Made by a program: the position numbers and the translations under genes
The notes under the pieces: model-generated
Told to the model about the DNA's origin: nothing
The model's database searches: none
What the model saw: the letters and a program-made list of their open reading frames with translations, nothing else
Shown: piece after piece, positions 1 through 64,000 of the stretch
Layout of the letters: the number at the start of each line of letters is the position of its first letter
Numbering within the stretch: position 1 is the stretch's first letter
Source of the DNA: a virus
DNA length: 64,000 bases
Virus record (IMG/VR): IMGVR_UViG_3300003322_000266
Location: 17,456 to 81,455 of that record
Direction: 5' to 3' (one strand)

Positions 1-107
1 CGCTCGAACGTGTCGAGAGCTCTGAGCCACTTCAGGTGACGCCTGAGTCCGTCACGGTCATGACCGAAGAAGTGCTCGACTGGCTTGCTAGTGTCAGAGA
101 TCGTCAT
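1..107 (-). CDS. Partial hypothetical protein, 3' end outside window
   Basis: An open frame on the minus strand starts at ATG 107 with MTISDTSKPVEHFF and stays open to the window edge (35 codons visible). It lies 40 bp downstream of the preceding minus-strand gene and has the same orientation as the whole left block. No convincing Shine-Dalgarno sequence is visible; a second ATG 13 bp upstream stops after eight codons. The visible part is charged, with no signal peptide or recognisable domain. The call rests on position and openness only. Confidence 0.45.
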   Translation of the reverse strand, partial: MTISDTSKPVEHFFGHDRDGLRRHLKWLRALDTFE

Positions 108-147
108 CGGTCCAGCCCATGGTAGTTCAGGTATCACTTTCAGTTCC

Positions 148-597
148 TCAGAGATATCGTTGCCTATATTTAAAGTATAGGTTCGGCACTTCCTTGATGG
201 CGACGAGGTTGAACTGGAACCAGAGTTGACTGTCGCGCATGTGAATGAACCAACCGCGGTTCCAATGCCACATGTGGAGAATCTCTCCTGGTTTGAGGCA
301 GAAGTTAGACTTGTACCTGGCCTCTGCCGTATCAAGGCGCTTCCACAGCGAGTCCTCATCGTCGTCAGGTCCGACCGAGCACGCTAGCACGAACTGACCA
401 GCACACTCGAGGTACTTGCTTCCAGGTGGGACCGAGAAGCGGACGAGATGCTGTACGTGCTCATCGATGCCCCAATACTCGGAACCCGGGTTGAGAACCA
501 GCTTTGCCCTCTGGTCATGTGCAAGAGGCCTCGAATCGATGAACGACCCAAGGCCTCTCTGGACGACCATTGCTGCTGCGTCGTCCCACTCGATCAT
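148..597 (-). CDS. Hypothetical protein, 149 aa
   Basis: Unrecognised soluble protein. I chose ATG 597 because it overlaps the stop of the upstream gene as ATGA, the pattern of translational coupling used throughout this block; the frame continues upstream to a GTG at 666, but that start has no ribosome site. The protein is rich in aromatic residues near its end (HMWHWNRGWF around residue 115) and has an acidic PDDDEDS stretch near residue 79. No membrane segment or known motif is seen. It sits at the distal end of a long minus-strand operon. Confidence 0.7.
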   Translation of the reverse strand: MIEWDDAAAMVVQRGLGSFIDSRPLAHDQRAKLVLNPGSEYWGIDEHVQHLVRFSVPPGSKYLECAGQFVLACSVGPDDDEDSLWKRLDTAEARYKSNFCLKPGEILHMWHWNRGWFIHMRDSQLWFQFNLVAIKEVPNLYFKYRQRYL

Positions 598-1199
598 AGG
601 ATCATGACCGACGGTGGCTTCAGTTGTGCCGTGCCGGAACGTCCGTGGTTGTAACTCGTCTCCCACTCACGACCGCAGGTGACACACGAGCGACGTTCGC
701 GCCAGATTTCCGGATCGTCGAATCGCCACTCGCCGTCAGGCGTCTGCATCGGAGAGGCACTGCGGCTGGTCTCGGTCGCGACCTTGACCTTGCACCTGCC
801 GAACTCGGCGCATCGTGACCTCGGCCTCTGCGTCACTGCCGGATTCGGCGGCCCTTGCTCAACCTTGGTCGCTGCCATGAGCGAGTCCAGATTCTTCAAG
901 ATCTGCTCGTAGGTGTGAGCCGTCTGAGGTGCCGTTCCGGTCCAGAACTGGATGGTGTCTTCGAGCAACGTCCTGTACTCGGTGAGGACGGCGCCCAGGT
1001 GGGCGCTCATCTCCAACATCGGCTGATCCGTCGTCTCGTAGTCGTGCAGCTCGTAGTTGACGTCGTTGAGCATGCGCTTGTAGGCTGCCAGGGCCTCGAC
1101 CGGGAACGGCTCACGACCGTGCCAGACTTCGATCTTGGTGCTGATCAGAGCTCGTGCGTTGTGAAGGTGTTGCACCACGGGTGCGCTGAGCTTGGTCAC
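594..1199 (-). CDS. Hypothetical protein, 201 aa, GTG start
   Basis: Unrecognised. It starts at GTG 1199, which overlaps the upstream stop (GTGA) and has a strong GGAGG ribosome site six bases upstream. Residues 1-115 look helical; the C-terminal third is Arg/Ser-rich and carries a CVTCGREWE motif near residue 172 plus two further cysteines around residues 137-143. That would fit a small zinc-binding tail, but one clear pair only is visible. Cotranscribed with its neighbours; function unknown. Confidence 0.75.
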   Translation of the reverse strand: MTKLSAPVVQHLHNARALISTKIEVWHGREPFPVEALAAYKRMLNDVNYELHDYETTDQPMLEMSAHLGAVLTEYRTLLEDTIQFWTGTAPQTAHTYEQILKNLDSLMAATKVEQGPPNPAVTQRPRSRCAEFGRCKVKVATETSRSASPMQTPDGEWRFDDPEIWRERRSCVTCGREWETSYNHGRSGTAQLKPPSVMIL

Positions 1200-1699
1200 T
1201 TGGACCTCCGTTCTTGAAGTTTGCGTCGGAAGGCTTCGACAGCCAGGCCTTGCCGGAGAACACCTGCCGTGTTGTAGGCCTTGACGCACTGGCGAATGTC
1301 TTCGTCGCTGAGGTCGCCCGTCGAGGCGATGACCTTCTCGTCGCCGCATACCTCGTACTGACGAACCCTGAGGCACAGACCTTCCGGACTTGCGACGATG
1401 CCACCCAGCTTGTCCGGCAGCACGTTGTGCTGGAACATGTTCACCAGTTCTTGTAGCTCTTCTGATGTCGGAGTCCAGGTGTCGGAGCCGGCTTGGAGGT
1501 GAAGGATGCGCTGCGTCTTCGTATCCTTGGTCGAGGTCTCGGGTGGAGGGCTGGTGCCTTCTTCCTTCGCCTTCTTGATCAAGGTCCAGCCGACGTCACG
1601 CTTGAACTCGATGATGCCACGGAGCCGCAGAGACTTGAGTCGCGCCTTGATCGCGTTCCACACCTGCGGATTCTTGTCCGTGTTCAGGGTTCGAGACAT
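1196..1699 (-). CDS. Winged-helix-like protein, probably frameshifted at its 5' end
   Basis: From ATG 1699 this encodes 167 aa. The first 45 residues (PQVWNAIKARLKSLRLRGII, then a W-x-LI wing-like strand) look like the second half of a winged-helix DNA-binding domain. The first half of such a domain seems to be encoded in another frame by the 38-codon frame at 1684-1800, which is coupled (ATGA) to the gene upstream. A slip or missing base near 1705-1725 would join the two. The rest has a Pro/Thr-rich linker and an unrecognised C-terminal part with CGDEKV. Real coding region, likely a transcription regulator; whether it is intact is unsure. Confidence 0.6.
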   Translation of the reverse strand: MSRTLNTDKNPQVWNAIKARLKSLRLRGIIEFKRDVGWTLIKKAKEEGTSPPPETSTKDTKTQRILHLQAGSDTWTPTSEELQELVNMFQHNVLPDKLGGIVASPEGLCLRVRQYEVCGDEKVIASTGDLSDEDIRQCVKAYNTAGVLRQGLAVEAFRRKLQERRSK

Positions 1700-1800
1700 C
1701 GCAGCCCAGACCAAGCGGTCGAGATGCAGCCGACTCGGGTGCCGGTCTTGATCGCGTTGAGAATCACGTTGTCGATGTATGTGTACTTCTTGGTGGTCAT
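1684..1800 (-). CDS. 38-codon frame, probable N-terminus of the next gene
   Basis: ATG 1800 overlaps the stop of the upstream gene (ATGA). The frame reads MTTKKYTYIDNVILNAIKTG and ends at TGA 1684-1686. The text resembles helix 1 and 2 of a winged helix (aligned hydrophobics, I-x3-A-I-x2-G), and the wing-like continuation is found one frame away in the 1196-1699 gene. It may be a separate micropeptide, but a minus-one frameshift joining the two is the simpler reading. Nothing resembling a classic slippery heptamer is visible at the junction, so a mutation or base-calling error is possible. Confidence 0.45.
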   Translation of the reverse strand: MTTKKYTYIDNVILNAIKTGTRVGCISTAWSGLRCLEP

Positions 1801-2417
1801 GCCAGAATCCTCAGTGCTGCGACACGGGCGCTGAAGGTCCACTGCCCGTTGTCATTGATGTCGGCCTTCCAGCCGCCGTGCCAGAGCATCAGCCGCTTGT
1901 CGACCCTGCTGAAGGTGCGCCTGAGCCACGATGGTTCAGAGCCCAGACGCTCGAGTACGAACTTCTCCTGCCGCTCCATCTCCGCCAGGGTCTCCTGAAA
2001 AGAGCGCCAGCCTGGGCTGTTGCAGAAGCTGAGCACGATCTCGGGCACTTGCAGGAAAGCCCATTGCTTGAACTCGACCAGATGCGGATTGATTTTCTCA
2101 TCCAGATAGCGAATGAGCTTGACATCATGCGCGTCGAGAGTCGGATGACACTCGGTTGCCAGATAGTCGTAGCTCCGCTTTCCGAAGTAGCGATGAGAGG
2201 ACGCGATCGAGTCAAGAAAGCACTTGATGCCGGCCCTGAGTTTCGCGTTGTCCATCTCTGAGGTGCCGACCAGCGCCATCATCTCGGTCGCGAGCGCGGG
2301 AACATCCCAGTTCCTGTTGTTCTGGTAGCCGGCGAGAAAGCTGTTGGCGCTCCTCATGAAGCGGGCCGGAATGCCACAGCTGGCATCGAAGCCTTCCGGG
2401 TATTGATCTGAGTTCAC
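1797..2417 (-). CDS. Hypothetical protein, 206 aa, GTG start
   Basis: Unrecognised, mostly helical, soluble. GTG 2417 overlaps the upstream stop as GTGA. The sequence has evenly spaced hydrophobics and a basic, Trp-containing C-terminal part (WLRRTFSRVDKRLMLWHGGW near residue 163). No membrane segment, Cys cluster or nucleotide-binding motif is seen. It is part of the overlapping left-hand operon, so probably early or middle expressed; this is inference from position. Confidence 0.75.
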   Translation of the reverse strand: MNSDQYPEGFDASCGIPARFMRSANSFLAGYQNNRNWDVPALATEMMALVGTSEMDNAKLRAGIKCFLDSIASSHRYFGKRSYDYLATECHPTLDAHDVKLIRYLDEKINPHLVEFKQWAFLQVPEIVLSFCNSPGWRSFQETLAEMERQEKFVLERLGSEPSWLRRTFSRVDKRLMLWHGGWKADINDNGQWTFSARVAALRILA

Positions 2418-2821
2418 GGGAGTTCCTTGACGGCACCGACGATGCGGCTGAAAAGAAAGTGGGACACACCGTTGCGATACTTCCAGCCATCGGTGTAGAA
2501 GAGTTGTAGTCGGCCCTGACCTCGGTTCATCATTTCGATGAACTGCTGCTCACCTGCGTCGAGGTGGGACTTGAGCACCGTGTCATCGATCATGTTCACG
2601 GACCTGAGGTCGACCTGGAGCATGACCATCGGCACCACGACCTCGTTGCCTTGAGCCTTCACAGGACGAGATCGGTACATGCTCTCCGCAACCCTGAGCT
2701 CGGCACCGACCTTGACACGAGCTCGAGCTTCACGACCAGGCGCCACGTACTCACCGTCACGTTCGATCGGGCCAGGTGCTTGCGAAGCGAGCCAGGCCTG
2801 CATGTCTTTGATGTAGCCCAC
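2414..2821 (-). CDS. Hypothetical protein, 135 aa, GTG start
   Basis: Unrecognised. GTG 2821 follows the upstream stop by one base and has GGAGG at good spacing, so this start is preferred. The N-terminal 35 residues are polar (MGYIKDMQAWLASQAPGP); the middle has beta-like alternation (VVVPMVMLQVDLRSVNM). The C-terminus reads FLFSRIVGAVKELP. No domain assignment is possible from sequence alone. Confidence 0.75.
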   Translation of the reverse strand: MGYIKDMQAWLASQAPGPIERDGEYVAPGREARARVKVGAELRVAESMYRSRPVKAQGNEVVVPMVMLQVDLRSVNMIDDTVLKSHLDAGEQQFIEMMNRGQGRLQLFYTDGWKYRNGVSHFLFSRIVGAVKELP

Positions 2822-2822
2822 A

Positions 2823-3245
2823 TCAGCCTCCGAGGATCAGGAGCTGACGAACCTTCGATCCATCGGCCCCGAGGAATTGCTGCAGCTCGGTGATCTGACT
2901 CGGCGTCATCTGGCAGGAGCCTTGGTCGACGATGACCAGGCTGTAGACACGCATCCGTTCATCGGGTACCGCGAACGCGTGATAACAGGCCTGGTTGGTC
3001 GCGTAGTGACCGAAGCCTTCCTTCGCCTTCCAAGAGCCAAGGAGCGCGCAGGCGTCCACATCCTCATTGAGGCGCTTTCCGATCCAGGTCGTGGCACCGG
3101 ACCTGGCGCCCAGGTTCAGGGTCACGGTACCGAAGTCACGCAGGAAGCGCCAGTCGTTGTTCACGTGCGCGAGTTCATCGACCTTCAGCCGATTGACGTT
3201 CAGCACCTGGGCTACTACGGCTGCAAAGAAGTCTTGCGATCTCAT
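2823..3245 (-). CDS. P-loop-like NTPase with degenerate Walker motifs
   Basis: 140 aa from ATG 3245 (ATGA overlap with the gene upstream). Residues about 41-60 read VTLNLGARSGATTWIGKRL, placed like a Walker A loop after a beta strand, but the expected Gly-Lys is Ala-Thr. Residues about 104-111 (YSLVIVDQ) sit where a Walker B strand would be, with Asp followed by Gln instead of Glu, and the end (QLLILGG) looks like a third strand. Small P-loop proteins of this size and layout occur in large phages. Without the lysine it probably does not hydrolyse ATP. The fold call is moderate, activity unknown. Confidence 0.5.
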   Translation of the reverse strand: MRSQDFFAAVVAQVLNVNRLKVDELAHVNNDWRFLRDFGTVTLNLGARSGATTWIGKRLNEDVDACALLGSWKAKEGFGHYATNQACYHAFAVPDERMRVYSLVIVDQGSCQMTPSQITELQQFLGADGSKVRQLLILGG

Positions 3246-3514
3246 TTCATTCTCCGTGCACGTTTGCGGAACGTGTAGATGCGTCTCATCAGCATCATCT
3301 GTCCCGCTTTGGAAAGATGGGTGGGTGACTTGCGCTCTGTTGCCTGGGCCTCTCGCATCCGGTCGACTTCGAACTGCATGTGATCGACGGCACGTGCCAG
3401 GTCGGTGTTGACTTCGACCAGCATTGACCAGATGAACTTGAGTCCGTAGACGATGGCCAGGAAGGCAACGAGTACCAGACACGAGAGTAGGGTTCTGGAC
3501 AGATCAGCTGCCAC
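3242..3514 (-). CDS. Small membrane protein, one N-terminal TM helix, 90 aa
   Basis: GTG 3514 has AAGGAG seven bases upstream and overlaps the previous gene by 11 bp. Residues about 7-29 (LLSCLVLVAFLAIVYGLKFI) form one transmembrane helix. The rest is polar, helical and very basic at the end (RIYTFRKRARRMK), predicting a cytoplasmic tail by the positive-inside rule. It could be an early membrane-acting host-takeover protein or an anchor. It is not adjacent to the lysis genes, so I do not call it a holin. Confidence 0.65.
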   Translation of the reverse strand: MAADLSRTLLSCLVLVAFLAIVYGLKFIWSMLVEVNTDLARAVDHMQFEVDRMREAQATERKSPTHLSKAGQMMLMRRIYTFRKRARRMK

Positions 3515-3731
3515 CGTAGGACTCCTTCGGCTCTTCGTTGCTGAGGAGCGCGTGCTCGCATGCAAGCTTGAGTGCAAGGATGGACTCTCGGGTCGTGAGA
3601 CTGATCGACTGGTTGTAGGCCATGAGGTTCAACTTAGGATTCTGGTAGTTCGGGCTGGAGAGGTCCTGTGGGCAAGCACTCACCAACATGTTGGCGCCCG
3701 GATCAAGAATGAATGCCTTTGGTTCTGCCAT
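3504..3731 (-). CDS. Hypothetical protein, 75 aa
   Basis: Of two tandem ATGs, the second (3731) is better spaced from GAGGGAG, giving MAEPKAFILDPGANM. Soluble, no Cys cluster. It overlaps the downstream membrane-protein gene by 11 bp, which suggests coupled translation. Function unknown. Confidence 0.65.
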   Translation of the reverse strand: MAEPKAFILDPGANMLVSACPQDLSSPNYQNPKLNLMAYNQSISLTTRESILALKLACEHALLSNEEPKESYGGS

Positions 3732-3741
3732 CATAACTCCC

Positions 3742-3936
3742 TCAGCTGTTCTCACCACAGTACATGCAGGTGCCGGCGATCACTCCATCGCTAGCCTTGC
3801 AGTGCGGACATTCAATGACCGGAGTTTCGGCCACCGTCTTCTTTGATCCGAAGATCCGGTCGTAGCCTTCACGATACGCATCGGTCACGGCCTTCGAAAC
3901 CAGCTCGTCGCCGGTCACGTCGTTCTTACTCGTCAT
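3742..3936 (-). CDS. Small zinc-ribbon protein, 64 aa
   Basis: Starts at ATG 3936 with GGAGGAG upstream. The C-terminal half carries CPHC (about residue 44) and CMYC (about residue 58), a short zinc ribbon with 10 residues between the pairs. The N-terminus is polar and acidic. It lies directly downstream of another zinc-ribbon gene (3938-4300), so two small metal-binding proteins are made together. No function can be assigned beyond likely zinc binding. Confidence 0.7.
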   Translation of the reverse strand: MTSKNDVTGDELVSKAVTDAYREGYDRIFGSKKTVAETPVIECPHCKASDGVIAGTCMYCGENS

Positions 3937-3937
3937 C

Positions 3938-4300
3938 TCATGCTCCTCCAGTGGCGGGCACCCGCTTGTTCCAGCGCTCGAAGACGCCACCGAGAGTGCC
4001 CTTCGGGCCCATGGCACCGCAGTCACAGCAGACACAGCGGTACGAGTCCGCGACCGCAGGCTGACCTTCGTAGCTGACCCCGAGCGACTGGGAGCCGCAA
4101 TAGGGACAGGACACAAGGTCATGCTTCTCGTCCGGAACTGACACACCCATCTTGAACTCCTTCCACCTGACTTCAGGTGATGCGAACGGAATGGACATCG
4201 GCTTTGGGATTGGTGACCTATACTCGGACCCGAACAGCTGGTTGAAGAGTTCGGGGTCGCCGATCCACACCCACTCAGACCCGAAGCAACCCCAGTACAT
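3938..4300 (-). CDS. Lar-like restriction-alleviation family zinc ribbon
   Basis: 120 aa. Residues 64-110 have the layout of the Lar family: CPYCGS, a variable stretch, then CVCCDCGAMGP and FERWNKR, matching the family pattern C-x-x-C-G ... C-x-x-C-G-A-x-G-P ... W-N-x-R. Lar of the Rac prophage alleviates type I restriction by modulating methylation; most phage relatives are untested. The first 60 residues are not part of that domain. The start at ATG 4300 follows the previous stop by two bases and has GAAGAG upstream. The family call is good; an anti-restriction role is inference. Confidence 0.7.
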   Translation of the reverse strand: MYWGCFGSEWVWIGDPELFNQLFGSEYRSPIPKPMSIPFASPEVRWKEFKMGVSVPDEKHDLVSCPYCGSQSLGVSYEGQPAVADSYRCVCCDCGAMGPKGTLGGVFERWNKRVPATGGA

Positions 4301-4302
4301 GG

Positions 4303-4497
4303 TCAGCTCTTCGTGTTGAGGACAATGCCAGATAGACCTGCTCCGGATAGGATAGCGCTGAAAAGCAACTGGACGATCAGTCGATGGCTTTCGTCCGAGC
4401 CGGGAACCACTGCTGAGAGTCCCACAGCTGTGGTGATCAGGAATCCGATGCCTGTGAACATCATGATGGCATAGATAGTCAAAGATGCGGTCTTCAC
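4303..4497 (-). CDS. Two-TM small membrane protein, 64 aa
   Basis: GTG 4497 overlaps the clamp-loader stop region. Two hydrophobic helices are visible, residues about 6-29 and 41-60, joined by a polar loop (PGSDESHR). The gene sits between a replication gene and zinc-ribbon genes, far from the lysis cassette. It could be an inner-membrane host-takeover or superinfection protein; sequence alone does not say. Confidence 0.65.
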   Translation of the reverse strand: MKTASLTIYAIMMFTGIGFLITTAVGLSAVVPGSDESHRLIVQLLFSAILSGAGLSGIVLNTKS

Positions 4498-4498
4498 G

Positions 4499-5638
4499 TC
4501 AGCTCTCCTTCTTCTTGGCGAGATCGGGCGCGATCACGTCCTTGATGTAGCGGTACATGCGAGCCGAGATCAGGGCGCCGGCTTCGACCGTGAACTGCAT
4601 CGACTCCGACTTGATCTGAACCGCAGTCTCTGCCAGAGCCGCGAAGTGTCCGAGCGTCGGCTTGTAGCCCTTGAGGCCTTCGAGTGCCATCCGATTGACC
4701 GGAGCCCAGAAGACCTTCGGGTGACGCTTGCCTTCGAGCACCGCGTTGTTGAGCAGGAACTGTGACGCCCACAGGATCTTGTTGATGACCTGGAAGCCAT
4801 CGCTGATCTCGAGCACCGCGCGCTGCACCTGCGTGAACTTGCCTTGAAGAGCCGCCGAGACGATGGTGGCTGCGAGCTTGTCGTCATCACCTTCGGTCGA
4901 CTGCAGCATCGCCGACAGAGCCTTCTCATCCAGCTTCTTCGGCTTCGAGTCCAGGCCCGCCCAGTACTCGCTGATAGCCTGCAAGCTCGACGCCACCTGC
5001 CGCATGTCGGAGCAGCGCTCGACGAGCCTGGTCACCAGCTCGTTGTCACGCATGTACACCATGTCCTCGGCCTTGATGATGCGCCGGGCCTGCTTCATCA
5101 GGTCTTCCTGCGTGTGCGCCGAGAGTACGAACTGGGTGCATCGGCCGGCGATGGCCTTGCCCTCGGTCGTGGTCTGGAACTTGCCCGGGTCCATGGAGCA
5201 AAGGACCCAGATCGTGTCCTTCGACCCTGAGTCCTCGATGGGCTTGAGCAGTGCTTGCGCCGCCGGCTTGTTGCCAAGGATCGACTGCGCCTCGTCGATG
5301 ACGAAGACCTTCTTGACCCCACCCTGCGGCTTGTGCCTCGACACCTGGATGAGTTCGCGCATGTCATCGATGGTGCGCTGTGATCCGCCGTCGATTTCCT
5401 TGTAGAGACCGAGGCGCTGCTGTTCGTCGATCGGCTTGCCGTTGATGGCGACGGCCATGCAACGAGCGATCGTGGTCTTGCCGGCCGCGGGTGCGCCGGT
5501 GATCAGCACCGCCGTGGGCCACGCACCCTTGGCGACGATGCCCTTGATCCGGGTCGCCACTTGCTCGTGACCGATCAGTCGATCGAAGCTCTGTGGCCTG
5601 TACCGTGTGTGAAAGAGAGTGCTCTGTTGTTGCGTCAT
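4499..5638 (-). CDS. Clamp loader AAA+ subunit (DnaX/RFC-like)
   Basis: 379 aa. Loads a sliding clamp onto primed DNA using ATP. The N-terminus has the typical YRPQSFDRLIGHEQV; Walker A is GAPAAGKTT at 48-56, Walker B VFVIDEA at 111-117 with DEAQ, and the arginine-finger SRC-type motif appears as AGRCTQF around 164-170. The zinc-binding Cys insertion of bacterial DnaX is missing. The length is that of a minimal gamma or phage gp44-like subunit. ATG 5638 follows a poor ribosome site. No clamp or polymerase gene lies in the window. Confidence 0.92.
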   Translation of the reverse strand: MTQQQSTLFHTRYRPQSFDRLIGHEQVATRIKGIVAKGAWPTAVLITGAPAAGKTTIARCMAVAINGKPIDEQQRLGLYKEIDGGSQRTIDDMRELIQVSRHKPQGGVKKVFVIDEAQSILGNKPAAQALLKPIEDSGSKDTIWVLCSMDPGKFQTTTEGKAIAGRCTQFVLSAHTQEDLMKQARRIIKAEDMVYMRDNELVTRLVERCSDMRQVASSLQAISEYWAGLDSKPKKLDEKALSAMLQSTEGDDDKLAATIVSAALQGKFTQVQRAVLEISDGFQVINKILWASQFLLNNAVLEGKRHPKVFWAPVNRMALEGLKGYKPTLGHFAALAETAVQIKSESMQFTVEAGALISARMYRYIKDVIAPDLAKKKES

Positions 5639-5665
5639 GTGGTGTCGCTCGTCTGATGATGTGTT

Positions 5666-5932
5666 CTATTTATCGTCTGCGTTCTTGCACTCGACCGGAC
5701 TGCCGTTTACTAACACGAGGTCGTCACGATGCTGAGAGCCCTTGAAGTAGTGAATGGTCCAGACCTGTCCTTCATGGCATGTGGTCTGGACCGTTGGGAC
5801 TGGTGTTGGTTCATGCACGTCCGGAGGCAGAGTCAGGATCTTGTAGATCAAGTAGACGAAGCCAAAGATGGCAGTGACAACGATGAGACCTAGACTCGCA
5901 TCACCATCTCGTCCAAGCATTGGATCGCTCAT
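5666..5932 (-). CDS. Small membrane-anchored protein, 88 aa
   Basis: ATG 5932 is preceded by AGGGGATGAA. A single transmembrane helix spans about residues 14-35 (LIVVTAIFGFVYLIYKILTL), followed by a Pro/Thr-rich linker and a C-terminal domain with two cysteines (TTCHEGQVW, VECKN). If the C-terminus is periplasmic, the cysteines could form a disulphide. Not recognised. Confidence 0.65.
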   Translation of the reverse strand: MSDPMLGRDGDASLGLIVVTAIFGFVYLIYKILTLPPDVHEPTPVPTVQTTCHEGQVWTIHYFKGSQHRDDLVLVNGSPVECKNADDK

Positions 5933-5946
5933 TTCATCCCCTACCG

Positions 5947-6246
5947 TTAGTAACGGCCCTTGCCGGGCCCGTGCTGTCTGTACCATGGCTTGTTCTTCGG
6001 TCCTGACGGCTTTGGCCTGGGTACCATCACTTCGTCAGCGTGGATCGGATTGGTCACGGTCCGAACTCGATAGCCGTTGTGTGCACCGCTACCAGTCATG
6101 AACTGGTTGAGGTACGCGAACTGAGTGCAGTCACCAGCATCTACGATCCGGACCTTGATCAAGTCATCCGCAGTCGGTACCGTCTGCGATGTGATCGTGA
6201 CCGGGACTGGATTCCATGGATCGAACGGGTTGTTGCTGGGTGCCAT
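5947..6246 (-). CDS. Hypothetical protein, 99 aa
   Basis: Starts at ATG 6246 (MAPSNNPFDPWNP) with GGGAG upstream and overlaps the previous gene by 83 bp in another frame. The end is basic and glycine/proline-rich (KNKPWYRQHGPGKGRY). The beta-like middle and codon pattern look genuine. The long overlap is unusual for this genome; either two genes truly overlap or a frameshift joins them. Confidence 0.6.
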   Translation of the reverse strand: MAPSNNPFDPWNPVPVTITSQTVPTADDLIKVRIVDAGDCTQFAYLNQFMTGSGAHNGYRVRTVTNPIHADEVMVPRPKPSGPKNKPWYRQHGPGKGRY

Positions 6247-6517
6247 TCTCGGTCTCCCACCCCTGGAAGTTGAAGGTGATGTTGAAGCTGATCGGATGGC
6301 CCGGAGTGTGCTTGTTGTCTGGGTGACTCGACGGCCATGCGCGTCCGATGACCTTGCCATCATCGTCGTAGACCGGCAGGTACTCGACTTGCTCTCCGGT
6401 CTCTGGACACACGGCCTTCTGCCAGGAAACGAAGCAGTCACGAACGGTGTACTCGATTCCGTGCCTCGGCAGTCTGGGAAGACCTTCGAAGACCCAACCT
6501 TTGGCTTTGTCCACCAT
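6164..6517 (-). CDS. Hypothetical protein, 117 aa, long 3' overlap
   Basis: ATG 6517 has GGAGAG at good spacing. The first 90 residues look like a real domain (YTVRDCFVSWQKAVCPETGE, then FNITFNFQGW). The last 27 residues lie over the downstream gene's start and have the composition of an out-of-frame tail, so the natural protein may end or shift frame near 6246. Unrecognised. Confidence 0.6.
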   Translation of the reverse strand: MVDKAKGWVFEGLPRLPRHGIEYTVRDCFVSWQKAVCPETGEQVEYLPVYDDDGKVIGRAWPSSHPDNKHTPGHPISFNITFNFQGWETENGTQQQPVRSMESSPGHDHIADGTDCG

Positions 6518-6518
6518 C

Positions 6519-6854
6519 TTACTCTCCGTCGGTTGCTTCTTGCATGATGCCTTGCCACAGCTTCTGCAGCTCGGCGCAGCGTTCTAGCGTCAGGACTTGG
6601 CCGCAGTGATCGTGCAGCCAGTCGACGATCACGTCGGTCAGTGGCGTCATCTTTTCGAACCAGTCGTAGGCGGTCTTCGACCATTCCTTGCCGTTGGGTC
6701 CGATGTAGTTGATCGTCGCCGGGTACTCCTTCTGCCGATCACTCAGGTTCGTCACCGACGTGACCTGGTAGATGTTGCCGTTCCTGTGCTTCCAGTACGA
6801 GCCTTTGCGTGGCAGTGTCTGAAGCCCTTTGCGCGTCATGACTTGGATCATCAT
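6519..6854 (-). CDS. DUF1653-like small protein, 111 aa
   Basis: ATG 6854 overlaps the previous stop (ATGA). Residues 18-70 (GSYWKHRNGNIYQV ... WFEKMTPL) resemble the short beta-barrel DUF1653-type pattern: a Tyr/His-rich start, an xYxV strand, then a W-x-R/K-x3-F-x-E end. The C-terminal half is helical. Family function is unknown. The resemblance is by eye and moderate. Confidence 0.55.
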   Translation of the reverse strand: MMIQVMTRKGLQTLPRKGSYWKHRNGNIYQVTSVTNLSDRQKEYPATINYIGPNGKEWSKTAYDWFEKMTPLTDVIVDWLHDHCGQVLTLERCAELQKLWQGIMQEATDGE

Positions 6855-7147
6855 TTCCTCACGTAGGTCAGAAGGTCCTCGACCTTCTTAAGGCCACGGA
6901 ATTGGAGGTAGGTCATGGCTGCGATCTCCAGCGCCTTTCGACCGGCTTCCGGGATCGAGTCGTAGTCACGTTGATCGAGGATGACACCGATGACAGTCAG
7001 CCCCTTCACCTTGTCTTCGACCTGATAGGCCGACATCGGGTGGTAGGTAGCTCCGTGGTCGATGTGGGCGTCCCGCAGGACCTTGAGCCTCGCCTGGTCA
7101 CTTGCGTTCGTGACGATGACGATGTGCTTGTTGAGGACAGCGTTCAT
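6851..7147 (-). CDS. Hypothetical protein, 98 aa
   Basis: Starts at ATG 7147 in a TAATG overlap, with GGAAGG upstream. Alternating beta and alpha elements are visible: KHIVIVTNASDQARLKVL, then GLTVIGVILDQRDYDSIP, like a small Rossmann-type or Toprim-like fold. No catalytic motif is clear. Function unknown. Confidence 0.65.
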   Translation of the reverse strand: MNAVLNKHIVIVTNASDQARLKVLRDAHIDHGATYHPMSAYQVEDKVKGLTVIGVILDQRDYDSIPEAGRKALEIAAMTYLQFRGLKKVEDLLTYVRK

Positions 7148-7503
7148 TACGGCCCTTCCTTGCCGAGTGAAGGCCACCCGTAGTCACGTCCTCGGACCAG
7201 TGCCTCTTCGAGGGCAGCTCTCGCACCCGTCATCTTCTCGATCCAACGCTCGGGAGTACCGTGCTTGAGGGCAGGCCGAGCAGCGATGAGGCGTACGTTG
7301 GTCTCGCTCCTCGTCGACCATTGCCAATCTTCGGTTGCGAAGCGCCATAGAAGGGCTTCACGCTGTCCGAACTCCGGCTGATGGATCTCGAAGCAGCCTT
7401 CGCACGGCATGCTCTTGTAGCCCTGCCGAATCAATCCCATCTGGATGTCGGTCAGGAGATTGTTCTTCACCCAGTCGATGGGTGGCAGTTCTGAGTCACT
7501 CAC
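7147..7503 (-). CDS. Hypothetical protein, 118 aa, GTG start
   Basis: GTG 7503 overlaps the upstream gene by 8 bp. Two cysteines in MPCEGCFEIHQPEFGQRE around residues 32-50 and two tryptophans in ATEDWQWSTRS suggest a compact fold. No known domain recognised. Confidence 0.65.
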   Translation of the reverse strand: MSDSELPPIDWVKNNLLTDIQMGLIRQGYKSMPCEGCFEIHQPEFGQREALLWRFATEDWQWSTRSETNVRLIAARPALKHGTPERWIEKMTGARAALEEALVRGRDYGWPSLGKEGP

Positions 7504-7720
7504 GATTGCGCTCCTTCTTGTCCTTCGTGTACTTCAGGACCTCGTTGTCGATGAATTGCTTGGTGGCTCGGGTCACGCCCTTGTAGAGTTCGAGCTTCGC
7601 TTCCTTGACGTTCTCGTCGGGCTCGAGATCGGCCACGGCCTCGACCGTGACTTGCACGGGTTCGAAGCGCTCGACCTGGACGGTGCGGCTGACTGCGACC
7701 TTGATGGTCTTGACTCTCAT
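7496..7720 (-). CDS. Conserved-type small phage protein, 74 aa
   Basis: ATG 7720 has AAGGAG eight bases upstream. The N-terminus alternates in beta fashion (VSRTVQVERFEPVQVTVEAV) and the C-terminus is a charged helix. Proteins starting with this 'TVQVxxFEPVxVTVE' pattern recur in large phages with no known role. Its small size and good ribosome site argue that it is real. Confidence 0.65.
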   Translation of the reverse strand: MRVKTIKVAVSRTVQVERFEPVQVTVEAVADLEPDENVKEAKLELYKGVTRATKQFIDNEVLKYTKDKKERNRE

Positions 7721-7724
7721 TCGT

Positions 7725-8519
7725 TCACTCCTTGATACTGAAGTTTTTCAGCATCATCCGATCCATGAACCGGCAGAGCTTGGCTGCTTCTGCCGGGCTG
7801 TAGACATCGACCTTGGCACCACGCTGGATCGTCAGCGAGCCGTCGCTAAAGATACCGATCTTCATGTCGGTGGCAACGACCGGGACGCGCATCGTCTCGG
7901 TCTTGGCCCTCGGCTCCGGCTTCGCCGGCGGATCGTTGATCAACGAGTTCCGAGTCCTGACCATGGGAGGTACTTCGTCCTCGACGGGCGCCGTCTTCGC
8001 GACCGAGCCGGTGCGGCCTCGCGTCACATCGTCCCACTCGTCGTCACTCATGTCGCTTGTGCCGTCGTTCGTGTCTCGAACCTGCGTCGGCTCGCTGAAC
8101 TTCTTGACCAGGGAACTCGACTCCGGCTTCCCCTGCGGAGGACCCGGATTGAACCCGTTGGTCTCCAACACCTGTCCGACTCTGATTTGTTCGCTCACTT
8201 CTCCGTCCTCTTTCTTCGGTTCTTGTGTTTTCCGCGTCGGCACGAAATCGAGTTCGACGTGCTTGACGATCGGATGCATGGCCACGAGCTCGGGATCGAG
8301 CTTGCGTGGACCTCGTCGCCAGAAGTACTGGACACCGGCCTTCTCACGCAGTATGTAGCCTGCGTTGAAGTAGATGTTGCTCATGTTGATGACCTGGAAG
8401 TACTCGAGGCCCATCGCTTCTGCGATTTGTTTTGTCGTCACCTCGGCGCCTTCTGGTATCTGGTTCAGATACGAGATGATCTTCGCCGCCGTGGTCTGTG
8501 GTGCTGGTACGTATTCCAT
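7725..8519 (-). CDS. Winged-helix protein with disordered linker, 264 aa
   Basis: Residues 9-70 look like a winged helix: helix KIISYLNQI, then VTTKQIAEAMGLEYFQVINM as helix-turn-helix, then a wing ending QYFWRRG. A long Pro/Ser/Asp-rich stretch (about 95-200) is probably disordered. The C-terminal 60 residues (KIGIFSDGSLTIQRG, then SPAEAAKLCRFMDRM) form a small second domain of a type often found at the end of phage regulatory proteins. Likely DNA-binding regulator; the target is unknown. ATG 8519 has GAGG upstream. Confidence 0.6.
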   Translation of the reverse strand: MEYVPAPQTTAAKIISYLNQIPEGAEVTTKQIAEAMGLEYFQVINMSNIYFNAGYILREKAGVQYFWRRGPRKLDPELVAMHPIVKHVELDFVPTRKTQEPKKEDGEVSEQIRVGQVLETNGFNPGPPQGKPESSSLVKKFSEPTQVRDTNDGTSDMSDDEWDDVTRGRTGSVAKTAPVEDEVPPMVRTRNSLINDPPAKPEPRAKTETMRVPVVATDMKIGIFSDGSLTIQRGAKVDVYSPAEAAKLCRFMDRMMLKNFSIKE

Positions 8520-8530
8520 GGTCTGGCGCC

Positions 8531-8824
8531 TCAGAGTGCTCTCAGAAGTTCTACGTCACCTGGCTGCAGCTGCCCTTGGTTCTTACGCGCGTAGATTTGC
8601 GCTAGTATGCAGTACGCGTACGCCAGGCAGTCCTGCGGATCAGGGTCCGAGCCTTGGTCGAGCTTGTCCTTGATTGCCGCTTTGCATCTCGCGGTGTGCT
8701 CAGCGACAAGAGAGAAGTTCTTGTGGGTGCTGGGGACAGCGCCGAGATTGCGCGCGAACTGGAGGTTCGACAGGTCGTGCTGGGCAAAGAACGGCGGCTG
8801 ACCTGCCATCATTGCTTGTTCCAT
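8531..8824 (-). CDS. Hypothetical helical protein, 97 aa
   Basis: ATG 8824 has GGAGG at ideal spacing and overlaps the upstream gene by 16 bp. The sequence is helical and includes three cysteines (RCKAAIKDK, DCLAYAYCIL). No recognisable domain. Soluble, probably a small cytoplasmic phage protein. Confidence 0.65.
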   Translation of the reverse strand: MEQAMMAGQPPFFAQHDLSNLQFARNLGAVPSTHKNFSLVAEHTARCKAAIKDKLDQGSDPDPQDCLAYAYCILAQIYARKNQGQLQPGDVELLRAL

Positions 8825-9186
8825 GCGTCACCTCCGTTGAATGTGTTGACGAGATTCATGCGAGCTCTGGTCGCTGGAGCCAAGTCTTGACCAGCATCAC
8901 GCGCGACCTGGACCTCGTGATGCAGCTTGATGAGTTCGATCTTGAGCAGAGCCAGGCAGCAGTCGAGACTGACGCGCCGGGTGGCCGCCACCTCGTTTCG
9001 GATCTCGGCTTCGAGGTGCTCCAGCTGGCGCCACTTGTCGAGCGTCCCGAGATGGCCGATGAATGCCTGGACTTCAGCGAGCCACGAGCGAGGCTCGTCC
9101 ATCCTCGGTAGCGTGGACGAGGTCAGGTCCATATAGTGCACCGGTTGCGGGACACTACGATTGTGGGTTGGGATCGGGTCGGTCAT
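8809..9186 (-). CDS. Hypothetical helical protein, 125 aa
   Basis: ATG 9186 with GGAGCG upstream; it overlaps its upstream neighbour by 32 bp. From residue 33 on it is a long amphipathic helical protein (SWLAEVQAFIGHLGTLDKW, then CLALLKIELIKLHHEVQVA), possibly a coiled coil. No motif identified. Confidence 0.65.
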   Translation of the reverse strand: MTDPIPTHNRSVPQPVHYMDLTSSTLPRMDEPRSWLAEVQAFIGHLGTLDKWRQLEHLEAEIRNEVAATRRVSLDCCLALLKIELIKLHHEVQVARDAGQDLAPATRARMNLVNTFNGGDAWNKQ

Positions 9187-9391
9187 AGCGCTCCAGTATG
9201 CGTCGATCTTCGTCAGTCATAGAGCCACGCTTCTTGCGTTCGCGAGCGCGGGCCACGTACACAGTGATCAGGCTGTCAACGAGCCAGAAGCTCGGACGTC
9301 CGTACTTTTGGACTTCAGCGAGTAACAACTTTTCTAGTTCTAAGGCGCGAAGCTCCGCACGGTCGAGGCTGCGTCTAGTCCAGTTAGTCAT
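9155..9391 (-). CDS. Hypothetical helical protein, 78 aa
   Basis: ATG 9391 overlaps the nuclease stop by one base (TAATG). Charged helical protein (RRSLDRAELRALELEKLLL, YVARARERKKRG). Coupling to the Cas4-like nuclease gene immediately upstream is suggested by the overlap; a partner role would be inference only. Confidence 0.6.
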   Translation of the reverse strand: MTNWTRRSLDRAELRALELEKLLLAEVQKYGRPSFWLVDSLITVYVARARERKKRGSMTDEDRRILERYDRPDPNPQS

Positions 9392-10254
9392 TACGCGACC
9401 TCCCTCTCAACTTGCTTGCGCAGGATCGGGAGTTTGTTCATCCTCTTCTTCACAGTCTTGAGCAGCTCGATCCTCGGTTTCTTGCACCAGTCGCAGTACT
9501 CGCCGCCGCAGTTCGTGAGGAACAGGTCCTTCACTTCCTCGAATGTGGAGGCCACCATCGTCCTGCGATGGAGCTTGCGATCGGCCAGCAGCTCTTGCTT
9601 CGCCGACTCGTAGTCAGCCTCGGTCATCCGCAGTTCCCAGATCGCTGGCTTGCGCGGATTGTCACGGGGTAGGAAGACCAGCATCACGCCTTCGACCTTG
9701 ATGCCGTACTGCTTCCAGAGCAGGTAAGCATAGGCCTTGACCTGACGCTTGTAGTTGGCTCCTGGATTCACCTTCTTCTTCGACGCACCCGAGACCGAGC
9801 AGGTCTTGAAGTCGACGATCCAGTACTTGCCCTTGCGATCTTTCAGGATCGCGTCGATGTGACCCTTGATGCCCTTCCAGTCGATGGTCACTTCTTCGTA
9901 ATGCGTCGGAAACCCGCAGCACTCGTGCTTGTGCGACAGCGGGTACTTGGTCCTGCACTCACGACACTCGTAGTCAGCAAGGAGTCGACCTGACGTCGCC
10001 AGGTACGACTGCATGACATGGTGGACCGCGTGACCTACGTTCACGTAGTAGGCCATCATCATGTCCATCGATTGATACATGCCCAGTGTCACGTAGTTCA
10101 TGATCACCGTTCGCGGGCAATAGGGAAGCTGCGAGCAGCGGAGACTGAAGAGCCGACTCGGGTCGGCCTTGTGGACGATGGTCGCCTCGTTGATCGCCTT
10201 GTAGAAGACGGAGTAGAATTCGGCGCTACCAGTCCTTGACGGGCTGATTTTCAT
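9391..10254 (-). CDS. Cas4-like PD-(D/E)XK nuclease with probable Fe-S cluster
   Basis: 287 aa from ATG 10254, with GAGG seven bases upstream. RecB/Cas4-type nuclease: His75 in VGHAVHH, Asp134 in GHIDAI, Asp148-x-Lys150 in IVDFKT, and a QxxxY-type motif at Gln171. The Cas4/AddB cysteine signature is present: Cys46 in PYCPR, then Cys249, Cys254 and Cys257 in CGGEYCDWC. An extra CRECRTKY (97-104) and ECC (111-113) insert may bind zinc. Such phage enzymes degrade or process DNA ends in recombination or host-DNA breakdown. No cas1 or cas2 is present, so this is not a CRISPR adaptation module. It heads the left operon. Confidence 0.85.
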   Translation of the reverse strand: MKISPSRTGSAEFYSVFYKAINEATIVHKADPSRLFSLRCSQLPYCPRTVIMNYVTLGMYQSMDMMMAYYVNVGHAVHHVMQSYLATSGRLLADYECRECRTKYPLSHKHECCGFPTHYEEVTIDWKGIKGHIDAILKDRKGKYWIVDFKTCSVSGASKKKVNPGANYKRQVKAYAYLLWKQYGIKVEGVMLVFLPRDNPRKPAIWELRMTEADYESAKQELLADRKLHRRTMVASTFEEVKDLFLTNCGGEYCDWCKKPRIELLKTVKKRMNKLPILRKQVEREVA

Positions 10255-10366
10255 GGGGTACCTCAAGTCCTTATTTACGGTTTCGACTGTGACAAATGCG
10301 TGGAACTTCTGGACCCTCGTGGACAATTTTAGGACTGTCTCACCTCTTCAAATTGGGCTCCGAACC
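10255..10366. promoter_or_regulatory. Divergent promoter region
   Basis: This 112-bp gap separates the divergent nuclease operon (minus) from the plus-strand fibre block and is clearly AT-richer than its surroundings. On the plus strand, GACAATTTTAGGAC at 10322-10335 matches the AT-rich motif found in other gaps of this genome. On the minus strand, GTAAATAAGG lies just upstream of the nuclease ribosome site. Both operons must be promoted from here or run from outside. No sigma-70 pair with good spacing was recognised. Confidence 0.5.
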
Positions 10367-10729
10367 ATGATCGCCGACCTCATTGCACTACTGTTCTTCA
10401 GCCGGGACTATGCGCATCGAGCGCATCTGGCGACCGGAAGCTACTCACAGCACAAGGCTCTCGAAACCTTTTACGAGGACATGACCGAGGCTGCAGACAA
10501 GCTGACCGAGACGTGGCAAGGTCAGAACGGCAAGCGCTTGAAGATCGGCTACGTGCATGACGAACCCGACGTCATGGAGCCCGAGGCAACGCTCACCAAA
10601 CACTTCCACATGGTCAAGGCTCTGCGCTACGACGCGGTGCCCAAGGACCAGACGATGCTCCACAACCAGATCGATGAAATCGAAGCCCTGTTCGCGCAGA
10701 CGCTCTACAAGCTCAAGTTCCTCAAGTAA
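10367..10729 (+). CDS. DUF5856-like phage protein, 120 aa
   Basis: From ATG 10367: MIADLIALLFFSRDYAHRAH. The 'LFFSRDYAHRAHL ... SQHKALxxFYxxM' pattern recurs in T4-like and other large myoviruses as an uncharacterised, four-helix-type, ferritin/Dps-like small protein. Conserved His and Tyr residues in helix 1 and a later His-Lys pair are present. It is the first gene of the plus-strand block, right behind the divergent region. Family recognition is fair; role unknown. Confidence 0.65.
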   Translation: MIADLIALLFFSRDYAHRAHLATGSYSQHKALETFYEDMTEAADKLTETWQGQNGKRLKIGYVHDEPDVMEPEATLTKHFHMVKALRYDAVPKDQTMLHNQIDEIEALFAQTLYKLKFLK

Positions 10730-10741
10730 GGAAGGATAGTC

Positions 10742-13033
10742 ATGACCCAGAACACGAGTCCCCTCTTCTACACGAAGGCGGTCGTTCATCCTGCGGGCTA
10801 CGCGGGCTCCAGCTACACGGCCATGATTCCGTGGGTGCCGAGCTTCGCGGCCGTGTCGAAGTCTGCGGCGCTCTGCGTCGTCACCGAAGACACGAGCGCC
10901 ACGTACCCGGCCGGTCTCTACGCTCAGATCCCGAACGCGGACAACCTGAGCCGCCCGACCTGGAAGCTGGCTATCGGCTTCCCCGACCTGTGCTCCATGG
11001 TCGCCGACGGTTCGATCATCGAGCTCTACCTCGCCGTCACGGGCGATCAGACATTCGGCGCCGGCTACCGTGTCTTCCGCAACGGCACGCTGACCACGGA
11101 CTCGAGCCTGCACGCCGACCCGTACTCGGTGTGGGCTGTCGTTCGTCTGCCGGCCTCAGGCGGCGGCTCCGGCGGCGTCGCTTCGATCAACAACATCCTG
11201 CCTGACGGTTCCGGCAACGTCATCCTAGCGTCGACGAACCTGACCGACAGCGCATCGCTGCTCAGGGCCAGCAGCCTCGGCGCCGCGTCCGGCATCGCGA
11301 CCCTCGGGTCCGATGGCAAGCTCACGGCCGGCCAGCTGCCGACCATCCCGTACCCCGTCACGTCGGTGAACGGCAAGACCGGTGTCGTCAGCCTGGCCTC
11401 GACCGACCTGTCCGACACGTCAGGTCTGGTTCGCACCACCAGCGTCGGCCAACCCAACGGCCTGGCAACCCTCGACTCGGGTGGCAAGGTTCCGACTTCG
11501 CAGCTGCCTGCTGCAGTCCTCGGAGCCATGAACTACCAGTCGACGTGGAACGCGACGACGAACACGCCGGTTCTCACATCCGGGTCTGGCACCAAGGGTT
11601 TCTACTACACCGTCGCCGTCGCCGGCTCGGTCAACCTGGACGGCATCACCCAATGGAACGTGGGTGATCACGCAGTCTTCAACGGTACGGCCTGGGAGAA
11701 GATCGATGGCATCGCCTCGGAGGTGATCTCGGTCGCAGGCCGCACCGGCGTCATCGTCCTCTCGAGCGCTGACATCAGCGACTTCGCTGCCACGGTGACG
11801 ACGCCTCTGAGCCAGAAGGTCAACACCAGCATCGTCGGTCAGGCCAACGGTATCGCGACCCTCGGCTCTGACGGCAAGCTCACGGCTGCGCAGATGCCGG
11901 CGACAACCAACCTCGTGACTTCGGTCGCCGGTCGTCAGGGTGCAGTCGTTCTCTCGAGTGCCGACCTCACGGACTTTGCGTCCGCGGTGACGACGCCTCT
12001 GTCGCAACGCGTGCTGACCTCCAGTGTCGGAGCCGCCAACGGCGTCGCCAGCCTGGACTCGAGCGGCAAGCTGTTCGCAGCTCAGCTGCCGTCCTCTGGC
12101 TTCGTCTCCACGGTCGCCGGTCGCTCGGGTACCGTCACGATCGCCAGTACCGATCTGACCGACGTCGCTTCGGCCATCACGACTCCCCTGTCCCTGCGTG
12201 TCCTCACCTCGTCGGTGGGCGCTGCCAACGGTGTCGCCAGCCTGGATTCGGGCGGCAAGGTCCCAACCTCTCAGCTGCCCTCGTCGGTCCTCGGTGCTCT
12301 GAACTATCAGGGTACGTGGAACGCGACGACGAACACCCCGACCCTGACGTCGAGCTCCGGTACCAAGGGCTTCTACTACACGGTGTCGGTCGCGGGCTCC
12401 ACGGCTCTGGACGGCATCTCGCAGTGGAACGTCGGTGACCACGTCGCTTACAACGGCACGGTCTGGGAGAAGATCGACGGCATCGCGTCCGAAGTCATCT
12501 CCGTCGCAGGCCGCACCGGTGCCGTCACGCTGACGACTGCTGACCTGACCGACTACTCGTCGACGATCGGCACGCCTCTGTCGACCGCAACCTCGAACAT
12601 CACGACCCTGCAAGGTCAAGCCAATCCGATCCCGATCGGTCTGAGCGCCAACGACACCTGGAAGGGCTTCGGTGCCGTCTCGGGCATCAACGCCGGTGCG
12701 ACGCTGACGATCTGGCAACCGGTCTACATGGGCTCGGGCGGCACCTGGCTGGCAGCGGACGCGACCTCGGTCTCGACTGCACCGTGCCGTGGCCTTGCCG
12801 TCTCGGCCGGTACCAACGGCAATCCGGTCACCGTCCTCTACGAAGGCATCGCCCGCCACGACGCATGGACGTGGACTCCGGGTGGTGACATCTACCTCGC
12901 GGTCGGTGGCGGCCTGACCCAGACGAAGCCGACGGGCACGACTGGCTACGTGGTGCAGGCCATCGGTATCGCGCTGTCGGCGACGAAGATCCTGGTCAAC
13001 ATGGGCTCGTTCGAGTACATCACCCTGAGCTAA
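10742..13033 (+). CDS. Tail fibre with NGKTG-type repeats, 763 aa
   Basis: Residues 1-145 form an N-terminal domain shared with the proteins at 26725-27702 and 32484-33062, probably the attachment to the virion. From about 200 on there are repeated fibre motifs (VNGKTGVVSL, VAGRTGVIVL, VAGRQGAVVL and others), each followed by a D-L-T/S-D strand. A 110-residue block (GGKVPTSQLP to EKIDGIASEV) occurs twice, 257 codons apart. The C-terminus resembles the closing domain of many phage fibres (GDIYLAVGGGLTQTKPTG). A trimeric receptor-binding fibre is the natural reading. ATG 10742 has AAGGAAGGA upstream. Confidence 0.85.
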   Translation: MTQNTSPLFYTKAVVHPAGYAGSSYTAMIPWVPSFAAVSKSAALCVVTEDTSATYPAGLYAQIPNADNLSRPTWKLAIGFPDLCSMVADGSIIELYLAVTGDQTFGAGYRVFRNGTLTTDSSLHADPYSVWAVVRLPASGGGSGGVASINNILPDGSGNVILASTNLTDSASLLRASSLGAASGIATLGSDGKLTAGQLPTIPYPVTSVNGKTGVVSLASTDLSDTSGLVRTTSVGQPNGLATLDSGGKVPTSQLPAAVLGAMNYQSTWNATTNTPVLTSGSGTKGFYYTVAVAGSVNLDGITQWNVGDHAVFNGTAWEKIDGIASEVISVAGRTGVIVLSSADISDFAATVTTPLSQKVNTSIVGQANGIATLGSDGKLTAAQMPATTNLVTSVAGRQGAVVLSSADLTDFASAVTTPLSQRVLTSSVGAANGVASLDSSGKLFAAQLPSSGFVSTVAGRSGTVTIASTDLTDVASAITTPLSLRVLTSSVGAANGVASLDSGGKVPTSQLPSSVLGALNYQGTWNATTNTPTLTSSSGTKGFYYTVSVAGSTALDGISQWNVGDHVAYNGTVWEKIDGIASEVISVAGRTGAVTLTTADLTDYSSTIGTPLSTATSNITTLQGQANPIPIGLSANDTWKGFGAVSGINAGATLTIWQPVYMGSGGTWLAADATSVSTAPCRGLAVSAGTNGNPVTVLYEGIARHDAWTWTPGGDIYLAVGGGLTQTKPTGTTGYVVQAIGIALSATKILVNMGSFEYITLS

Positions 13034-13046
13034 TAGGAGCTGCCCA

Positions 13047-14915
13047 ATGGCTGTCAAGAACGCAGTATCAAGGGCTTGGCAAAAGACGGGTGGTGGAGCA
13101 CCTCTTCCCAGCTTCAACGGGAAGATCTACTCCGGCTACCTGAATGGCGACAAGCCTTCTGGCTTTCAGACCGCACCGAAGATCGTCGGTACGGACCTTA
13201 AGGCCATCACCCTCGTCAACAACTACAACGGTCAGGGTTCGTGGTTCAAGATTTTCGGCTACGGTCTGGGTTCGAGCTCTCTGTTCGGGTCCTCGACTGG
13301 CGCCAAGGTCTACCTCCGGGACCCGGCCGGCGACAACGCGTGGCACGAGGTCTCGACCTACGTGGCATTCGAAACCAGCCGCACCTTCGCACGCAATCAG
13401 CTCCTGCGACTGACCGTGCAGGTCGGCAACCTCGGAGGTTCGCAGGTCGATGGTCGCGCGCTTGACCTCAAGATCACTGTCAACGGTGTGGACACGAACG
13501 TCCTCACCGCGGCTCTGATCAACCAGGGTGCGCGCGACTTCTACTACGCGTCGCCAGCCGGCAACGACACGACGGGTGTCAAGAACGACATCACGAAGCC
13601 CTTCCGCTACGTCCAGTACTTCAACTCGACAAACAACACCTACACCGGCATCTGGGCTGCGTGGAAGCGTGGTGACACCATCGTCATTCGGGGCAACGGC
13701 GGAACCTGGAGCGACCAGATCGCAGACACCCGATGGGTTCGATTCCCGTGGGGCCCTGCGGCAGGTTCGTACACCGGCACAGCACCGACAGGCGCTGTCA
13801 ACACGGGCTACTACACCTTCTACGGCATGCCCGGCGAAGACGTGTACGGCTCGTTCGCTACTGGTGGTGGCATCCAAGGCTGTTCAAGCGCCCAAGCGCA
13901 ATCTGGCTACGGCCAGTACGTGCAGATCACGGGCATGCGCATCGACATTCAAGGCGGTGCGGCTCGTGACGCCGGTCCGGTCAACCTCCAGAACGGCGCC
14001 GACCACTGGATCGTTACCGACATGGAATGCGGTCCGTGGATCGCAGGCTCGAGCTCGGTCCTGAACAGCAGCGGCATCGGCGGTCAAGGCACGAACTGCT
14101 ACGTCGCCTTCAACTACGTGCACGGGATTCAGGGTCTGTCCGACCTTCAGAATCACGGCATGTACTTCGGTGGTGTCGCAGGTGGCACAGGATACAACGC
14201 CGCAACGCAGAACACTGAAGTCTGCTACAACTGGGTGCAGAACTGCACGGGTGGGTCAGGCATCCAGTTCTACTGGCAGGGCGGCAACAGCGTCTACATG
14301 ACCGGCAACAAGGTCCACCACAACTTTGTGGAGACCACGGCCAAGTACGCGATCAACATCGGCGAGTCCTGCGTCTCGATGGATTGCTACGACAACATCT
14401 GCGTCTACGCAGGATGGTCGGCGATCCGTCTCGCACCGCTGTCGGCTTCCGGCACTCTGGCCATCAACATCGAGCACAACACGCTTTATGCTTGGAACCA
14501 GAGCCACGGCGCGACGACTGCGATCGCAGCGATCTTGAACGAGGGCTTCCTGAACACGGGGGCGACCAAGGTCAACCACAACATCATCGCAGCTCCGACC
14601 CGCAGCGGCACCTACTCGATCGACTGGTATTCGAACAACGGCGCGTCCGACTCGAACCTGACGGCGAGCCAGAACCTGTACTGGGACCCGGACGGTGTGA
14701 AGACCGTGGCGTGGTCGATCGACGCGGCCGGCATCTTCGCCGATCCGAAGTTCAGCGACAAGGCGAACCTGCTGTTCACGCTGCTGGCTGGTAGCCCTGC
14801 GCTGGATGCGGTCACGACGGCTGCGTCTCTGACGGTCAGCGACGACTACTACGGCATCAATCGTCCGTCGGGCACCCGCAACGACATCGGCGCATGTGAA
14901 GGAGTCGGCACATGA
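13047..14915 (+). CDS. Beta-helix tail spike, likely polysaccharide depolymerase
   Basis: 622 aa. Residues about 25-155 are an IPT-like beta domain; from YYASPAGNDTTG (about 168) a right-handed parallel beta-helix of the pectate-lyase type follows, with repeated N-N-x and H-N-x turns (VNHNIIAAP, IEHNTLYAW). The end, RNDIGACEG, is the DIGA-E closing motif of such helices. These proteins usually cleave capsule or O-antigen. About 565 residues are paralogous to the middle of the 21502-26136 protein. The active site cannot be placed with certainty. AGGAG precedes ATG 13047. Confidence 0.85.
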   Translation: MAVKNAVSRAWQKTGGGAPLPSFNGKIYSGYLNGDKPSGFQTAPKIVGTDLKAITLVNNYNGQGSWFKIFGYGLGSSSLFGSSTGAKVYLRDPAGDNAWHEVSTYVAFETSRTFARNQLLRLTVQVGNLGGSQVDGRALDLKITVNGVDTNVLTAALINQGARDFYYASPAGNDTTGVKNDITKPFRYVQYFNSTNNTYTGIWAAWKRGDTIVIRGNGGTWSDQIADTRWVRFPWGPAAGSYTGTAPTGAVNTGYYTFYGMPGEDVYGSFATGGGIQGCSSAQAQSGYGQYVQITGMRIDIQGGAARDAGPVNLQNGADHWIVTDMECGPWIAGSSSVLNSSGIGGQGTNCYVAFNYVHGIQGLSDLQNHGMYFGGVAGGTGYNAATQNTEVCYNWVQNCTGGSGIQFYWQGGNSVYMTGNKVHHNFVETTAKYAINIGESCVSMDCYDNICVYAGWSAIRLAPLSASGTLAINIEHNTLYAWNQSHGATTAIAAILNEGFLNTGATKVNHNIIAAPTRSGTYSIDWYSNNGASDSNLTASQNLYWDPDGVKTVAWSIDAAGIFADPKFSDKANLLFTLLAGSPALDAVTTAASLTVSDDYYGINRPSGTRNDIGACEGVGT

Positions 14916-16489
14916 CTATCAGCTTCGTAGGCTCAGCGGTCCAGAACTCCGGTTCTGGAACCAGCGGCACGGCTACCCTGAACGTCAGTACGCCGGGCAA
15001 CGGCATCGCCGTCATGGTGAATGCCAACGTCGCGATCTCGTCCATCACCGAGTCTGGTGGTGTGACGCGGATCGTGGTCAAGGGCCAGACCTGTACGGAT
15101 GCGCCGACCTTCAGCGGCAACCTCTACTTCTTCCCGAACGTGACGGGTGGCAGCCACACGATCACCGCGAACTTCGGTTCGAGCGCGAACTGGTGTATCG
15201 TGGTGCAGGAAGTGGCGGGCATGTTCACGCCCACGGTCGACAAGACTGCGGGTAACGGCGCCTATACGGCGACGACGAACACGGGCTCGACCGGCACCCT
15301 GACTCAGGCTGTCGAACTGGCCCTAGCCGTCGTCCAGAACTGCAACTCCAACTTCACGTCGACTGCGAACCCGGCAGGTTGGACCATCCTGTCCTCGTCC
15401 TCGTTCGCAGGTCCGTCCGGCTTCTCGTTCGCCGGTCTGGTCACCAGTGCCACGACGGCCCTGAATCCGACCTGGACGACGACGGGTGGCAACTACGAGT
15501 CTGCGAACGCGATCGGTACGCTGATCCCGGGCACGGCTCCGCCTGCTGCCACCTTGACGTCTCCGTCTCCGTCGGGAACCATCTCGACTGCGACGACTGC
15601 GAACGTGGGTGCGACGACGGACACGTCGGGCGGCACCGGATATTGCGTGGTCACGACTTCGAGCCTGAGTGGCGTCACGGCTGCTCAGATCAAGGCGGGT
15701 CAGAACGCGGCGGGTTCGACTTCGGGCGTCCAGTCGGCTACGACCTCGGTGTCGGCGACCGGCAGCTTCACGTGTGCGATCACGGGCCTCACGGCTTCCA
15801 CGACCTACAACTACGCAGTGGTCGAAACCACGGCCGGTGGCGATTCCAACATCGTGAGCGGCACGTTCACGACTGCACCGCCTCCGCCTTCGGTGACGAG
15901 TCTGTCGACCACGACGCCGCAAGCCGGTCAGAGCCTGACGATCACGGGTACGGCCTTCAACGCCACGCAGTCGGGTGGCTCTGTTGCCATCGGCGGCGTC
16001 AACCAGACGGTGACGGCCTGGTCGAACACCAGCATCACGATCACCGTCGTTCAGGGTACGTTGCTCTACGGTGCGACGACCCTGACGGTGACGAACGGTG
16101 TGACCGGAAGCCAGTCGACTGGCACTGCTTGCACGATGTCGCCGGCCACCGGCTGGTCCTACATCGTGGTCGGCACTCCCGATCCGGTGACGACGGAACG
16201 CGTGACTGCTACTCCGGTCGACATCGCAACTGGTGACCAGATCGCGTGGGGCAACATCCAGGGCTCAGGTACGTTGACCATCAACACCGATGGTTCGTGG
16301 ATCGCAGACCCGGGTGTCACCAGCTTCGACTACATGGTGGGCACGCCCGGCTCGGGCTTCGGCTCGGTCGCAACCAACACCCTGGGCGCTGGTGCGTCGG
16401 TGAAGAATGGTGTGATTCACACCTACAACATCAAGGCCAGTTCGGACACGAAGTTCTACTCGCAATACCCGGCGGGTAACCATCCATAA
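14912..16489 (+). CDS. Modular adhesin/fibre with FN3-like and IPT domains, 525 aa
   Basis: Starts ATGA-coupled to the spike gene. Residues 1-205 are a beta-sandwich seen several times in this island. Residues about 208-310 form one FN3-like module (TAAQIKAGQN, GLTASTTYNYAVV). Residues about 315-395 are an IPT/TIG-like domain (TPQAGQSLTITGTAFN). The C-terminal part (GWSYIVVG ... SGDQIAWG type) recurs at the end of the next protein. No catalytic motif is visible. Probably part of the virion surface, alongside the spikes. Confidence 0.75.
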   Translation: MTISFVGSAVQNSGSGTSGTATLNVSTPGNGIAVMVNANVAISSITESGGVTRIVVKGQTCTDAPTFSGNLYFFPNVTGGSHTITANFGSSANWCIVVQEVAGMFTPTVDKTAGNGAYTATTNTGSTGTLTQAVELALAVVQNCNSNFTSTANPAGWTILSSSSFAGPSGFSFAGLVTSATTALNPTWTTTGGNYESANAIGTLIPGTAPPAATLTSPSPSGTISTATTANVGATTDTSGGTGYCVVTTSSLSGVTAAQIKAGQNAAGSTSGVQSATTSVSATGSFTCAITGLTASTTYNYAVVETTAGGDSNIVSGTFTTAPPPPSVTSLSTTTPQAGQSLTITGTAFNATQSGGSVAIGGVNQTVTAWSNTSITITVVQGTLLYGATTLTVTNGVTGSQSTGTACTMSPATGWSYIVVGTPDPVTTERVTATPVDIATGDQIAWGNIQGSGTLTINTDGSWIADPGVTSFDYMVGTPGSGFGSVATNTLGAGASVKNGVIHTYNIKASSDTKFYSQYPAGNHP

Positions 16490-16498
16490 GGAGATCAC

Positions 16499-19400
16499 AT
16501 GTCTCTGACTATGACGCTCTTGACCCCGTTGACGCGGACGGGGAATACGAGCTCCTCGGCTGCCTGGACGACGGGTAACACGACGGTGCCGGCCAACAGC
16601 ACCGTCGTCTACATTGTGTCGGGTTGTGCGTTCAGCTCGGCGGGTGTGAATCCTGCAAACTTCGCACTCTCGACTTCGGCTGCAGGTGTTCCAACCCTGA
16701 TCGGCAACAGCGGCCTCAGCTCCAACTGGGGCTACGGTCACAAGGTCTGGTACGTCACGAACTCCACGGGTTCTGATATCACGACGACCCTGACCGTGAG
16801 TGTCAGTACCAACGACGTCATGTCGGAATGGTCGATCGTGCCGATCGAGTTCCAGGGCATTGCGTCTGGTACGCTGTTCACTGGCTTCACGACTGGCATC
16901 GCTGCTGGTAACGTCGCCCAGACCCTGACGCTGGCTGCGGCTCCTGTGGCTGGCGACTACACGATCGGTGCCCTGATGGGTATCGTCAACGATGGTCTGA
17001 CCTACAGCGCGACTGTCGGTACTGGCTACACGCTAGCCTCAACGACCAGTGACACGGTGGGCGAATCCTACACGGCGATTCAGTATCGCACGGGTTCGAC
17101 CTCGACGGCTGCTGGTTGGGCCAACACGGGTCATTCCGGTGGTACGAACGCGGTGGAAGTCCAGTCGATCGCCTTCAACGTCAAGGCTGCGACTGGTGGC
17201 TCTGCGCCGACTCTGTCGAGCCCGACGTCGAGCAACATCCAGACGACGACCGCGACTGTCGGAGCTACCACGGACACCGGGTCGGGTACCATGTACGCTG
17301 TGGTGTACACGGGTACGACCCCGACCGTGGCTCAGATCAAGGCCGGTCAGAACTCGTCGGGCACTTCGACCCCGAATGCCAACGTCGCAGTCTCTTCGAC
17401 CGGCGCCAAGACGCTGAACATCACGGGTCTGAGCGCCAACACGGCCTACAACTACGCTCTGGTGCACAACAGCACAGGTGGCGATTCCAACATCGTCACC
17501 GGCACGTTGACGACCCTGGCTGTCCCGACCCTGAGTGCTGCCACGACGGCCTCGATCACGACCACGGGCGCGACCCTGGGTGCCACGACTACAGTCGGAG
17601 CCGGTACCCTGTACGTCGTCGCCTACACGGGATCGGTTCCAACCGCGGCTCAGATCAAGGCCGGCACGGACTCGACCAACGCAGCGGCACCGAACGGTAG
17701 CGTCGCCGTTTCCTCGACGGGTGCGAAGACGATCGCAGTCACGGGCATGAAGTCCGGGACCGCCTACAACTTCGCTCTGGTGCAGAACGATGGTTCGGAC
17801 TCGAACGTCCTGACCTCGACGGTGACGACCACAGCCGTGACTCTGACGTCGCCCACCAGCGCGTCGATCACGGCGACCTCCGCGTCTGTGGGTGCGACTA
17901 CGGATACGGCTGCAGGCACCATGTACGTGGTGGTCTACACTGGTTCGGCTCCGACTGCGACCCAAATCAAAGCGGGTCAGAACTCGAGTGGCGCTGCGAC
18001 TCCGAGTGCGAACGTCGCAGTCTCGTCCACGGGCGCCAAGTCCCTGTCGGTCACTGGCCTCACGGCTTCGACGGCCTACAACTACAGCGTCATCGTCAAC
18101 AACGGCGGCGATTCCAACATCGTCACCGGCACGTTCACGACCAGCGCGCCATCGGCTGCGACTCTGACGAGCCCGACGAGCTCGAACGTTGCGGGTACGA
18201 CGGCCACGGTGGGTGCGACCACGGACACCGGATCGGGTACTCTGTACGCTGTCGCTTACACGGGTACTCAGCCGACTGCGACCCAGATCAAGGCCGGTCA
18301 GAACAGCAGCGGAGCAGCGACTCCGAATGCGAGCGTCACCGTCACCTCAACGGGTGCGAAGACGATCAACCTGACTGGTCTGACGAACAGCACGGCCTAC
18401 AACTACGCCCTGGTGCAGAACAACGGTACGGACTCGAACGTCGTGACGGGAACGTTTACGACGTTGACGCCGGCCACGTTGTCGGCACCAACCAGTGCGT
18501 CAGTGACGGGCACGACTGCGACTCTGGGTGCGACTTCGAACCAGACCGGTACTCTGTACATCGTGGCTTCGACCACGAACACGCAGCCGACTGCGGCCCA
18601 GATCAAGGCCGGTCAGAACGCAGCAGGCACCACGGTTCCAAGCGTCAGCGGCGCGGCTACGGCCTCGGCGAATACGTTGGGCATCACCGGCCTGTCGCTC
18701 GCTACCACGTACTACTTCTTCGCGATCCTCAACAACTCGGCGGGTGACTCCAACATCGTGACCGGCTCGTTCACCACGAGTTCGATTGCGACGCCGACTG
18801 TGACCCTGAGGCAGAAGTGGTATCAGCCTGCGGGTCAGGGCAACCCTGCGACTCTGGTGTCGGGTTCCAATCCGATGTCGATCACTGCAGGGTCGATGCT
18901 GGTCTGCTTGTACACCGGCGCCGACAACGGCACGATCGCACCTCCGACTGATAGCGCGGGCTCGTTCACGATCCCAACCAATGCTCGTCAGGACGCGGCT
19001 GGCTCGGATCACATCTGGGCCGCCATCTGCCATCAGCAGAACGCAGCGGGTGGCAATCACACGATCACTCCGGCCACGATCGCTGTGGGTGGTGGAGGTG
19101 AACTCGAGTGCTGGATCTACGAAGTGACGGGCATGCCGGCAACGGCAAACGTCCGTGATGTCGGCTTCGTCAACGTCATCGGTACTGCGCAGTCGTGGAC
19201 GGTTCAGTCGGGTACGACGCCGCAAGTGGGCGACATCTCGTTCGTCATCACGGTCTACGAGAACACAGCCAACTTCGCGAACGCCGGCCTGCAGAATCCG
19301 CCCACGGGTTGGACGGCACTTGATGTCAACCAGGACGCGACGAACTTCATCCCGACGCAGCTCAGCTACAAGATCGTCTCGTCTGCAGGTACGCAGAGCG

Positions 19401-21046
19401 CTTCGTACTCGACGACGGACCCGACGGTCAGCGAGCATCTGGGTGTCATGGTCACCTACGTGCCTTCGACGGTGGGTGGCGGTGCTCCGACTCTGAGTTC
19501 GCCGACGAGCACGAACGTGTTGACGACGACTGCGACGATCGGTGCCACGACGGACACGTCGGCCGGTACGATCTACGGCGTGGTCTACACGGGCACGACT
19601 CCAACCGCGACTCAGATCAAGGCGGGTCAGAACAGCAGCGGAACGACGACACCCAACGCGAACGCAACGGTGTCGTCCTCGGGTGCGAAGACACTGAACA
19701 TCACGGGTCTGACGGCGGGCACGGCCTACAACTATGCCCTGGTCCACAACAACGGTTCCGATTCCAACATTGTGACCGGGACCCTGACGACTCCGGCAGT
19801 GGCTACCCTCACGAGTCCGACTTCGAGCTCTGTTGCGTCCACGACTGCGACGGTCGGCGCCACGACCTCGGTCGGCGCTGGTACTCTGTACGCGGTTGCG
19901 TACACGGGCACCCAGCCATCGGCTGCACAGATCAAGGCTGGTCAGAACTCGAGTGGAGCGGCAACGCCTGCAGCCAACGTTGCGGTCTCTTCGACAGGTG
20001 CGAAGACACTGAACCTGACGGGCCTCACGGCCTCGACGGCCTACAACTACGCACTGGTTCAGAACGACGGCACCGACTCGAACGTGGTGACAGGAACGTT
20101 CACGACTACCGCGCCTGTCGCAACCCTGAGCTCTCCAACGAGTTCGTCGGTTGCAGACACGACTGCGACAGTCGGAGCCACGACTGACACGGCAGCTGGT
20201 ACTCTCTATGCTGTTGCCTACACGGGAACGACGCCGACCGCGACTCAGATCAAGGCCGGTCAGAACTCGAGTGGTGCAGCAACGCCGAACGTCAGCGGTG
20301 CAGTCTCCAGTGCCGGGGTGAAGACCCTGAACATGACGGGGCTGACGCAGCTGACGGCGTACAACTATGCCCTGGTCCAGAACACGACGGGTGGCGATTC
20401 CAACATCGTCACCGGCACGTTGACGACCTCGGCAACGGCGTGTGTGATCAGTTCGACGTCGAGTGCGAGTCCTGCTGTCGGTTCGACTCTGACCATCAAC
20501 GGTTCGGGATTCGGCGCCACCCAAGGCACGGGTTCCGTCACCATCGGTGGTCAGCCGCAGACGGTCACGAGCTGGGGTCCGACCGCGATCCAGGTCACGG
20601 TCTCGGCTGGCACGAACTTGTACGGTGTGGCAGTCAGCGTCGTTGTCACCAACGGCGTCGGCACTGTCTCGTCCGGGTACGCGCTGACGGGCTTCGCTCC
20701 GCAGTCGGGTTGGTCCTACGTCAACCTCGCAACGCCGTATGCGACGGCAGCCAATCGCCTCACGGCCTCGGCTGACATCGCGAGCGGCGACCAGATCGCA
20801 TGGGACACCAAGGGCTCAACGGTCGTCGTTTTCTCGGACGGCACGTTCAGTTCCACGGTGGCGCAGACGTTCAACTTTGCGGTTGGCGTCTCTGGCGCAG
20901 GCTATGGATCGCAAGCACTTCAGACCATCACGGCAATCACGACCGGCGTCATCGGGAACTTCCACGGAGTTCCTGCGGCCTCGATCACGACACTGCACGG
21001 AGTTCTGAGGACCAGCATCGCGACGAAGCACGGAGTGCCTCTGTAA
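16499..21046 (+). CDS. Giant multi-FN3 adhesin/fibre, 1515 aa
   Basis: Domain order: N-terminal beta-sandwich (1-230), five FN3-like modules (about 235-760), a second beta-sandwich (about 765-990), three more FN3-like modules (about 995-1310), an IPT-like domain (GSTLTINGSGFGATQGTG), then a C-terminal domain and a short tail with three HGV motifs 11 residues apart. Each module carries QIKAGQNSSG and a YNYALVxN strand. Such chains act as extended arms or carbohydrate-binding surface proteins in phages; they may decorate tail or capsid. AAGGAG precedes the start, and a strong terminator follows the stop. Confidence 0.8.
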   Translation: MSLTMTLLTPLTRTGNTSSSAAWTTGNTTVPANSTVVYIVSGCAFSSAGVNPANFALSTSAAGVPTLIGNSGLSSNWGYGHKVWYVTNSTGSDITTTLTVSVSTNDVMSEWSIVPIEFQGIASGTLFTGFTTGIAAGNVAQTLTLAAAPVAGDYTIGALMGIVNDGLTYSATVGTGYTLASTTSDTVGESYTAIQYRTGSTSTAAGWANTGHSGGTNAVEVQSIAFNVKAATGGSAPTLSSPTSSNIQTTTATVGATTDTGSGTMYAVVYTGTTPTVAQIKAGQNSSGTSTPNANVAVSSTGAKTLNITGLSANTAYNYALVHNSTGGDSNIVTGTLTTLAVPTLSAATTASITTTGATLGATTTVGAGTLYVVAYTGSVPTAAQIKAGTDSTNAAAPNGSVAVSSTGAKTIAVTGMKSGTAYNFALVQNDGSDSNVLTSTVTTTAVTLTSPTSASITATSASVGATTDTAAGTMYVVVYTGSAPTATQIKAGQNSSGAATPSANVAVSSTGAKSLSVTGLTASTAYNYSVIVNNGGDSNIVTGTFTTSAPSAATLTSPTSSNVAGTTATVGATTDTGSGTLYAVAYTGTQPTATQIKAGQNSSGAATPNASVTVTSTGAKTINLTGLTNSTAYNYALVQNNGTDSNVVTGTFTTLTPATLSAPTSASVTGTTATLGATSNQTGTLYIVASTTNTQPTAAQIKAGQNAAGTTVPSVSGAATASANTLGITGLSLATTYYFFAILNNSAGDSNIVTGSFTTSSIATPTVTLRQKWYQPAGQGNPATLVSGSNPMSITAGSMLVCLYTGADNGTIAPPTDSAGSFTIPTNARQDAAGSDHIWAAICHQQNAAGGNHTITPATIAVGGGGELECWIYEVTGMPATANVRDVGFVNVIGTAQSWTVQSGTTPQVGDISFVITVYENTANFANAGLQNPPTGWTALDVNQDATNFIPTQLSYKIVSSAGTQSASYSTTDPTVSEHLGVMVTYVPSTVGGGAPTLSSPTSTNVLTTTATIGATTDTSAGTIYGVVYTGTTPTATQIKAGQNSSGTTTPNANATVSSSGAKTLNITGLTAGTAYNYALVHNNGSDSNIVTGTLTTPAVATLTSPTSSSVASTTATVGATTSVGAGTLYAVAYTGTQPSAAQIKAGQNSSGAATPAANVAVSSTGAKTLNLTGLTASTAYNYALVQNDGTDSNVVTGTFTTTAPVATLSSPTSSSVADTTATVGATTDTAAGTLYAVAYTGTTPTATQIKAGQNSSGAATPNVSGAVSSAGVKTLNMTGLTQLTAYNYALVQNTTGGDSNIVTGTLTTSATACVISSTSSASPAVGSTLTINGSGFGATQGTGSVTIGGQPQTVTSWGPTAIQVTVSAGTNLYGVAVSVVVTNGVGTVSSGYALTGFAPQSGWSYVNLATPYATAANRLTASADIASGDQIAWDTKGSTVVVFSDGTFSSTVAQTFNFAVGVSGAGYGSQALQTITAITTGVIGNFHGVPAASITTLHGVLRTSIATKHGVPL
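17200..20430 (+). repeat. Eight FN3-like coding repeats, about 312-321 bp each
   Basis: The codons for QIKAG begin at 17333, 17651, 17963, 18284, 18599, 19613, 19928 and 20246, so unit length varies from 312 to 321 bp. Units 5 and 6 are separated by a 700-bp beta-sandwich insert. A ninth, more distant copy lies in the upstream gene (QIKAG at 15686). DNA identity between units is high over the 'cagatcaaggc' segment, which could support unequal recombination. These are in-frame protein repeats, not regulatory DNA. Confidence 0.85.
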
Positions 21047-21056
21047 GCAGTAGAGC

Positions 21057-21089
21057 AAAGGGCTGACACTAATTTGATGTCAGCCCTTT
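21057..21089 (+). terminator. Strong hairpin terminator behind the FN3 adhesin
   Basis: Perfect 12-bp stem, AAAGGGCTGACA paired with TGTCAGCCCTTT, with a 9-nt loop (21069-21077). The 3' arm ends in TTT followed by CC, so the U-tract is short. The loop holds CTAATTTGATG, which also matches the AT-rich intergenic motif, so a promoter for the next gene may overlap it. Confidence 0.8.
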
Positions 21090-21108
21090 CCATTTTCGAG
21101 GACAAGAA

Positions 21109-21492
21109 ATGACTCAAGCCATCAACGTCGAAGGCGCATACTCGATCGTGACGCCAGCCGGCAAGCAGCTCCTGGCCGAGCTCGGGACCTTGATCAAGAT
21201 CACGAGCTACAGGTTCGCCGACGGCTACGACTACGTCCCTGATCCCGACCAGTCGGCCTTCAAGGGCAAGCTGACCGGCGTCGAGGAAGGGTCAGAACCC
21301 AAGGTCGAAGACAACGACATGGTGTATCAGATCGTTGTCCCTGCCGAGATCAACTTCGACTTCGGAGAGATCGGACTCTTCGCCGGACATCAGCTGGTGG
21401 CTTTGATCGTCCTCAAGTCCAAAGTCGAGATTCGCTTCGGTGACGAACCCGTCGCCATCTCCTGCACCCTCCCACTGCCTACCAAGGCCTGA
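21109..21492 (+). CDS. Tail-collar-fibre N-domain protein, 127 aa
   Basis: A free-standing copy of the phage tail-collar-fibre N-terminal domain (PF12571/DUF3751 type): INVEGAYSIVTPAGKQLL, then FDFGEIGLFAGHQLVALI. The same pattern opens the next gene and the 38128-39114 fibre. In P2-type phages this domain fixes the fibre to the baseplate. Alone, it may act as an adaptor or a chaperone for the giant fibre encoded next. AGGAC precedes ATG 21109. Confidence 0.7.
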   Translation: MTQAINVEGAYSIVTPAGKQLLAELGTLIKITSYRFADGYDYVPDPDQSAFKGKLTGVEEGSEPKVEDNDMVYQIVVPAEINFDFGEIGLFAGHQLVALIVLKSKVEIRFGDEPVAISCTLPLPTKA

Positions 21493-21501
21493 GGAAACGC
21501 A

Positions 21502-24500
21502 ATGAGCACTATCCAGATCACGGACGCTGGTGCTGCACTGATGCAGAACGCGGTCGAGCCGATCGTGCTGACGAGCTTCAAGCTCGGCTCAGCCTACGGC
21601 TATACCCCGACCAGTGGCCAAACCAACATCCAGGGCTCTCTCGTCTACACGGGTGTGCCTGGAGCGCCGGTGATCCAGGATGCCAACGTCATCCTGTATC
21701 CGCTGTACCTGACTGACAGCCTGGGTCCGTTCTCCTTCGGCGAAGTCGGCCTCTACTACAACTCGACTCTGTTCGCCATCATGGTTCTCGACGCGCTCGA
21801 GACCAAGCTGCCGAAGGACGTGAACACGAACACGGGTGGCGCCCTCGTCATCGATTGCTTCGTGCCCATGGTGGGCTCGAACTATCAGCTGTGGGCCAAC
21901 ATCACGCAGTCGAACACGAACAAGGCCTCGGTGGCTCAGGGTCCGGAGAATCTGCCGTACTCTGTGCTGGCGAACCCCAACCTCTGGGTCGTCCAGGCTG
22001 CGGGCTCGGGTCGATCCTTTCTCGCCTACTCAGACCGCCAAGGTCTGTGGAACTTCAGCTCGTTCGAGCCCGCGCAACAGGCCTCGGTCATCAGTGCCAG
22101 CTCGAACACGGTCATCCTCAGCGCATCCGACTTCGGGTCTCTGACGTTCGATGGCCTGGGGCACCTCCTTCTCCAGGTCAAGACTGGTCGCGCTGCGGCC
22201 TCTTGCCGCTATGTCTCGTCGATGAGCATCGACGGATCGACCGGCAATGTCGTCCTCGGTGTCAGCGCTCCGTGGGCCAAGAGCCCCCAGGCAGGTGATC
22301 TCTTCGAGCTCTATCTGCCGACTGGAGCCTCGCAGTCGGGCGGTGGCGGCGGTATCGATCCGTCGAACCTGCCCAATCTTCCGTCGACCGCACAGACGAG
22401 TGATCGACTCGCCATCGTTCGCTCAGGTCAAGCCTACGGCTGGCCACTGTCCGATATGGAGACCTGGCTGGTCCAAACTGCTGGCTTCAATCGTCCGCCG
22501 ACCGGCACCGACAAGACTGCTGGCGGGGTCGACACGACGCAGAGCCTGCAAGGCAATCTCTACACCGGCATCACGGACCCGGACGGTGATCCGGTCAGCC
22601 TGCAGTCGATCACATACACGGCGCCAGGTGCGCAGCCAGTCGCCTTCGACCCCAACAACGGGACGTATCAGGCCTACTACGGTCTGTTCTTTCTCGATCC
22701 AGCGACCGGCAACTGGACCTACAGCCTGGGTCCGAACGCTCGCGCGCTGACGACGGGCCAGACGGGTACGGAGATTTTCACCTACATCATGGCTGATGGC
22801 AAGGGTGGCATCCGTACCAATCACCTGACGATCTCGATCACCGGTTCCAACAGCGCGCCAATCGTTGCGTTCGTCAACGGCGGCACGCCGATGAACACGA
22901 CGCTGACCGGCAATCTGCTGTATCGTCTGGCCTTCGACTACGAGTCGGCGGTGACGATCAGCGGCTACTCGATCGCTGGTCAGTCCGGTACGTTCACCGG
23001 TGGTCCGACGACCATCAATGGCGGCGCTGGTACGATCACGATTCAGACCAACGGCGACTACACGTTCGTTCCAGCGCAGGACTACTTCGGGCCCGTCCCC
23101 ACCATCACGTACAACGTTACCGATGGTGTGAACGTGGTCCCAGCCAAACTCACCCTGGCGGTGACCCCTCTGATCTCTGGCACCCAACCCCTGGTCCTGG
23201 GCACTGACATCGTCTCAGGTCCGACCTCGGGTGGTGAGAACAACAATGGCATCTACCTGACCCTGTTCGGTTACAGGTTCGGCAACTCCGTGGATCTGGG
23301 CACCAACATCAAGGTCTACATCGGTGGTGTCGAAGTCGCACGCTACATCCAGCTGGTGACTGACCCCCTGGCATCCAAGTTCCCGGGCCTGCAGCGACTG
23401 AGTGTCCAGGTTGGTCATCTCGGTGGTGCTGCGCAAGGTATTCCGCTCCATATCACCGTCGTGTCGTCGGGTCAGACATCGAACGCAGACTCGATCTTCA
23501 CGCCGAACCCCGGTGACATCTACTTCGTGTCACATGCTGGTAACGACACGACTGGCGTCGCCAACGACATCACCCATCCGTTCCGTATGCTTCAGTACGC
23601 GGCGCGTGGCACTCGCAGCCCGTACGCTCTGATGAAGGCTGGTGACTGCATCGTCATCATCGACTCGGACGGTCAGCCGTGGACTGACACCGGCTACGAC
23701 ACTGCGTGGTTCCGCTTCCGCGACCCACAACAGCAGGGCTCCGCACCTTCGGGTACGGTCGGCACCGGCTGGGTCACGATCATGGGCTACCCAGGTCAGA
23801 CCATCCACTACATCACCCAGCCTGGAACCAAGGGCGGTATCCAAGGTCCTGGTCAAGCCTTCACCGGCACGACTGGCGACTGGGTGCAGATTTCGAACCT
23901 CAAGATCGAAGTCCTGGGTGGTGCGACTCGTGACGCCGGCCCTGTCAACATGCAATACAACGCCGAGCGTTGGCGCATCGTCGGCAACGACTTCGGCCCG
24001 TGGGTGGCAGGCTCTAGCGCTGTCCTGAACTGCGCGGCGATCTCTGGTGAAGGTAACTTCATCTACATCGCCTTCAACAAGATGCACGACATCGAAGGTA
24101 CAGTCGACCTTCAGAACCACGGCATCTACGCGGGTACGAGTTCCTACGGTTGGGAGATCGCCTACAACTGGATCTTCAACTGCGTGGGTGGATCACTCAT
24201 CCAGTTCAACGACTCGGACGGTGGTTCGAATACCTTCCTCACGCCTTACGGTGTGTGGACGGGCTTCACCAACATCAAGATCCACAACAACTGGTTGGAG
24301 AATGCGGCGAAGTATGCCATCACGTTCTCGGACTCGGGTGGCACGACTCACGGTCAACTGGACTTCCAGGCATGGAACAACATCATCGTCGGCACGCAGC
24401 TGGCGCCGTTGCGACTCCAGACCGTGACCGATACGTCGGACTGCACGTACGCCTTCAACACGGTGTACAACTGCTGCACGCTGTCGTCGGCGACCGGCAA

Positions 24501-26136
24501 TGCATACCTCCGCAACGAAGGTGTGCAGACGAGTCCCGACCATGTGATCCGCGCCTACAACAACATCTTTGCCTTCGGTCCCGACACCGTCGCAGGGTGC
24601 TCGTGGCTGATCGCGGATGCCGAAGGCTTCGGTGGCGTCACCGGCTACACGCTGAGTCGCAACCTCTACTTTGCGAACGGCCAGAGTCCGGCCGCTGCTC
24701 CCGACGGCTCCGGCATCTATGCTGATCCGTTGTTCAACAACGCAGCTGCAGGTGACTTCAGTCTTCAGTCCGGGTCTCCGGCTCTGAACGTCGGCACTCA
24801 AGTGCTCCCGACTGGTATGGTCGTCCAGGACGACTTCTCCGGTCTGAACACGCGACGGTACGGCGGAGCGCCTGACTGCGGAGCGGTTGAAAAAGCACAG
24901 TCGACTCCGTTCGTAACGTCGAACCCGACGTTCAGCGGAGGTCCGACGGTCGGTACGGCAACGAGCGTCACCATCGGTTCGTGGGGCAACGCACCAAGCT
25001 CCTACAGCCGACAGTTCCAGATCAACGGTTCGAACGTCGGGTCGCCGATCACTGGCACTGGCAGCGCGACCTACACGCCTGTGTACTCAGACGTGCGTCA
25101 AGTTCTGACCTGTATCATCAGCGCCACCAATGGCTCGGGCACGAGTCAGTACACGTTGTCAATCGGCACCATCGCTCAAGCGGCTGGTGGTCCTGTCAAC
25201 ACCGTGGCGCCTGTGATCTCTGGCACGGCTCAGGTTGGCAACGTCCTGACTGTGACGTCGAATGGTACGTGGTCCGGCACGAACAGCGGCTACCTCTACC
25301 AGTGGTTCAAGAACGTCTCGGGTACCATCACGGCTCTGACCTCTTCGACTAGCACCAACACCTATACGCTGACCAACGGCGAATTGGGTGCCAATGTATT
25401 CTGTCAAGTGGCTGCACAGAACACCACGACTGGTTCGGGTATCGCCAACTCGAACAGTCTCGGTCCTGTGATTGCAGGCAACGCAAACCCGTTGACTGTT
25501 CAGTCGAAGGGTGGTGCTCCTGCGTCGAACGCAAACACGACCATCACGTTCGACTCGGCCGTGAGCGCCAACAACGGCATCGTAATCTTCACGGCAACGT
25601 GGGACAACGCGATGTCGAACGGCACGTTCAGCGACAACCAAGGGAACGGTTACGGCGTTGGCACCAGTGGTGTCGGATACACGTTGACCAGCTTCAACGG
25701 CACGGTCGATAACCCGAACTCGCAGATCGCGTATGGGAAGACGAACGCAGGTGGTACCTACACCACAACCTACAACCCAGCAAGCGCCAACGGCGTGTCT
25801 CTGGTTCAAGTCGAAGTGTCGGGCATCGACCAGACGACGTTCCTCGACCAGCCGATGTTCCACAACGCGGGCACCGATCTGGTTCCGACCATCACGGCGA
25901 CGGTGGCCAACACCAAGCCGACTGATCTGGTGTACGTGTGGGTGACGGCGCGTGGAGTCTCGGCTGTCATCACTGGAGATCCGGGCTACTCTCTGGTCAA
26001 GTCGCAAGCTGGTTCTTATCACACGTCCAGCCTGTTCCAGAAGAAGGAGTCGGCAACTGAGACCGTGAGCTTTACGGGTTCGATCGACGCGACTTCCGGA
26101 TGGGTGATTCAGGTGCTGGTCCTTCGCGGTGCCTAA
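21502..26136 (+). CDS. Giant tail fibre/spike with collar, cadherin-like and beta-helix domains, 1544 aa
   Basis: Residues 1-130: tail-collar-fibre attachment domain (FSFGEVGLYYN). About 330-560: two cadherin/VCBS-like Ig domains (GVDTTQSLQGNLYTGITDPD). About 560-665: IPT-like. About 670-1130: right-handed beta-helix paralogous to the 13047-14915 spike, ending CGAVEKA. About 1140-1330: two Ig-like domains. About 1335-1544: C-terminal beta-sandwich of the island's recurrent type. A single polypeptide thus carries anchor, arm, probable depolymerase and binding tip. Catalytic residues are not certain. GAGG precedes ATG 21502. Confidence 0.85.
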   Translation: MSTIQITDAGAALMQNAVEPIVLTSFKLGSAYGYTPTSGQTNIQGSLVYTGVPGAPVIQDANVILYPLYLTDSLGPFSFGEVGLYYNSTLFAIMVLDALETKLPKDVNTNTGGALVIDCFVPMVGSNYQLWANITQSNTNKASVAQGPENLPYSVLANPNLWVVQAAGSGRSFLAYSDRQGLWNFSSFEPAQQASVISASSNTVILSASDFGSLTFDGLGHLLLQVKTGRAAASCRYVSSMSIDGSTGNVVLGVSAPWAKSPQAGDLFELYLPTGASQSGGGGGIDPSNLPNLPSTAQTSDRLAIVRSGQAYGWPLSDMETWLVQTAGFNRPPTGTDKTAGGVDTTQSLQGNLYTGITDPDGDPVSLQSITYTAPGAQPVAFDPNNGTYQAYYGLFFLDPATGNWTYSLGPNARALTTGQTGTEIFTYIMADGKGGIRTNHLTISITGSNSAPIVAFVNGGTPMNTTLTGNLLYRLAFDYESAVTISGYSIAGQSGTFTGGPTTINGGAGTITIQTNGDYTFVPAQDYFGPVPTITYNVTDGVNVVPAKLTLAVTPLISGTQPLVLGTDIVSGPTSGGENNNGIYLTLFGYRFGNSVDLGTNIKVYIGGVEVARYIQLVTDPLASKFPGLQRLSVQVGHLGGAAQGIPLHITVVSSGQTSNADSIFTPNPGDIYFVSHAGNDTTGVANDITHPFRMLQYAARGTRSPYALMKAGDCIVIIDSDGQPWTDTGYDTAWFRFRDPQQQGSAPSGTVGTGWVTIMGYPGQTIHYITQPGTKGGIQGPGQAFTGTTGDWVQISNLKIEVLGGATRDAGPVNMQYNAERWRIVGNDFGPWVAGSSAVLNCAAISGEGNFIYIAFNKMHDIEGTVDLQNHGIYAGTSSYGWEIAYNWIFNCVGGSLIQFNDSDGGSNTFLTPYGVWTGFTNIKIHNNWLENAAKYAITFSDSGGTTHGQLDFQAWNNIIVGTQLAPLRLQTVTDTSDCTYAFNTVYNCCTLSSATGNAYLRNEGVQTSPDHVIRAYNNIFAFGPDTVAGCSWLIADAEGFGGVTGYTLSRNLYFANGQSPAAAPDGSGIYADPLFNNAAAGDFSLQSGSPALNVGTQVLPTGMVVQDDFSGLNTRRYGGAPDCGAVEKAQSTPFVTSNPTFSGGPTVGTATSVTIGSWGNAPSSYSRQFQINGSNVGSPITGTGSATYTPVYSDVRQVLTCIISATNGSGTSQYTLSIGTIAQAAGGPVNTVAPVISGTAQVGNVLTVTSNGTWSGTNSGYLYQWFKNVSGTITALTSSTSTNTYTLTNGELGANVFCQVAAQNTTTGSGIANSNSLGPVIAGNANPLTVQSKGGAPASNANTTITFDSAVSANNGIVIFTATWDNAMSNGTFSDNQGNGYGVGTSGVGYTLTSFNGTVDNPNSQIAYGKTNAGGTYTTTYNPASANGVSLVQVEVSGIDQTTFLDQPMFHNAGTDLVPTITATVANTKPTDLVYVWVTARGVSAVITGDPGYSLVKSQAGSYHTSSLFQKKESATETVSFTGSIDATSGWVIQVLVLRGA

Positions 26137-26141
26137 GTGCT

Positions 26142-26167
26142 AGGGTGGAACTTTCGGGTTCCACCCT
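26142..26167 (+). terminator. Hairpin terminator behind the giant fibre
   Basis: Stem AGGGTGGAAC / GTTCCACCCT with a 6-nt TTTCGG loop, six bases after the stop codon and followed by TTG. It ends the adhesin transcription unit. Weak U-tract, strong stem. Confidence 0.8.
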
Positions 26168-26210
26168 TTGCCACATGTAAGCGTGCGTTAAGTCAGCCCA
26201 CAGGTTGAGC

Positions 26211-26225
26211 GACAATTTCATGCAA
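26211..26225 (+). promoter_or_regulatory. AT-rich motif, candidate phage promoter
   Basis: GACAATTTCATGCAA lies between two hairpins in a 196-bp gap and precedes the holin-candidate and fibre genes. It matches motifs at 10322, 21069, 32441, 53793 (minus) and 59074 (minus). A hairpin begins eight bases after it, the same arrangement as at 53770-53808. Promoter function is inferred from recurrence and position only. Confidence 0.45.
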
Positions 26226-26232
26226 TCTTCCA

Positions 26233-26260
26233 GCGCGCCGCCTTGTTCCCTACGGCGCGC
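26233..26260 (+). terminator. Second GC-rich hairpin, terminator or 5'-UTR structure
   Basis: Stem GCGCGCCG / CGGCGCGC, 12-nt loop, followed by TTTCTTT. Shape and T-tract fit an intrinsic terminator, giving a tandem with the hairpin at 26142. Its place just behind the candidate promoter motif also allows a structured leader that is processed or attenuated. Confidence 0.6.
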
Positions 26261-26285
26261 TTTCTTTACGTTAACGGAGCATCCG

Positions 26286-26330
26286 ATGAATAAGCCGTAT
26301 CGCAACCCCTTCAAGTCCGGAGTGTGCTGA
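26286..26330 (+). CDS. 14-codon micro-ORF upstream of the holin candidate
   Basis: ATG 26286 has GGAG seven bases upstream and encodes MNKPYRNPFKSGVC, ending TGA two bases before the next ATG. The good ribosome site and tight coupling suggest it is translated, either as a micropeptide or as a leader that sets translation of the next gene. Too short for any family call. Confidence 0.35.
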   Translation: MNKPYRNPFKSGVC

Positions 26331-26332
26331 CC

Positions 26333-26674
26333 ATGGAACACGTAGCTACCATGGAACACTTCGACATGGTCACCATGATTGTCGACGGGCTTTTTACGCT
26401 CGTCGCTTTCCTGGGTGGCTTCCTACTCAAGGCCATGTGGACTGCGATCGACAAGCTCCGTGAGGACCTGCTCGAACTCAACAAGGCCATCGCTCGCGAC
26501 TACGTTCGTCGTGACGACTTCCACGCACACGCAAAGCGAGTCGAAGACCTGCTGGCTCAGACCCATAGCGAATACGTTCGCAGGGAAGACTTCCAGCAGT
26601 TCACACTCCGCATGGAGACATCCATCCAGCGCTTGTTCGACAAGATGGATGACAAGGCCGACAAGACTCGCTGA
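26333..26674 (+). CDS. TM plus coiled-coil protein, holin candidate, 113 aa
   Basis: One transmembrane helix at about residues 13-34 (MIVDGLFTLVAFLGGFLLKA), then a long charged coiled coil to the end (KLREDLLELNKAI, RREDFQQFTLRMETSIQRLF). The repeat 'DYVRRDDFHAH / EYVRREDFQQF' shows an internal duplication of 33 residues. It lies between fibre genes, upstream of spanin and endolysin genes, so a lysis role is plausible, but the single TM and long tail could also be a membrane-anchored accessory protein. Confidence 0.5.
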   Translation: MEHVATMEHFDMVTMIVDGLFTLVAFLGGFLLKAMWTAIDKLREDLLELNKAIARDYVRRDDFHAHAKRVEDLLAQTHSEYVRREDFQQFTLRMETSIQRLFDKMDDKADKTR

Positions 26675-26724
26675 TCAAGCATCGAGGGAACAAACTCCGT
26701 CAACCCAATCTTGAGGACCTACCC

Positions 26725-27702
26725 ATGTCCGGTACTTCTCTTTCGCAGAACACTCCGACCTACCTGACCAAGGCCACCGTGCACCCCAACGGGTACAGCG
26801 GCACTTCGTTCTCGGCGATCATCCCATGGGTGGGAGTTCTTCCGGTCGGTGGCAAGAACGACATCGTGGTTCTGACTCAGGACGAGTCGAACACGATCGC
26901 CGCTGGCCTGTACGTGCTTGTCCCGGCTCCGCTGATCCCCGGAGCCGGTACCACGTTCGCGTGGAAGATGCTGATGTCGTTCGCCGACATCTGCGACTAC
27001 TCGAACGGCGCGACTCTCGACATCTACCTCAACAACACGAGCACCCAGACTCTGTCCGGCGTCACCCTGTGGCGCAACGGCGCGAAGCTGGGCACGGCGA
27101 ATCTGGTCAACGATCCGACCTCGGTCTGGATCGCGGGTGCACGTGCGCAGGCCGGTGGCATCTCGAACCTGGCTTCGGCTTCTGACTACCAAGCCAATCT
27201 GGTGACGCCTCTGGCCTCGAAGCTCGGCGTCCCGACGCCGTACTCGGCTGCGACGAACACGCCGGCCATCGCGTCGGGCGTTGCTCCGGCTGCGAACGCG
27301 CCTTCGAGCTTCACCGTCACCGACGCGGGTGTCGTCGCCATGCAGGCCGCCATCAGTGCCGACATTCCATCCGCACGCAACGGCGACTGGATCACCTGGA
27401 ACCCGGCCACCAACAAGTGGACGCGTGCAGCCGGTGATCCGTTCTCGATCAGCGTGTCGGGTGCGACCACCCTGACCGATGCCCACAACGACATGACGCT
27501 CGTGTGTTCCGGCACTCCGGCCCTGACCGTGAACACGGGTCGCATGACCGGCTTCGGCATCACGCTCATCGGCGCCTACACACTGACCGGCAGCGCCACC
27601 ATCGGCACCGACATGCGCTTCTCGACTGGCAACGCCAACACGATGAGCGCCCTGGTCCAGACCGCGGCCGACACGTACCAGCAATTCGGCGGGAAGCTCT
27701 GA
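26725..27702 (+). CDS. Short tail fibre, paralogous N-domain, 325 aa
   Basis: Residues 1-135 are paralogous to the N-terminus of the 10742-13033 fibre: conserved TKATVHPNGYSGTSF, IPWV, AGLYV, WKM, FADIC, and DPTSVW. The rest (from LATPLASKL type sequence) is a short fibre stem ending in a small beta domain (DAHNDMTLVCSG). It probably attaches to the same virion site as its paralogues. GAGG precedes ATG 26725. Confidence 0.75.
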   Translation: MSGTSLSQNTPTYLTKATVHPNGYSGTSFSAIIPWVGVLPVGGKNDIVVLTQDESNTIAAGLYVLVPAPLIPGAGTTFAWKMLMSFADICDYSNGATLDIYLNNTSTQTLSGVTLWRNGAKLGTANLVNDPTSVWIAGARAQAGGISNLASASDYQANLVTPLASKLGVPTPYSAATNTPAIASGVAPAANAPSSFTVTDAGVVAMQAAISADIPSARNGDWITWNPATNKWTRAAGDPFSISVSGATTLTDAHNDMTLVCSGTPALTVNTGRMTGFGITLIGAYTLTGSATIGTDMRFSTGNANTMSALVQTAADTYQQFGGKL

Positions 27703-27704
27703 CC

Positions 27705-28427
27705 ATGGGACAGCGTACAAGCCGCCTCGCAGCGGCGGTGTCTCAGCTGCGACCCTGGTACGAGCCCGACGCCCAGTTCATGTGGAACGCACCCCAGGAC
27801 ACCGACACGGCTACGGTCGATCCAGTCCTGGGTGGTCAGCTGGCCAAGACCTCGTCAGGTGCGGCTACGATCAGCGGCAACTACTGGGACATGACCGGCT
27901 CGGTCTACAACAGTGCCAACGGTCTCGTCTCGACTTTCAGCCTCAACAACCCGTTCCTGCTCGCCGTCGTCTGCGACAAGAACAACGAAGCGTCGAGCTT
28001 CGCTCGTCTGATCTACTTCGGAAACGAAGCGACGGACTCGGTGTCGTTCGGCACCGGCAACGCTGCAACGAATCCGGTGTTTCGTCTCTACATGGCTGGC
28101 GCGGCCCTCGGTGGTGTCACCTACGCGTCGCAAGCGACGTGGAGCGCGAAGGGCACGGCCCTCGTTCACTGGTTCGACTTCGACCCGACCGACGGCACGA
28201 ACACCATCCTGGCCGGCGTCAACTCGACGACGACAACCAGCTCGGGTCTCCTGGCGCCACCGGCTGGCCGCACCATGAGCCGCAACACCTCATTCGGCAA
28301 CTCGTCGGGTACGTCCGGCCTGTCGTCCATCCTTCAAGGGCAAGTGCAGCTGGTCTCGCGTGCAGGTCTCACTCGTGCACAGAAGGCCCAGATCGTTGCC
28401 AACATGAAGGCCAAGGCCGGTATCTAA
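27705..28427 (+). CDS. LamG/ConA-like lectin-domain virion protein, 240 aa
   Basis: Starts at ATG 27705, two bases after the previous stop. A jelly-roll layout of the concanavalin type is visible (FSLNNPFLLAVVCDKN, LIYFGNEAT, HWFDFDPTDGTNTILAGV). The C-terminal helix (LTRAQKAQIVANMKAKAGI) is typical of phage proteins that carry such lectin domains. Likely carbohydrate-binding tip or decoration protein next to a short fibre. Confidence 0.65.
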   Translation: MGQRTSRLAAAVSQLRPWYEPDAQFMWNAPQDTDTATVDPVLGGQLAKTSSGAATISGNYWDMTGSVYNSANGLVSTFSLNNPFLLAVVCDKNNEASSFARLIYFGNEATDSVSFGTGNAATNPVFRLYMAGAALGGVTYASQATWSAKGTALVHWFDFDPTDGTNTILAGVNSTTTTSSGLLAPPAGRTMSRNTSFGNSSGTSGLSSILQGQVQLVSRAGLTRAQKAQIVANMKAKAGI

Positions 28428-28437
28428 GGAGTAGAAG

Positions 28438-30756
28438 ATGCCTCGTGTCTCTCAAATCCTGGCACTGATGGCCAACAAGGTGACGCAGCAGCCGAGCATC
28501 GGCACGCCACCGACCATCATGTCCAGCGTCAACAACGGCTTTGCCGTCACGTACACGCCTGCTTCCGGTATCTCGGGCATTCCGGTTCCGACTGTCGAGT
28601 ACGACCTGTACAAGAACGGCGCGCTGCTGATCGCGAACTACATCACTGGAACCTACCTGGCGGAGTCGCCTGGAGACCAACTGCAAATCGTGGCAACGGC
28701 GGACAACGGTATCGGTCTCGATGCTGTCGCAACATCGGCTGTCCTGACCGTCGGCACTGCGCCTCCGATCGGTGCCCCGTCGTTCGTCAACGCCTCGCCG
28801 TTCGACGCGACCTCGGGTCTGTACTACTTCTACCCGTTCACGGCGACCAACAGCCCGACCAGCTACACCGTGGCCTCGGGCTCACTGCCTCCGGGCATCA
28901 CCCTGAGTTCGGCGGGACGTCTGAGCGGCTGGCCGACGACGGCTGGTTCCTACACCTTCACCGTCAGCGCCACCAACGCGTCAGGCACGGCAACGACCGG
29001 CTCGATCACGATGAACACGGCGTATCAGGCGCGCCTCAAGCAAGCGCCCTACGTCGGTGTGCCGCTCTACTACGAGATCCCGAACTTCAGTGGCACGATC
29101 ACGAGCCAGCAGTGGTACAAGAACACGGGTTCCGGTCCTGTCGCCATCTCCGGCGCCACAGGTGCGACCTACACCCCAGTCTCCGGCGACGTCGGTGCTC
29201 ACCTGTCTGTCCGTTGCGTCACCAGCAGCGGCAACATCAACAGCATCGAGTTCTCGGCCACCGGCCAGGTCATCAGTCAGACGGCGGTGCTTCAGGCTCC
29301 GTCGACCACGTCGTATATCAGTTCGCTGCACAACGGAGCGACGGTCAACACGGTGTGCAAGATCCGTGGGATCTTCGGCAACTACTACGTCGAGACGACG
29401 GTGGCGCCCGGGACCTACACGAGCGCGCAGCTCGGCAACACGCTCCTGACCGCAGCCGGCCTCAGTGGCTATTCGGACTTCAGCGCCACAGGAGGCATGT
29501 GGTCGTCGATCTCGATGCCTCCAGTTCAGGCCGCGCCAGCGAATCGTGCAGCCGCGACTGCAACGCGTCCGGTCGCCAACACAGGTATCGGGAACTTCGT
29601 GGCCAACGGCACGCTCTACGACGGCAACGGCAACAAGTTCATTCCACGTGGCGTCAACTGGACGCACTGGGACCTCAACTGCCTGCCGCAGATGATCGTC
29701 GCCGGCATGAACTGCATCCGCTACGAGTACTACCATACGAACGCGTGGTCGATCACGAAGAGCGCTCTCGACTCGATGGTGGCTGGTCATGTGATCCCGA
29801 TCATCGCTCACTTCTTCAACGGGGCCACTGGACTCAAGGGCACCTGCAGTGGCAACACGCTGACCCTGACTCAGAGGACCACGGGCTACTTGTACGTCGG
29901 CATGGTCGTCACCATGGCCGGCCTCCCAGGTGGCAAGGCGACGATCACTTCGATCGGCAGCACGAATGGAGGCCTCGGCGACTACACGATCAACGGCGCG
30001 GGTGCGACGATCACGACCGAGACAACGATCACGGTCTTCGACTACGTGACGGGCGGTTCATTGCCACAGCAGGCACAGACGGCGGTGCGCAACATCATCG
30101 ATCTGTATCCGCAGATGAGCGCCTACGATGGCGTGTCGATCATCAACCTGGCGAACGAGTGGGGTCCTTCGGGCTCATCCACCAACACGGTGTGGCGTGA
30201 TACCTGGGGCTACAAGGACTCGGGCGGCACCGTCCATTCGGGTGCGGTGCAGACGCTCCGAGCCGCTGGCTACAGGGGCTGCATCATGATCGATGCGCCG
30301 GGCAACGGCCAAGACACGTATGCGCTGATCAATCACGCCGCATCCGTCCTGGCTGCCGACCCGCTGCAGAACATCATGTTCGGCTTCCACATCTACGCAG
30401 GTGCGAAGGCTGGCGCACTGGCTGGCGTCCTCGATCAGATCCGCGCGACCGGCATCACGCTAATGCTCAGCGAGTACGGATCGGGTGCCCCGAACGCGCC
30501 GGATGCGAACTGCTGTATCGATCCTCTGAACATCATCGCTGATGCGGAGAATCGTGACTGGGGTGCGGCTGCGTGGTCGTGGGACAACCACCACAACGCG
30601 AACCCGCCGGAGTTCGACGGCTGGTACACTCTGGCCTACGACTGGATCAACGGCTACAAGACTGGCCTTGCATCCGACCTCAACATCTTCGGCAAGAAGG
30701 TGATCCTCGACCCTGTCTACGGATCATCGATCAGCACGAAGGCAACGACAGTCTGA
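28438..30756 (+). CDS. GH5-like glycoside hydrolase with Ig-like N-domains, 772 aa
   Basis: Residues 20-380 hold Ig-like domains, including a putative He_PIG type (GSLPPGITLSSAGRLSGWP). From about residue 385 a (beta/alpha)8 glycosidase of clan GH-A follows: KFIPRGVNWTH, then NLANEWGP with acid/base Glu574, HFGxHxY-type GFHIYAG, and LMLSEYGSG with nucleophile Glu679. A beta-rich insertion at about 458-545 interrupts the barrel. It probably trims host mannan, cellulose-like or capsule polymer during adsorption. AAGGAG precedes ATG 28438; a terminator follows. Confidence 0.8.
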   Translation: MPRVSQILALMANKVTQQPSIGTPPTIMSSVNNGFAVTYTPASGISGIPVPTVEYDLYKNGALLIANYITGTYLAESPGDQLQIVATADNGIGLDAVATSAVLTVGTAPPIGAPSFVNASPFDATSGLYYFYPFTATNSPTSYTVASGSLPPGITLSSAGRLSGWPTTAGSYTFTVSATNASGTATTGSITMNTAYQARLKQAPYVGVPLYYEIPNFSGTITSQQWYKNTGSGPVAISGATGATYTPVSGDVGAHLSVRCVTSSGNINSIEFSATGQVISQTAVLQAPSTTSYISSLHNGATVNTVCKIRGIFGNYYVETTVAPGTYTSAQLGNTLLTAAGLSGYSDFSATGGMWSSISMPPVQAAPANRAAATATRPVANTGIGNFVANGTLYDGNGNKFIPRGVNWTHWDLNCLPQMIVAGMNCIRYEYYHTNAWSITKSALDSMVAGHVIPIIAHFFNGATGLKGTCSGNTLTLTQRTTGYLYVGMVVTMAGLPGGKATITSIGSTNGGLGDYTINGAGATITTETTITVFDYVTGGSLPQQAQTAVRNIIDLYPQMSAYDGVSIINLANEWGPSGSSTNTVWRDTWGYKDSGGTVHSGAVQTLRAAGYRGCIMIDAPGNGQDTYALINHAASVLAADPLQNIMFGFHIYAGAKAGALAGVLDQIRATGITLMLSEYGSGAPNAPDANCCIDPLNIIADAENRDWGAAAWSWDNHHNANPPEFDGWYTLAYDWINGYKTGLASDLNIFGKKVILDPVYGSSISTKATTV

Positions 30757-30762
30757 CCTCCT

Positions 30763-30786
30763 GGGGCGGCTCTTTCGAGCCGCCCC
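30763..30786 (+). terminator. Hairpin terminator before the lysis genes
   Basis: Perfect 10-bp GC-rich stem GGGGCGGCTC / GAGCCGCCCC with a TTTC tetraloop, seven bases behind the glycosidase stop. No U-tract, so it may act as an RNA end or processing signal rather than an efficient terminator. Confidence 0.7.
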
Positions 30787-30811
30787 TCAACCCTAGAAGG
30801 ATAACTAGATC

Positions 30812-31492
30812 ATGTTCACCACACTGACTGCGGGCATCCAACCCTACCTCATTTGGATCAAGATCATCGCTGTGCTGGCGCTTGTTGCCGCCATCTTCGG
30901 CGCTGGTTATCACTTCGGGTCGACCTACACCGAGGCGAAGGACCAGAAGACCTTGTCGGCGCTTCAGAAGAAGTACGATGACGACAAGGCCATGTGGGAA
31001 GCCACAAAAGCAAGAATGGCGACCGACGCCATCCGTGCCATCGAAGATCGAGACAGGCAGAATGCGGCCGAGCTGGCCGACAAGCAGTCGAAGATCGAGA
31101 CCCTCACCACCAAGTACCAATCTGCATTGAAGGAAGTTCAAGATGCGAAACAAGCTCTTCTCACTCGTGTCACTCATCCTGCTGCTGGGACTGATGACGG
31201 GCTGTGGGTCGATGTCGACTCCGACACCTGCGCCAGCAATCCAGACGGTGACAGCCTCGTGTCCCAAGCAGCCCGAGGTGGACACTTCGCTCCAGTACAG
31301 CAGTGCCGACTTTCTGCAAGCACTGCAAGCCGACTTGTCGAAGAAGCCGCTCAAGCAAACCAAGTAGTCAAGAACTACAACCACGCGCTGGACGAGATCA
31401 AGGTCCTGACCACACCGTCGAAGTCGGAGACGATCTCGACCGCGGTTGACAAGCAGGACGGCCAAGGTCCGCAACCGGAGGTCAAGCCATGA
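30812..31492 (+). CDS. i-spanin (Rz-like), 226 aa
   Basis: N-terminal transmembrane helix at residues 13-35 (YLIWIKIIAVLALVAAIFGA) followed by a long periplasmic coiled coil (KDQKTLSALQKKYDDDKAMW ... IETLTTKYQSAL). The second half overlaps the o-spanin gene in another frame. Inner-membrane spanins pair with an outer-membrane lipoprotein to fuse the membranes in the last step of lysis of Gram-negative hosts. At 226 aa it is longer than lambda Rz. AGAAGGA precedes ATG 30812. Confidence 0.85.
   Translation: MFTTLTAGIQPYLIWIKIIAVLALVAAIFGAGYHFGSTYTEAKDQKTLSALQKKYDDDKAMWEATKARMATDAIRAIEDRDRQNAAELADKQSKIETLTTKYQSALKEVQDAKQALLTRVTHPAAGTDDGLWVDVDSDTCASNPDGDSLVSQAARGGHFAPVQQCRLSASTASRLVEEAAQANQVVKNYNHALDEIKVLTTPSKSETISTAVDKQDGQGPQPEVKP
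31143..31367 (+). CDS. o-spanin lipoprotein (Rz1-like), nested in the i-spanin gene
   Basis: 74 aa, entirely inside the i-spanin gene in the +1 frame. Signal peptide and lipobox: residues 5-21 with LMTGC, so Cys21 is lipidated and the mature protein has 54 residues, Pro/Thr-rich at first (STPTPAPAIQT). It has its own AAGGAAG ribosome site 6 bases upstream of ATG 31143. This is the classical Rz/Rz1 embedded arrangement. Confidence 0.88.
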   Translation: MRNKLFSLVSLILLLGLMTGCGSMSTPTPAPAIQTVTASCPKQPEVDTSLQYSSADFLQALQADLSKKPLKQTK

Positions 31493-31761
31493 GCGAAGTG
31501 CTAATGCGGCGAGAAGTCGCCTTCGATGTCCACGATGCTCGAGGCCTTACCACTCACGTGGTTTCATGTCCTGACGCGCCAACCCTCACGGCATCGGGTT
31601 GCGCCATCAAGGTTGCAGCGGGCATCAACTACATCTACCAGCTCTACCTGGAAGAAGAAGGTACGACACCCGATCGTCAGATCGGAGACAGTCACGCAGT
31701 GGTCTTTCCAGAAGGACGACGACTGACCTTCTTCGCAGTCCCGCCAGCTCATGGCGGGTAA
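31489..31761 (+). CDS. Hypothetical protein in the lysis operon, 90 aa
   Basis: ATG 31489 overlaps the i-spanin stop (ATGA), with GAGG upstream. Beta-rich soluble protein (MRREVAFDVHDARG, VVFPEGRRLTFFAVPP). No membrane segment or catalytic motif. Placement between spanins and endolysin suggests coexpression late in infection; role unknown. Confidence 0.7.
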   Translation: MSEVLMRREVAFDVHDARGLTTHVVSCPDAPTLTASGCAIKVAAGINYIYQLYLEEEGTTPDRQIGDSHAVVFPEGRRLTFFAVPPAHGG

Positions 31762-31770
31762 GGAACTACG

Positions 31771-32445
31771 ATGAGAACGCAAGAGCAATGGATCAAGATT
31801 CTGACCGGCTGTGGCGTCGAGGCCTCGCATGCACAGCAGTGGGCGCCTATCTTCGTCCCACATCTCGACGACGAGACCTTCGACGGCGGAGACCTGGAGC
31901 TGACGCAGTTCCTGGCTCAGTGCCTACACGAGTCGAACCTGCTGTCCGAGACCAGCGAGAACCTGAACTACAGGGCCGACAAGCTGCAAGCCGTCTTCGG
32001 ATCGAAGCGCATCACTGCCGAGCAGGCACAAGCCTACGGTCGGATCGACGGCAAGCAGGCCGCGAACCAGGAACAGATCGCCAACATCGTGTACGGCGGA
32101 CCCTGGGGTGTCACCAACCTAGGCAACACGCGGCCTGGTGACGGCTGGGCCTTCCGTGGTTCTGGTCTCATCGAGATCACGGGCGCTGCGAACTTCAAGC
32201 TCGCGACCAAGCGCACCGACATCGACTTCTACTCGAATCCGGAGCTGATGAGGCAGGTCGGTTGGCCTGCACTCTACGCTTCGATCGAGTGGTGGAAAGA
32301 GCACGTGACGACGAAGATGCTCACCGATCCCGTTGCACTCCGGCACTGCATCAACGGCGGAGAGCTCGGTCTGCAAGACTGCATCCAACTCGCCAACAAA
32401 CTCACTTCCCTCATGGCGGCCGAACCGGATCACGCGGCCACCTAA
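31771..32445 (+). CDS. GH19-type endolysin, 224 aa
   Basis: A chitinase-like muramidase of the GH19 fold that cleaves peptidoglycan glycan strands. Landmarks: FLAQCLHESNLLSE with catalytic Glu54 (second acid probably Glu63), NLNYRADKL, then ANIVYGG and DGWAFRGSGLIEITG at 124-138, then NF. No signal peptide or separate cell-wall-binding domain, so release through a holin is expected. TAAGGA precedes ATG 31771. It closes the lysis cassette. Confidence 0.9.
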   Translation: MRTQEQWIKILTGCGVEASHAQQWAPIFVPHLDDETFDGGDLELTQFLAQCLHESNLLSETSENLNYRADKLQAVFGSKRITAEQAQAYGRIDGKQAANQEQIANIVYGGPWGVTNLGNTRPGDGWAFRGSGLIEITGAANFKLATKRTDIDFYSNPELMRQVGWPALYASIEWWKEHVTTKMLTDPVALRHCINGGELGLQDCIQLANKLTSLMAAEPDHAAT

Positions 32446-32455
32446 TTTCATCTGC
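32441..32455 (+). promoter_or_regulatory. AT-rich motif at the endolysin stop
   Basis: CCTAATTTCATCTGC overlaps the endolysin stop codon (TAA at 32443) and lies about 30 bp upstream of the next start. It matches the recurring gap motif. It may promote the short protein at 32484. Inference from motif similarity. Confidence 0.35.
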
Positions 32456-32483
32456 GACCTCTTCAACGCACTAGGAGATCATC

Positions 32484-33062
32484 TTGTCGAACCCGACCAT
32501 CCTTTTCTACACGCCTGCCCAGGTCTACTACAACGGTGTCTCCGGCGGCGCCGTGGCCACGTCGATTCCCTGGGTCAACAACTTCCAGGATCGCCCGCAA
32601 GGCGCTTCGATCGTGGTCCTGAACACGCAGCTGGGCGTCGATGCCCCTGGTCTCTACGCCCACATGGTCGACGCCCTCAACGGCGGCAAGACCTGGAAGC
32701 TGCTGATGACCATGGCGCAACTGACGGCCGCCCTGGCCGTGGCCTCGACTTTCCAGGTCATCCTCAACGCGAACGCCACCGTGACCTTCGCGTCGCCGAA
32801 CGTCGTGTACGCCAACGGCCAAGTCGTGTCCGGCGGCGCCACCACGACCTCGACGACCGTCGGCTACGTCGTGACCACGCCTCCGATGGTCCAAGGCGGT
32901 GTCTTCACGTTCTCGACCCTGCCCGCGGCCGCGACGGCTGGCGCCGGTGCTCGTTCGTTCATCACGGACTGCAACTCCACGACCTTCGGTGCTTCGGCGG
33001 CCGGCGGCGGCGCCAACAAGGTTCCCGTCTACTCGGACGGCGCGGCCTGGAAGATCGGCTAA
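32484..33062 (+). CDS. Short virion protein with the shared fibre N-domain, TTG start
   Basis: 192 aa from TTG 32484, which has AGGAG at ideal spacing; no ATG or GTG nearby fits. Residues 1-130 are the third copy of the fibre N-domain (FYTPAQVYYNGVSG, IPWV, APGLYAH, WKLLMTMAQL). The last 60 residues are a small beta domain (GARSFITDCNSTTFGAS) common at the ends of phage proteins. It has no fibre stem, so it may be a cap or attachment protein. A terminator follows 67 bp later. Confidence 0.7.
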   Translation: MSNPTILFYTPAQVYYNGVSGGAVATSIPWVNNFQDRPQGASIVVLNTQLGVDAPGLYAHMVDALNGGKTWKLLMTMAQLTAALAVASTFQVILNANATVTFASPNVVYANGQVVSGGATTTSTTVGYVVTTPPMVQGGVFTFSTLPAAATAGAGARSFITDCNSTTFGASAAGGGANKVPVYSDGAAWKIG

Positions 33063-33129
33063 AAGAGCCGGAAAACGAGGTCACTTTTCGTGCATGAGTC
33101 CTGACTCAGAAACGATAATTTAGACCTGA

Positions 33130-33165
33130 AAAAGGCCGCCCAGGAGTGCCCTGTGGCGGCCTTTT
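33130..33165. terminator. Bidirectional terminator between convergent blocks
   Basis: Stem AAAAGGCCGCC / GGCGGCCTTTT, extended inward by CAGG/CCTG. T-tracts follow on both strands (TTTTCTTT on plus, TTTTTC on minus). It separates the plus-strand island from the minus-strand gene at 33177 and should stop both transcripts. Confidence 0.9.
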
Positions 33166-33176
33166 CTTTGCCCTTT

Positions 33177-33413
33177 TCAGGAGCTGAACGACCCCGATTT
33201 GGCGTCTACAGGTCCTTTTGGTTTGTTCGCGATTAGCTTAGCATCGAGTGCAAGACCGTAGTAGGCCGTGAGGACCTTACCACACTTGCGACACGGCGCT
33301 TCAACCAGATAGTGCTCACCGGTCAAAAAGGTCTGTCGCTTGATGTCGTCAATGTAGACCTCATGACTGCATAGTCGCTGACGAAAGAAACGAAGCATAG
33401 GTTCAATGCTCAC
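33177..33413 (-). CDS. Small zinc-binding protein, 78 aa
   Basis: ATG 33413 overlaps the exonuclease stop (ATGA). Cys15-x-His17 in LCSHEVY and CRKCGK at about 41-46 suggest a four-ligand zinc site. Lysine-rich polar C-terminus. It is the last gene of the 31-kb minus-strand block, before the bidirectional terminator. Function unknown. Confidence 0.65.
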   Translation of the reverse strand: MSIEPMLRFFRQRLCSHEVYIDDIKRQTFLTGEHYLVEAPCRKCGKVLTAYYGLALDAKLIANKPKGPVDAKSGSFSS

Positions 33414-34231
33414 TTGAACAGTCCTTTCGTCTTCGAGTTCGCGACGTTGCGGAACTCGTGGTACGCCTTCGTGAAGTCTGGGTCAGAACTCCACTTGACG
33501 TCGGGCACGGGTCCGAGGTCGATGTCGGACACGAGCTTCACGAGCTTGCGGTTCAGTCGCACTGCATCGACATTCTGCGTCAGCCACTTTCGGAACTTCG
33601 GATCAGCCTTGGCCCACATGCGGATCGAGTCGTGAGCAAGAAGTCCGGCCTTCACCTTGTCCTTGTTCATCAAGTTCGGCACATGGTCGATGTTGTCACC
33701 GATCAGCGTCTGGTAGTCCAGCCATTGATCAGGACTGAGACCGAACTTGGTGATCACGTCTTCGGCTCTGGTCTTCACCGGCTCTGGCTTGGCGCTCGAG
33801 TCGTAGAGGAACATGCCCGACCTCAGGTACTGATTGGCATCCTTGTCCTTGGTACCGATCACGATGTCAGACTCGATGCTGGCCAGAGAGCACAGTATGT
33901 CGTCGGCCTCGTAGATCGACTTCTGGATCACGTGAAAGCCAGCGGACCCCAAATAGTCCTTGATGAACTGCAGGTGCGCGTAGACGTCAGCCGACCCGTC
34001 CTTGTCCTTCGTGCGGTTGCCCTTGTAGTCCGAGTACAGCTTGTATCTGAATATCTTCGAGCCGTCGAAGGCAACAGCCACGCGTTTGGCCTTGACCATG
34101 GCTGCATCCTTGCTCACCATGGCCAGGAACCTCGACGCCTGGCTCAGCTGCTCGTCCTTCGACTCGAAGACCTGCGTGTGGATCACACGATGCAGGTACC
34201 AGTTGCCGTCAGCAGCGAAGACGCGACTCAC
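33410..34231 (-). CDS. 5'-3' exonuclease / flap endonuclease (PIN-like)
   Basis: 273 aa from GTG 34231 (overlapping the upstream stop). It matches the 5'-nuclease family of Pol I N-terminus and T4 RNase H: Asp8 in ADGNWYLHR, Asp56 in FDGSKIFRYKLYSDYKGNR, Glu108/Asp110/Asp111 in EADD, Asp129 and Asp131 in TKDKDANQYL, and Asp179/Asp182 in GDNIDHVPN. It removes RNA primers or flaps during replication. The location at the end of a tail-gene operon, behind glycosyltransferases, is unusual for a replication enzyme. Confidence 0.9.
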   Translation of the reverse strand: MSRVFAADGNWYLHRVIHTQVFESKDEQLSQASRFLAMVSKDAAMVKAKRVAVAFDGSKIFRYKLYSDYKGNRTKDKDGSADVYAHLQFIKDYLGSAGFHVIQKSIYEADDILCSLASIESDIVIGTKDKDANQYLRSGMFLYDSSAKPEPVKTRAEDVITKFGLSPDQWLDYQTLIGDNIDHVPNLMNKDKVKAGLLAHDSIRMWAKADPKFRKWLTQNVDAVRLNRKLVKLVSDIDLGPVPDVKWSSDPDFTKAYHEFRNVANSKTKGLFK

Positions 34232-35358
34232 TGCAGCACCCGTTTGGTGAACAGGTTCTCGATCAGCCTTCCGTACTCTGGGGCCACGACCTTGGGATGC
34301 AGCTGCGACAGGAAGTTGTAGCTCGCCTTGCCGTACATCTCTCGGGTCTCTAGGTCGTCGTGCTTTCGGAGCACGTTCCACAGCAGGTTCGCACCCTCGT
34401 GGATGTTGAAGTCCGGATAGTAGTAGCCGGCCTTCAGGAACTGACTGTTGTGCAGCAGCGGCCAGCCGCCGTACAAAGCCTCGTACCAGTTGTAGTTCAG
34501 GCCGTTCTCGAACGTGTGCGAGACCACGCAGTCGATGTCCTGGAATGCAGCCCAGGCAGGAACACGGGGTCGCAGCGTCGTCCGGTCCTTGATCGCCCAG
34601 CACTTGTCGAGCATCGACGTGAAGGTTGGATCGTCGCCGAGGTGATAGGCTGAGTAGAGGTGAAGCTCCGAGATCACGGGACCCTGCTCGGGTTCGAGTC
34701 GATTGCACCTCTCGGCGATCAACAACGGGATGTGCGGAGTCTTGACGACCGAGACAGAGGGCTCGAAGACACCGACCTTCTTCCGTGCACGACCCGCTAC
34801 GTAGCACCAATCCGGCGGCGCTTGATCTCGAATGAAGGTCGGCTCCCAAACAACTGGAGCCAGTTCGATCGGACACCTGTAGGCAGCCGCGAAGTAGCTG
34901 AGATTTGTGTCCGCGATGTGAGCTTGAAGCCAGACTGCGTCGTAGGCACTGTTCGGAATGTCAGCACCGGAGACACTGACCTGTCCCGTCAACGTCTCCA
35001 GGTTGGTCATCATCTGGTTGCCCGGCATGTAGAGCACGACCTTGCCGCCCTTGACGTGATGAGCCGCTGCAGCGCTCGGACTCAGCCGCGTGCAGACCTC
35101 GATGATGACGTCACAGTAGCCGGGACCTTCACCCGTCCACTCGAGGTCCAGCTTCTTGGCCAGGGAGTAGGAGCCGAGCACTCGAGGCGCGACATTCGGG
35201 AGATTCTTGAGACTGCGATACAGGAACACCGCATTCTGGAACAGGCCGTTGCTCCACACTGCCTGCTCGTCGTTGGCATGAGTCGGGATCGTGATGCCGA
35301 CACGGATCTTGCGGGTCGTTGGTCCCTGCTTCGGCACTGACTTGCTCTTCTTGCTCAC
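34228..35358 (-). CDS. DUF2827-type glycosyltransferase-like protein, copy 2
   Basis: 376 aa from GTG 35358, with GAGGAG upstream and overlapping the stop of copy 1. The GT-B-like layout matches DUF2827: N-terminal HANDEQAVWSNGLFQNAVF, and C-terminal LNYNWYEALYGGWPLLHNS followed by GYYYPDF. The first copy shares the same landmarks, so the pair arose by duplication. Sugar donor and acceptor are unknown; phage DNA, virion proteins or host surface polymers are possible. Confidence 0.75.
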   Translation of the reverse strand: MSKKSKSVPKQGPTTRKIRVGITIPTHANDEQAVWSNGLFQNAVFLYRSLKNLPNVAPRVLGSYSLAKKLDLEWTGEGPGYCDVIIEVCTRLSPSAAAAHHVKGGKVVLYMPGNQMMTNLETLTGQVSVSGADIPNSAYDAVWLQAHIADTNLSYFAAAYRCPIELAPVVWEPTFIRDQAPPDWCYVAGRARKKVGVFEPSVSVVKTPHIPLLIAERCNRLEPEQGPVISELHLYSAYHLGDDPTFTSMLDKCWAIKDRTTLRPRVPAWAAFQDIDCVVSHTFENGLNYNWYEALYGGWPLLHNSQFLKAGYYYPDFNIHEGANLLWNVLRKHDDLETREMYGKASYNFLSQLHPKVVAPEYGRLIENLFTKRVLQ

Positions 35359-36467
35359 AGCAGCTCCTCGTAGAACTTGTAGTCTTGCAGCATCGGCAGC
35401 ACCGACGCGAACTTCTGGCGCTCGGCCTTCGGATCGTGGCTCTCCATCGCCTTGAGGATCTGCAGACCACACGCACCCATGTCGTACCGGGGATAGTAGT
35501 AGCCCAGGCCTTCGAGTCGACGCGAGCAATGAACCAGAGGCCAGCCGCCGTACAGGGCCTCGAACCACAGGTAGGTCAGGCTGTTCTCGATGTCGTGCGT
35601 GACCAGCATGTCGACCTCGGACTTGAGCAGCCATGCAGCGGGCTGACGATCTCGGAGCTGGATCTCGGTCGGATTGTTGAGCCGACCGCGCGGCGATTTC
35701 GGATCGTAGAAGCCGAGCCTGTAGATCAGCTGCTGGAAGTGCTCGTTGCTCCTCAACTTCTCGGCATTGGTGCAGACGACACGCCCGACCTGATGCTCCT
35801 TCTGGTTCACCATCGCGTTGTAGACGCCGATGAGAGGGAACTCCGTGGTACGCGTCACCGTGTTGTTGGGCTCGAAGATGCCGATCGACCAGCCGGTGAT
35901 TCCGGTCTCCGGATTCGGAGGCACGCCCTCGAATGCGAAAGGCGGATGGCCTTCCTTGACACCGGGCATGAACATCGGATACCAGACGAGTGGCACGATC
36001 TTGACCGGCCGCTCATACATGACTTCGACCCACGACTGATAGGCCGGTGCGTAGATGGCAGGCATCCAAATCGCATCGTAGTCGTCAAAGACGTCATCGA
36101 AGGTCTCGGCGCCGGCCTTGTTGGGCCCGATCACGGCCTCCATGGTTGTGAACGCGAACTGGCCGCCGATGTAGCGCACGGTCGGAACCGAGCTGTACTG
36201 GATACGCTCGCCTCGACTGAGCCGACGACTGACCACGATGATCAAGTCCAGCTCGGTGGCTCCAGACATGATGTCGGTCATGGGGACGCCGTAGGGACTC
36301 AAGTCCTGAGTTGGCGAAGGGCCATCGTGCCCGGTGAGCAGGATGGCCCTGTGTCCGTTGTCGGTGAAGAGCTTGTGGTAGAAGAAAGCGGCCTGACGCA
36401 GCCCGTTCGAGAGCAAGCCGAAGCCACCGTCCTCATCGACAGTGCAAGTGATACCGATCTTCATCAT
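35355..36467 (-). CDS. DUF2827-type glycosyltransferase-like protein, copy 1
   Basis: 370 aa. N-terminus MMKIGITCTVDEDGGFGLLS and FFYHKLFTDNGHRAILL resemble the first Rossmann half of GT-B enzymes; LTYLWFEALYGGWPLVHCS and GYYYPRYDMGACGLQIL near the C-terminus are the DUF2827 signature. The middle has IGIFEPNNTVTRTTEFPLI. No membrane segment, so it is cytoplasmic. Tandem with copy 2, both inside the tail operon. The domain is best known from Burkholderia-related genomes (from memory). Confidence 0.78.
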   Translation of the reverse strand: MMKIGITCTVDEDGGFGLLSNGLRQAAFFYHKLFTDNGHRAILLTGHDGPSPTQDLSPYGVPMTDIMSGATELDLIIVVSRRLSRGERIQYSSVPTVRYIGGQFAFTTMEAVIGPNKAGAETFDDVFDDYDAIWMPAIYAPAYQSWVEVMYERPVKIVPLVWYPMFMPGVKEGHPPFAFEGVPPNPETGITGWSIGIFEPNNTVTRTTEFPLIGVYNAMVNQKEHQVGRVVCTNAEKLRSNEHFQQLIYRLGFYDPKSPRGRLNNPTEIQLRDRQPAAWLLKSEVDMLVTHDIENSLTYLWFEALYGGWPLVHCSRRLEGLGYYYPRYDMGACGLQILKAMESHDPKAERQKFASVLPMLQDYKFYEELL

Positions 36468-36500
36468 TTTGCTTCCTACGTGTGGTGATCGAATCTAGTT

Positions 36501-36818
36501 CTAGTGGAGGTTCGGGAAGATGTCTCCGCTCGGATCGAGAGGGAAGATCATCAACACCGGCGTGTGCATGAACTCGGGATTGTTGGTCTCGACGCCATCC
36601 ACACCGTCGATGAATGCGGCCCGCATCGGCACCGCGGTCTTCATCGACTTGAGTTCGTTGTTGACCCGGAGCAGCAGGTCTGCACAGGAGGTGGCCTCAA
36701 ATCGAAACTCGGCGCGGATGCGATCGAGTAGCTTTGAGAGGACGCGGCCTTCAGTGCAGACTGCCGCAGTGGGTGAGGCGGAGATGTGGAGCTCGAAGTC
36801 AGTAGGTTTGATCTTCAT
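36501..36818 (-). CDS. Hypothetical protein, 105 aa
   Basis: ATG 36818 with AGGA upstream gives MKIKPTDFELHISASP. Mixed alpha/beta, soluble, two cysteines. Between fibre-region genes and glycosyltransferases. Not recognised; a small virion or assembly protein is possible. Confidence 0.6.
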   Translation of the reverse strand: MKIKPTDFELHISASPTAAVCTEGRVLSKLLDRIRAEFRFEATSCADLLLRVNNELKSMKTAVPMRAAFIDGVDGVETNNPEFMHTPVLMIFPLDPSGDIFPNLH

Positions 36819-36846
36819 GATCGTCCTGATGCCGCCTCTGTGGGCG

Positions 36847-37206
36847 CTAGGGAACGAGGTAGTCGATGGCGAGATTGACGACCGACGACCCCGCGTTGTG
36901 AAACGTGGTGGCGCTAGAGGTCTGCACATCGAGGACCATGAGAGCCTGCATGGGGAGTGCGAGGCTATTTACAGTCACGGTCAGAGGACCGTCCGAGACT
37001 GCTACCATGGCCTTGATGTTCTCGCTGATCGTGAACGTGCCGCCTGGTTGAAGGACGGCGAACCTGTCGTTGACCGCCGTGCCGATCCAGAGTCCGACGT
37101 TGCGGCCGAGGCTGCGACGGATCTGGTTCATGCCCAGGAAGGTCTCGAGTTCGACGGTCAGGCTTGCTTGCGGCTGTACCGCGGGGTCTGGGAGAACGGG
37201 TTGCAT
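36847..37206 (-). CDS. Hypothetical beta-rich protein, 119 aa
   Basis: Starts MQPVLPDPAVQPQASLTVEL. Beta alternation dominates from residue 40 (GLWIGTAVNDRFAVLQPGGTFTIS, split by turns), ending SSVVNLAIDYLVP. This looks like a small virion-associated beta-sandwich. It lies in the fibre/tail part of the operon. No family recognised. Confidence 0.65.
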   Translation of the reverse strand: MQPVLPDPAVQPQASLTVELETFLGMNQIRRSLGRNVGLWIGTAVNDRFAVLQPGGTFTISENIKAMVAVSDGPLTVTVNSLALPMQALMVLDVQTSSATTFHNAGSSVVNLAIDYLVP

Positions 37207-37216
37207 GCTGTGTCCT

Positions 37217-37462
37217 TCAGTATTGGCCAGGGCCGGAGATCATGCGGCTGGTCTTGCGCTTGATCAGTTCTTCGCGTTCGTAGTCTTCCTTGCAATCGTC
37301 GTCGCAGTAGAGCCGCAACGGCTTGTCCCCTTCTGGCAAGATCCGTGCCTTGCAGTACAGGCATTGACCTCGCGCCACTTCCTCTTTGGGTCGACTCCGA
37401 TGCAGCTTCAACTTCTCTTCGGTGAAGTCGTTGCTGCTCGTGATGTCTACGCTATCAGCCAT
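37217..37462 (-). CDS. Small zinc-ribbon protein, 81 aa
   Basis: ATG 37462 (MADSVDITSSNDF). Four cysteines in GQCLYCKARILP and RLYCDDDCKEDYERE form a treble-clef or DksA/TraR-like zinc finger. Charged helices flank it. Likely a DNA- or protein-binding adaptor; expression with tail genes suggests late timing. Confidence 0.7.
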   Translation of the reverse strand: MADSVDITSSNDFTEEKLKLHRSRPKEEVARGQCLYCKARILPEGDKPLRLYCDDDCKEDYEREELIKRKTSRMISGPGQY

Positions 37463-37470
37463 GTGAGTCC

Positions 37471-38115
37471 TCAGGTGTTGTCGAGATCGAGACCGATGCT
37501 GAACGTCGCCATGACGACGTTGTCGCTTATGCGTCGGATCTGAACCGAGAATACGACCGACACTGCCTTGTTGGAACCTGCGGTCGCATCGAACGCGCCC
37601 CATGAGGTGGAGCCGATCGCATTCGGACTGAACGAACCCGTGTTGATCAGTACGTTGATGTCGTTGACGTACAGGTAGTACGTCGTCGACCAGTCCGTGG
37701 CACCGCCATTCACAGAGTTCCAGGTCGAAGGACCCGAGTGCGTGTTGATGGTAGCGCCACCTCCACCGCCGTAGGTGATGGTACCGTCGGTGAGGATATT
37801 GACGTGACAGTTCGTTGTTCCGGTTGGGAAATTCGACTGCGCACTACTGCAGCTTGCGCCACCGATGGTGATGGTTGAGGATACCGAACTGGTTCCGTAG
37901 AAGTGTGAGGCTTCGAGGATGCCAGAGGTCGGGATCTGAATCGGGCCTGGGTCTGGGGTCGCAGGCGCCGTCTGGTACGAGCCCGTGCCTGCTTCCGTCA
38001 GGTTGTCCACGTGACCGCCACCCCGATACAGGCTGCTGAAGTTGAAGGGTGGACTGAGTCCGAACTCGGTCCCGATCTGCTGAAGAGTCAGCGTACCGGA
38101 TGAAGGGAGAGTCAT
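37471..38115 (-). CDS. Phage structural protein, 214 aa
   Basis: AAGGAG precedes ATG 38115. The N-terminus, LTLQQIGTEFGLSPPFNFSS, is of a type common in myovirus tail or neck structural proteins (LxxIxxEFG ... LYRGGG). The rest is beta-rich and Gly/Thr-rich (GTITYGGGGGATINTHSGP), like a short fibre or fibrous decoration. Located directly after the fibre genes. Confidence 0.65.
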   Translation of the reverse strand: MTLPSSGTLTLQQIGTEFGLSPPFNFSSLYRGGGHVDNLTEAGTGSYQTAPATPDPGPIQIPTSGILEASHFYGTSSVSSTITIGGASCSSAQSNFPTGTTNCHVNILTDGTITYGGGGGATINTHSGPSTWNSVNGGATDWSTTYYLYVNDINVLINTGSFSPNAIGSTSWGAFDATAGSNKAVSVVFSVQIRRISDNVVMATFSIGLDLDNT

Positions 38116-38127
38116 GGTCGTCGCTCC

Positions 38128-39114
38128 TTAGGCCTCGATACCCACCTTGGTCTCGAGCTCGTGCAGGCGTTGGACGATGCGCTGGATCGCCGGCGGGAGC
38201 AGCGCGCCCATCGTCTGGCCGTAGGAGACTGCGAGCTTGCCGGTCTTGGTATCGACCTGCACACCTTCGGGGAACAGGCCTTGAAGGCGCTGTGCCGAGA
38301 TGCCCGGATGACGGATGCCCGGGAACTCTTCGAGCTCGTAGGTCAGGCCATCGAGGCCGAGCAGGACTTCCAGTGCTTGTTGGCCCTTGATGCGCTCCAC
38401 GTTCTTCTTGTAGTTCATGTCGGACGTGATCGCCACGTTGGAACACGTGATGACGCCCGAGCCGCTGATGTCGGCCAGGTGAGTCGTACCGTCCGCAGCG
38501 TAGAACGTGTGAGTCGTACCTGCGTAGGTGGCACCGCTGGTCGTCGCCACACCCTTCGCGGAGTTGACGTTGAAGTTCGACGGGTTCCAGACCTGCGAGT
38601 TGACACCACCGTCGGTCGTACCCCAGAGCGCGGGCGGCTGGCCCGAGTTCATGGTGTAGACGAAGTTCGAAGTGCCGCCCCCACCTCCGCCGCCACCGCC
38701 GGTCACGATCTCGATGATGCCGCCGGCTTGACCCAGACGCAGGTAGCACTGGAACGTGAAAGTCGAGGTCACGTTCGAGCCCAGCGAGCTGTACTTGTGT
38801 TCCAGCTGTGGAAGGGCCAGGAGCGCGAACAGGGCGCCGCCGTCTGTGTAGATGCCGACCTCGCCGAAGTCGAAGGGTCCGGCTGCAGGTGCCATCGTAC
38901 ACGTGACGATCAGAGAGCCGTCACTCGCGGTGCTGAAACTCGTGATGTTGTCGGTGTACAGAGTCGAACCGTGCAGCCCCGTGTCAGTCTTGGTCGGCGT
39001 ATAGCCGTAGGCCGAACCGACCTTGAAGGTTGTCAGTTTGACGGCGATACCCGAGTGAGCCGCATCGGTACTGTCGTCGAGGCCGACCTGGGTTACGATG
39101 AAGACGTCGGTCAT
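38128..39114 (-). CDS. Tail fibre with S74 intramolecular chaperone domain
   Basis: 328 aa. Residues 1-135: tail-collar-fibre domain (KLTTFKVGSAYGYTPTK, FDFGEVGIYTDGG), paralogous to those at 21109 and 21502. Then a glycine-rich linker (GGGGGGGGGTSNF). Residues about 225-328: peptidase S74 domain (SDMNYKKNVERIK, HPGISAQRLQGLFPEGV, LAVSYGQTMGALLPPAIQ), which trimerises the fibre and then cuts itself off; the Ser at the start of SDMNYKK is the likely nucleophile. ATGA overlap with its neighbour. Confidence 0.88.
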   Translation of the reverse strand: MTDVFIVTQVGLDDSTDAAHSGIAVKLTTFKVGSAYGYTPTKTDTGLHGSTLYTDNITSFSTASDGSLIVTCTMAPAAGPFDFGEVGIYTDGGALFALLALPQLEHKYSSLGSNVTSTFTFQCYLRLGQAGGIIEIVTGGGGGGGGGTSNFVYTMNSGQPPALWGTTDGGVNSQVWNPSNFNVNSAKGVATTSGATYAGTTHTFYAADGTTHLADISGSGVITCSNVAITSDMNYKKNVERIKGQQALEVLLGLDGLTYELEEFPGIRHPGISAQRLQGLFPEGVQVDTKTGKLAVSYGQTMGALLPPAIQRIVQRLHELETKVGIEA

Positions 39115-39650
39115 TGCTGAGCTCCATTCACGTTCGGACGATCGGGTTGGGCGGGCATGCCTTCACGGCTGACCGTGCCTGCTGGCTGAGCGATGACCCA
39201 AGCCCACACGGCGTCACGCCACTGGGCCAGGGCTCGACCTTCAGCCGCGAATTGCGGATTTGCCGACGTTGACCACGTGGTCGCGTTGTCGATGCCCTTG
39301 TCGTAGCCCCATTCGCGAGCCACGTAGTCGAGTGCGTTGTTGACTCGATCGTTCAGCAGCTTGGCTGCTTGTTCGTTGGTCAGGGGCGGCGCATCGACCC
39401 AGGCGGGATCGCCGTTCGCGTCGACTCCGAGAACCTTGGTCTTCGGGGGATTCGCGCTGAAGGTTGCGAACTGCTCGTCGGTCAGGAGCCTCACGTCCGA
39501 GGGCCAGCCGGTGCCGGCCACGTAGCGATCCTTCCACCGCAAGCGATAGATCGCGAGCTTCGACGGCGACCAATACATCGGATCGCCGATGATGAGGTCG
39601 AGAGGTGTGTTCTGGTCTTGCACGACCGGCGTGTTGTCAGTGTCTGCCAT
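39111..39650 (-). CDS. DUF4376-like tail fibre-region protein, 179 aa
   Basis: The C-terminal half (ALDYVAREWGYDKGIDNATTW, then FAAEGRALAQWRDAVWAWV) has the DUF4376 pattern seen in short proteins beside phage tail fibre genes, probably fibre assembly or attachment. The N-terminal half has Pro/Asp-rich loops around W-x-P-x-W-V. AAGGA precedes ATG 39650, and the downstream fibre gene overlaps by ATGA. Confidence 0.7.
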   Translation of the reverse strand: MADTDNTPVVQDQNTPLDLIIGDPMYWSPSKLAIYRLRWKDRYVAGTGWPSDVRLLTDEQFATFSANPPKTKVLGVDANGDPAWVDAPPLTNEQAAKLLNDRVNNALDYVAREWGYDKGIDNATTWSTSANPQFAAEGRALAQWRDAVWAWVIAQPAGTVSREGMPAQPDRPNVNGAQQ

Positions 39651-39659
39651 CTTGATTCC

Positions 39660-40226
39660 TTAGTGACCCCAGGCGAACATGAAGCCCGTGTTGCCGCCGT
39701 TGTTGACCGTGACCGTCGATGCAGTCGGCGGAGACGCAGCCGAGATCGACAGAATGCGGGAGCTGTCGCCCGAAGCGCAGACAGCTCCGAGGCATCCGGT
39801 TGGGAAGGCGGGACTGATGCTGAGTGCGAGATCGGAACCGCCGCCAGGACACGTGAACGTCCGCCAGTGGAAGATGAGGCCGCCCTTGATGTCCGCGTAG
39901 CCGCTGGCCGTCAGGTTGTTGACGAAGTCCGCGTTGTAGGCGCTGGTCGTCACGTAGGAACCGGCCACGTTGTTCGCGATCTGCTGCACGGCATCGCCGA
40001 GCTGCGCCCAGTTGTTGTTGTCGATCGAGAGTCCCGACTTGACGATGACCGATGCGACCTGGAGCAACAGCCGGTTGTAGATCTCTGCCACGTTGTTGGT
40101 CGACGTGGAAGGACCTGAGCCGTTGGTTGCACCCGTGTGCGTCGTATTCAGAGGACTCGAGGTCGTGGCGCCAGGTGTGAACGCTGCCGTGACCCCGATG
40201 CCAGGGATGAAACTGATGAGATCCAA
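39660..40226 (-). CDS. Short tail fibre with gp53-like C-terminal domain, TTG start
   Basis: 188 aa from TTG 40226, with AAGGAG eight bases upstream; no better start is near. The C-terminal 75 residues (GGLIFHWRTFTC, LSISPAFPTGCLGAVC, NNGGNTGFMFAWGH) match the small beta-domain that ends many phage fibres (gp53-like C-terminal domain). The N-terminal part is polar and helical (NVAEIYNRLLLQVASVIV). Likely a host-contact tip carried on a short stem. Confidence 0.75.
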   Translation of the reverse strand: MDLISFIPGIGVTAAFTPGATTSSPLNTTHTGATNGSGPSTSTNNVAEIYNRLLLQVASVIVKSGLSIDNNNWAQLGDAVQQIANNVAGSYVTTSAYNADFVNNLTASGYADIKGGLIFHWRTFTCPGGGSDLALSISPAFPTGCLGAVCASGDSSRILSISAASPPTASTVTVNNGGNTGFMFAWGH

Positions 40227-40238
40227 GGTAGTGCTCCT

Positions 40239-41144
40239 TTAAGGCCAGCGGGCCTCGTCGATGTGGGTCAGGGGTTGGCCCATGCCACCCTGCGCGATTG
40301 CGATGCCGTTGACATCCGTTGCGCCACCCGTCCATCCACCTACCTTGGAGTGATAGAGGATCGGGTAGTTGGGCGTCTGCCCGCTGAAGGTCGGATTCCA
40401 GAGACCACCTGCCAGCATGATGTTGGCGAACGTGTCACTGTCTTCGGTCACGATCTTGTAGACCAGTGACACCGAGATCGCGTACAGCACGAGGTTGTAG
40501 TTGCAAATCTCATAGAAGAACTTGCCGAGCGTGATCGGATCGACAGGGTAGTCGATCGGCATTGTGATCAGCACGTGCGTCGTCTGGAAGTACGGACCGG
40601 GAGGTGAATCCCAGATGTACTGGCCTTCGAGACTCGGATTCGGAATCACGAATGACTCGTAGTCCGTACTCACCAGAGGACTGATCTGGAGACCAGCCCC
40701 GAGGCAGAAGTTCAGAAAGTCGATGGCTGCATTCTTGCCCTTACCGAACCAGTATGAGCCGAGGAACTTCGCGATTGCACGGTAGCCAGTCTCTGAGACG
40801 ACGCCGGCTGCTGCCAGCTTCATACCCAGGAGGTTGACCTGCTGGACGATGACGGCTCGTTCTGGACCACCCCAGTCCAGGAACGAGATCATCTCGCCAG
40901 CTTCGACCTTGGCTTCCATCGCCCTGGTGCTGACCCACATGTTTCGGATCTGGGACAGAGCATCGATCTTGGCCTCGACCAGGTAGTCGAACTGTCGATC
41001 GATCGAGTCTGCGTACTCGACGAAGTACGGGTTGGTTGCGAGGTACGGCGCGAGCAGGATCGACTTCGGCAGCTTGACGAAGGCTCGCCTGTTCAGCGCC
41101 CCGGACGAGAACGGTAGGTCGGTTGTGTAGGTGTAGACGGTCAT
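40239..41144 (-). CDS. Baseplate wedge protein, P2 gpI-like by position, 301 aa
   Basis: Coupled (ATGA) to the gp6/J-like gene and followed by fibre genes, the place of gpI in P2-type tails. Residues 30-75 (PYLATNPYFVEYADSIDRQF, YLVEAKIDALSQIRN) form long helices, followed by LDWGGPERAVIVQQV. The second half is beta-rich. No clear family motif; assignment is by synteny. Confidence 0.6.
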   Translation of the reverse strand: MTVYTYTTDLPFSSGALNRRAFVKLPKSILLAPYLATNPYFVEYADSIDRQFDYLVEAKIDALSQIRNMWVSTRAMEAKVEAGEMISFLDWGGPERAVIVQQVNLLGMKLAAAGVVSETGYRAIAKFLGSYWFGKGKNAAIDFLNFCLGAGLQISPLVSTDYESFVIPNPSLEGQYIWDSPPGPYFQTTHVLITMPIDYPVDPITLGKFFYEICNYNLVLYAISVSLVYKIVTEDSDTFANIMLAGGLWNPTFSGQTPNYPILYHSKVGGWTGGATDVNGIAIAQGGMGQPLTHIDEARWP

Positions 41145-43378
41145 GACGTAGCATCACGAATCGGGAACAGGGCATCCGACTGACGGTTCGAGTACTGAAC
41201 GTTGACGTTCAGGTTCCCGAGGCCGTTGTAGCGAATGAGCGTGTTCGAGGCACCACCGACTGGCAGCGGCGTCGGGTCCGAACCACCGACGTCCAGGTAG
41301 TGGCGCTGGAAGCCATCGAGGGAGGCAATGATTCCCAGGTGTCCCGGGCGTCGACCCCAAACGTTGTACCTGACCGCGTTCGAGATCGGATCGTTGGCCC
41401 AGTCGATGATGATGTAGGAGCCGGAGGCCGTGACCTGGGGTTGCACCCAGTTCGTCGGGACGCCGATGTCCATGATGCCCACCGTCGAAGAGGCCGTGAC
41501 CAGAGTCCAGCTGGTGCCCGGAGGATCGCCGCTGATGATCTGATCGCCGACACCGACTGCCCAGTTCAGACCACCCGGATCGATGTGACCCGCGCGGTTC
41601 ACGATCCAGTATTGTCCGGCTGCAGTCGCACCTGTCGGAAAGCCTGGGGCCGTTGACGCATCGATGAGACCGATGAAGAGCGGGCTCGGACTCGGCGCAT
41701 CGACCGACACTGCGTAGTCGTAGATCTGTGGTGTCAGACTGCCGCCGGTTCCGAAGATCGTGTAGGTGATGTTCGGACTCAGGGGCGCCGTGACGCGCAT
41801 CGGACCCGTCGGCTTGTTCACCACCACGTAGCTGATCTGGCCGGGTGCAGCGTTGCGTGCCGTCTGCGCGATGTCGTCAGGCACGAGGTCGGTCATGAGC
41901 AGACCGGCACGTGGCGCGAACAGGTTCTGGATCGCCTTGGTGACTCGCGTCTGCACATCGGCCAGGCTGTTCACCGAGTTGTAGCAGTAGATCGAAACGT
42001 CCACGTCATTGACAACCTCGACAGGCGCCTGCCAGACGAAGCGCGTGCTGTACATGGAGACCGACTGCAGGTACGCGAAGTACTCGTCGATCTGAGCCTG
42101 CGTCCAGCTCGAAGTCGTGAGAGCCGAGACGCGGATCACGTTCATCCACTCGAGAGCAGCAGGGTTGATCTCACGCTGGGCTTGGGTCACGGAGTCGACA
42201 ACTCCGGGATAGTCTGCGACGATCGCAGCGTACTGAGCCTTCGTGACCGCGGAACTGAAGGTGCCGAACGAGCCAGCCGCGAAGTTCTTGTACGCGAACG
42301 TTGGCTTCTCGTCAGCACCGCCCGATGGGTTCTGAACGAAGACGCCGCTGACATTGGAGATCGACGAGCCGCTGATCTTGACGCCGGTCAGGTTCGAGCC
42401 ATTGAGCGTTGACCCGAGAGTCTTCGCGTAAGTGATGACGACGCTGTCGTTGACCTGCGGAACCGAGCCGTAGCCCTGGGCGCCGAACTGGATGTTGAGG
42501 CGACCATCGCTCAGGGTCGAGTCCACATACGCCTTCTGCCCCGGGTAGTTCCAGAGAGCGCCGAAGGCCTTGGTGAGGTCGATGCCGTTGATCGTGACCT
42601 TGACGTGTTGATCCGAGACCGAGAATGCATCGTCAGCAGACACCCAGGTCTGAAGGTCGGAGCCCAGGCCGTTCAGCGTCTGGGTCACGACCTGACCTTC
42701 GTGCAGCGTCACCGTGTATGGGACGTTCGCACTCATGGTCAGGGCTTCGGTGTTGAACCAGTTGTAGCCACCACCCGACAGCTGTGAGTACGGAGGCAAT
42801 GTCTGGTTCACAGTCGACGTCAGAGTCGCATTCGCCGTCGCAGGCAGCTTGCGGCTCAGGCGCAGACCTTGCATGTTGACGATGGCCCTGATCGCCGAGT
42901 CGGACTGCGCGGTCTCCGGGAATGCGTCTTCGACGCCACGGGCAATGCGACTGGTCAGGAAGGTGCCGATGGCCGACACATACTCGATGAGGGTCTGGCT
43001 GGTCTGCGTCGTCAGGCCCGAGCTCCAGGTCTGGGTCGTGCTCAGGTCAGCCTCGAACTGCGACACGAACTGCGCCTGATCGACAGTGGCATCCAGCAGG
43101 TTGATGAGGTCGAGAACCTCGAACTGGAAGACCTGCGTCACCGTCTGTGGTGTGCCTGAAGTCGAGTCCGAACCTTCGACCGTCACGGAGTAGAGGCCGA
43201 GGGTCGTCGCCGTGCCAGAGATCAGTCCCTGCGCGTTCATGGTCAGACCTGGAGGCCAGGCGCCCGCGACCAGGGCGAAGTTGTAGGGCTGGACACCTCC
43301 CGTCAGGTTCAAGAACTGCGCGTACGCCTGGTTGATCGACGCTGCTGGCAGGAAGTGGTCGGTGAAGTCGAGACTCAT
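41141..43378 (-). CDS. Baseplate wedge J/gp6-like protein with Ig-like N-domain
   Basis: 745 aa. Residues 1-90 form a He_PIG/Ig-like domain (GGVQPYNFALVAGAWPPGLT, LISGTATTLGLYSVTV). After it comes a baseplate J/gp6-like core: helices around INLLDATVDQAQF and SAIRAIVNMQGL, then LPATANATLTSTVNQTL and the typical RVSALTTSSWTQAQIDEYF, then VNDVDVSIYCYNSVNS. The C-terminal 200 residues are further beta domains. Wedges of such proteins ring the hub and hold fibres. The Ig domain is an unusual decoration. ATGA overlap with the gp25-like gene. Confidence 0.8.
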   Translation of the reverse strand: MSLDFTDHFLPAASINQAYAQFLNLTGGVQPYNFALVAGAWPPGLTMNAQGLISGTATTLGLYSVTVEGSDSTSGTPQTVTQVFQFEVLDLINLLDATVDQAQFVSQFEADLSTTQTWSSGLTTQTSQTLIEYVSAIGTFLTSRIARGVEDAFPETAQSDSAIRAIVNMQGLRLSRKLPATANATLTSTVNQTLPPYSQLSGGGYNWFNTEALTMSANVPYTVTLHEGQVVTQTLNGLGSDLQTWVSADDAFSVSDQHVKVTINGIDLTKAFGALWNYPGQKAYVDSTLSDGRLNIQFGAQGYGSVPQVNDSVVITYAKTLGSTLNGSNLTGVKISGSSISNVSGVFVQNPSGGADEKPTFAYKNFAAGSFGTFSSAVTKAQYAAIVADYPGVVDSVTQAQREINPAALEWMNVIRVSALTTSSWTQAQIDEYFAYLQSVSMYSTRFVWQAPVEVVNDVDVSIYCYNSVNSLADVQTRVTKAIQNLFAPRAGLLMTDLVPDDIAQTARNAAPGQISYVVVNKPTGPMRVTAPLSPNITYTIFGTGGSLTPQIYDYAVSVDAPSPSPLFIGLIDASTAPGFPTGATAAGQYWIVNRAGHIDPGGLNWAVGVGDQIISGDPPGTSWTLVTASSTVGIMDIGVPTNWVQPQVTASGSYIIIDWANDPISNAVRYNVWGRRPGHLGIIASLDGFQRHYLDVGGSDPTPLPVGGASNTLIRYNGLGNLNVNVQYSNRQSDALFPIRDATS

Positions 43379-43797
43379 ACTGGGACCTCAAGGTCAATCG
43401 ATTGGAGACCGGGGAGGTTCGGCATCACGAATGCGATGCGCACCTTGTACCCTGGGATGTTGAAGTCAGGCACGATCGAAGTGTTGGTCAGATCGAGTGT
43501 GATTCGTGGCTCCCACTTCTCGATCGCTTGCACCATGAAGGTCTCCATCTTCTGAGCCGTCATGTCGCTGATCGGTTCCTGGATGAACTGCAGCCAGATC
43601 GAGCCGTAGGTCGGCTGGAACGTCCGGGCCCTCTGTCCCGGTACGCAGTTGAAGAGGTTGCGAAGACTCGACTTCACGATCGCCAACCCGTCGGGAATCC
43701 GATCGGGCAGCGTGTTGATGCCGTAGTCTGTGTTGACGTCGATCCAGAGCGCATCGTTGAGTTGCGTCTGATAGTTCGTGGGTCCTGATCCTGCCAT
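43375..43797 (-). CDS. Baseplate wedge gp25/gpW-like protein, 140 aa
   Basis: The family landmarks are present: an N-terminal strand region (WIDVNTDYG), then GLAIVKSSLRNLFNCVPGQR, then TFQPTYGSIWLQFIQEPISD and IEKWEPRI, matching the gp25 pattern R-x-x-x-P-x-x-G followed by a final E-P-R-I-x-L. It nucleates sheath polymerisation on the wedge. AAGGAG precedes ATG 43797. It lies directly between spike and J-like genes, as in P2. Confidence 0.88.
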   Translation of the reverse strand: MAGSGPTNYQTQLNDALWIDVNTDYGINTLPDRIPDGLAIVKSSLRNLFNCVPGQRARTFQPTYGSIWLQFIQEPISDMTAQKMETFMVQAIEKWEPRITLDLTNTSIVPDFNIPGYKVRIAFVMPNLPGLQSIDLEVPV

Positions 43798-43807
43798 TGA
43801 TACTCCT

Positions 43808-44617
43808 TTAGACCGGGATGCCCGTCAGGCCGCCCGACAACGTACCGCCATGGTGGACGTGAGTGCTGCCGATGTCGTGGCCGTTGACCAACATCGCGCC
43901 AGTGATGGTGATGCCTGCAGTCATTGCAGCCATGGTGTCGAAGACGGCGCCGCCGGTGACGATCAGTGATCCAGGCATGAAGACATTGCCACCCGACTGC
44001 GAGATCGTCACACCGTTGATGTTGGTGTTGCCGTTGACCGTGAAGTTGCCGTCGATCGTCGTCTGCGGACTCACGAAGTGGATGTTCGAGCTCGCGTTCA
44101 CCGTCAGGTCAGTGACGTTGAAGATCACGTGCGGGATGTGGAAAAACCCGTTCGTATCGTCCGGCGTCGACAGTGTGAAATTGCCGCTTGGATCTACGTC
44201 CAAGTCGTAGCCGCCACCCGTCGTGAAGTGCCACTCCTTGCCGGTCACCACCAGCTTGTTGCCGGCCGGGTCCTTGAAGCCCCAGGTCGTGCCTGACGGG
44301 AACTCCGACGGATTGGCGAAGCACTGGATGTGCATGTACATCGGGTAGTGCGGATCGCCACCTTGAAGCGCGACCGCAACGTCAGAGCCAACGGCAGGGG
44401 TGCCGAAGACTCCGTAGCCTGATCCGAAGCCGAAGGGGCTGATCTTGCACGGACCGATCCACGGGATGTCGCCGAGGTCTGGATCGTAGAGACCAGGCAC
44501 CGTTGCCTGAATGCGATCCAGGTTCAGTGGATCGACGTTGGTCTTGACCTTGCCCTTGAACCACTTGTCGCCGTTCGAGTCGACGAGGAATAGCGCGTTG
44601 TTGAGAGTGTCGAACAT
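43808..44617 (-). CDS. Baseplate central spike, gpV/gp5-like, 269 aa
   Basis: Residues 18-105 resemble the OB-fold of gpV/gp5 (GKVKTNVDPLNLDRIQATVP, GYGVFGTPAVGSDVAVALQG). A triple-stranded beta-helix follows (WHFTTGGGYDLDVDPSGNFT, VNGNTNINGVTISQ). The tip, VNGHDIGSTHVHHGG, is the HxH metal-binding end of P2-type spikes. No lysozyme domain is fused, unlike T4 gp5; lytic domains are on the gene at 47072. Confidence 0.88.
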   Translation of the reverse strand: MFDTLNNALFLVDSNGDKWFKGKVKTNVDPLNLDRIQATVPGLYDPDLGDIPWIGPCKISPFGFGSGYGVFGTPAVGSDVAVALQGGDPHYPMYMHIQCFANPSEFPSGTTWGFKDPAGNKLVVTGKEWHFTTGGGYDLDVDPSGNFTLSTPDDTNGFFHIPHVIFNVTDLTVNASSNIHFVSPQTTIDGNFTVNGNTNINGVTISQSGGNVFMPGSLIVTGGAVFDTMAAMTAGITITGAMLVNGHDIGSTHVHHGGTLSGGLTGIPV

Positions 44618-45727
44618 TCAGGACCCCAATCCATTCTTGACCGCAACGATCTTCTCGTTGTAGGTCGTTCCCTGGATGATGATGATCTTGTCCCTGACCG
44701 TGTACTCGCCGTTGTACTGCGTCGAGTCGGAGTCGGCAGGCAGCGCCAGGTTGAAGTTATCGAACGGCTCCCAGCTGGTCTGGAACGGAAAGAGGAACTC
44801 TCCGGTCAGGCTATTCAGCAGGTTGTACCGTGCGTTCTGATAGCGAGCACGCTCGTAGTTGTCGTGGACATTGCCCCAGTCGATGTGACCGTAGCTGACG
44901 CCACCACGTTTCATCCTCGTCCGCACGTCCTGGCTCAGGAGCGGATACTTCGCATCCGGCGTGAAGCTCAGCTCGTCCTCCAGATTGTCCACCGAGGACC
45001 CAGAGTCCTTGATCGTCTGGACGTAGCGACTGTGCATGTAGCCACCGACGTGGTTGTTGGTGCCCGAGTACGTCTTCGGCGTGAAGTCGGTGATCATCAG
45101 GAAGTCGCCCTGTCCCGAAGGCGTGTAACCGACCGTGATCTTCGGCTCCGGATTGTTGTTGACGTCCACGTACAGCATGGAGCCGAGACTGGAGACAGCC
45201 AGCGCCATGTGACTCGTGTCCGAGATGTAGCCTGCGCGTGCCACCGACTTCGCGAACTCGGCCCAGGTCTTGTTGGCAGGCATCCACAGCATCGAGTCTG
45301 CAGTGTTGTCGTTGCCTGCATCGTAGATCAGGCCGGTCTCGCCGCAAATCTGTTCCAGCACTTGAGAGCTCGTGCCCTTCATGCCTGCGCAGCTGCTGCC
45401 CACCCAGTAGCGAGGAGCGTCCCAGTAGCACTCGATGTAGTAGACGAAACCCTGAGGAGCAGGAGCACGCGTCCACGAATGGACGCGATAGTTACGCGTC
45501 AGAGAGGTCGTGCTGTTGAGCTGCACCGTGATCTGCGCACCGTCCTGCAGTCCGTAGAACTGCATCTGGTTCAGGGTGTCCACGAAGTCGAGGGTCAGGG
45601 TCGGCAACGACTGCAGGCTCGAAGCGCGGATGTGCAACGAGCGCAAGCCGTTGCCTACGTCGAGCGGAAACTCCCGGCCGGCGATGAAGATCGCGGCCGT
45701 TACTTGGTCGTTGACGCGGAATGTCAT
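44618..45727 (-). CDS. Baseplate hub, gpD/gp27-like, 369 aa
   Basis: Located upstream of the spike as in P2-type tails. N-terminal beta domain (LRSLHIRASSLQSLPTLTL), a helical segment of late-control D type (VLEQICGETGLIYDAGNDN, WAEFAKSVARAGYISD), then a second domain ending EYTVRDKIIIIQGTTYNEKI. It forms the trimeric hub that carries the spike. AGGA precedes ATG 45727. Confidence 0.8.
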   Translation of the reverse strand: MTFRVNDQVTAAIFIAGREFPLDVGNGLRSLHIRASSLQSLPTLTLDFVDTLNQMQFYGLQDGAQITVQLNSTTSLTRNYRVHSWTRAPAPQGFVYYIECYWDAPRYWVGSSCAGMKGTSSQVLEQICGETGLIYDAGNDNTADSMLWMPANKTWAEFAKSVARAGYISDTSHMALAVSSLGSMLYVDVNNNPEPKITVGYTPSGQGDFLMITDFTPKTYSGTNNHVGGYMHSRYVQTIKDSGSSVDNLEDELSFTPDAKYPLLSQDVRTRMKRGGVSYGHIDWGNVHDNYERARYQNARYNLLNSLTGEFLFPFQTSWEPFDNFNLALPADSDSTQYNGEYTVRDKIIIIQGTTYNEKIVAVKNGLGS

Positions 45728-45734
45728 GGCTGTC

Positions 45735-46076
45735 CTAGATGGTCAGGGTCGCATTCTGAGTCGCAGCCGTGGCAGCGAAGAAGGCATCGAGGCTGCTCTT
45801 GTTCGGCAACCCGATCTGTGCACCGACGCAAATGTCGTTCAGCGGATCGTTGAGGCCGTTGAAGTACAGGATCGCTCGCCAGTAGGCCTGGTCTCCATAG
45901 TAGTCGAAGGCCAGGCCCGGCAGGTTCGCTTCGTACTTCGCATCGATGGTGATCACCTTGTCGATGGTCGCCGAGTACCGCATGTTGTTGTACTGCGAGT
46001 TCAGAATGTCGATGTCAGTCTTGCCGTTGTACAGGGTCTGCAACGGCGTCACGGTCGAATAGTCAGGGATGCTCAT
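45735..46076 (-). CDS. gp53/tail-protein-X-like baseplate protein, 113 aa
   Basis: From ATG 46076, with GAGG upstream. Residues about 50-105 (YEANLPGLAFDYYGDQAYWR, AILYFNGLNDPLNDI, then IGLPNKSSLDAFF) resemble both T4 gp53 and the LysM-like P2 gpX: a strand, D-x-Y-W, then N-x-L-x-D-P and a final 'G-x-x-L-x-P'. Small wedge or hub protein. Which of the two homologies is right I cannot tell. Confidence 0.75.
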   Translation of the reverse strand: MSIPDYSTVTPLQTLYNGKTDIDILNSQYNNMRYSATIDKVITIDAKYEANLPGLAFDYYGDQAYWRAILYFNGLNDPLNDICVGAQIGLPNKSSLDAFFAATAATQNATLTI

Positions 46077-46083
46077 CGTCGCC

Positions 46084-47061
46084 TCACAGGTTCGGAGTCG
46101 TGCTGTTGCCGATGGCGTTGATCGCGTTCGCGTTGCCAATGAAGAAGCGAGCTTGCGCGGTCTGGAGGATCGACTTGATGTCGTCGGTCGTCACCGTGAA
46201 CATGGGTCGGAAGGTGACGACAGCCGTTGCTGACATGACGCCACCATTGGGCCCAGGCTGTTGAGGCCTGAGCGTGTGCTGCACGTTCGTGATCACGACA
46301 TTGCTCATGCGGAACCAGTCGCCGATGCGGACCTCGATCTTGTTCTTCAACAGCGACTCAAGTTCCGACTTCGCAGCCTTGAGCTTCTGACCCGCAAAGG
46401 AACTGACCGCTGAGGCCGTGGACACACCGGCCTTGAAGTAGCCCTGGCCATCCGTCAGTGCCTTCTGTGCTTGGCTACTCGCGGTATCGATGAGTCCGGA
46501 GACGACCGAGACAGCACCTTGACCGATCTTCTTCACTGCGTCCGCGTCCAGTACAGGACCTGGGCTGCGGAGCCATCCAGTTGATGGATCGACCGACGGC
46601 ACTGCCATCGCACTCAGGTTCTGCAGCGGGATCATGACGTCACGATCGGTGTCTTGCCATGCGCGGAACTCGATGGGAATCGTGAAGTCGAAGTCGTTAC
46701 CGGACCCCTGCCAGACTTGGAGAGTCTGGACTTGAGCCAGCAGGCGAGTGCCCATCGTGACAGCCAGAAGATCGGAGATCGTGCCGTCACCAGCCAGACC
46801 TGCTCCCCATGGCGCCTTCCAGTTCACCTGCTGATCCATCGTCAACTCTTCCGGCGCTTGGCCAACGACGATGATCGGCTGACCTTGCGTACCGATGGTT
46901 GCAATGTCCTGTGCCTGAGTGATCTGCACCAGATACTTGCGGTTCGCCGTGAGCAGCATCGGATCAGTAGATCCTGAGGCTGAGTCGCCAGTCCGCAGCG
47001 ACTGCTTCGCATTGGCCAGGGTCGCACGTGCGGCCTGTGTCCACTGTGAAAGGATGCCCAT
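46084..47061 (-). CDS. Baseplate hub/tube-junction protein, 325 aa
   Basis: Preceded by GAGG. Position between the tail lysin and the gp53-like gene, with beta-rich parts (RKYLVQITQAQDIATI, NDFDFTIPIEFRAWQDTDRD), a helical middle and a C-terminal beta part ending VVTFRPMFTVTTDD, resemble tube-initiator proteins of contractile tails (T4 gp48/gp54 role). I rely on position and fold impression; family motif not certain. Confidence 0.5.
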   Translation of the reverse strand: MGILSQWTQAARATLANAKQSLRTGDSASGSTDPMLLTANRKYLVQITQAQDIATIGTQGQPIIVVGQAPEELTMDQQVNWKAPWGAGLAGDGTISDLLAVTMGTRLLAQVQTLQVWQGSGNDFDFTIPIEFRAWQDTDRDVMIPLQNLSAMAVPSVDPSTGWLRSPGPVLDADAVKKIGQGAVSVVSGLIDTASSQAQKALTDGQGYFKAGVSTASAVSSFAGQKLKAAKSELESLLKNKIEVRIGDWFRMSNVVITNVQHTLRPQQPGPNGGVMSATAVVTFRPMFTVTTDDIKSILQTAQARFFIGNANAINAIGNSTTPNL

Positions 47062-47071
47062 CTTGATGTCC

Positions 47072-48598
47072 TCAAGTTGCCAGTTTCAAAATGCCGGCCT
47101 TGGCCTGCACGAATGTCGTATCAGCTCCAGCTGTCTGGGTCCCGATCGGTGTCTCGCGTGACGCTACCTGCTGACCCTTGCTCAGACCCGGAAGGTAGAG
47201 ACCAGGATCAACTGGGGCACTTGCGCTCATCGGCTGGACTTCGAAGTGCAAGTGTGCGCCTGTCGAGATGCCAGTCGATCCCATGGTGCCGATGCGCTGC
47301 CCAGCGACAACGGAGTCGCCCTTGTTGACAGCGAAGGATGCCATGTGACCGTATCGGGTTCGGAATCCTTGATGCTGAAGTTGGATGAAATTGCCGTAGG
47401 AGTTGGAGACTCGGCGGTCTTCAACCACACCATCAGCCGCGGCCAGGATCGGAGTCCCGGTCGTGCCTGCGATGTCAACCCCTTGGTGTTCGGTTGATGC
47501 ACCCTCGGTCGGCTTCTCACGATGACCGAACGGACTGGAGACTGTGCCCGATGCTGGATAGACGAGTCGAATCTCGGAGCTGACAGCAGCCTGCACTTGA
47601 TCCTTGTAGCCGTTGGCCGCGAAGGCTAGAGCTTGTCGTGCTGCCTCTGCGATCTGCGCGTCAGTGTACGGGTTCGATCCATTCTCTTGCCAGATGATGG
47701 CCTGCATCATGAGCTCGAGCGTCTTCAAGTCGGCCAAGTCCAGCTTCTGGTCTGCCCCAACACCCATGCGCCGAGACACAGCGACCACGTACTGGTCAGT
47801 GTCATTCTCGTTTCGTGGAGCCCAGGTCTCGACCATGGACCTGACCGTGTCTTTGCCACGACTGTAGTTCAGCTCGATCTGTCGGCCCATGTTGTACAGG
47901 CCTTGACCTTGCGTCGCAAACTGCGCGAAGTGTCCGCTCTCTGGCAATGCGCCTGGCTGGTGTGCGTAGACGAGATTGCCCGGGTTGTTGTTGCGGATAC
48001 CTTGAGCTGCACCGGCTGGAAGCTTAACCTCGGGCTGCTCTGAGGTTGGGGCAAGGCTGACCTCGAACTTCTGTTCCTTGGCTTCACCCTCGTACTTACC
48101 AGCCTTCCAGTCGGACCAACGCTTGTAGAGGTAGGCGCCGCCAGCGACGACGCCAGCCACAGCCAGGCCCTCGGGCGTGAAGACTAGCGGTAGGACAGCG
48201 CTGATCGCAGCCACGGAGATGCTGAACATCGGGATCACCACAGTCTCGATGGCGAAGGGAATGAAGGTGAAGAGCCCTTCGCACAGCGTCTCGATCGCAG
48301 TCGAGACACCGGCCTTTGCGGCCTGCATCAGGCTCTCCATCGCTTCGCTCTCTTGCGCTTCGAGCGCGATCTTGGGCACTGTCTTGTCGCGGTTGGCGAC
48401 CATGACTGCGTGCTTGATCTTCTTGAAGCTCGAGTTCAGATAGCGCTTCTGACTGATCGCCTTTCCATTCCTCATTACGTCACCGATCGACACGACCAGA
48501 CCAGCGACGGCAGTCGGGGCCACAAGGGCCATTGCGGCCTCTGTACCCAGCATGGCTTGCCGTCGCTGCTTGATCTGGATCATGTCAATGATGTTCAT
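47072..48598 (-). CDS. Tail lysin with muramidase-like and M23 domains, 508 aa
   Basis: Residues 18-40 and about 105-158 are hydrophobic segments. Residues 199-330 form a phage structural lytic domain (GIRNNNPGNLVYAH, AQFATQGQGLYNMGRQIEL, RNENDTDQYVVAVSRRMGVG). Residues 346-455 are an M23/LytM zinc endopeptidase: His371 and Asp375 in HQGVDIAG, His418 in RYGHMA, His449 and His451 in HLHFEV. Two different peptidoglycan bonds could thus be cut during DNA injection. The spike gene lacks gp5's lysozyme, so this protein probably replaces it. Next to the tape-measure candidate. Confidence 0.88.
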   Translation of the reverse strand: MNIIDMIQIKQRRQAMLGTEAAMALVAPTAVAGLVVSIGDVMRNGKAISQKRYLNSSFKKIKHAVMVANRDKTVPKIALEAQESEAMESLMQAAKAGVSTAIETLCEGLFTFIPFAIETVVIPMFSISVAAISAVLPLVFTPEGLAVAGVVAGGAYLYKRWSDWKAGKYEGEAKEQKFEVSLAPTSEQPEVKLPAGAAQGIRNNNPGNLVYAHQPGALPESGHFAQFATQGQGLYNMGRQIELNYSRGKDTVRSMVETWAPRNENDTDQYVVAVSRRMGVGADQKLDLADLKTLELMMQAIIWQENGSNPYTDAQIAEAARQALAFAANGYKDQVQAAVSSEIRLVYPASGTVSSPFGHREKPTEGASTEHQGVDIAGTTGTPILAAADGVVEDRRVSNSYGNFIQLQHQGFRTRYGHMASFAVNKGDSVVAGQRIGTMGSTGISTGAHLHFEVQPMSASAPVDPGLYLPGLSKGQQVASRETPIGTQTAGADTTFVQAKAGILKLAT

Positions 48599-48600
48599 GG

Positions 48601-50520
48601 CTAGTGCCCGAAAGACAGGCCTCCGATGTTGAGGGTGTGGAAGGTGTCAGAGACAGAGTTGTTCGGCATCTGCGCGTTGCCGAGACCCGGAGCTGCGCCT
48701 GGACCCTTGGCTCCAGTAGCCGAAGCCGCACTGGTCGTCACGGGCGGAGCTGGCGGCTTGGCGCTGACCGGAGGTGCCGAAGCCTGTACCGGAGCAGCCA
48801 CGGCCGTCGCCTGCTTCTGGGACCCGAAGACGAAACCAGTTCGCAGGTTTCGGAACATGGGCTGTGGAGCCGGCGCAGCTTGCGGAGCATCGACTGTGGT
48901 ACCGATGCCAGAGACGTCGAAGCCTGCGGCTGTCAGCTGTGTTGCCAGTGTGATCGGCAGCGGCTGCTTCTTCTCCTTCCGCTTCTTCAACATGTCGGTG
49001 ATGTAGCCCTTGTCGAAGCTCCGCTTGTCCGCCGCCGTGTCCTTGTCCTGGTACTCGTTCAGCGTGTTTGCGATCACCTCGTTGGAGCTATCACCGTAGC
49101 GCGCAACGTCCCAAAGCTTACCCAGCAGACCGATCTTGGACGCTTCCTTCTGCGCCTTGCCGGTCACGACTGCGTTCGCAACCTTCTGCATCTCCTTCTG
49201 CTGCTGGATCTGCGGACTCTTCTCGTCACCGAAGAAGAAGGTCTTGAGGCCGTTCAGCAGCCAGCCCTTGGCACCTTCCCACAGACTCTTGACGAAAGAC
49301 TGGATGTAGTCCTTGCCGTAGCGCTTCTCGAGTTCGGCGTTGATACCGGACAGCAGCGGACCGATCAGGCTGGTGAAGAGAGCACCGAGACCCACGAGCT
49401 TTCCCAGAGCGCCAGCGCCTTCACCCGACGACAGAGCCTGCCACTTGCGCCTGAGGTAGCCGAAGATGTCACCCATCGACTTGTGAATCCAGTCGTAGGT
49501 CTCGTGACCCAGAGTCTTGATTCCGCCTGCGATCGTCTTCATGGTCTTGTCGACCTTGAGGATCGCTTGCACAGCCTTCGGGTTGTTGCCAGCCTTCTTC
49601 AGTGCCCAGGTGACGCCCGACTCCCAGACCTTGGAGGGTCGGAGAGGATCGACCTTGTCCTTGATCTTGCGACCCAGCATCTCGGCCGCCTTCTGCATCG
49701 ACCTGGAGAGCGAGAGCTTGCCGTGCTGGTCCTGACCGAGGCGCAGGAACCGACCGAGCTTCGACTGGTACAGGTCCTTGTAGTCCGCCTTCTGCTCGAC
49801 TTGTGGAAGTGCCTTCTTCTCGGCATCGAGAACACGCTCGTTCTTCTGCGCGATGGCATCCAGGTCATCGATCTGCTTTTTCAGGTTCTTGAGGATCTGG
49901 TCGACGTCGCCATTCTTGTCTGCAGCCGCGAGCTTCGAGCCGGTGGGGTCGTCGACCTTGGCCTTCAACTTCTGGTACGCGTTGTAGACATCGAGCAGCG
50001 CAACCTTGAACTTCTGGACATCCTGGGTGTTGACGGTCGAAGGCGCCGCGCGCTTCTTGTCGACCTCGTCCTTCAGCGCCTTGAGCTTGGTCTCGAAGGT
50101 GATGGCAGCCGCCTGCTTGATGTCCTTCTTTTTCTTGTCCTTCTTCTTGACCTGGACGTCCTTCTTGCTTTCCTTGAGCGCGAGTTCACGAGCCTTGAGC
50201 TCGTCTTCCTTCTCTTGCGCTTCTTCGGCAGCGACTTCAGCTTCGGCTTGTGCCAGGAGTTCGGCCTTGCGAGTCTGCGCCATCTCGCGATCGAGTTGAG
50301 CCTTCAGGCCCTGCATCTGCTTCTTGGTCAGACGCTTGTCCTGCTGACTCTTCGCCTTCGTCATCACTTCGACGGTGTCGATGAGCTGCTTGAGGTCTGG
50401 CGCTGAGCCAGGTTCCGCTGCATCGATTTCGTCGTAGACTGCTTGGGCTTTGCGCAGGTGATCGAGCTTCGAGTTCGCCTTCTGCGTCGACTTCTGTCCT
50501 GGTCGTTGGCGCTTTGCCAT
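48601..50520 (-). CDS. Tape-measure protein candidate, 639 aa
   Basis: From ATG 50520, with GGAGG upstream. Residues 1-260 are almost entirely charged coiled coil with an extremely basic run (VQVKKKDKKKKDIKQ). A hydrophobic, Gly/Leu-rich patch follows around residue 400 (GALGKLVGLGALFTSLIGPL), then Ala/Pro-rich C-terminal tail (APPVSAKPPAPPVTTSA). Placement between the chaperone-like genes and the lysin fits a tape measure; 639 residues would predict a tail near 95 nm at 1.5 angstrom per residue. No sequence motif proves it. Confidence 0.65.
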   Translation of the reverse strand: MAKRQRPGQKSTQKANSKLDHLRKAQAVYDEIDAAEPGSAPDLKQLIDTVEVMTKAKSQQDKRLTKKQMQGLKAQLDREMAQTRKAELLAQAEAEVAAEEAQEKEDELKARELALKESKKDVQVKKKDKKKKDIKQAAAITFETKLKALKDEVDKKRAAPSTVNTQDVQKFKVALLDVYNAYQKLKAKVDDPTGSKLAAADKNGDVDQILKNLKKQIDDLDAIAQKNERVLDAEKKALPQVEQKADYKDLYQSKLGRFLRLGQDQHGKLSLSRSMQKAAEMLGRKIKDKVDPLRPSKVWESGVTWALKKAGNNPKAVQAILKVDKTMKTIAGGIKTLGHETYDWIHKSMGDIFGYLRRKWQALSSGEGAGALGKLVGLGALFTSLIGPLLSGINAELEKRYGKDYIQSFVKSLWEGAKGWLLNGLKTFFFGDEKSPQIQQQKEMQKVANAVVTGKAQKEASKIGLLGKLWDVARYGDSSNEVIANTLNEYQDKDTAADKRSFDKGYITDMLKKRKEKKQPLPITLATQLTAAGFDVSGIGTTVDAPQAAPAPQPMFRNLRTGFVFGSQKQATAVAAPVQASAPPVSAKPPAPPVTTSAASATGAKGPGAAPGLGNAQMPNNSVSDTFHTLNIGGLSFGH

Positions 50521-50521
50521 C

Positions 50522-50743
50522 TCAACCTCCGATGTAGATTTCCCCGTTCTTGATCGCCTCGGCCTTGCGCTTCCAGACATCCTTGACGAACGTACTGAGG
50601 TAGAACAAGCGCGAACTCAGCATCTGATCGTCGTAGATGTGGAGCTCTTGCGCGATCGTGCGCTGCATGTAGAGGATGTCAGCTTCAGTAATGCGGGGAA
50701 GGAAACGTGCGTGCGTCGATGATGAGCTTCGACTGCTCCTCAT
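50522..50743 (-). CDS. Tail assembly chaperone-like protein, 73 aa
   Basis: ATG 50743 has AAGGAG seven bases upstream and lies inside the 3' end of the preceding gene (59-bp overlap, +1 frame). Helical protein (TEADILYMQRTIAQELHIYD, STFVKDVWKRKAEAI). In many phages a tail assembly chaperone pair overlaps just upstream of the tape measure. Independent translation is supported by the ribosome site; frameshift fusion is possible. Confidence 0.65.
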   Translation of the reverse strand: MRSSRSSSSTHARFLPRITEADILYMQRTIAQELHIYDDQMLSSRLFYLSTFVKDVWKRKAEAIKNGEIYIGG

Positions 50744-51839
50744 GTCCGCACTCCTTGCACTTCACGTTGACGGTTTCGACGACACCGAAGTCATCGACGA
50801 GCTCTGAGAACTTGAGGACCAGCAGAGCTTGATCGTTGGTCAGGTACTCCTCGACCACCTCGATCTTGTCCTGCAGCGTCCAGCGATTCAGGTCACCTTC
50901 CTTCTCAGGAGTGATCGGGAAAGGCGTGTCGAGGTCCAGCATCGAGGCGATGCGAGCCACGTACTGGAAGTCTTCGTCCGCGAGTCGTGGATCGTCGAGG
51001 AACTCGATCGAGTCCATCATGGTCTCGGGCCTGAGATCGACGCGCCGGAGTTCACCGTCGTCGAGTGTGATCATGATGTGGTAGACCTCCGGGTCCGGGA
51101 TCGTGTCCAGGTATCGGGTCTCGAGTTTCGAGACGTCATGCGAGCTCTCGTTGTCGAGACTGGACCTGGGCAGCAGACCCTTCTTCACCTTCTCATGATG
51201 AGCCGGATTCGAGCACATGTGCTGGACACGCATCGTCTGCTTCTCGAACGAGTTCGCGCGCAGCCAGTAGAGCACTGCGTTGAAGTCGTTGACCGAGAGC
51301 CGGAATGCGATGTTCTGGTGACCCGATGGCGTCATCAGCACCGACGACACGACTTCGCAGACCAGCTGCATCGAGTCGACGTCGTTGGCCTTGGCCAGCT
51401 TGGCCAGGTGCGGGACCCGGAAGGGCTTGATGTACAAGTCCTTGAACGGGTAGTAGGCGAACTTCGACGGCAGGTCGATACTCGTGTACTCGGCCGTCGA
51501 GACCGGAGTCACAGGCGCTGCCGGATTGTCGATCAGGAATGGCTTGCGACCATCGTCGACTGCAGCCTTCGCCTCTTGCACGACCTGTCGCGCTTGTTCC
51601 TGGACACGCGGATCGGCCATGACCGGCGGGCTCACTTTTGGAGCTTGGACCTGAGTCTCGGCCGACAGTTCTGGGATCACCGGCTTGCGACGTTCGGGTC
51701 GCACGGACTCGAGAACAGGACGCTCCTGGCCACGGTTGAGGATGCCTTGCCTTAGCTTCTGGTCGATGACGTCACGAGCCTCGGCCGAGATTGGAAACTC
51801 GAAGCCAGGCGTCGGTTCGGGTACTTGTGGTGTGGTCAC
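50685..51839 (-). CDS. gp26-like baseplate hub assembly protein, 384 aa
   Basis: N-terminal 130 residues are Pro/Gln-rich and probably disordered. Residues about 135-360 are a helical domain with two RVxHL-type segments (RVPHLAKLAKANDVDSMQLV, FRLSVNDFNAVLYWLRAN). The C-terminus has VKCKECGHEEQSKLIIDART followed by FPSP, matching the closing zinc-knuckle of T4 gp26-type hub assembly proteins (C-x-x-C-G-x-x-x ... I-x-x-D-x-x-x-F-F). Two earlier cysteines (QHMCSNP and CEV) could join the site. Located before the tape measure, as in T4-like hub operons. Confidence 0.7.
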   Translation of the reverse strand: MTTPQVPEPTPGFEFPISAEARDVIDQKLRQGILNRGQERPVLESVRPERRKPVIPELSAETQVQAPKVSPPVMADPRVQEQARQVVQEAKAAVDDGRKPFLIDNPAAPVTPVSTAEYTSIDLPSKFAYYPFKDLYIKPFRVPHLAKLAKANDVDSMQLVCEVVSSVLMTPSGHQNIAFRLSVNDFNAVLYWLRANSFEKQTMRVQHMCSNPAHHEKVKKGLLPRSSLDNESSHDVSKLETRYLDTIPDPEVYHIMITLDDGELRRVDLRPETMMDSIEFLDDPRLADEDFQYVARIASMLDLDTPFPITPEKEGDLNRWTLQDKIEVVEEYLTNDQALLVLKFSELVDDFGVVETVNVKCKECGHEEQSKLIIDARTFPSPHY

Positions 51840-51848
51840 TTTTGGCTC

Positions 51849-52694
51849 TTAGGAGAGAAGGTTGTTCAACTGGGAGGAAAGTGCGCCAGTGATGGCACCG
51901 GTTCCATATCCAGCGGCCGTTTGGGTCAACGTGTCGAGTAGACCCTTGTCGTTATTTACAGTGATGTCGACCTCTTCCACTGCGAAAGTGACATTTTGCA
52001 CCAGGGCCTGTGCGTCACCAGAAGTGAGTTCCACAGACGATGGTTCGGTCGGCCAGCAGTTGATGAGTCGGACATTGAGAAGGATGTTGCGCCGGACCGA
52101 AAGTACAGCCAGCACGATGTCCTTCTTGTAGTCAGCGGGGTATCCCCAGACACCTTGGTTCTGCACCACCTTCGGGTTCACGTTGGCCAGGACTCGACCT
52201 TGCCATGCCTTGATGTACTGATGTGCACGGCTCGAGCTGTCCATGAAGAGACCCAGGGACAGCGATCCGACTTCGTACTTGTTGGCGTAGTGAACGTTAT
52301 GACCATTGCGCAGGATCGTGTCCAGGCTGAACTGACGGAGCGGCAGGTTCGCCGTCTGCACGTAGTACCAGGGCAACGAGACAGAGGGTTGACCGATGCT
52401 GACACCACCGACAGAGATGCCTGCGTTCTGGGCACTCGTGTTCGTGATGTCGGGCATGACAGCGTACCAGCACCACGACTGCACAGCGTCGCCACGAGCA
52501 TTGATGCCGTGCATGTCGTCGCCGAGCGTGGTACCGCCAGTCGCGCCAGCCGAAGCAAGCAGCTGACCAGGAGTCTGAAGCGCGCCTTGGACTGCGTCCT
52601 GGACATTGCCTTGAGCTGCCTGATTGAGCAGGGTCAAGCCACTGGTCTGGACTGCTTTCTTGGCAGCGCCGATGTAATCGGAGATGGAGGGCAT
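51849..52694 (-). CDS. Tail tube-fold (gp19-like) protein, 281 aa
   Basis: Residues 75-250 show a T4 gp19-type tube fold: WCWYAVMPDI, then VSLPWYYVQTANLPLRQFSL, then YANKYEVGSLSLGLFMDSSS, then HQYIKAWQGRV and VTFAVEEVDITVN. The N-terminal 60 residues and the C-terminal 35 are Ala/Gly-rich extensions. It may be the main tube protein or a tube-initiator paralogue; the larger size than gp19 (163 aa) leaves both open. No strong ribosome site before ATG 52694. Confidence 0.65.
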   Translation of the reverse strand: MPSISDYIGAAKKAVQTSGLTLLNQAAQGNVQDAVQGALQTPGQLLASAGATGGTTLGDDMHGINARGDAVQSWCWYAVMPDITNTSAQNAGISVGGVSIGQPSVSLPWYYVQTANLPLRQFSLDTILRNGHNVHYANKYEVGSLSLGLFMDSSSRAHQYIKAWQGRVLANVNPKVVQNQGVWGYPADYKKDIVLAVLSVRRNILLNVRLINCWPTEPSSVELTSGDAQALVQNVTFAVEEVDITVNNDKGLLDTLTQTAAGYGTGAITGALSSQLNNLLS

Positions 52695-52778
52695 GTGCGT
52701 GCTCTGCTAGTTGAGAGCTGGGAATGGCTGAAGGGTGAATCTCAGACGACAGCCAATCGCCAGGATATGAGGCTGTGG

Positions 52779-52807
52779 AAGGCTGCCCTTAGGACAGGGT
52801 CAGCCTT
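52779..52807 (-). terminator. Hairpin at the end of the connector-region operon
   Basis: On the minus strand, AAGGCTG and CCCT pair with AGGG and CAGCCTT (one bulged A), starting at the stop codon of the 52807 gene. A gap of 84 bp follows before the tube gene, with nothing else recognisable in it. U-tract absent, so moderate. Confidence 0.55.
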
Positions 52808-53232
52808 TAGGACCACAGATAGACGACCAGGGGATCAGTCACACCGTTACCTCGCGGGTAGGCACGGTTGAGGTACATCTCGGTGAAGTTTGTGCAGTCA
52901 CGTCCCTGCGGTCGCAGGTAGTAACCCATGCGCTCGTCACCATCGAGCGTCTGACCGTCGCGTGGAGGATTCAGGTCGCGCTCGACCACCTCCATGTTGG
53001 GGTCCGTAGGCAGGAACTCTTGTCCCACCTTGTAGTTGATGATGAGCGCCGGTGGGTCCGTCGTCCTGCTGACTCCGATCCTGGCAAGCATTTGGTCATC
53101 CATCTGACCGGCGGGGTCGTTGACCCAGACGTTCTTGAACGTCTCTTGCAAGATCATGAGGTCCCGCAGGACTTGGATCTCGACGTCGCTGGTCATCTTG
53201 TCGTACTGGATGCCAACGCTGTTGATGGTCAT
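52807..53232 (-). CDS. Hypothetical connector/neck-region protein, 141 aa
   Basis: ATG 53232 with GGAGG upstream overlaps the previous stop (ATGA). Residues DQMLARIGVSRTTDPPALII and RDCTNFTEMYLNRAYPRGN suggest a compact alpha/beta protein. Between portal and tube genes, where neck, tail-terminator and completion proteins usually lie. No family recognised. Confidence 0.65.
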   Translation of the reverse strand: MTINSVGIQYDKMTSDVEIQVLRDLMILQETFKNVWVNDPAGQMDDQMLARIGVSRTTDPPALIINYKVGQEFLPTDPNMEVVERDLNPPRDGQTLDGDERMGYYLRPQGRDCTNFTEMYLNRAYPRGNGVTDPLVVYLWS

Positions 53233-53492
53233 GCTGCCTCCGCTTCCGACCGAATGTTGCGCGCCAGTTTCTGCGCGGTGGCCAGATCGATGGTGATGAC
53301 TCGGGTGGGGTCGTTCGGAAACACGAGGCGGATGTGCTTGCCGTTCGACGACGGACGCACGCCGAAGCGTGTGCCTTGCTTGATCGTGACCGGATTGCCA
53401 CGGAAGTCCACCGTCACGGGTTTGGCACCGTCGTAGGTGAAGAACTCGTAGTCGGATTCCGGCTTGATTCGCGCCAGAAGGAATGAGTGCAT
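53229..53492 (-). CDS. Hypothetical protein, 87 aa
   Basis: Beta-rich N-terminal 65 residues (DYEFFTYDGAKPVTVDFRGN, then TIKQGTRFGVRPS), then a helix (LATAQKLARNIRSE). Soluble. Located in the portal-to-tube interval and coupled to its downstream neighbour by ATGA. Role unknown. Confidence 0.65.
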   Translation of the reverse strand: MHSFLLARIKPESDYEFFTYDGAKPVTVDFRGNPVTIKQGTRFGVRPSSNGKHIRLVFPNDPTRVITIDLATAQKLARNIRSEAEAA

Positions 53493-53494
53493 GT

Positions 53495-53746
53495 TCAGTG
53501 CTCTCCGATCTGGGACTTGCGCAGACGCAGGTCGGAGATGTTCTCCTTCGTGCGGTTGATCTGCTTCTCGGTCGTGTTGCGTTGAACCGGCGACATCGCG
53601 CGCCGATTCTCACGGCTCGGCATCGAGTGCTTGAGGTTCTCGACCTGCTTCTTCTTGTTCTCGATCTGGTTGTCGAGGTTCTGCTTCTGTTGCTTCTGGC
53701 TCGGTGTCTCGTCGGCCAGCAAGCGACTCTTAGCGTTGAGCTTCAT
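53495..53746 (-). CDS. Hypothetical coiled-coil protein, 83 aa
   Basis: ATG 53746 has GGAG six bases upstream and is preferred over two upstream ATGs. Nearly all residues are charged or Gln/Asn helix (SQKQQKQNLDNQIENKKKQV). A small assembly or scaffold-type role is possible; not recognised. A hairpin and the AT-rich motif precede it. Confidence 0.6.
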   Translation of the reverse strand: MKLNAKSRLLADETPSQKQQKQNLDNQIENKKKQVENLKHSMPSRENRRAMSPVQRNTTEKQINRTKENISDLRLRKSQIGEH

Positions 53747-53769
53747 GTGTGACTCCATGACTGGAGCAA

Positions 53770-53808
53770 GACCCTCCGTAGAGGGTCCCGCAGTTGCCAT
53801 AAAATTGA
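53770..53808 (-). promoter_or_regulatory. AT-rich motif followed by a UNCG-loop hairpin
   Basis: On the minus strand TCAATTTTATGGCAAC (53793-53808) matches the recurring gap motif, and just downstream is a GACCCTC / GAGGGTC stem closed by a TACG loop (53770-53787), a C(UNCG)G-type very stable tetraloop. Either a leader structure in a transcript starting at the motif, or a terminator/processing site behind the portal gene. Confidence 0.5.
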
Positions 53809-53819
53809 TGCCCAGACTC

Positions 53820-55703
53820 TTAGGCGCCGAAGCCCGGAAGGCGGTCGGCACCGAGCTTCTTCATGTTGGCTTGCTTGAGCCGCGCTCGGTAGTTCGGGTC
53901 GGCCTCGACTTGAGCTGCGATCTTGGCGATGCGCCAGTTCATGTCGCGAGCCTTCATGCGAGGCTGTGCAGCGTCGGGTACGTGCCGCTTCTTGCCGGTC
54001 ACGGACTCGGTGAACATCTCTGGATTCTTGAACTCACGTGCGAGGATGCCCTTGGCGAAACCACCGAGGCCATGCTTGACAGAGCCCGTGGTCAGCTGGT
54101 TCGATTCGGCCTTCTGACCTTGCGTCGGAGCCAGGTTGTCATCGCCAGAGCCTGACCCGGAACCACCATCGTCACCGAACTCGGCATCATCGGGGTTCTG
54201 GTTCGCCACGTTCTGTGGCAGCTCCATGTACTTCGAGATCTGCTTCTTGATCTCTTCGTTCTCGCGAGCATCGCGGATCAGAGTGTCCTTGTCGACACCA
54301 GCAGCCGCAAGCCACATCTTCAGTGGCACAGGCACGCCGTGACCTTCCAGCTTCTCCAGCATGTCCATCATGTTGTCTTCGCCCTTGGCCGTCAGGTCCT
54401 TCGTCCAGTGCAGCACTGGAATCCGGAGGTTCTCACGGTTTGCGGCGTTGAACATGAAGTCGAGCAGTCGATCGGATTGACCGGCCTTCGACGGGTCCTT
54501 GAACAGACGGTTGGCGATGGCGATGAGAGGGAACAGCTTCTTGTAGAAGATGCCGTTCGTCAGGTGCGTCCGGTAGCCGTTCGTCGTCTCCAGGAACGTC
54601 GAGTAGGCCGACTCGGCCGCAGCATACGATGCGTCACCGCTCATCATCGCTTCGCTGACGCCCAGGGCACGCAGCTTGTACGGAGTCATGACGTCGGTCA
54701 TGTCCGTCCACTTCCAGAAGTCGCCACCTGGGCGCAGGTCTTGAATCTGGATCGCGTTGCGCGTCGAGATCCAGCCGCCCATCGGGTCCTTCTCGGCATC
54801 CATGAACTGCTGGACTAGGACCTGCAGCTCTTCACTGGTCGGCGTCCACACGTCGTCGCCGGCTGCGATGTGCGACATCGCGCGCTGCCGGCGTTGGGCT
54901 TCGGTCAATGTGCCCCGGAACATGGTCTTCTCGATCATGTACATGGGCAGGATGCGATGAAGGTATGACTGGTACGCACGGTCGGTCAGACCACGACGAC
55001 CAAGCCAAAGAGTCGTGATCGGATCGAGAACGAACGAGCCTTCCTTCAGCAGCTTCGTGAACGCTTGTGGAATCGTCGCCAGATAGGCCCTCGCGTAGTC
55101 GGTCGCTGAGTCGAGGAACCGCATCGTCGGACCTGAGACCGAGACTCGAACCGTCGGGTCGACGTTGTTGAACGGGCTTGGACTCACACCGCACTGCATG
55201 GCATCGTGCGTCAGGATGTCCATGAAGTTCTTCGCGGCCGCATCGAAGATCAGAGACCCGCAGTAGAAGCCGTCGGTCAGGTACGCGACCGAGAGTTGAG
55301 GCAGCAGCTCTTGGAGGTTGAGCCTGGACAGCGCTGCGTTGAAGACGTCGGTCTCTTTGTCTTCGAGACCACGGAGTTCCCAGTCCGAGAACGGGAACAC
55401 CGACTGGATATCGACCGCCGACCCTGCCACGTTGTCGTGCATGTAGATGTCGCGGTAGAAGTAGGTCAGTGACGACGAGTCCGGAATCTCTGGAGTCGCC
55501 GGCAGCAACCCGCTCATGTAGTAGTTGAAGTTCGACCCGTGGTAGAACTGGGACGAAACGTTCGAGGTGCTGAACGTGCCACCACCGCCACTGAGCGCAG
55601 CGGTCACGATGTTGTCGCCACGGGCTTGTCGCTGCGGCAACATCGCGGTCGTCTTCACTTCACCCCGACGGGTGATAGCGGTGATACGGTCTTTGGCAAA
55701 CAT
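53820..55703 (-). CDS. Portal protein, 627 aa
   Basis: The dodecameric vertex through which DNA enters and leaves. Portal-type landmarks: HDNVAGSAVDIQSVFPFSDW near residue 90, a central stem region, and DDVWTPTSEELQVLVQQFMD near 285 followed by GGWISTRNAIQI, then the C-terminal domain with GVPVPLKMWLAA (about 455-467). Position next to TerL and near the tail genes fits. AAGGAA precedes ATG 55703. The VPLKMWLAA segment is repeated in the protein at 57166-58431. Confidence 0.82.
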   Translation of the reverse strand: MFAKDRITAITRRGEVKTTAMLPQRQARGDNIVTAALSGGGGTFSTSNVSSQFYHGSNFNYYMSGLLPATPEIPDSSSLTYFYRDIYMHDNVAGSAVDIQSVFPFSDWELRGLEDKETDVFNAALSRLNLQELLPQLSVAYLTDGFYCGSLIFDAAAKNFMDILTHDAMQCGVSPSPFNNVDPTVRVSVSGPTMRFLDSATDYARAYLATIPQAFTKLLKEGSFVLDPITTLWLGRRGLTDRAYQSYLHRILPMYMIEKTMFRGTLTEAQRRQRAMSHIAAGDDVWTPTSEELQVLVQQFMDAEKDPMGGWISTRNAIQIQDLRPGGDFWKWTDMTDVMTPYKLRALGVSEAMMSGDASYAAAESAYSTFLETTNGYRTHLTNGIFYKKLFPLIAIANRLFKDPSKAGQSDRLLDFMFNAANRENLRIPVLHWTKDLTAKGEDNMMDMLEKLEGHGVPVPLKMWLAAAGVDKDTLIRDARENEEIKKQISKYMELPQNVANQNPDDAEFGDDGGSGSGSGDDNLAPTQGQKAESNQLTTGSVKHGLGGFAKGILAREFKNPEMFTESVTGKKRHVPDAAQPRMKARDMNWRIAKIAAQVEADPNYRARLKQANMKKLGADRLPGFGA

Positions 55704-55714
55704 CGTTGTTCCTT

Positions 55715-55894
55715 CTACAGGTAGAGCTCGCGACTCACGTCATGTCGCGGCTCCGTTCGTTGATCTCGCAGGCTTTCCAAAAGCAGGATCAGCTCTTCCT
55801 TGAGCCTGACCCTGAGCAGTGCCTGTTGTCTGAAATGGCGATCGCGCCTAACCTGGAGTTGCTCTGGGCTCGGGCGCTGGTGACGTGTGAACAT
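55715..55894 (-). CDS. Small basic helical protein upstream of the portal gene, 59 aa
   Basis: Easily missed frame: ATG 55894 (MFTRHQRPSPEQLQ) to TAG 55715, with GAGG seven bases upstream, filling an otherwise empty 209-bp gap. Arg/Glu/Leu-rich amphipathic helix (LLRVRLKEELILLLESLRDQ). No other frame in the gap has a ribosome site. Function unknown; close spacing to the portal gene suggests coexpression. Confidence 0.6.
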   Translation of the reverse strand: MFTRHQRPSPEQLQVRRDRHFRQQALLRVRLKEELILLLESLRDQRTEPRHDVSRELYL

Positions 55895-55912
55895 GAGGTA
55901 CCTCGTGAGAGG

Positions 55913-56410
55913 TTACTTGCTCTTCGCCGCATTCGTATCCGCAGACCGGAATGCGGCACGGATGTAAATCGATCTGGCGGTGTCCTCTTCAACTTCAAAG
56001 GGCTTGGCGCCCTTAACCTTGATGATGCGCAGGCCGTCTTCACTCATGATGAAGCAGCCCCAACCTGGAAGTATACGAGCTCCGACTTTCTTGTACACCG
56101 ACTCTGGCATCGCCACGTAGCTCTGGTTGCAGTACTCTTCATACTGCGCCATCTTCTTGTCAGCCCTGAAGTCTGCGACCGAGGACTTGACTTCGACGAT
56201 GACCAGATAGCCGTTCATGGCCAGGACGAGAATGTCGGCACGAAGACGACCCATGGGCACCAAGCCGATCTCGAAGAAGCACATGCGCATCTTCTTCGCG
56301 TAGTACTTGGCGACCGTGGCCTTGATGTTGTCAGCGAGACCAGTCGAGCGCTTGAGCCTGATGTCGATAGCGCCGTAGGTCAGAGCCTTGGTTCTGCGAC
56401 GGCGACCCAT
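55913..56410 (-). CDS. MmcB-like PD-(D/E)XK nuclease, 165 aa
   Basis: From ATG 56410 with GAGG upstream. Motifs of the restriction-like fold: FFEIGL, RLRADILVL with the catalytic Asp, VIVEVKSSVADFRADKKMAQ with E-x-K, then YEEYCNQSYVAM. This is the MmcB DNA-repair nuclease pattern. In a packaging/recombination operon it could resolve branched DNA or protect replication intermediates. Family match by motif; target structure not known. Confidence 0.75.
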   Translation of the reverse strand: MGRRRRTKALTYGAIDIRLKRSTGLADNIKATVAKYYAKKMRMCFFEIGLVPMGRLRADILVLAMNGYLVIVEVKSSVADFRADKKMAQYEEYCNQSYVAMPESVYKKVGARILPGWGCFIMSEDGLRIIKVKGAKPFEVEEDTARSIYIRAAFRSADTNAAKSK

Positions 56411-56417
56411 CCGAGCC

Positions 56418-57215
56418 TCACTGCTGCAGGAATGAGATCGCGTCACGCTTGACGTCGGCGAACTTGCTCTGAATCGCTTGACTGATCCGCACCAGTGACT
56501 CCTGTCGTGCCTGCTGAATGTGCTTCGCAGCCTCGGCAGTTGTCACCGATCGGATCGTGGTCTCGACCAGCCGATCCTCCTGCACCAGCAGCATGCCGAT
56601 GTCGAGGAAGACGGGACGGATGATCTTCTCAACCATGGCGTCACCCAGCGCACCCTTGTCTCGCGTCGACTGCATGTCGATGACGAGCTCGCGGATCGAG
56701 GTGATCAGCGAGTTGTACTGGTAGACACCACGTGCGCCCTTGGTCTTGCGGATCGCATGCTCCGCGTAGGGCAACATATCGAGAGTGGCTTGGGCCAGAC
56801 GCTTGAGCAGTAGCGACTGTGCGCTCTCGTGAGAGTCTGACTCGAGAAGCTGGTTGATCTCTTCGGCACTGTCACCGAGGATCGACTTCATCTTTCCAGG
56901 TGTGAGCTTCGAGATCGTCTTCGTCGCCGGCTTCTCGAGTCGAGCTGGAAGGTTGTCCTTCTTCAGTTTTGGGATCATCAGTGCGGTCGATCCCTTTTTC
57001 TTCTTCAGTTTCTTCTCGCGCTCGCGCTCGATCTCGGCCACGGCCGGGTTGCGCTTCTTGCCCGAGTCCGCAAGCGCCAGACTGGAATCCCGGCGCTTGA
57101 CCGGGATGTCGTCGTTCAGGTGCTTGGTTGAGACACGCCCATTCGACCTCTTGGTCGAGAGGTGGTCACCGGACTTGAGCTTCTGTACCTTGACCTTGCT
57201 TTTTGAAGTATTCAT
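56418..57215 (-). CDS. Hypothetical head-region protein with basic N-terminus, 265 aa
   Basis: From ATG 57215, which overlaps the previous gene by 50 bp and has no clear ribosome site. Residues 1-110 are Lys/Arg/Ser-rich and probably disordered (KKLKKKKGSTALMIPKL). Residues 115-265 are helical (RLAQATLDMLPYAEHAIRKT, then TSIRELVIDMQSTRDKGALG). A DNA-contacting scaffold or an internal head protein is possible; nothing is recognised. Confidence 0.6.
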   Translation of the reverse strand: MNTSKSKVKVQKLKSGDHLSTKRSNGRVSTKHLNDDIPVKRRDSSLALADSGKKRNPAVAEIEREREKKLKKKKGSTALMIPKLKKDNLPARLEKPATKTISKLTPGKMKSILGDSAEEINQLLESDSHESAQSLLLKRLAQATLDMLPYAEHAIRKTKGARGVYQYNSLITSIRELVIDMQSTRDKGALGDAMVEKIIRPVFLDIGMLLVQEDRLVETTIRSVTTAEAAKHIQQARQESLVRISQAIQSKFADVKRDAISFLQQ

Positions 57216-58431
57216 GATCGTCGGGGAGAGGGAGAGAGATGCGGCAGTTCTTGCAGCCCCAGGAAGGAGCATCGCCTGCCATGGCGATGACCATGGGCTG
57301 CGAGCAGTCGGGGCAGTTGCCGGAACCCGCATGCTCTGCGCTCATGTTGAGCTTCGCCTCGACCTCGGTGCTGGCCTGGACCTTGGCTTCCTTAAGGTCC
57401 TTCTTCACCTCGGCACCCTTGCCTTCCTTCTGCGCCTCGGACTCGAACTTCTTCATCATCTCTTCGAGGTCGCCGTTCTCCAGCATGTCCATCATTTCCT
57501 TGATGGCGTTCTGCATCATCTGCTCTTCGTCCGATGCCGTGGTCAGGACCTTGATCGAAGCGTGATGCGCTGCAGCGCCAGCTGCACCCTTGACGGCCGC
57601 CTTGAGCAACGCTTCCTGCGCCAGGTGCGTGCCGAAGTGCTGAACGAAGGCGACGATGCCGTGCGCGGCACCACCGGTCAGAAGCAGAGAGGCCGTGACG
57701 GCAGCGATGTCGGCAGCGACGGCACCCATCGCGTGCTTGTCTTCGTGCTCAAGAGACTTGCCGGTCGCCAACTTCTTCATGGCGACGCCGGCCGTCTTCC
57801 ACTCCTTCGCGTCCTTCTTCAAGTGGCTGATGATGTGGCCGGTCTTCTTTCGCAGGAAGCCGACCGCAGCCTTGCGCTTCTCGCCACCCGGCTTCATGTC
57901 GGGATGCTTCAGGTCTTCCATCGTCGGCTTGGCCGGAGTGCCAACGTTCTCGTGATCCGAGTTCGCAGGCGGCTTCTCGCTCGGCTTCGTCTTCTGCGGA
58001 GCGTGACCCGGATGGCCAGGACCCTTCGACTTGGTCGGAGCAGGAGTCTGTGGCTTCGGCGCCTTCTTCTCGGTCGGCGAAGTCTTGCCTGGCTCTTGAC
58101 CCGTCATCGACTTGTGCATCTCGGCGTACTTGGAGTTCGGGTGTTCAGCCACGTACTCCTTCTTCGCTTCCGGGCTCATCTCGACCCACCACCGCGCGAC
58201 GTCGCCTTCGGCCCGGACTTCTTGCCGACCCGGCTTCGGGCTCTCGACCAGCTTCTCGTCACGGGCTTGGATCTCTTCCTTGCTCATGCCCGAAGCTGCA
58301 AGCCACATCTTCAGCGGAACTGGCTGCGGCGTCGCCTGAGGCTTGGCCACGACTGGCTCGGCATCACCACCGGTCTTGACGTGGAAGGCGGTGAGCGCCA
58401 TCGGCTGACCGAACGACTTTGGGATCTTCAT
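57166..58431 (-). CDS. Head-region protein sharing a portal motif, 421 aa
   Basis: From ATG 58431 with AAGGAG upstream. The segment VPLKMWLAASGMSKEE near residue 37 is almost identical to a portal segment. EMSPEAKKEYVAEHPNSKYA (about 98-117) is a module common in phage head proteins. A Pro/Lys-rich stretch, then small-residue helices (AVAADIAAVTASLLLTGGAA), acidic helices, and a C-terminal zinc ribbon (CPDC ... CKNC) complete it. Possibly a prohead core or internal head protein; unproven. Confidence 0.6.
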   Translation of the reverse strand: MKIPKSFGQPMALTAFHVKTGGDAEPVVAKPQATPQPVPLKMWLAASGMSKEEIQARDEKLVESPKPGRQEVRAEGDVARWWVEMSPEAKKEYVAEHPNSKYAEMHKSMTGQEPGKTSPTEKKAPKPQTPAPTKSKGPGHPGHAPQKTKPSEKPPANSDHENVGTPAKPTMEDLKHPDMKPGGEKRKAAVGFLRKKTGHIISHLKKDAKEWKTAGVAMKKLATGKSLEHEDKHAMGAVAADIAAVTASLLLTGGAAHGIVAFVQHFGTHLAQEALLKAAVKGAAGAAAHHASIKVLTTASDEEQMMQNAIKEMMDMLENGDLEEMMKKFESEAQKEGKGAEVKKDLKEAKVQASTEVEAKLNMSAEHAGSGNCPDCSQPMVIAMAGDAPSWGCKNCRISLPLPDDHEYFKKQGQGTEAQVR

Positions 58432-59054
58432 GACTGCTCCTTGACTTTGCGCTCGCGGCGCAGTGGAATGCGTGAGGTGGACTCGACCTGTTTGATCCAG
58501 TCCTCGAAATCGAAATCTATGGTGATGCCGAGCCCTTGCTCGAGGCCGTAGATGCCGATCAGACTTGCGTCGAGTTGGTGGGGCTGGACACGCACCCGCT
58601 TGTAGACCTCCTTGAGGTCGATGTCGAAGCGGCGCTGCATCGAGTTCTTCCACACCGAAGCGATCGTGAGCTTGATCGGAGTGTCTGGGTACGTGCCACC
58701 AATGAGGCCGAGCATGGCGCTGACCTGCTCGATCAGCGGACCCATGGACGAACCGCCACGAGTCTGAAACCGTTCGGCGATGATGCCGTTCGGCTCGTAC
58801 TTCATCCAGCCCTTGACTTCAGTGAGGAAGTTCCGCCGCGTTATGGCGAAGGCAACCAGGTCGTTGACCGGCTTCATCATCACCGAGTTCAGGTAGCACT
58901 TGGCGACGCCGTGCTCGAGACCGACGAGTGCGATCCCGAAATTGCGTGACCCAGGGTCCATGGCGAGCATCAACTTGTCGGGTTTGCCGGCCAGGACTTT
59001 CGGTAGCGTGTATGGGGTGTTCGGCTTCTGCGCTTTCTTTTTCCGGCGACTCAT
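58428..59054 (-). CDS. RuvC-like Holliday junction resolvase, 208 aa
   Basis: RNase H-fold resolvase pattern: Asp33 in LAMDPGSRNFGIAL, Glu94 in GIIAERFQTRGGSS, and His159 with Asp162 in VQPHQLDASLIGIYG. It would clear branches before packaging, the job of gp49 in T4 by a different fold. It lies between TerL and head genes. The start codon 59054 is inside an inverted repeat that may block its ribosome site. Confidence 0.85.
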   Translation of the reverse strand: MSRRKKKAQKPNTPYTLPKVLAGKPDKLMLAMDPGSRNFGIALVGLEHGVAKCYLNSVMMKPVNDLVAFAITRRNFLTEVKGWMKYEPNGIIAERFQTRGGSSMGPLIEQVSAMLGLIGGTYPDTPIKLTIASVWKNSMQRRFDIDLKEVYKRVRVQPHQLDASLIGIYGLEQGLGITIDFDFEDWIKQVESTSRIPLRRERKVKEQS

Positions 59055-59101
59055 GGTGAGGTACCCATCTTATGTTGGCATAAAATTAGCGCCTCACCAT
59101 G
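59052..59101 (-). promoter_or_regulatory. Inverted repeat and AT-rich motif over the resolvase start
   Basis: CATGGTGAGG and CCTCACCATG form a perfect 10-bp inverted repeat around a 30-nt loop that contains the recurring motif (GCTAATTTTATGCCAAC on the minus strand, 59074-59090). In RNA that covers the whole element the start codon would be paired; RNA started at the motif lacks the 5' arm and would leave it free. That predicts promoter-dependent translation, as with T4 late genes. Inference from sequence. Confidence 0.55.
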
Positions 59102-59106
59102 TGATC

Positions 59107-61203
59107 TCAGCGCAAAGAGCGACCGACGAACCCGGGCTTGGGCATCGCCACCGCTTCCTTGACGTACGCCACGTTGGCCTTTTGCAGCCTCTCCATGACC
59201 ACCGGATTGTGAATCAGAGTCTGGAGAACCAGCGCACGATAGATGTCGTCAGTGAAGCCAGGGCCCTTGGTCGGGCACTTCTTGTGGCCGCCGTCGACCA
59301 CGGTAAGCATCTGGAGCAAGAGATGCTTCATCGGCTGCTCCCGCAGCGTCTTGAACTCGATGTACTCGCCGGCTGCGACCTGCCGGTAGTCCTTCTCAGG
59401 AATGTAGGGCAGAATGATCGAGCCGTTCTCCATCATCGTCGTCAGCGCGTCGAAGTCAAAGCGACGAGGCGAGTACTGCTTGGTCAGACACCGGTCCTTT
59501 TCCTTGCCGTTCTCCATGTACTTGCCCATGTCGGCGCGAGCACGAGAAAGGATGTCGAGTGACTGCCACTGGTCAGCGATCAGCGCCACAGCATTGACGT
59601 CACGCAGGACTGGGAGGATGACCTCCAGGTACATGCGGTTGAAGTCGATCTTTCGCCCGTCATAGGCCATGCACTCGAGCACAGTGCTGATTACCGTCTT
59701 CTGCTGCGCGAAGTCGAAGTGACCTGCAGTCAGCGTGAAGCTGTTGTTGGTGTGACCTGCGTCGATGGTGACCACCGATGGGTAGCGCGGTGTGTAGACC
59801 TTGACGAGCTTGCCGTAGACGAAGCCAGGTTCATCGTGGCGGTGCTGCAGCACGTGCGTGTTCTTGCCCTTGAAGAGCGTGAACGGAACCGACCCGGGCT
59901 TCAGGAAGGTCTGGTGAACACGTGGTGGGTTGGCACCGAAGTCGCGCTCTGCCTTCTCAGCGTTCAGCGCGTACTTCATCTTGATGAACGGCGAGTCGCG
60001 GTCGATCGCAGGGTTCACCTTCCAGGTCGGGAGGTTAACGCCCAGGATCTGCTTGCGACCTTCTTCTGTCCTCGAGTCGGCGAGCAGACGCATCACCTTG
60101 TCACGGACCGAGATCGGACTGGAGACACCGAGCATCAGTGCCGGTGGGCAGTTCTTGCCTTCCTTCAGCAGCGCGATCTGAATCGACTGCGCGGTCACCA
60201 GCGAGTTCGTCAGTGACTTGTGAGCTTCGTCACTATTGGCGCGGTCAGAGGTCTCGTCTTCCTCGTCGTTGCCACTGGGCAGCGGGAACAGACCAAGTTC
60301 GTCGATGAGCGCCATGATCCGAGTGTCACCACGAAGGGTTTGCGACTTCGGATTCGTCGGGTACATCTTCAAACCACGGTGGAAGTACTTGATGAACTCG
60401 TCCTTCTTTCGGTAGAGTTCGGTCCCGTACTTGTTGCCGTAGTAGTCGAGCATCTCGTGCAGTTGGTCGAACCACGAGCTCTCGTTGATGATGTTGCGGT
60501 ACGGCGTCCAAAGAACAGCGAACGCCTTGTCGTAGGTCAGAGACACGAATGTCGTGGTCAGTTCGGTTGACCGCTGCATCGCCGTCGTCAGATCAGCCAG
60601 ACGAGGGAACTTCAGCATCCGATGGGTGTGGTACGCCGCGTAGCCAGCAGCGGAGCTAGACTTGCCAGAGCGCTGACCCAGCACGTTCACCAGTTCGGTG
60701 TAGTTGTTGAGACCGTGCTTCTCGATCAGTTCCCACTTGAAGGTCTTGCACTTCGAGCACTTGCCATGATGCAGGACCTCCAGACCTTCCTTGATGTCAA
60801 CGCTCGGCTTGTCCTTCGGCACGTGCTCGACGAACCAGTCGAGGTCAAGCCACTTCTTGTTCGAGCAGCGTGGACACACCTCACCGAAGAGCATGAGGCC
60901 GATCCACATTTGGACCATCCACGGCGGGTGCGCGTCCTTGCCGATGATGTTGAAGGCGAAGTCGTAGTACGATCCACCATGTGCCAGATCGCGATCATCG
61001 ATCTTCATGTCTCGAAAGAGACCGGTATCCGGGTCCTTCGACTCGGCCATGAGCTTCACGATGTCGAACTCATCGTCGTAATGCTTGCGCGGCACGGCGA
61101 TACCAGCATCGCTCTCTTCGAACCCTGCTTCGGCAATCACTTGCCCACCGGGCATGAGCCCGGGGAACAGTTCAGCCACCTTCTTGTCAAACTCGCTTGC
61201 CAT
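59107..61203 (-). CDS. Terminase large subunit, 698 aa
   Basis: Packaging motor and headful nuclease. Walker A is GQRSGKSS at 176-183, Walker B MALIDELGLF near 300, then an RNase H-like nuclease with Asp in VVTIDAGHTNNSF (about 480), Asp in ALIADQW (about 550) and the Asp pair in GFTDDIYRAL (about 660). Before the ATPase, four cysteines (CPRC at 110-113 and CSKC at 149-152) form an extra zinc knuckle. ATG 61203 overlaps the previous gene by 17 bp. Confidence 0.9.
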   Translation of the reverse strand: MASEFDKKVAELFPGLMPGGQVIAEAGFEESDAGIAVPRKHYDDEFDIVKLMAESKDPDTGLFRDMKIDDRDLAHGGSYYDFAFNIIGKDAHPPWMVQMWIGLMLFGEVCPRCSNKKWLDLDWFVEHVPKDKPSVDIKEGLEVLHHGKCSKCKTFKWELIEKHGLNNYTELVNVLGQRSGKSSSAAGYAAYHTHRMLKFPRLADLTTAMQRSTELTTTFVSLTYDKAFAVLWTPYRNIINESSWFDQLHEMLDYYGNKYGTELYRKKDEFIKYFHRGLKMYPTNPKSQTLRGDTRIMALIDELGLFPLPSGNDEEDETSDRANSDEAHKSLTNSLVTAQSIQIALLKEGKNCPPALMLGVSSPISVRDKVMRLLADSRTEEGRKQILGVNLPTWKVNPAIDRDSPFIKMKYALNAEKAERDFGANPPRVHQTFLKPGSVPFTLFKGKNTHVLQHRHDEPGFVYGKLVKVYTPRYPSVVTIDAGHTNNSFTLTAGHFDFAQQKTVISTVLECMAYDGRKIDFNRMYLEVILPVLRDVNAVALIADQWQSLDILSRARADMGKYMENGKEKDRCLTKQYSPRRFDFDALTTMMENGSIILPYIPEKDYRQVAAGEYIEFKTLREQPMKHLLLQMLTVVDGGHKKCPTKGPGFTDDIYRALVLQTLIHNPVVMERLQKANVAYVKEAVAMPKPGFVGRSLR

Positions 61204-61867
61204 CTTGTCCTCGCTTGAGAGCAGAAGCCAGAGATGCCTGGCCCTTCTTCATAGTCGAGGCCAGTTTCTCTTGCCCATCAGCCATGGTCTTCATGAGCTG
61301 GAGCAACTTCTGCGTGTCGGAATCCGGCTGCTGCATTCTCGGACCGAGAAGCATGGGCAGGAAATCCTCTGGGAGATCAAAATAGTCGAGGACGAACAGG
61401 GCGACCTTGATGGTCGTCGCACAGTTGACCATGTTGTCGAACCTGGAGAAGATCCCAGTGTCGATGGTCGTGTTGAACATGCGCTCGGCGACGTCACGCG
61501 CCTGAATCACACCTCCTGGAGCAGCCAGAGTGAGCGGAGCTAGCTCCTTGAGGAAGAACTCACGAACCTCCTGAATACCGCTCCGGAGTAGGTCTGGAAC
61601 CTCTTTTTGGAAGGTTTTTAGGCGGGTTGTGACCGCATCATCGATGTGTTCCAGAGTCGGTGGCTTGAACTCTTGACGCCTGCGCGCGATCTTGTCCTTC
61701 TCGGACTCCAGCTGAAACCAGAAGCGTGACTCGCGACGGCCGAACCGTGAGACCTTCTTCTTCACGGGTTCGTCCGGCACTACTGAGTACGCGACGTTGA
61801 GGAGCCCTTTGGTAAGGGCGTCCTCTTGGTCCAGCTGGGCTTGTGGGGCACCAGTTGGGGTTTCCAT
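61187..61867 (-). CDS. Hypothetical protein upstream of TerL, 226 aa
   Basis: ATG 61867 begins two bases after the recombinase stop; ATGs slightly upstream are also possible. Polar N-terminus, a helical middle (LLRSGIQEVREFFLKELAPL, VALFVLDYFDLPEDFLPMLL) and a charged repeat-like end (KLASTMKKGQASLASALKRG). Small terminases often lie directly upstream of TerL, so this is the best candidate by position, but it has no helix-turn-helix I can identify. Confidence 0.5.
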   Translation of the reverse strand: METPTGAPQAQLDQEDALTKGLLNVAYSVVPDEPVKKKVSRFGRRESRFWFQLESEKDKIARRRQEFKPPTLEHIDDAVTTRLKTFQKEVPDLLRSGIQEVREFFLKELAPLTLAAPGGVIQARDVAERMFNTTIDTGIFSRFDNMVNCATTIKVALFVLDYFDLPEDFLPMLLGPRMQQPDSDTQKLLQLMKTMADGQEKLASTMKKGQASLASALKRGQDGKRV

Positions 61868-61868
61868 A

Positions 61869-63464
61869 TCAGTCGTCGCCTTCGTCATCATCGTCAGCGC
61901 CGGTCGTCGCTTTCGCGTTCAGCGCTTCGATGTACTTCTCTTCGGCCTTGCCACTCTTGATCTGCTTGAAGCACATCGAGCGCAAGTTCATCGGCGGGTA
62001 GCCGGCCTTCTTGGACATCTGCACCATGTCGTCCTTGGCGCCGAGAATCCAGAGCTTCATCTCCTGCCACGTCATCGGCTTCGACACGCCGTTGTCGCCG
62101 AAGTTCAGCTTGAAGGCCTTGCGAGTGCCGGTCACCTGGCCCGTCTCTTTCAGGAACAGCATGGTGTCGAAGACCGGATCGATACCGCGAGCCTGACCGT
62201 CGCCGTCTTCGACCCAGATACGGATGAAGGTCTCGCGCTCCGGAGTCCAGAGCTTGTTCTTCACCGCCTTGAGGTGGACGATGCGATACGTGTCCTTGCA
62301 GCCCTTGAACTCGACGCTGGGCTCGACCTCCTTGAACTTCTTGTTCGTGGTCATGCCGGCCTTGAACGGATGGGCCGAGTCGGAGCGCTTGGTCTGGCGG
62401 ATGCGAACGTCAGAGAACTGACGCAGGGCTTCGCCGCCCTTCTCTTCTTCCTGAGGGCCGTAGACTTGACCCGGGTTCTTGCGCAGGTGGTTCAGACCCC
62501 AGACCATGACCATCTTGTCGGCCATGCGACCCTTCACGCGCTCGAGTTGCTTCGAGAACGCCGAGGCCTTGACCGCGAACTGGTTGCCGATCTCTTCCTC
62601 GTCCTTGATCTTCGGCTGCATTGCCGTGTACGAGTCGACGAAGATGATGCCCTGCATCTTGTCGTTCGGCGCCTTGACCCACAGGCCGTTGCCGTACTTG
62701 CGAGTCATGCCGGCATCGATCGCTTCACCGAGCTTGGATCGAGTGCCCTTCTTCTTGTCGTCCTCGAAGATGAGCCACCACTCGCCCTCGACGTAGCGCT
62801 TGTCTGGCAGATCACGCAGCACTTCCGACAACCAGTCGTAGAAGCGCTCGAGGATGGTCTCAGCACGGTACCGAACGCGAGGCGGCGTGATCCACTTGCC
62901 GGTCTTCTTGTCCTTCTTGCCGAAAATCTGATCGATCGAGAGGTTGATGCCACCGGTCTTGAGCACCGATGCGACATACGGCTTCGAGTTCTTGGTCGAG
63001 CCTTCGTAGTCCCACCACGCGATGATCGGGATCTCTTCCTTGATGGCGTTGGCCATGGCCACCAGGGCCAGGGTCGTCTTCGCCGCTTGCTCGTTGCCTG
63101 CGCCGGTCAGCATGCAAGGACGCATGCCTTCACCGAGGATCATGTCGGTGCAGAGGTTGCCCGTACTCATTGCCGGTGCAACGTCGAGACTGGAAGACTC
63201 GACGCCCTGCCGCTTGGCGATCACGTCCATCGTGTCGCTGTACATGGAGAGCAGGTCGAGTACTGCTACGCCCTTCTTTTTCTTCTGCGGCGGCTCCTCT
63301 TCGGCAGCCGACTTCTTCGCCTTGGCGATCGCCTTCGCACTCGCTTCCTTGGAAGCTGCTTCGAGCTTGCTGATGGACTTCTTGAGCTTGGCTTCGGCGA
63401 CGGAACGCATCTTCGCGTTGCCAGTCTTCGCCGGCGCCTTCTTCACGGAGTTCTTGGTAGCCAT
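61869..63464 (-). CDS. UvsX/RecA-like recombinase with basic N-terminal extension
   Basis: 531 aa from ATG 63464 with AAGGA upstream. Recombination protein that pairs ssDNA with duplex. Walker A is GAGNEQAAKTT at 121-131, with Ala instead of the usual Gly before Lys, a deviation also known in phage UvsX. Walker B is IIFVDSYTAM near 285, and WWDYEG provides the conserved acidic site. Residues 1-65 are Lys/Ala-rich, and the last nine are DDDDEGDD-type acidic, like a self-regulatory tail. Upstream sits an acidic/basic block protein behind a terminator. Confidence 0.85.
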   Translation of the reverse strand: MATKNSVKKAPAKTGNAKMRSVAEAKLKKSISKLEAASKEASAKAIAKAKKSAAEEEPPQKKKKGVAVLDLLSMYSDTMDVIAKRQGVESSSLDVAPAMSTGNLCTDMILGEGMRPCMLTGAGNEQAAKTTLALVAMANAIKEEIPIIAWWDYEGSTKNSKPYVASVLKTGGINLSIDQIFGKKDKKTGKWITPPRVRYRAETILERFYDWLSEVLRDLPDKRYVEGEWWLIFEDDKKKGTRSKLGEAIDAGMTRKYGNGLWVKAPNDKMQGIIFVDSYTAMQPKIKDEEEIGNQFAVKASAFSKQLERVKGRMADKMVMVWGLNHLRKNPGQVYGPQEEEKGGEALRQFSDVRIRQTKRSDSAHPFKAGMTTNKKFKEVEPSVEFKGCKDTYRIVHLKAVKNKLWTPERETFIRIWVEDGDGQARGIDPVFDTMLFLKETGQVTGTRKAFKLNFGDNGVSKPMTWQEMKLWILGAKDDMVQMSKKAGYPPMNLRSMCFKQIKSGKAEEKYIEALNAKATTGADDDDEGDD

Positions 63465-63492
63465 TGCTATCCTTGTGGTCTGGAAATGGCAA

Positions 63493-63522
63493 GGGCCGGT
63501 TGGAGCAAAATCCAACCGGCCC
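63493..63522 (-). terminator. Strong hairpin between the block protein and the recombinase
   Basis: Perfect 12-bp stem GGGCCGGTTGGA / TCCAACCGGCCC with a 6-nt loop, 27 bp behind the stop of the acidic protein and 28 bp before the recombinase start. The T-tract is short (TTGCC). It may partly terminate or protect the upstream message. Confidence 0.7.
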
Positions 63523-63548
63523 CGTCGTGTCAGCGCGTGAGCGCTGGG

Positions 63549-64000
63549 TCAGTCATCGTCGTCCTCGAAGTCATCCGAGTCGTCGTCATCGTCATCGTCC
63601 TTGGACTTCTTGCCCTTGGAAGCCGACTTCTTGGCCGGTGCCTTCTTCGCGGCCGGCTTCTTCGACTTCGACTTGGGCTTCTCGTCCTCGTCTTCCTCGT
63701 CATCGTCGTCCGAATCCGAGTCGTCATCATCGTCGAAGTCGTCATCGTCGTCATCCGACTTCGACTTCTTGCCCTTGGCCTTCGGCGCCGGCTTCTTCTT
63801 GCCCTTCGGCTTCTCGTCTTCGTCCTCGTCGTCGAAGTCGTCGCCATCATCGTCATCGTCCGAGTCATCATCGTCCGAATCCGAGTCATCGTCATCGTCG
63901 TCCTCGGCCGGCTTCTTGCCCTTCTTCGCCGGCGCCTTCTTCGACTTGGGCTTCTCGTCCTCGTCCTCGTCGTCATCGTCGTCCGAGTCGGAGTCGTCAT
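63549..64000 (-). CDS. Acidic/basic block protein, partial at its 5' end
   Basis: The frame that fits the neighbours' codon use encodes 149 residues to TGA 63549 and runs off the right edge without a start. It alternates Asp/Glu/Ser runs (DDSDSDDDDD) with Lys/Pro/Ala runs (KAPAKKGKKPA, KKPAAKKAPAKK). EDEDEKPK opens a basic block at visible residues 11, 58 and 102, so there are three units of 44-47 residues. The basic parts resemble histone H1 or AlgP-like tails; the acidic parts resemble SSB or nucleolin tails. Likely disordered and DNA- or protein-binding; possibly the tail of an ssDNA-binding protein. Confidence 0.7.
   Translation of the reverse strand, partial: DDSDSDDDDDEDEDEKPKSKKAPAKKGKKPAEDDDDDDSDSDDDDSDDDDDGDDFDDEDEDEKPKGKKKPAPKAKGKKSKSDDDDDDFDDDDDSDSDDDDEEDEDEKPKSKSKKPAAKKAPAKKSASKGKKSKDDDDDDDSDDFEDDDD

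Follow-up and report, generated by a model that had tools for sequence, protein, structure and literature searches.

The AT-rich element AATTTNAT(G), with the core AATTTNATG, lies shortly before genes for virion components, packaging, and lysis throughout a clade of jumbo phages. With a probability of roughly 0.7, we infer that it is the late promoter of these jumbo myoviruses, read by the host core RNA polymerase together with a phage sigma factor of the phrog_17569 family. In the mechanism proposed here, this element (class B) would act alone, as a -10-like element with no -35 box, would be recognised by the host core carrying the phage sigma factor (which has region 2, but not region 4), and would turn on packaging, virion, and lysis genes late. 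Replication genes would start from a second element, (A/C)GTAAATA (class A), and the two classes would represent the middle and late steps of a cascade.

The DNA analysed is a 64,000-nucleotide stretch, hereafter denoted the window, which comprises positions 17456–81455 of an 81,455-bp virus record and has a GC content of 59.6%. By our own gene caller the coding share is approximately 93%, and intergenic DNA accounts for 7.3% of the record. The window is a piece of a jumbo phage with a contractile tail; its terminase most resembles those of the Burkholderia phages BcepSauron and BcepSaruman (50.7%), followed by that of Achromobacter phage Motura (44.4%), and its portal protein has relatives in 37 viral loci at 44–73% identity. 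Relatives were found by a portal protein search of viral loci, a TerL search of viral contigs having given nothing usable; they were fetched complete or nearly so and their genes then called. Motif counts are from 13 related jumbo-phage genomes, including BcepSauron (W01), Motura, PaBG, and, probably, RSL1, which we take to be genome G007; the closest relatives are G001, G002, and G003. Genes in most genomes come from our own simple caller, whose wrong start codons blur the motif-to-start distances given below and probably lie behind some of the antisense counts in G002.

Occurrence and orientation of the class B element

An earlier note on this DNA had described a recurrent motif, YWAATTTNATG, in gaps on both strands, and all six of the strings it listed are present where it placed them. 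The strict motif matches twice in the window (21069, plus strand; 59079, minus strand), compared with 0.01 matches expected from shuffles; the looser form with one mismatch is weak in the window alone (5 matches versus 1.86 expected). The record as a whole contains the core AATTTNATG four times (21071 and 26214, plus strand; 53798 and 59079, minus strand), each copy being intergenic and in the sense orientation. The probability of all four being intergenic is approximately 3e-5, before correcting for a motif that was picked afterwards. AATTT itself is rare, with 13 occurrences in 81 kb when both strands are counted. The record by itself has too few gaps for motif discovery, which failed to recover the motif from it.

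Extension of the gap search to the 13 genomes bore out the recurrence, which is larger than the note had described. In tandem gaps there are 47 sense and 2 antisense copies of AATTTNATG, and 150 and 13, respectively, of the shorter AATTTNA. When 280 permutations of its letters are compared, AATTTNATG ranks first with its 47 copies, the other 279 averaging 1.57 with a maximum of 9. That the sites are chance AT-rich strings in the gaps of a GC-rich genome would fit the one-mismatch count, which is barely above chance in the window alone, but the strand bias, the permutation control, and the conservation of orthologous positions (described below) refute this for the class, and we give it a negligible probability; single sites, such as that at 32441, may still be chance strings.

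The types of gap in which the motif lies bear on a possible role in transcription termination. The 47 convergent gaps, where terminators are expected, contain a single AATTTNA, versus 27 copies in 50 divergent gaps, and on these counts we rejected the idea that the motif is a loop or upstream part of a terminator. This very improbable reading would account for the site at 21071, which lies in a terminator-like loop, and for BcepSauron 45184, directly before a perfect terminator; however, most gaps with the motif contain no terminator, and where tandem gaps have both, the terminator is upstream in 20 cases, overlapping in 4, and downstream in 9. These downstream cases (9 of 33, BcepSauron 45184 being an example) also count against a promoter.

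The logo derived from 175 class B sites reads cAATTTnAt, with no -35 or other second element. A purine at offset 11 is present in 76% of the sites and is possibly the start site; in the proposed mechanism, transcripts would begin approximately 4–5 nt after the element. The sixth base varies by genome: in G007 it is G at 19 of the 20 sites, in G014 usually C, and in BcepSauron usually T. The more distant PaBG has a TAATTTA form (9 sense, 0 antisense). The usual distance from the element to the start codon is 8 to 60 nt. The shortest distances, 8–16 nt, argue against a promoter, since at such spacing the transcript would have hardly any leader, unless it began immediately downstream of the element.

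The earlier note had proposed that the motif is the phage's own promoter class, unlike sigma-70. The sense orientation, the gap types, the upstream terminators, and the conservation before orthologous genes all support this proposal. Sigma-70-like sites (TTGACA-16/18-TATAAT) number 3, 0, and 3, against 3.7, 4.7, and 2.8 expected, and show no excess in the late region; class B has no -35 partner and does not fit a host sigma-70 promoter. A search of the open full-text literature returned neither AATTTNATG nor any report of AGTAAATA as a phage promoter.

Class B sites in the window and their hairpins

In G001, G002, and G003, AATTTTATG is found at the same two places as in the window, after the portal gene and after the terminase gene, with changed flanks. 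At the first of these the window has CAATTTTATG (53798–53807, minus strand), between the portal gene and the gene at 53495–53746, and class B precedes the post-portal gene in all three close relatives. A hairpin with arms GACCCTC/GAGGGTC follows the element (53766–53791, minus strand; z -5.1 for a longer fold), and hairpins of other sequence are present at the same post-portal place in G001 and G002. At the second, TAATTTTATG (59079–59088, minus strand) lies between TerL and the RuvC resolvase gene, 24 nt before the ATG at 59054. All nine relatives in which the RuvC N-terminus aligns have AATTTNA before the gene.

On the plus strand, the exact match TAATTTGATG (21070–21079) precedes the tail-fibre-like gene at 21109, and class B likewise precedes orthologues of the tail-fibre N-terminus in G007, G008, G012, G014, G016, and BcepSauron. 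The element is located in the loop of a terminator-like hairpin, GGGCTGACA/TGTCAGCCC-TTT (21057–21089, plus strand; -20.2 kcal/mol, z -4.8); a similar hairpin with the motif in its loop is found at 71274 in G002. A further exact, intergenic match, CAATTTCATG (26213–26222, plus strand), lies 110 nt before the gene at 26333. Upstream of it a terminator hairpin, GGGTGGAAC..GTTCCACCC-TTT (26143–26166, plus strand), can be read from the sequence, giving the classical order of stop, terminator, element, and gene. The hairpin downstream of this element, AGCGCGCCG..CGGCGCGCT (26232–26261, plus strand), has a fold z of only -1.7.

The site at 10322 reads AATTTTAGG, not ATG. This variant element (10325–10333, plus strand) lies in a divergent gap before a DUF5856-family gene (10367–10729), and inside the longest possible open reading frame, 10253–10729. 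The gene start is most likely at 10367 rather than at that of the long form, since in the latter the match to DUF5856 starts only at residue 58, which would place the true divergent gap at 10255–10366. The orthologous divergent gap in G002 contains a perfect AATTTTATG, 52 nt before the DUF5856 gene start. The element at 32441 (AATTTCATC, 32444–32452, plus strand) is doubtful: its core matches, its last base does not (it reads ATC), and the site overlaps the TAA stop of an endolysin gene. Thus four of the six sites listed in the earlier note hold; that at 26211 fits the motif but has no counterpart in the G002 orthologue, and that at 32441, also without a counterpart in G002, is weak.

The note had also stated that two sites are followed by hairpins, which is correct for 26214 and 53798. 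Across the genomes, hairpins with z<-2 occur right after the motif at 22% of sites versus 11% of control windows, and with so modest an enrichment we rejected the rule that a hairpin always follows the motif. At BcepSauron 45184 (locus L071, 45150–45200) and G007 183961, the motif is immediately followed by a perfect intrinsic terminator, which is unusual for a promoter; this order may reflect attenuation or a 5′ stabiliser.

At RuvC, an inverted repeat surrounds the element (59052–59101, minus strand; z -5.3), such that the start codon is predicted to be hidden in read-through RNA. The fold computed for the read-through RNA has an energy of -30.6 kcal/mol with the start codon paired, compared with -6.2 for RNA from the assumed start; RNA begun after the element is without the 5′ arm of the repeat. 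Reading of the RuvC leaders of the window, G002, BcepSauron, and G007 identifies inverted repeats that have the motif within them and overlap or border the ribosome-binding or start region. Those at 59052–59101 (minus strand), in L005 (approximately 6545), and in L121 (4490–4530) differ in sequence and have the same layout. The arrangement is missing from the folds of G003 and G016, and the predicted minimum-energy fold for G007 RuvC does not use the CCTCC/GGAGG arms. By analogy with T4 gene e, where a late promoter is embedded in a hairpin in the same arrangement (PMC3014915), the RuvC repeats are possibly a translational lock. At RuvC, and perhaps elsewhere, the element would lie in the 5′ part of a hairpin; this hairpin would sequester the start region of read-through RNA, leaving only transcripts initiated at the late promoter open to free translation.

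The hairpins also bear on whether the motif is an RNA element of 5′ leaders, i.e. a processing, stability, or translation signal, rather than a promoter. Sense-only placement and closeness to the start codon would look alike for either, hairpins contain or adjoin several of the sites, and some motifs are 8–16 nt from starts. However, not every site has a hairpin and the geometry of the hairpins varies, divergent gaps often contain the motif, and terminators, where present, are mostly upstream of it. The late region shows enrichment of no other promoter signal; in addition, another gene class is marked by a second motif placed in the same way. We consider an RNA element improbable, and a late promoter remains our preferred reading of class B.

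A second element and a candidate sigma factor

The earlier note had proposed one promoter class; class B fits this as a probable late class only, and a further class was missed. Word counts upstream of genes in the 13 genomes revealed this second element, (A/C)GTAAATA, with GTAAATA present in 139 sense and 4 antisense copies. Class A was noticed in G007, G008, G010, G012, G014, G016, and BcepSauron, and it also occurs as TGTAAACA in G003 and PaBG. In the window, GTAAATA (10272–10278, minus strand) precedes a PD-(D/E)XK exonuclease gene (9391–10254), as it does the exonuclease orthologue in G002, G007, G010, and G014. A second copy, at record position 11502 and so outside the window, lies before the sliding clamp gene, where GTAAATA is also found in 6 of 6 relatives with upstream sequence.

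The first genes after class A have matches to DNA polymerase, SSB, clamp, thymidylate synthase, DnaB, Dda, UvsX, SbcD, and QueD and, once, a sigma factor. Those after class B have matches to Holliday resolvase (five cases), baseplate wedge, holin, virion structural, and tail-fibre families, and only three genes are common to both lists. Since the genes following each class differ in function, class A is likely to be a middle and class B a late class, the timing being judged from gene function. Class B is also found before a large helicase-like gene and one for an exonuclease, which counts against the label 'late'.

A third enriched word, CCCATCGAAA and its variants, lies before GGAG at a nearly fixed distance of approximately 11 nt from the ATG; it was assigned to a ribosome-binding cassette rather than to a promoter. 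The extended cassette is genome-specific, being CTCCCATCGAAAcGGAG in G007 (L087–L098), CCCTATGAAAaGGA in G016 (L111–L120), and CCCTATGTAAaGGA in G012 (L101–L110), and some of these loci have TATAAT-like boxes upstream. The genes carrying it are small and probably early. Separately, upstream regions in BcepSauron contain approximately 20 copies of TATTGTTGACGG-like words, which are probably strong early promoters of the sigma-70 type.

The earlier note had suggested a search for a phage sigma factor or RNA polymerase gene, and the former was found, in a divergent form, in relatives. A protein of approximately 320 residues with a weak Sigma70_r2 match is present in 13 of 18 clade records, and each of the 10 members that were aligned has a match to phrog_17569 (RNA polymerase sigma factor). 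A profile of the family matches region 2 of RpoD (E 8.5e-6), and the listed PDB matches of an AlphaFold model (pLDDT 81.5, pTM 0.68) are sigma-70 chains, the best with E 2.8e-4. The annotations of BcepSauron and PaBG agree with this assignment. No match to sigma region 4 was seen in the clade proteins, the C-termini of which end in a loosely conserved LxxF. As for a polymerase, no RNA polymerase beta subunit (PF00562) scored above cut-off in the 18 records, G016 giving one weak match.

The gene order is sigma-SSB-RecA-TerL-RuvC in BcepSauron and sigma-SSB-RecA in PaBG. The record ends inside a gene (63549–64000, minus strand) for the 3′ end of an acidic-tailed protein that matches the SSB-like gene following sigma in relatives, and from this gene order the sigma gene of the present phage is expected just beyond the record end. 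A class A site lies 35 nt upstream of the sigma gene in G010, and in G007 and G008 the gene is part of a class A operon; in such genomes class A would drive sigma expression directly or from upstream. Five genomes (G007, G008, G010, G012, and BcepSauron) also have class-B-like sites 0.5–0.8 kb before the sigma gene. These sites lie ahead of the gene that precedes sigma (at approximately 0.8 kb from sigma in G007), a placement that possibly provides positive feedback on the sigma factor.

Which class the phrog_17569 sigma reads is less certain. It is conceivable, though unlikely, that it reads GTAAATA and that class B is a late promoter read by phrog_19229 or another activator. Class A, not class B, resembles the late box TATAAATA recognised by T4 gp55, together with its variant in Aeh1 (PMC2988020), and PaBG gene 112, a phrog_19229 member with homologues in ten other clade records, has been proposed as a second sigma factor (PMC7412058). 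The phrog_19229 family is conserved (315–390 residues; L229–L236, L237, L238, and L240), but sequence comparison gives no sign of a sigma factor, and the structure model has low confidence (pTM 0.31). Moreover, the position of the phrog_17569 gene after class A (G010) or in a class A operon (G007 and G008) is as expected if its product acts on the next class. We clearly prefer a sigma factor that reads class B over one that reads class A. A more elaborate, and rather doubtful, arrangement has two sigma-like proteins, with phrog_19229 directed to (A/C)GTAAATA for replication genes and phrog_17569 to AATTTNAT for late genes. If true, this would be a bacterial-style sigma cascade operating on the host core only, with hairpins locking late read-through transcripts.

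Comparison with known systems

The outcome is two candidate promoter sequences, the genes that each would control, and a candidate factor across one clade. The clade has culturable phages (BcepSauron, Motura, PaBG, and probably RSL1), making the late switch directly testable.

Phage sigma factors are believed to be the means by which jumbo phages that lack an RNA polymerase redirect that of the host, and the passages of a review that treat them name no promoter sequences (PMC13282480). Like phiKZ and AR9, the clade comprises jumbo phages with AT-rich, phage-specific promoters; those phages have multisubunit RNA polymerases, in contrast to the sigma-like factor of the clade, for which no beta subunit was above cut-off in the 18 records. 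Phage 7-11 gp47 is likewise a phage sigma factor for late genes (PMC8948821), but its late promoters, GTAAtg-(16)-aCTA, are bipartite, whereas no second element was found in the clade.

The T4 late system (gp55/gp33/gp45) shares with the proposed class B system a -10-like element only, a factor with sigma region 2 only, and the control of late virion genes (PMC2988020). The earlier note had called the motif unlike the T4 late box, and this is so for class B, which does not match TATAAATA; the second class, including GTAAATA at 10272 (minus strand), does resemble it. Class A is near TATAAATA but not identical, and precedes replication genes; the Aeh1 form of the T4 late box itself differs at -13/-12 (PMC2988020).

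In phiEco32, the sigma factor gp36 acts with the host core at middle and late promoters with the consensus tAATGTAtA, transcription starting 6–8 bp downstream (PMC8948821). The clade differs in its consensus, cAATTTnAt, in its contractile-tailed jumbo phages, and in having two element classes versus one, its start sites being predicted ones. The likeness lies in a phage sigma factor without region 4, predicted use of the host core enzyme, and a single-element promoter. As in both phiEco32 and T4 late transcription, a sense-oriented element precedes late genes, it has no -35 box, and the relatives encode a sigma factor with region 2 only.
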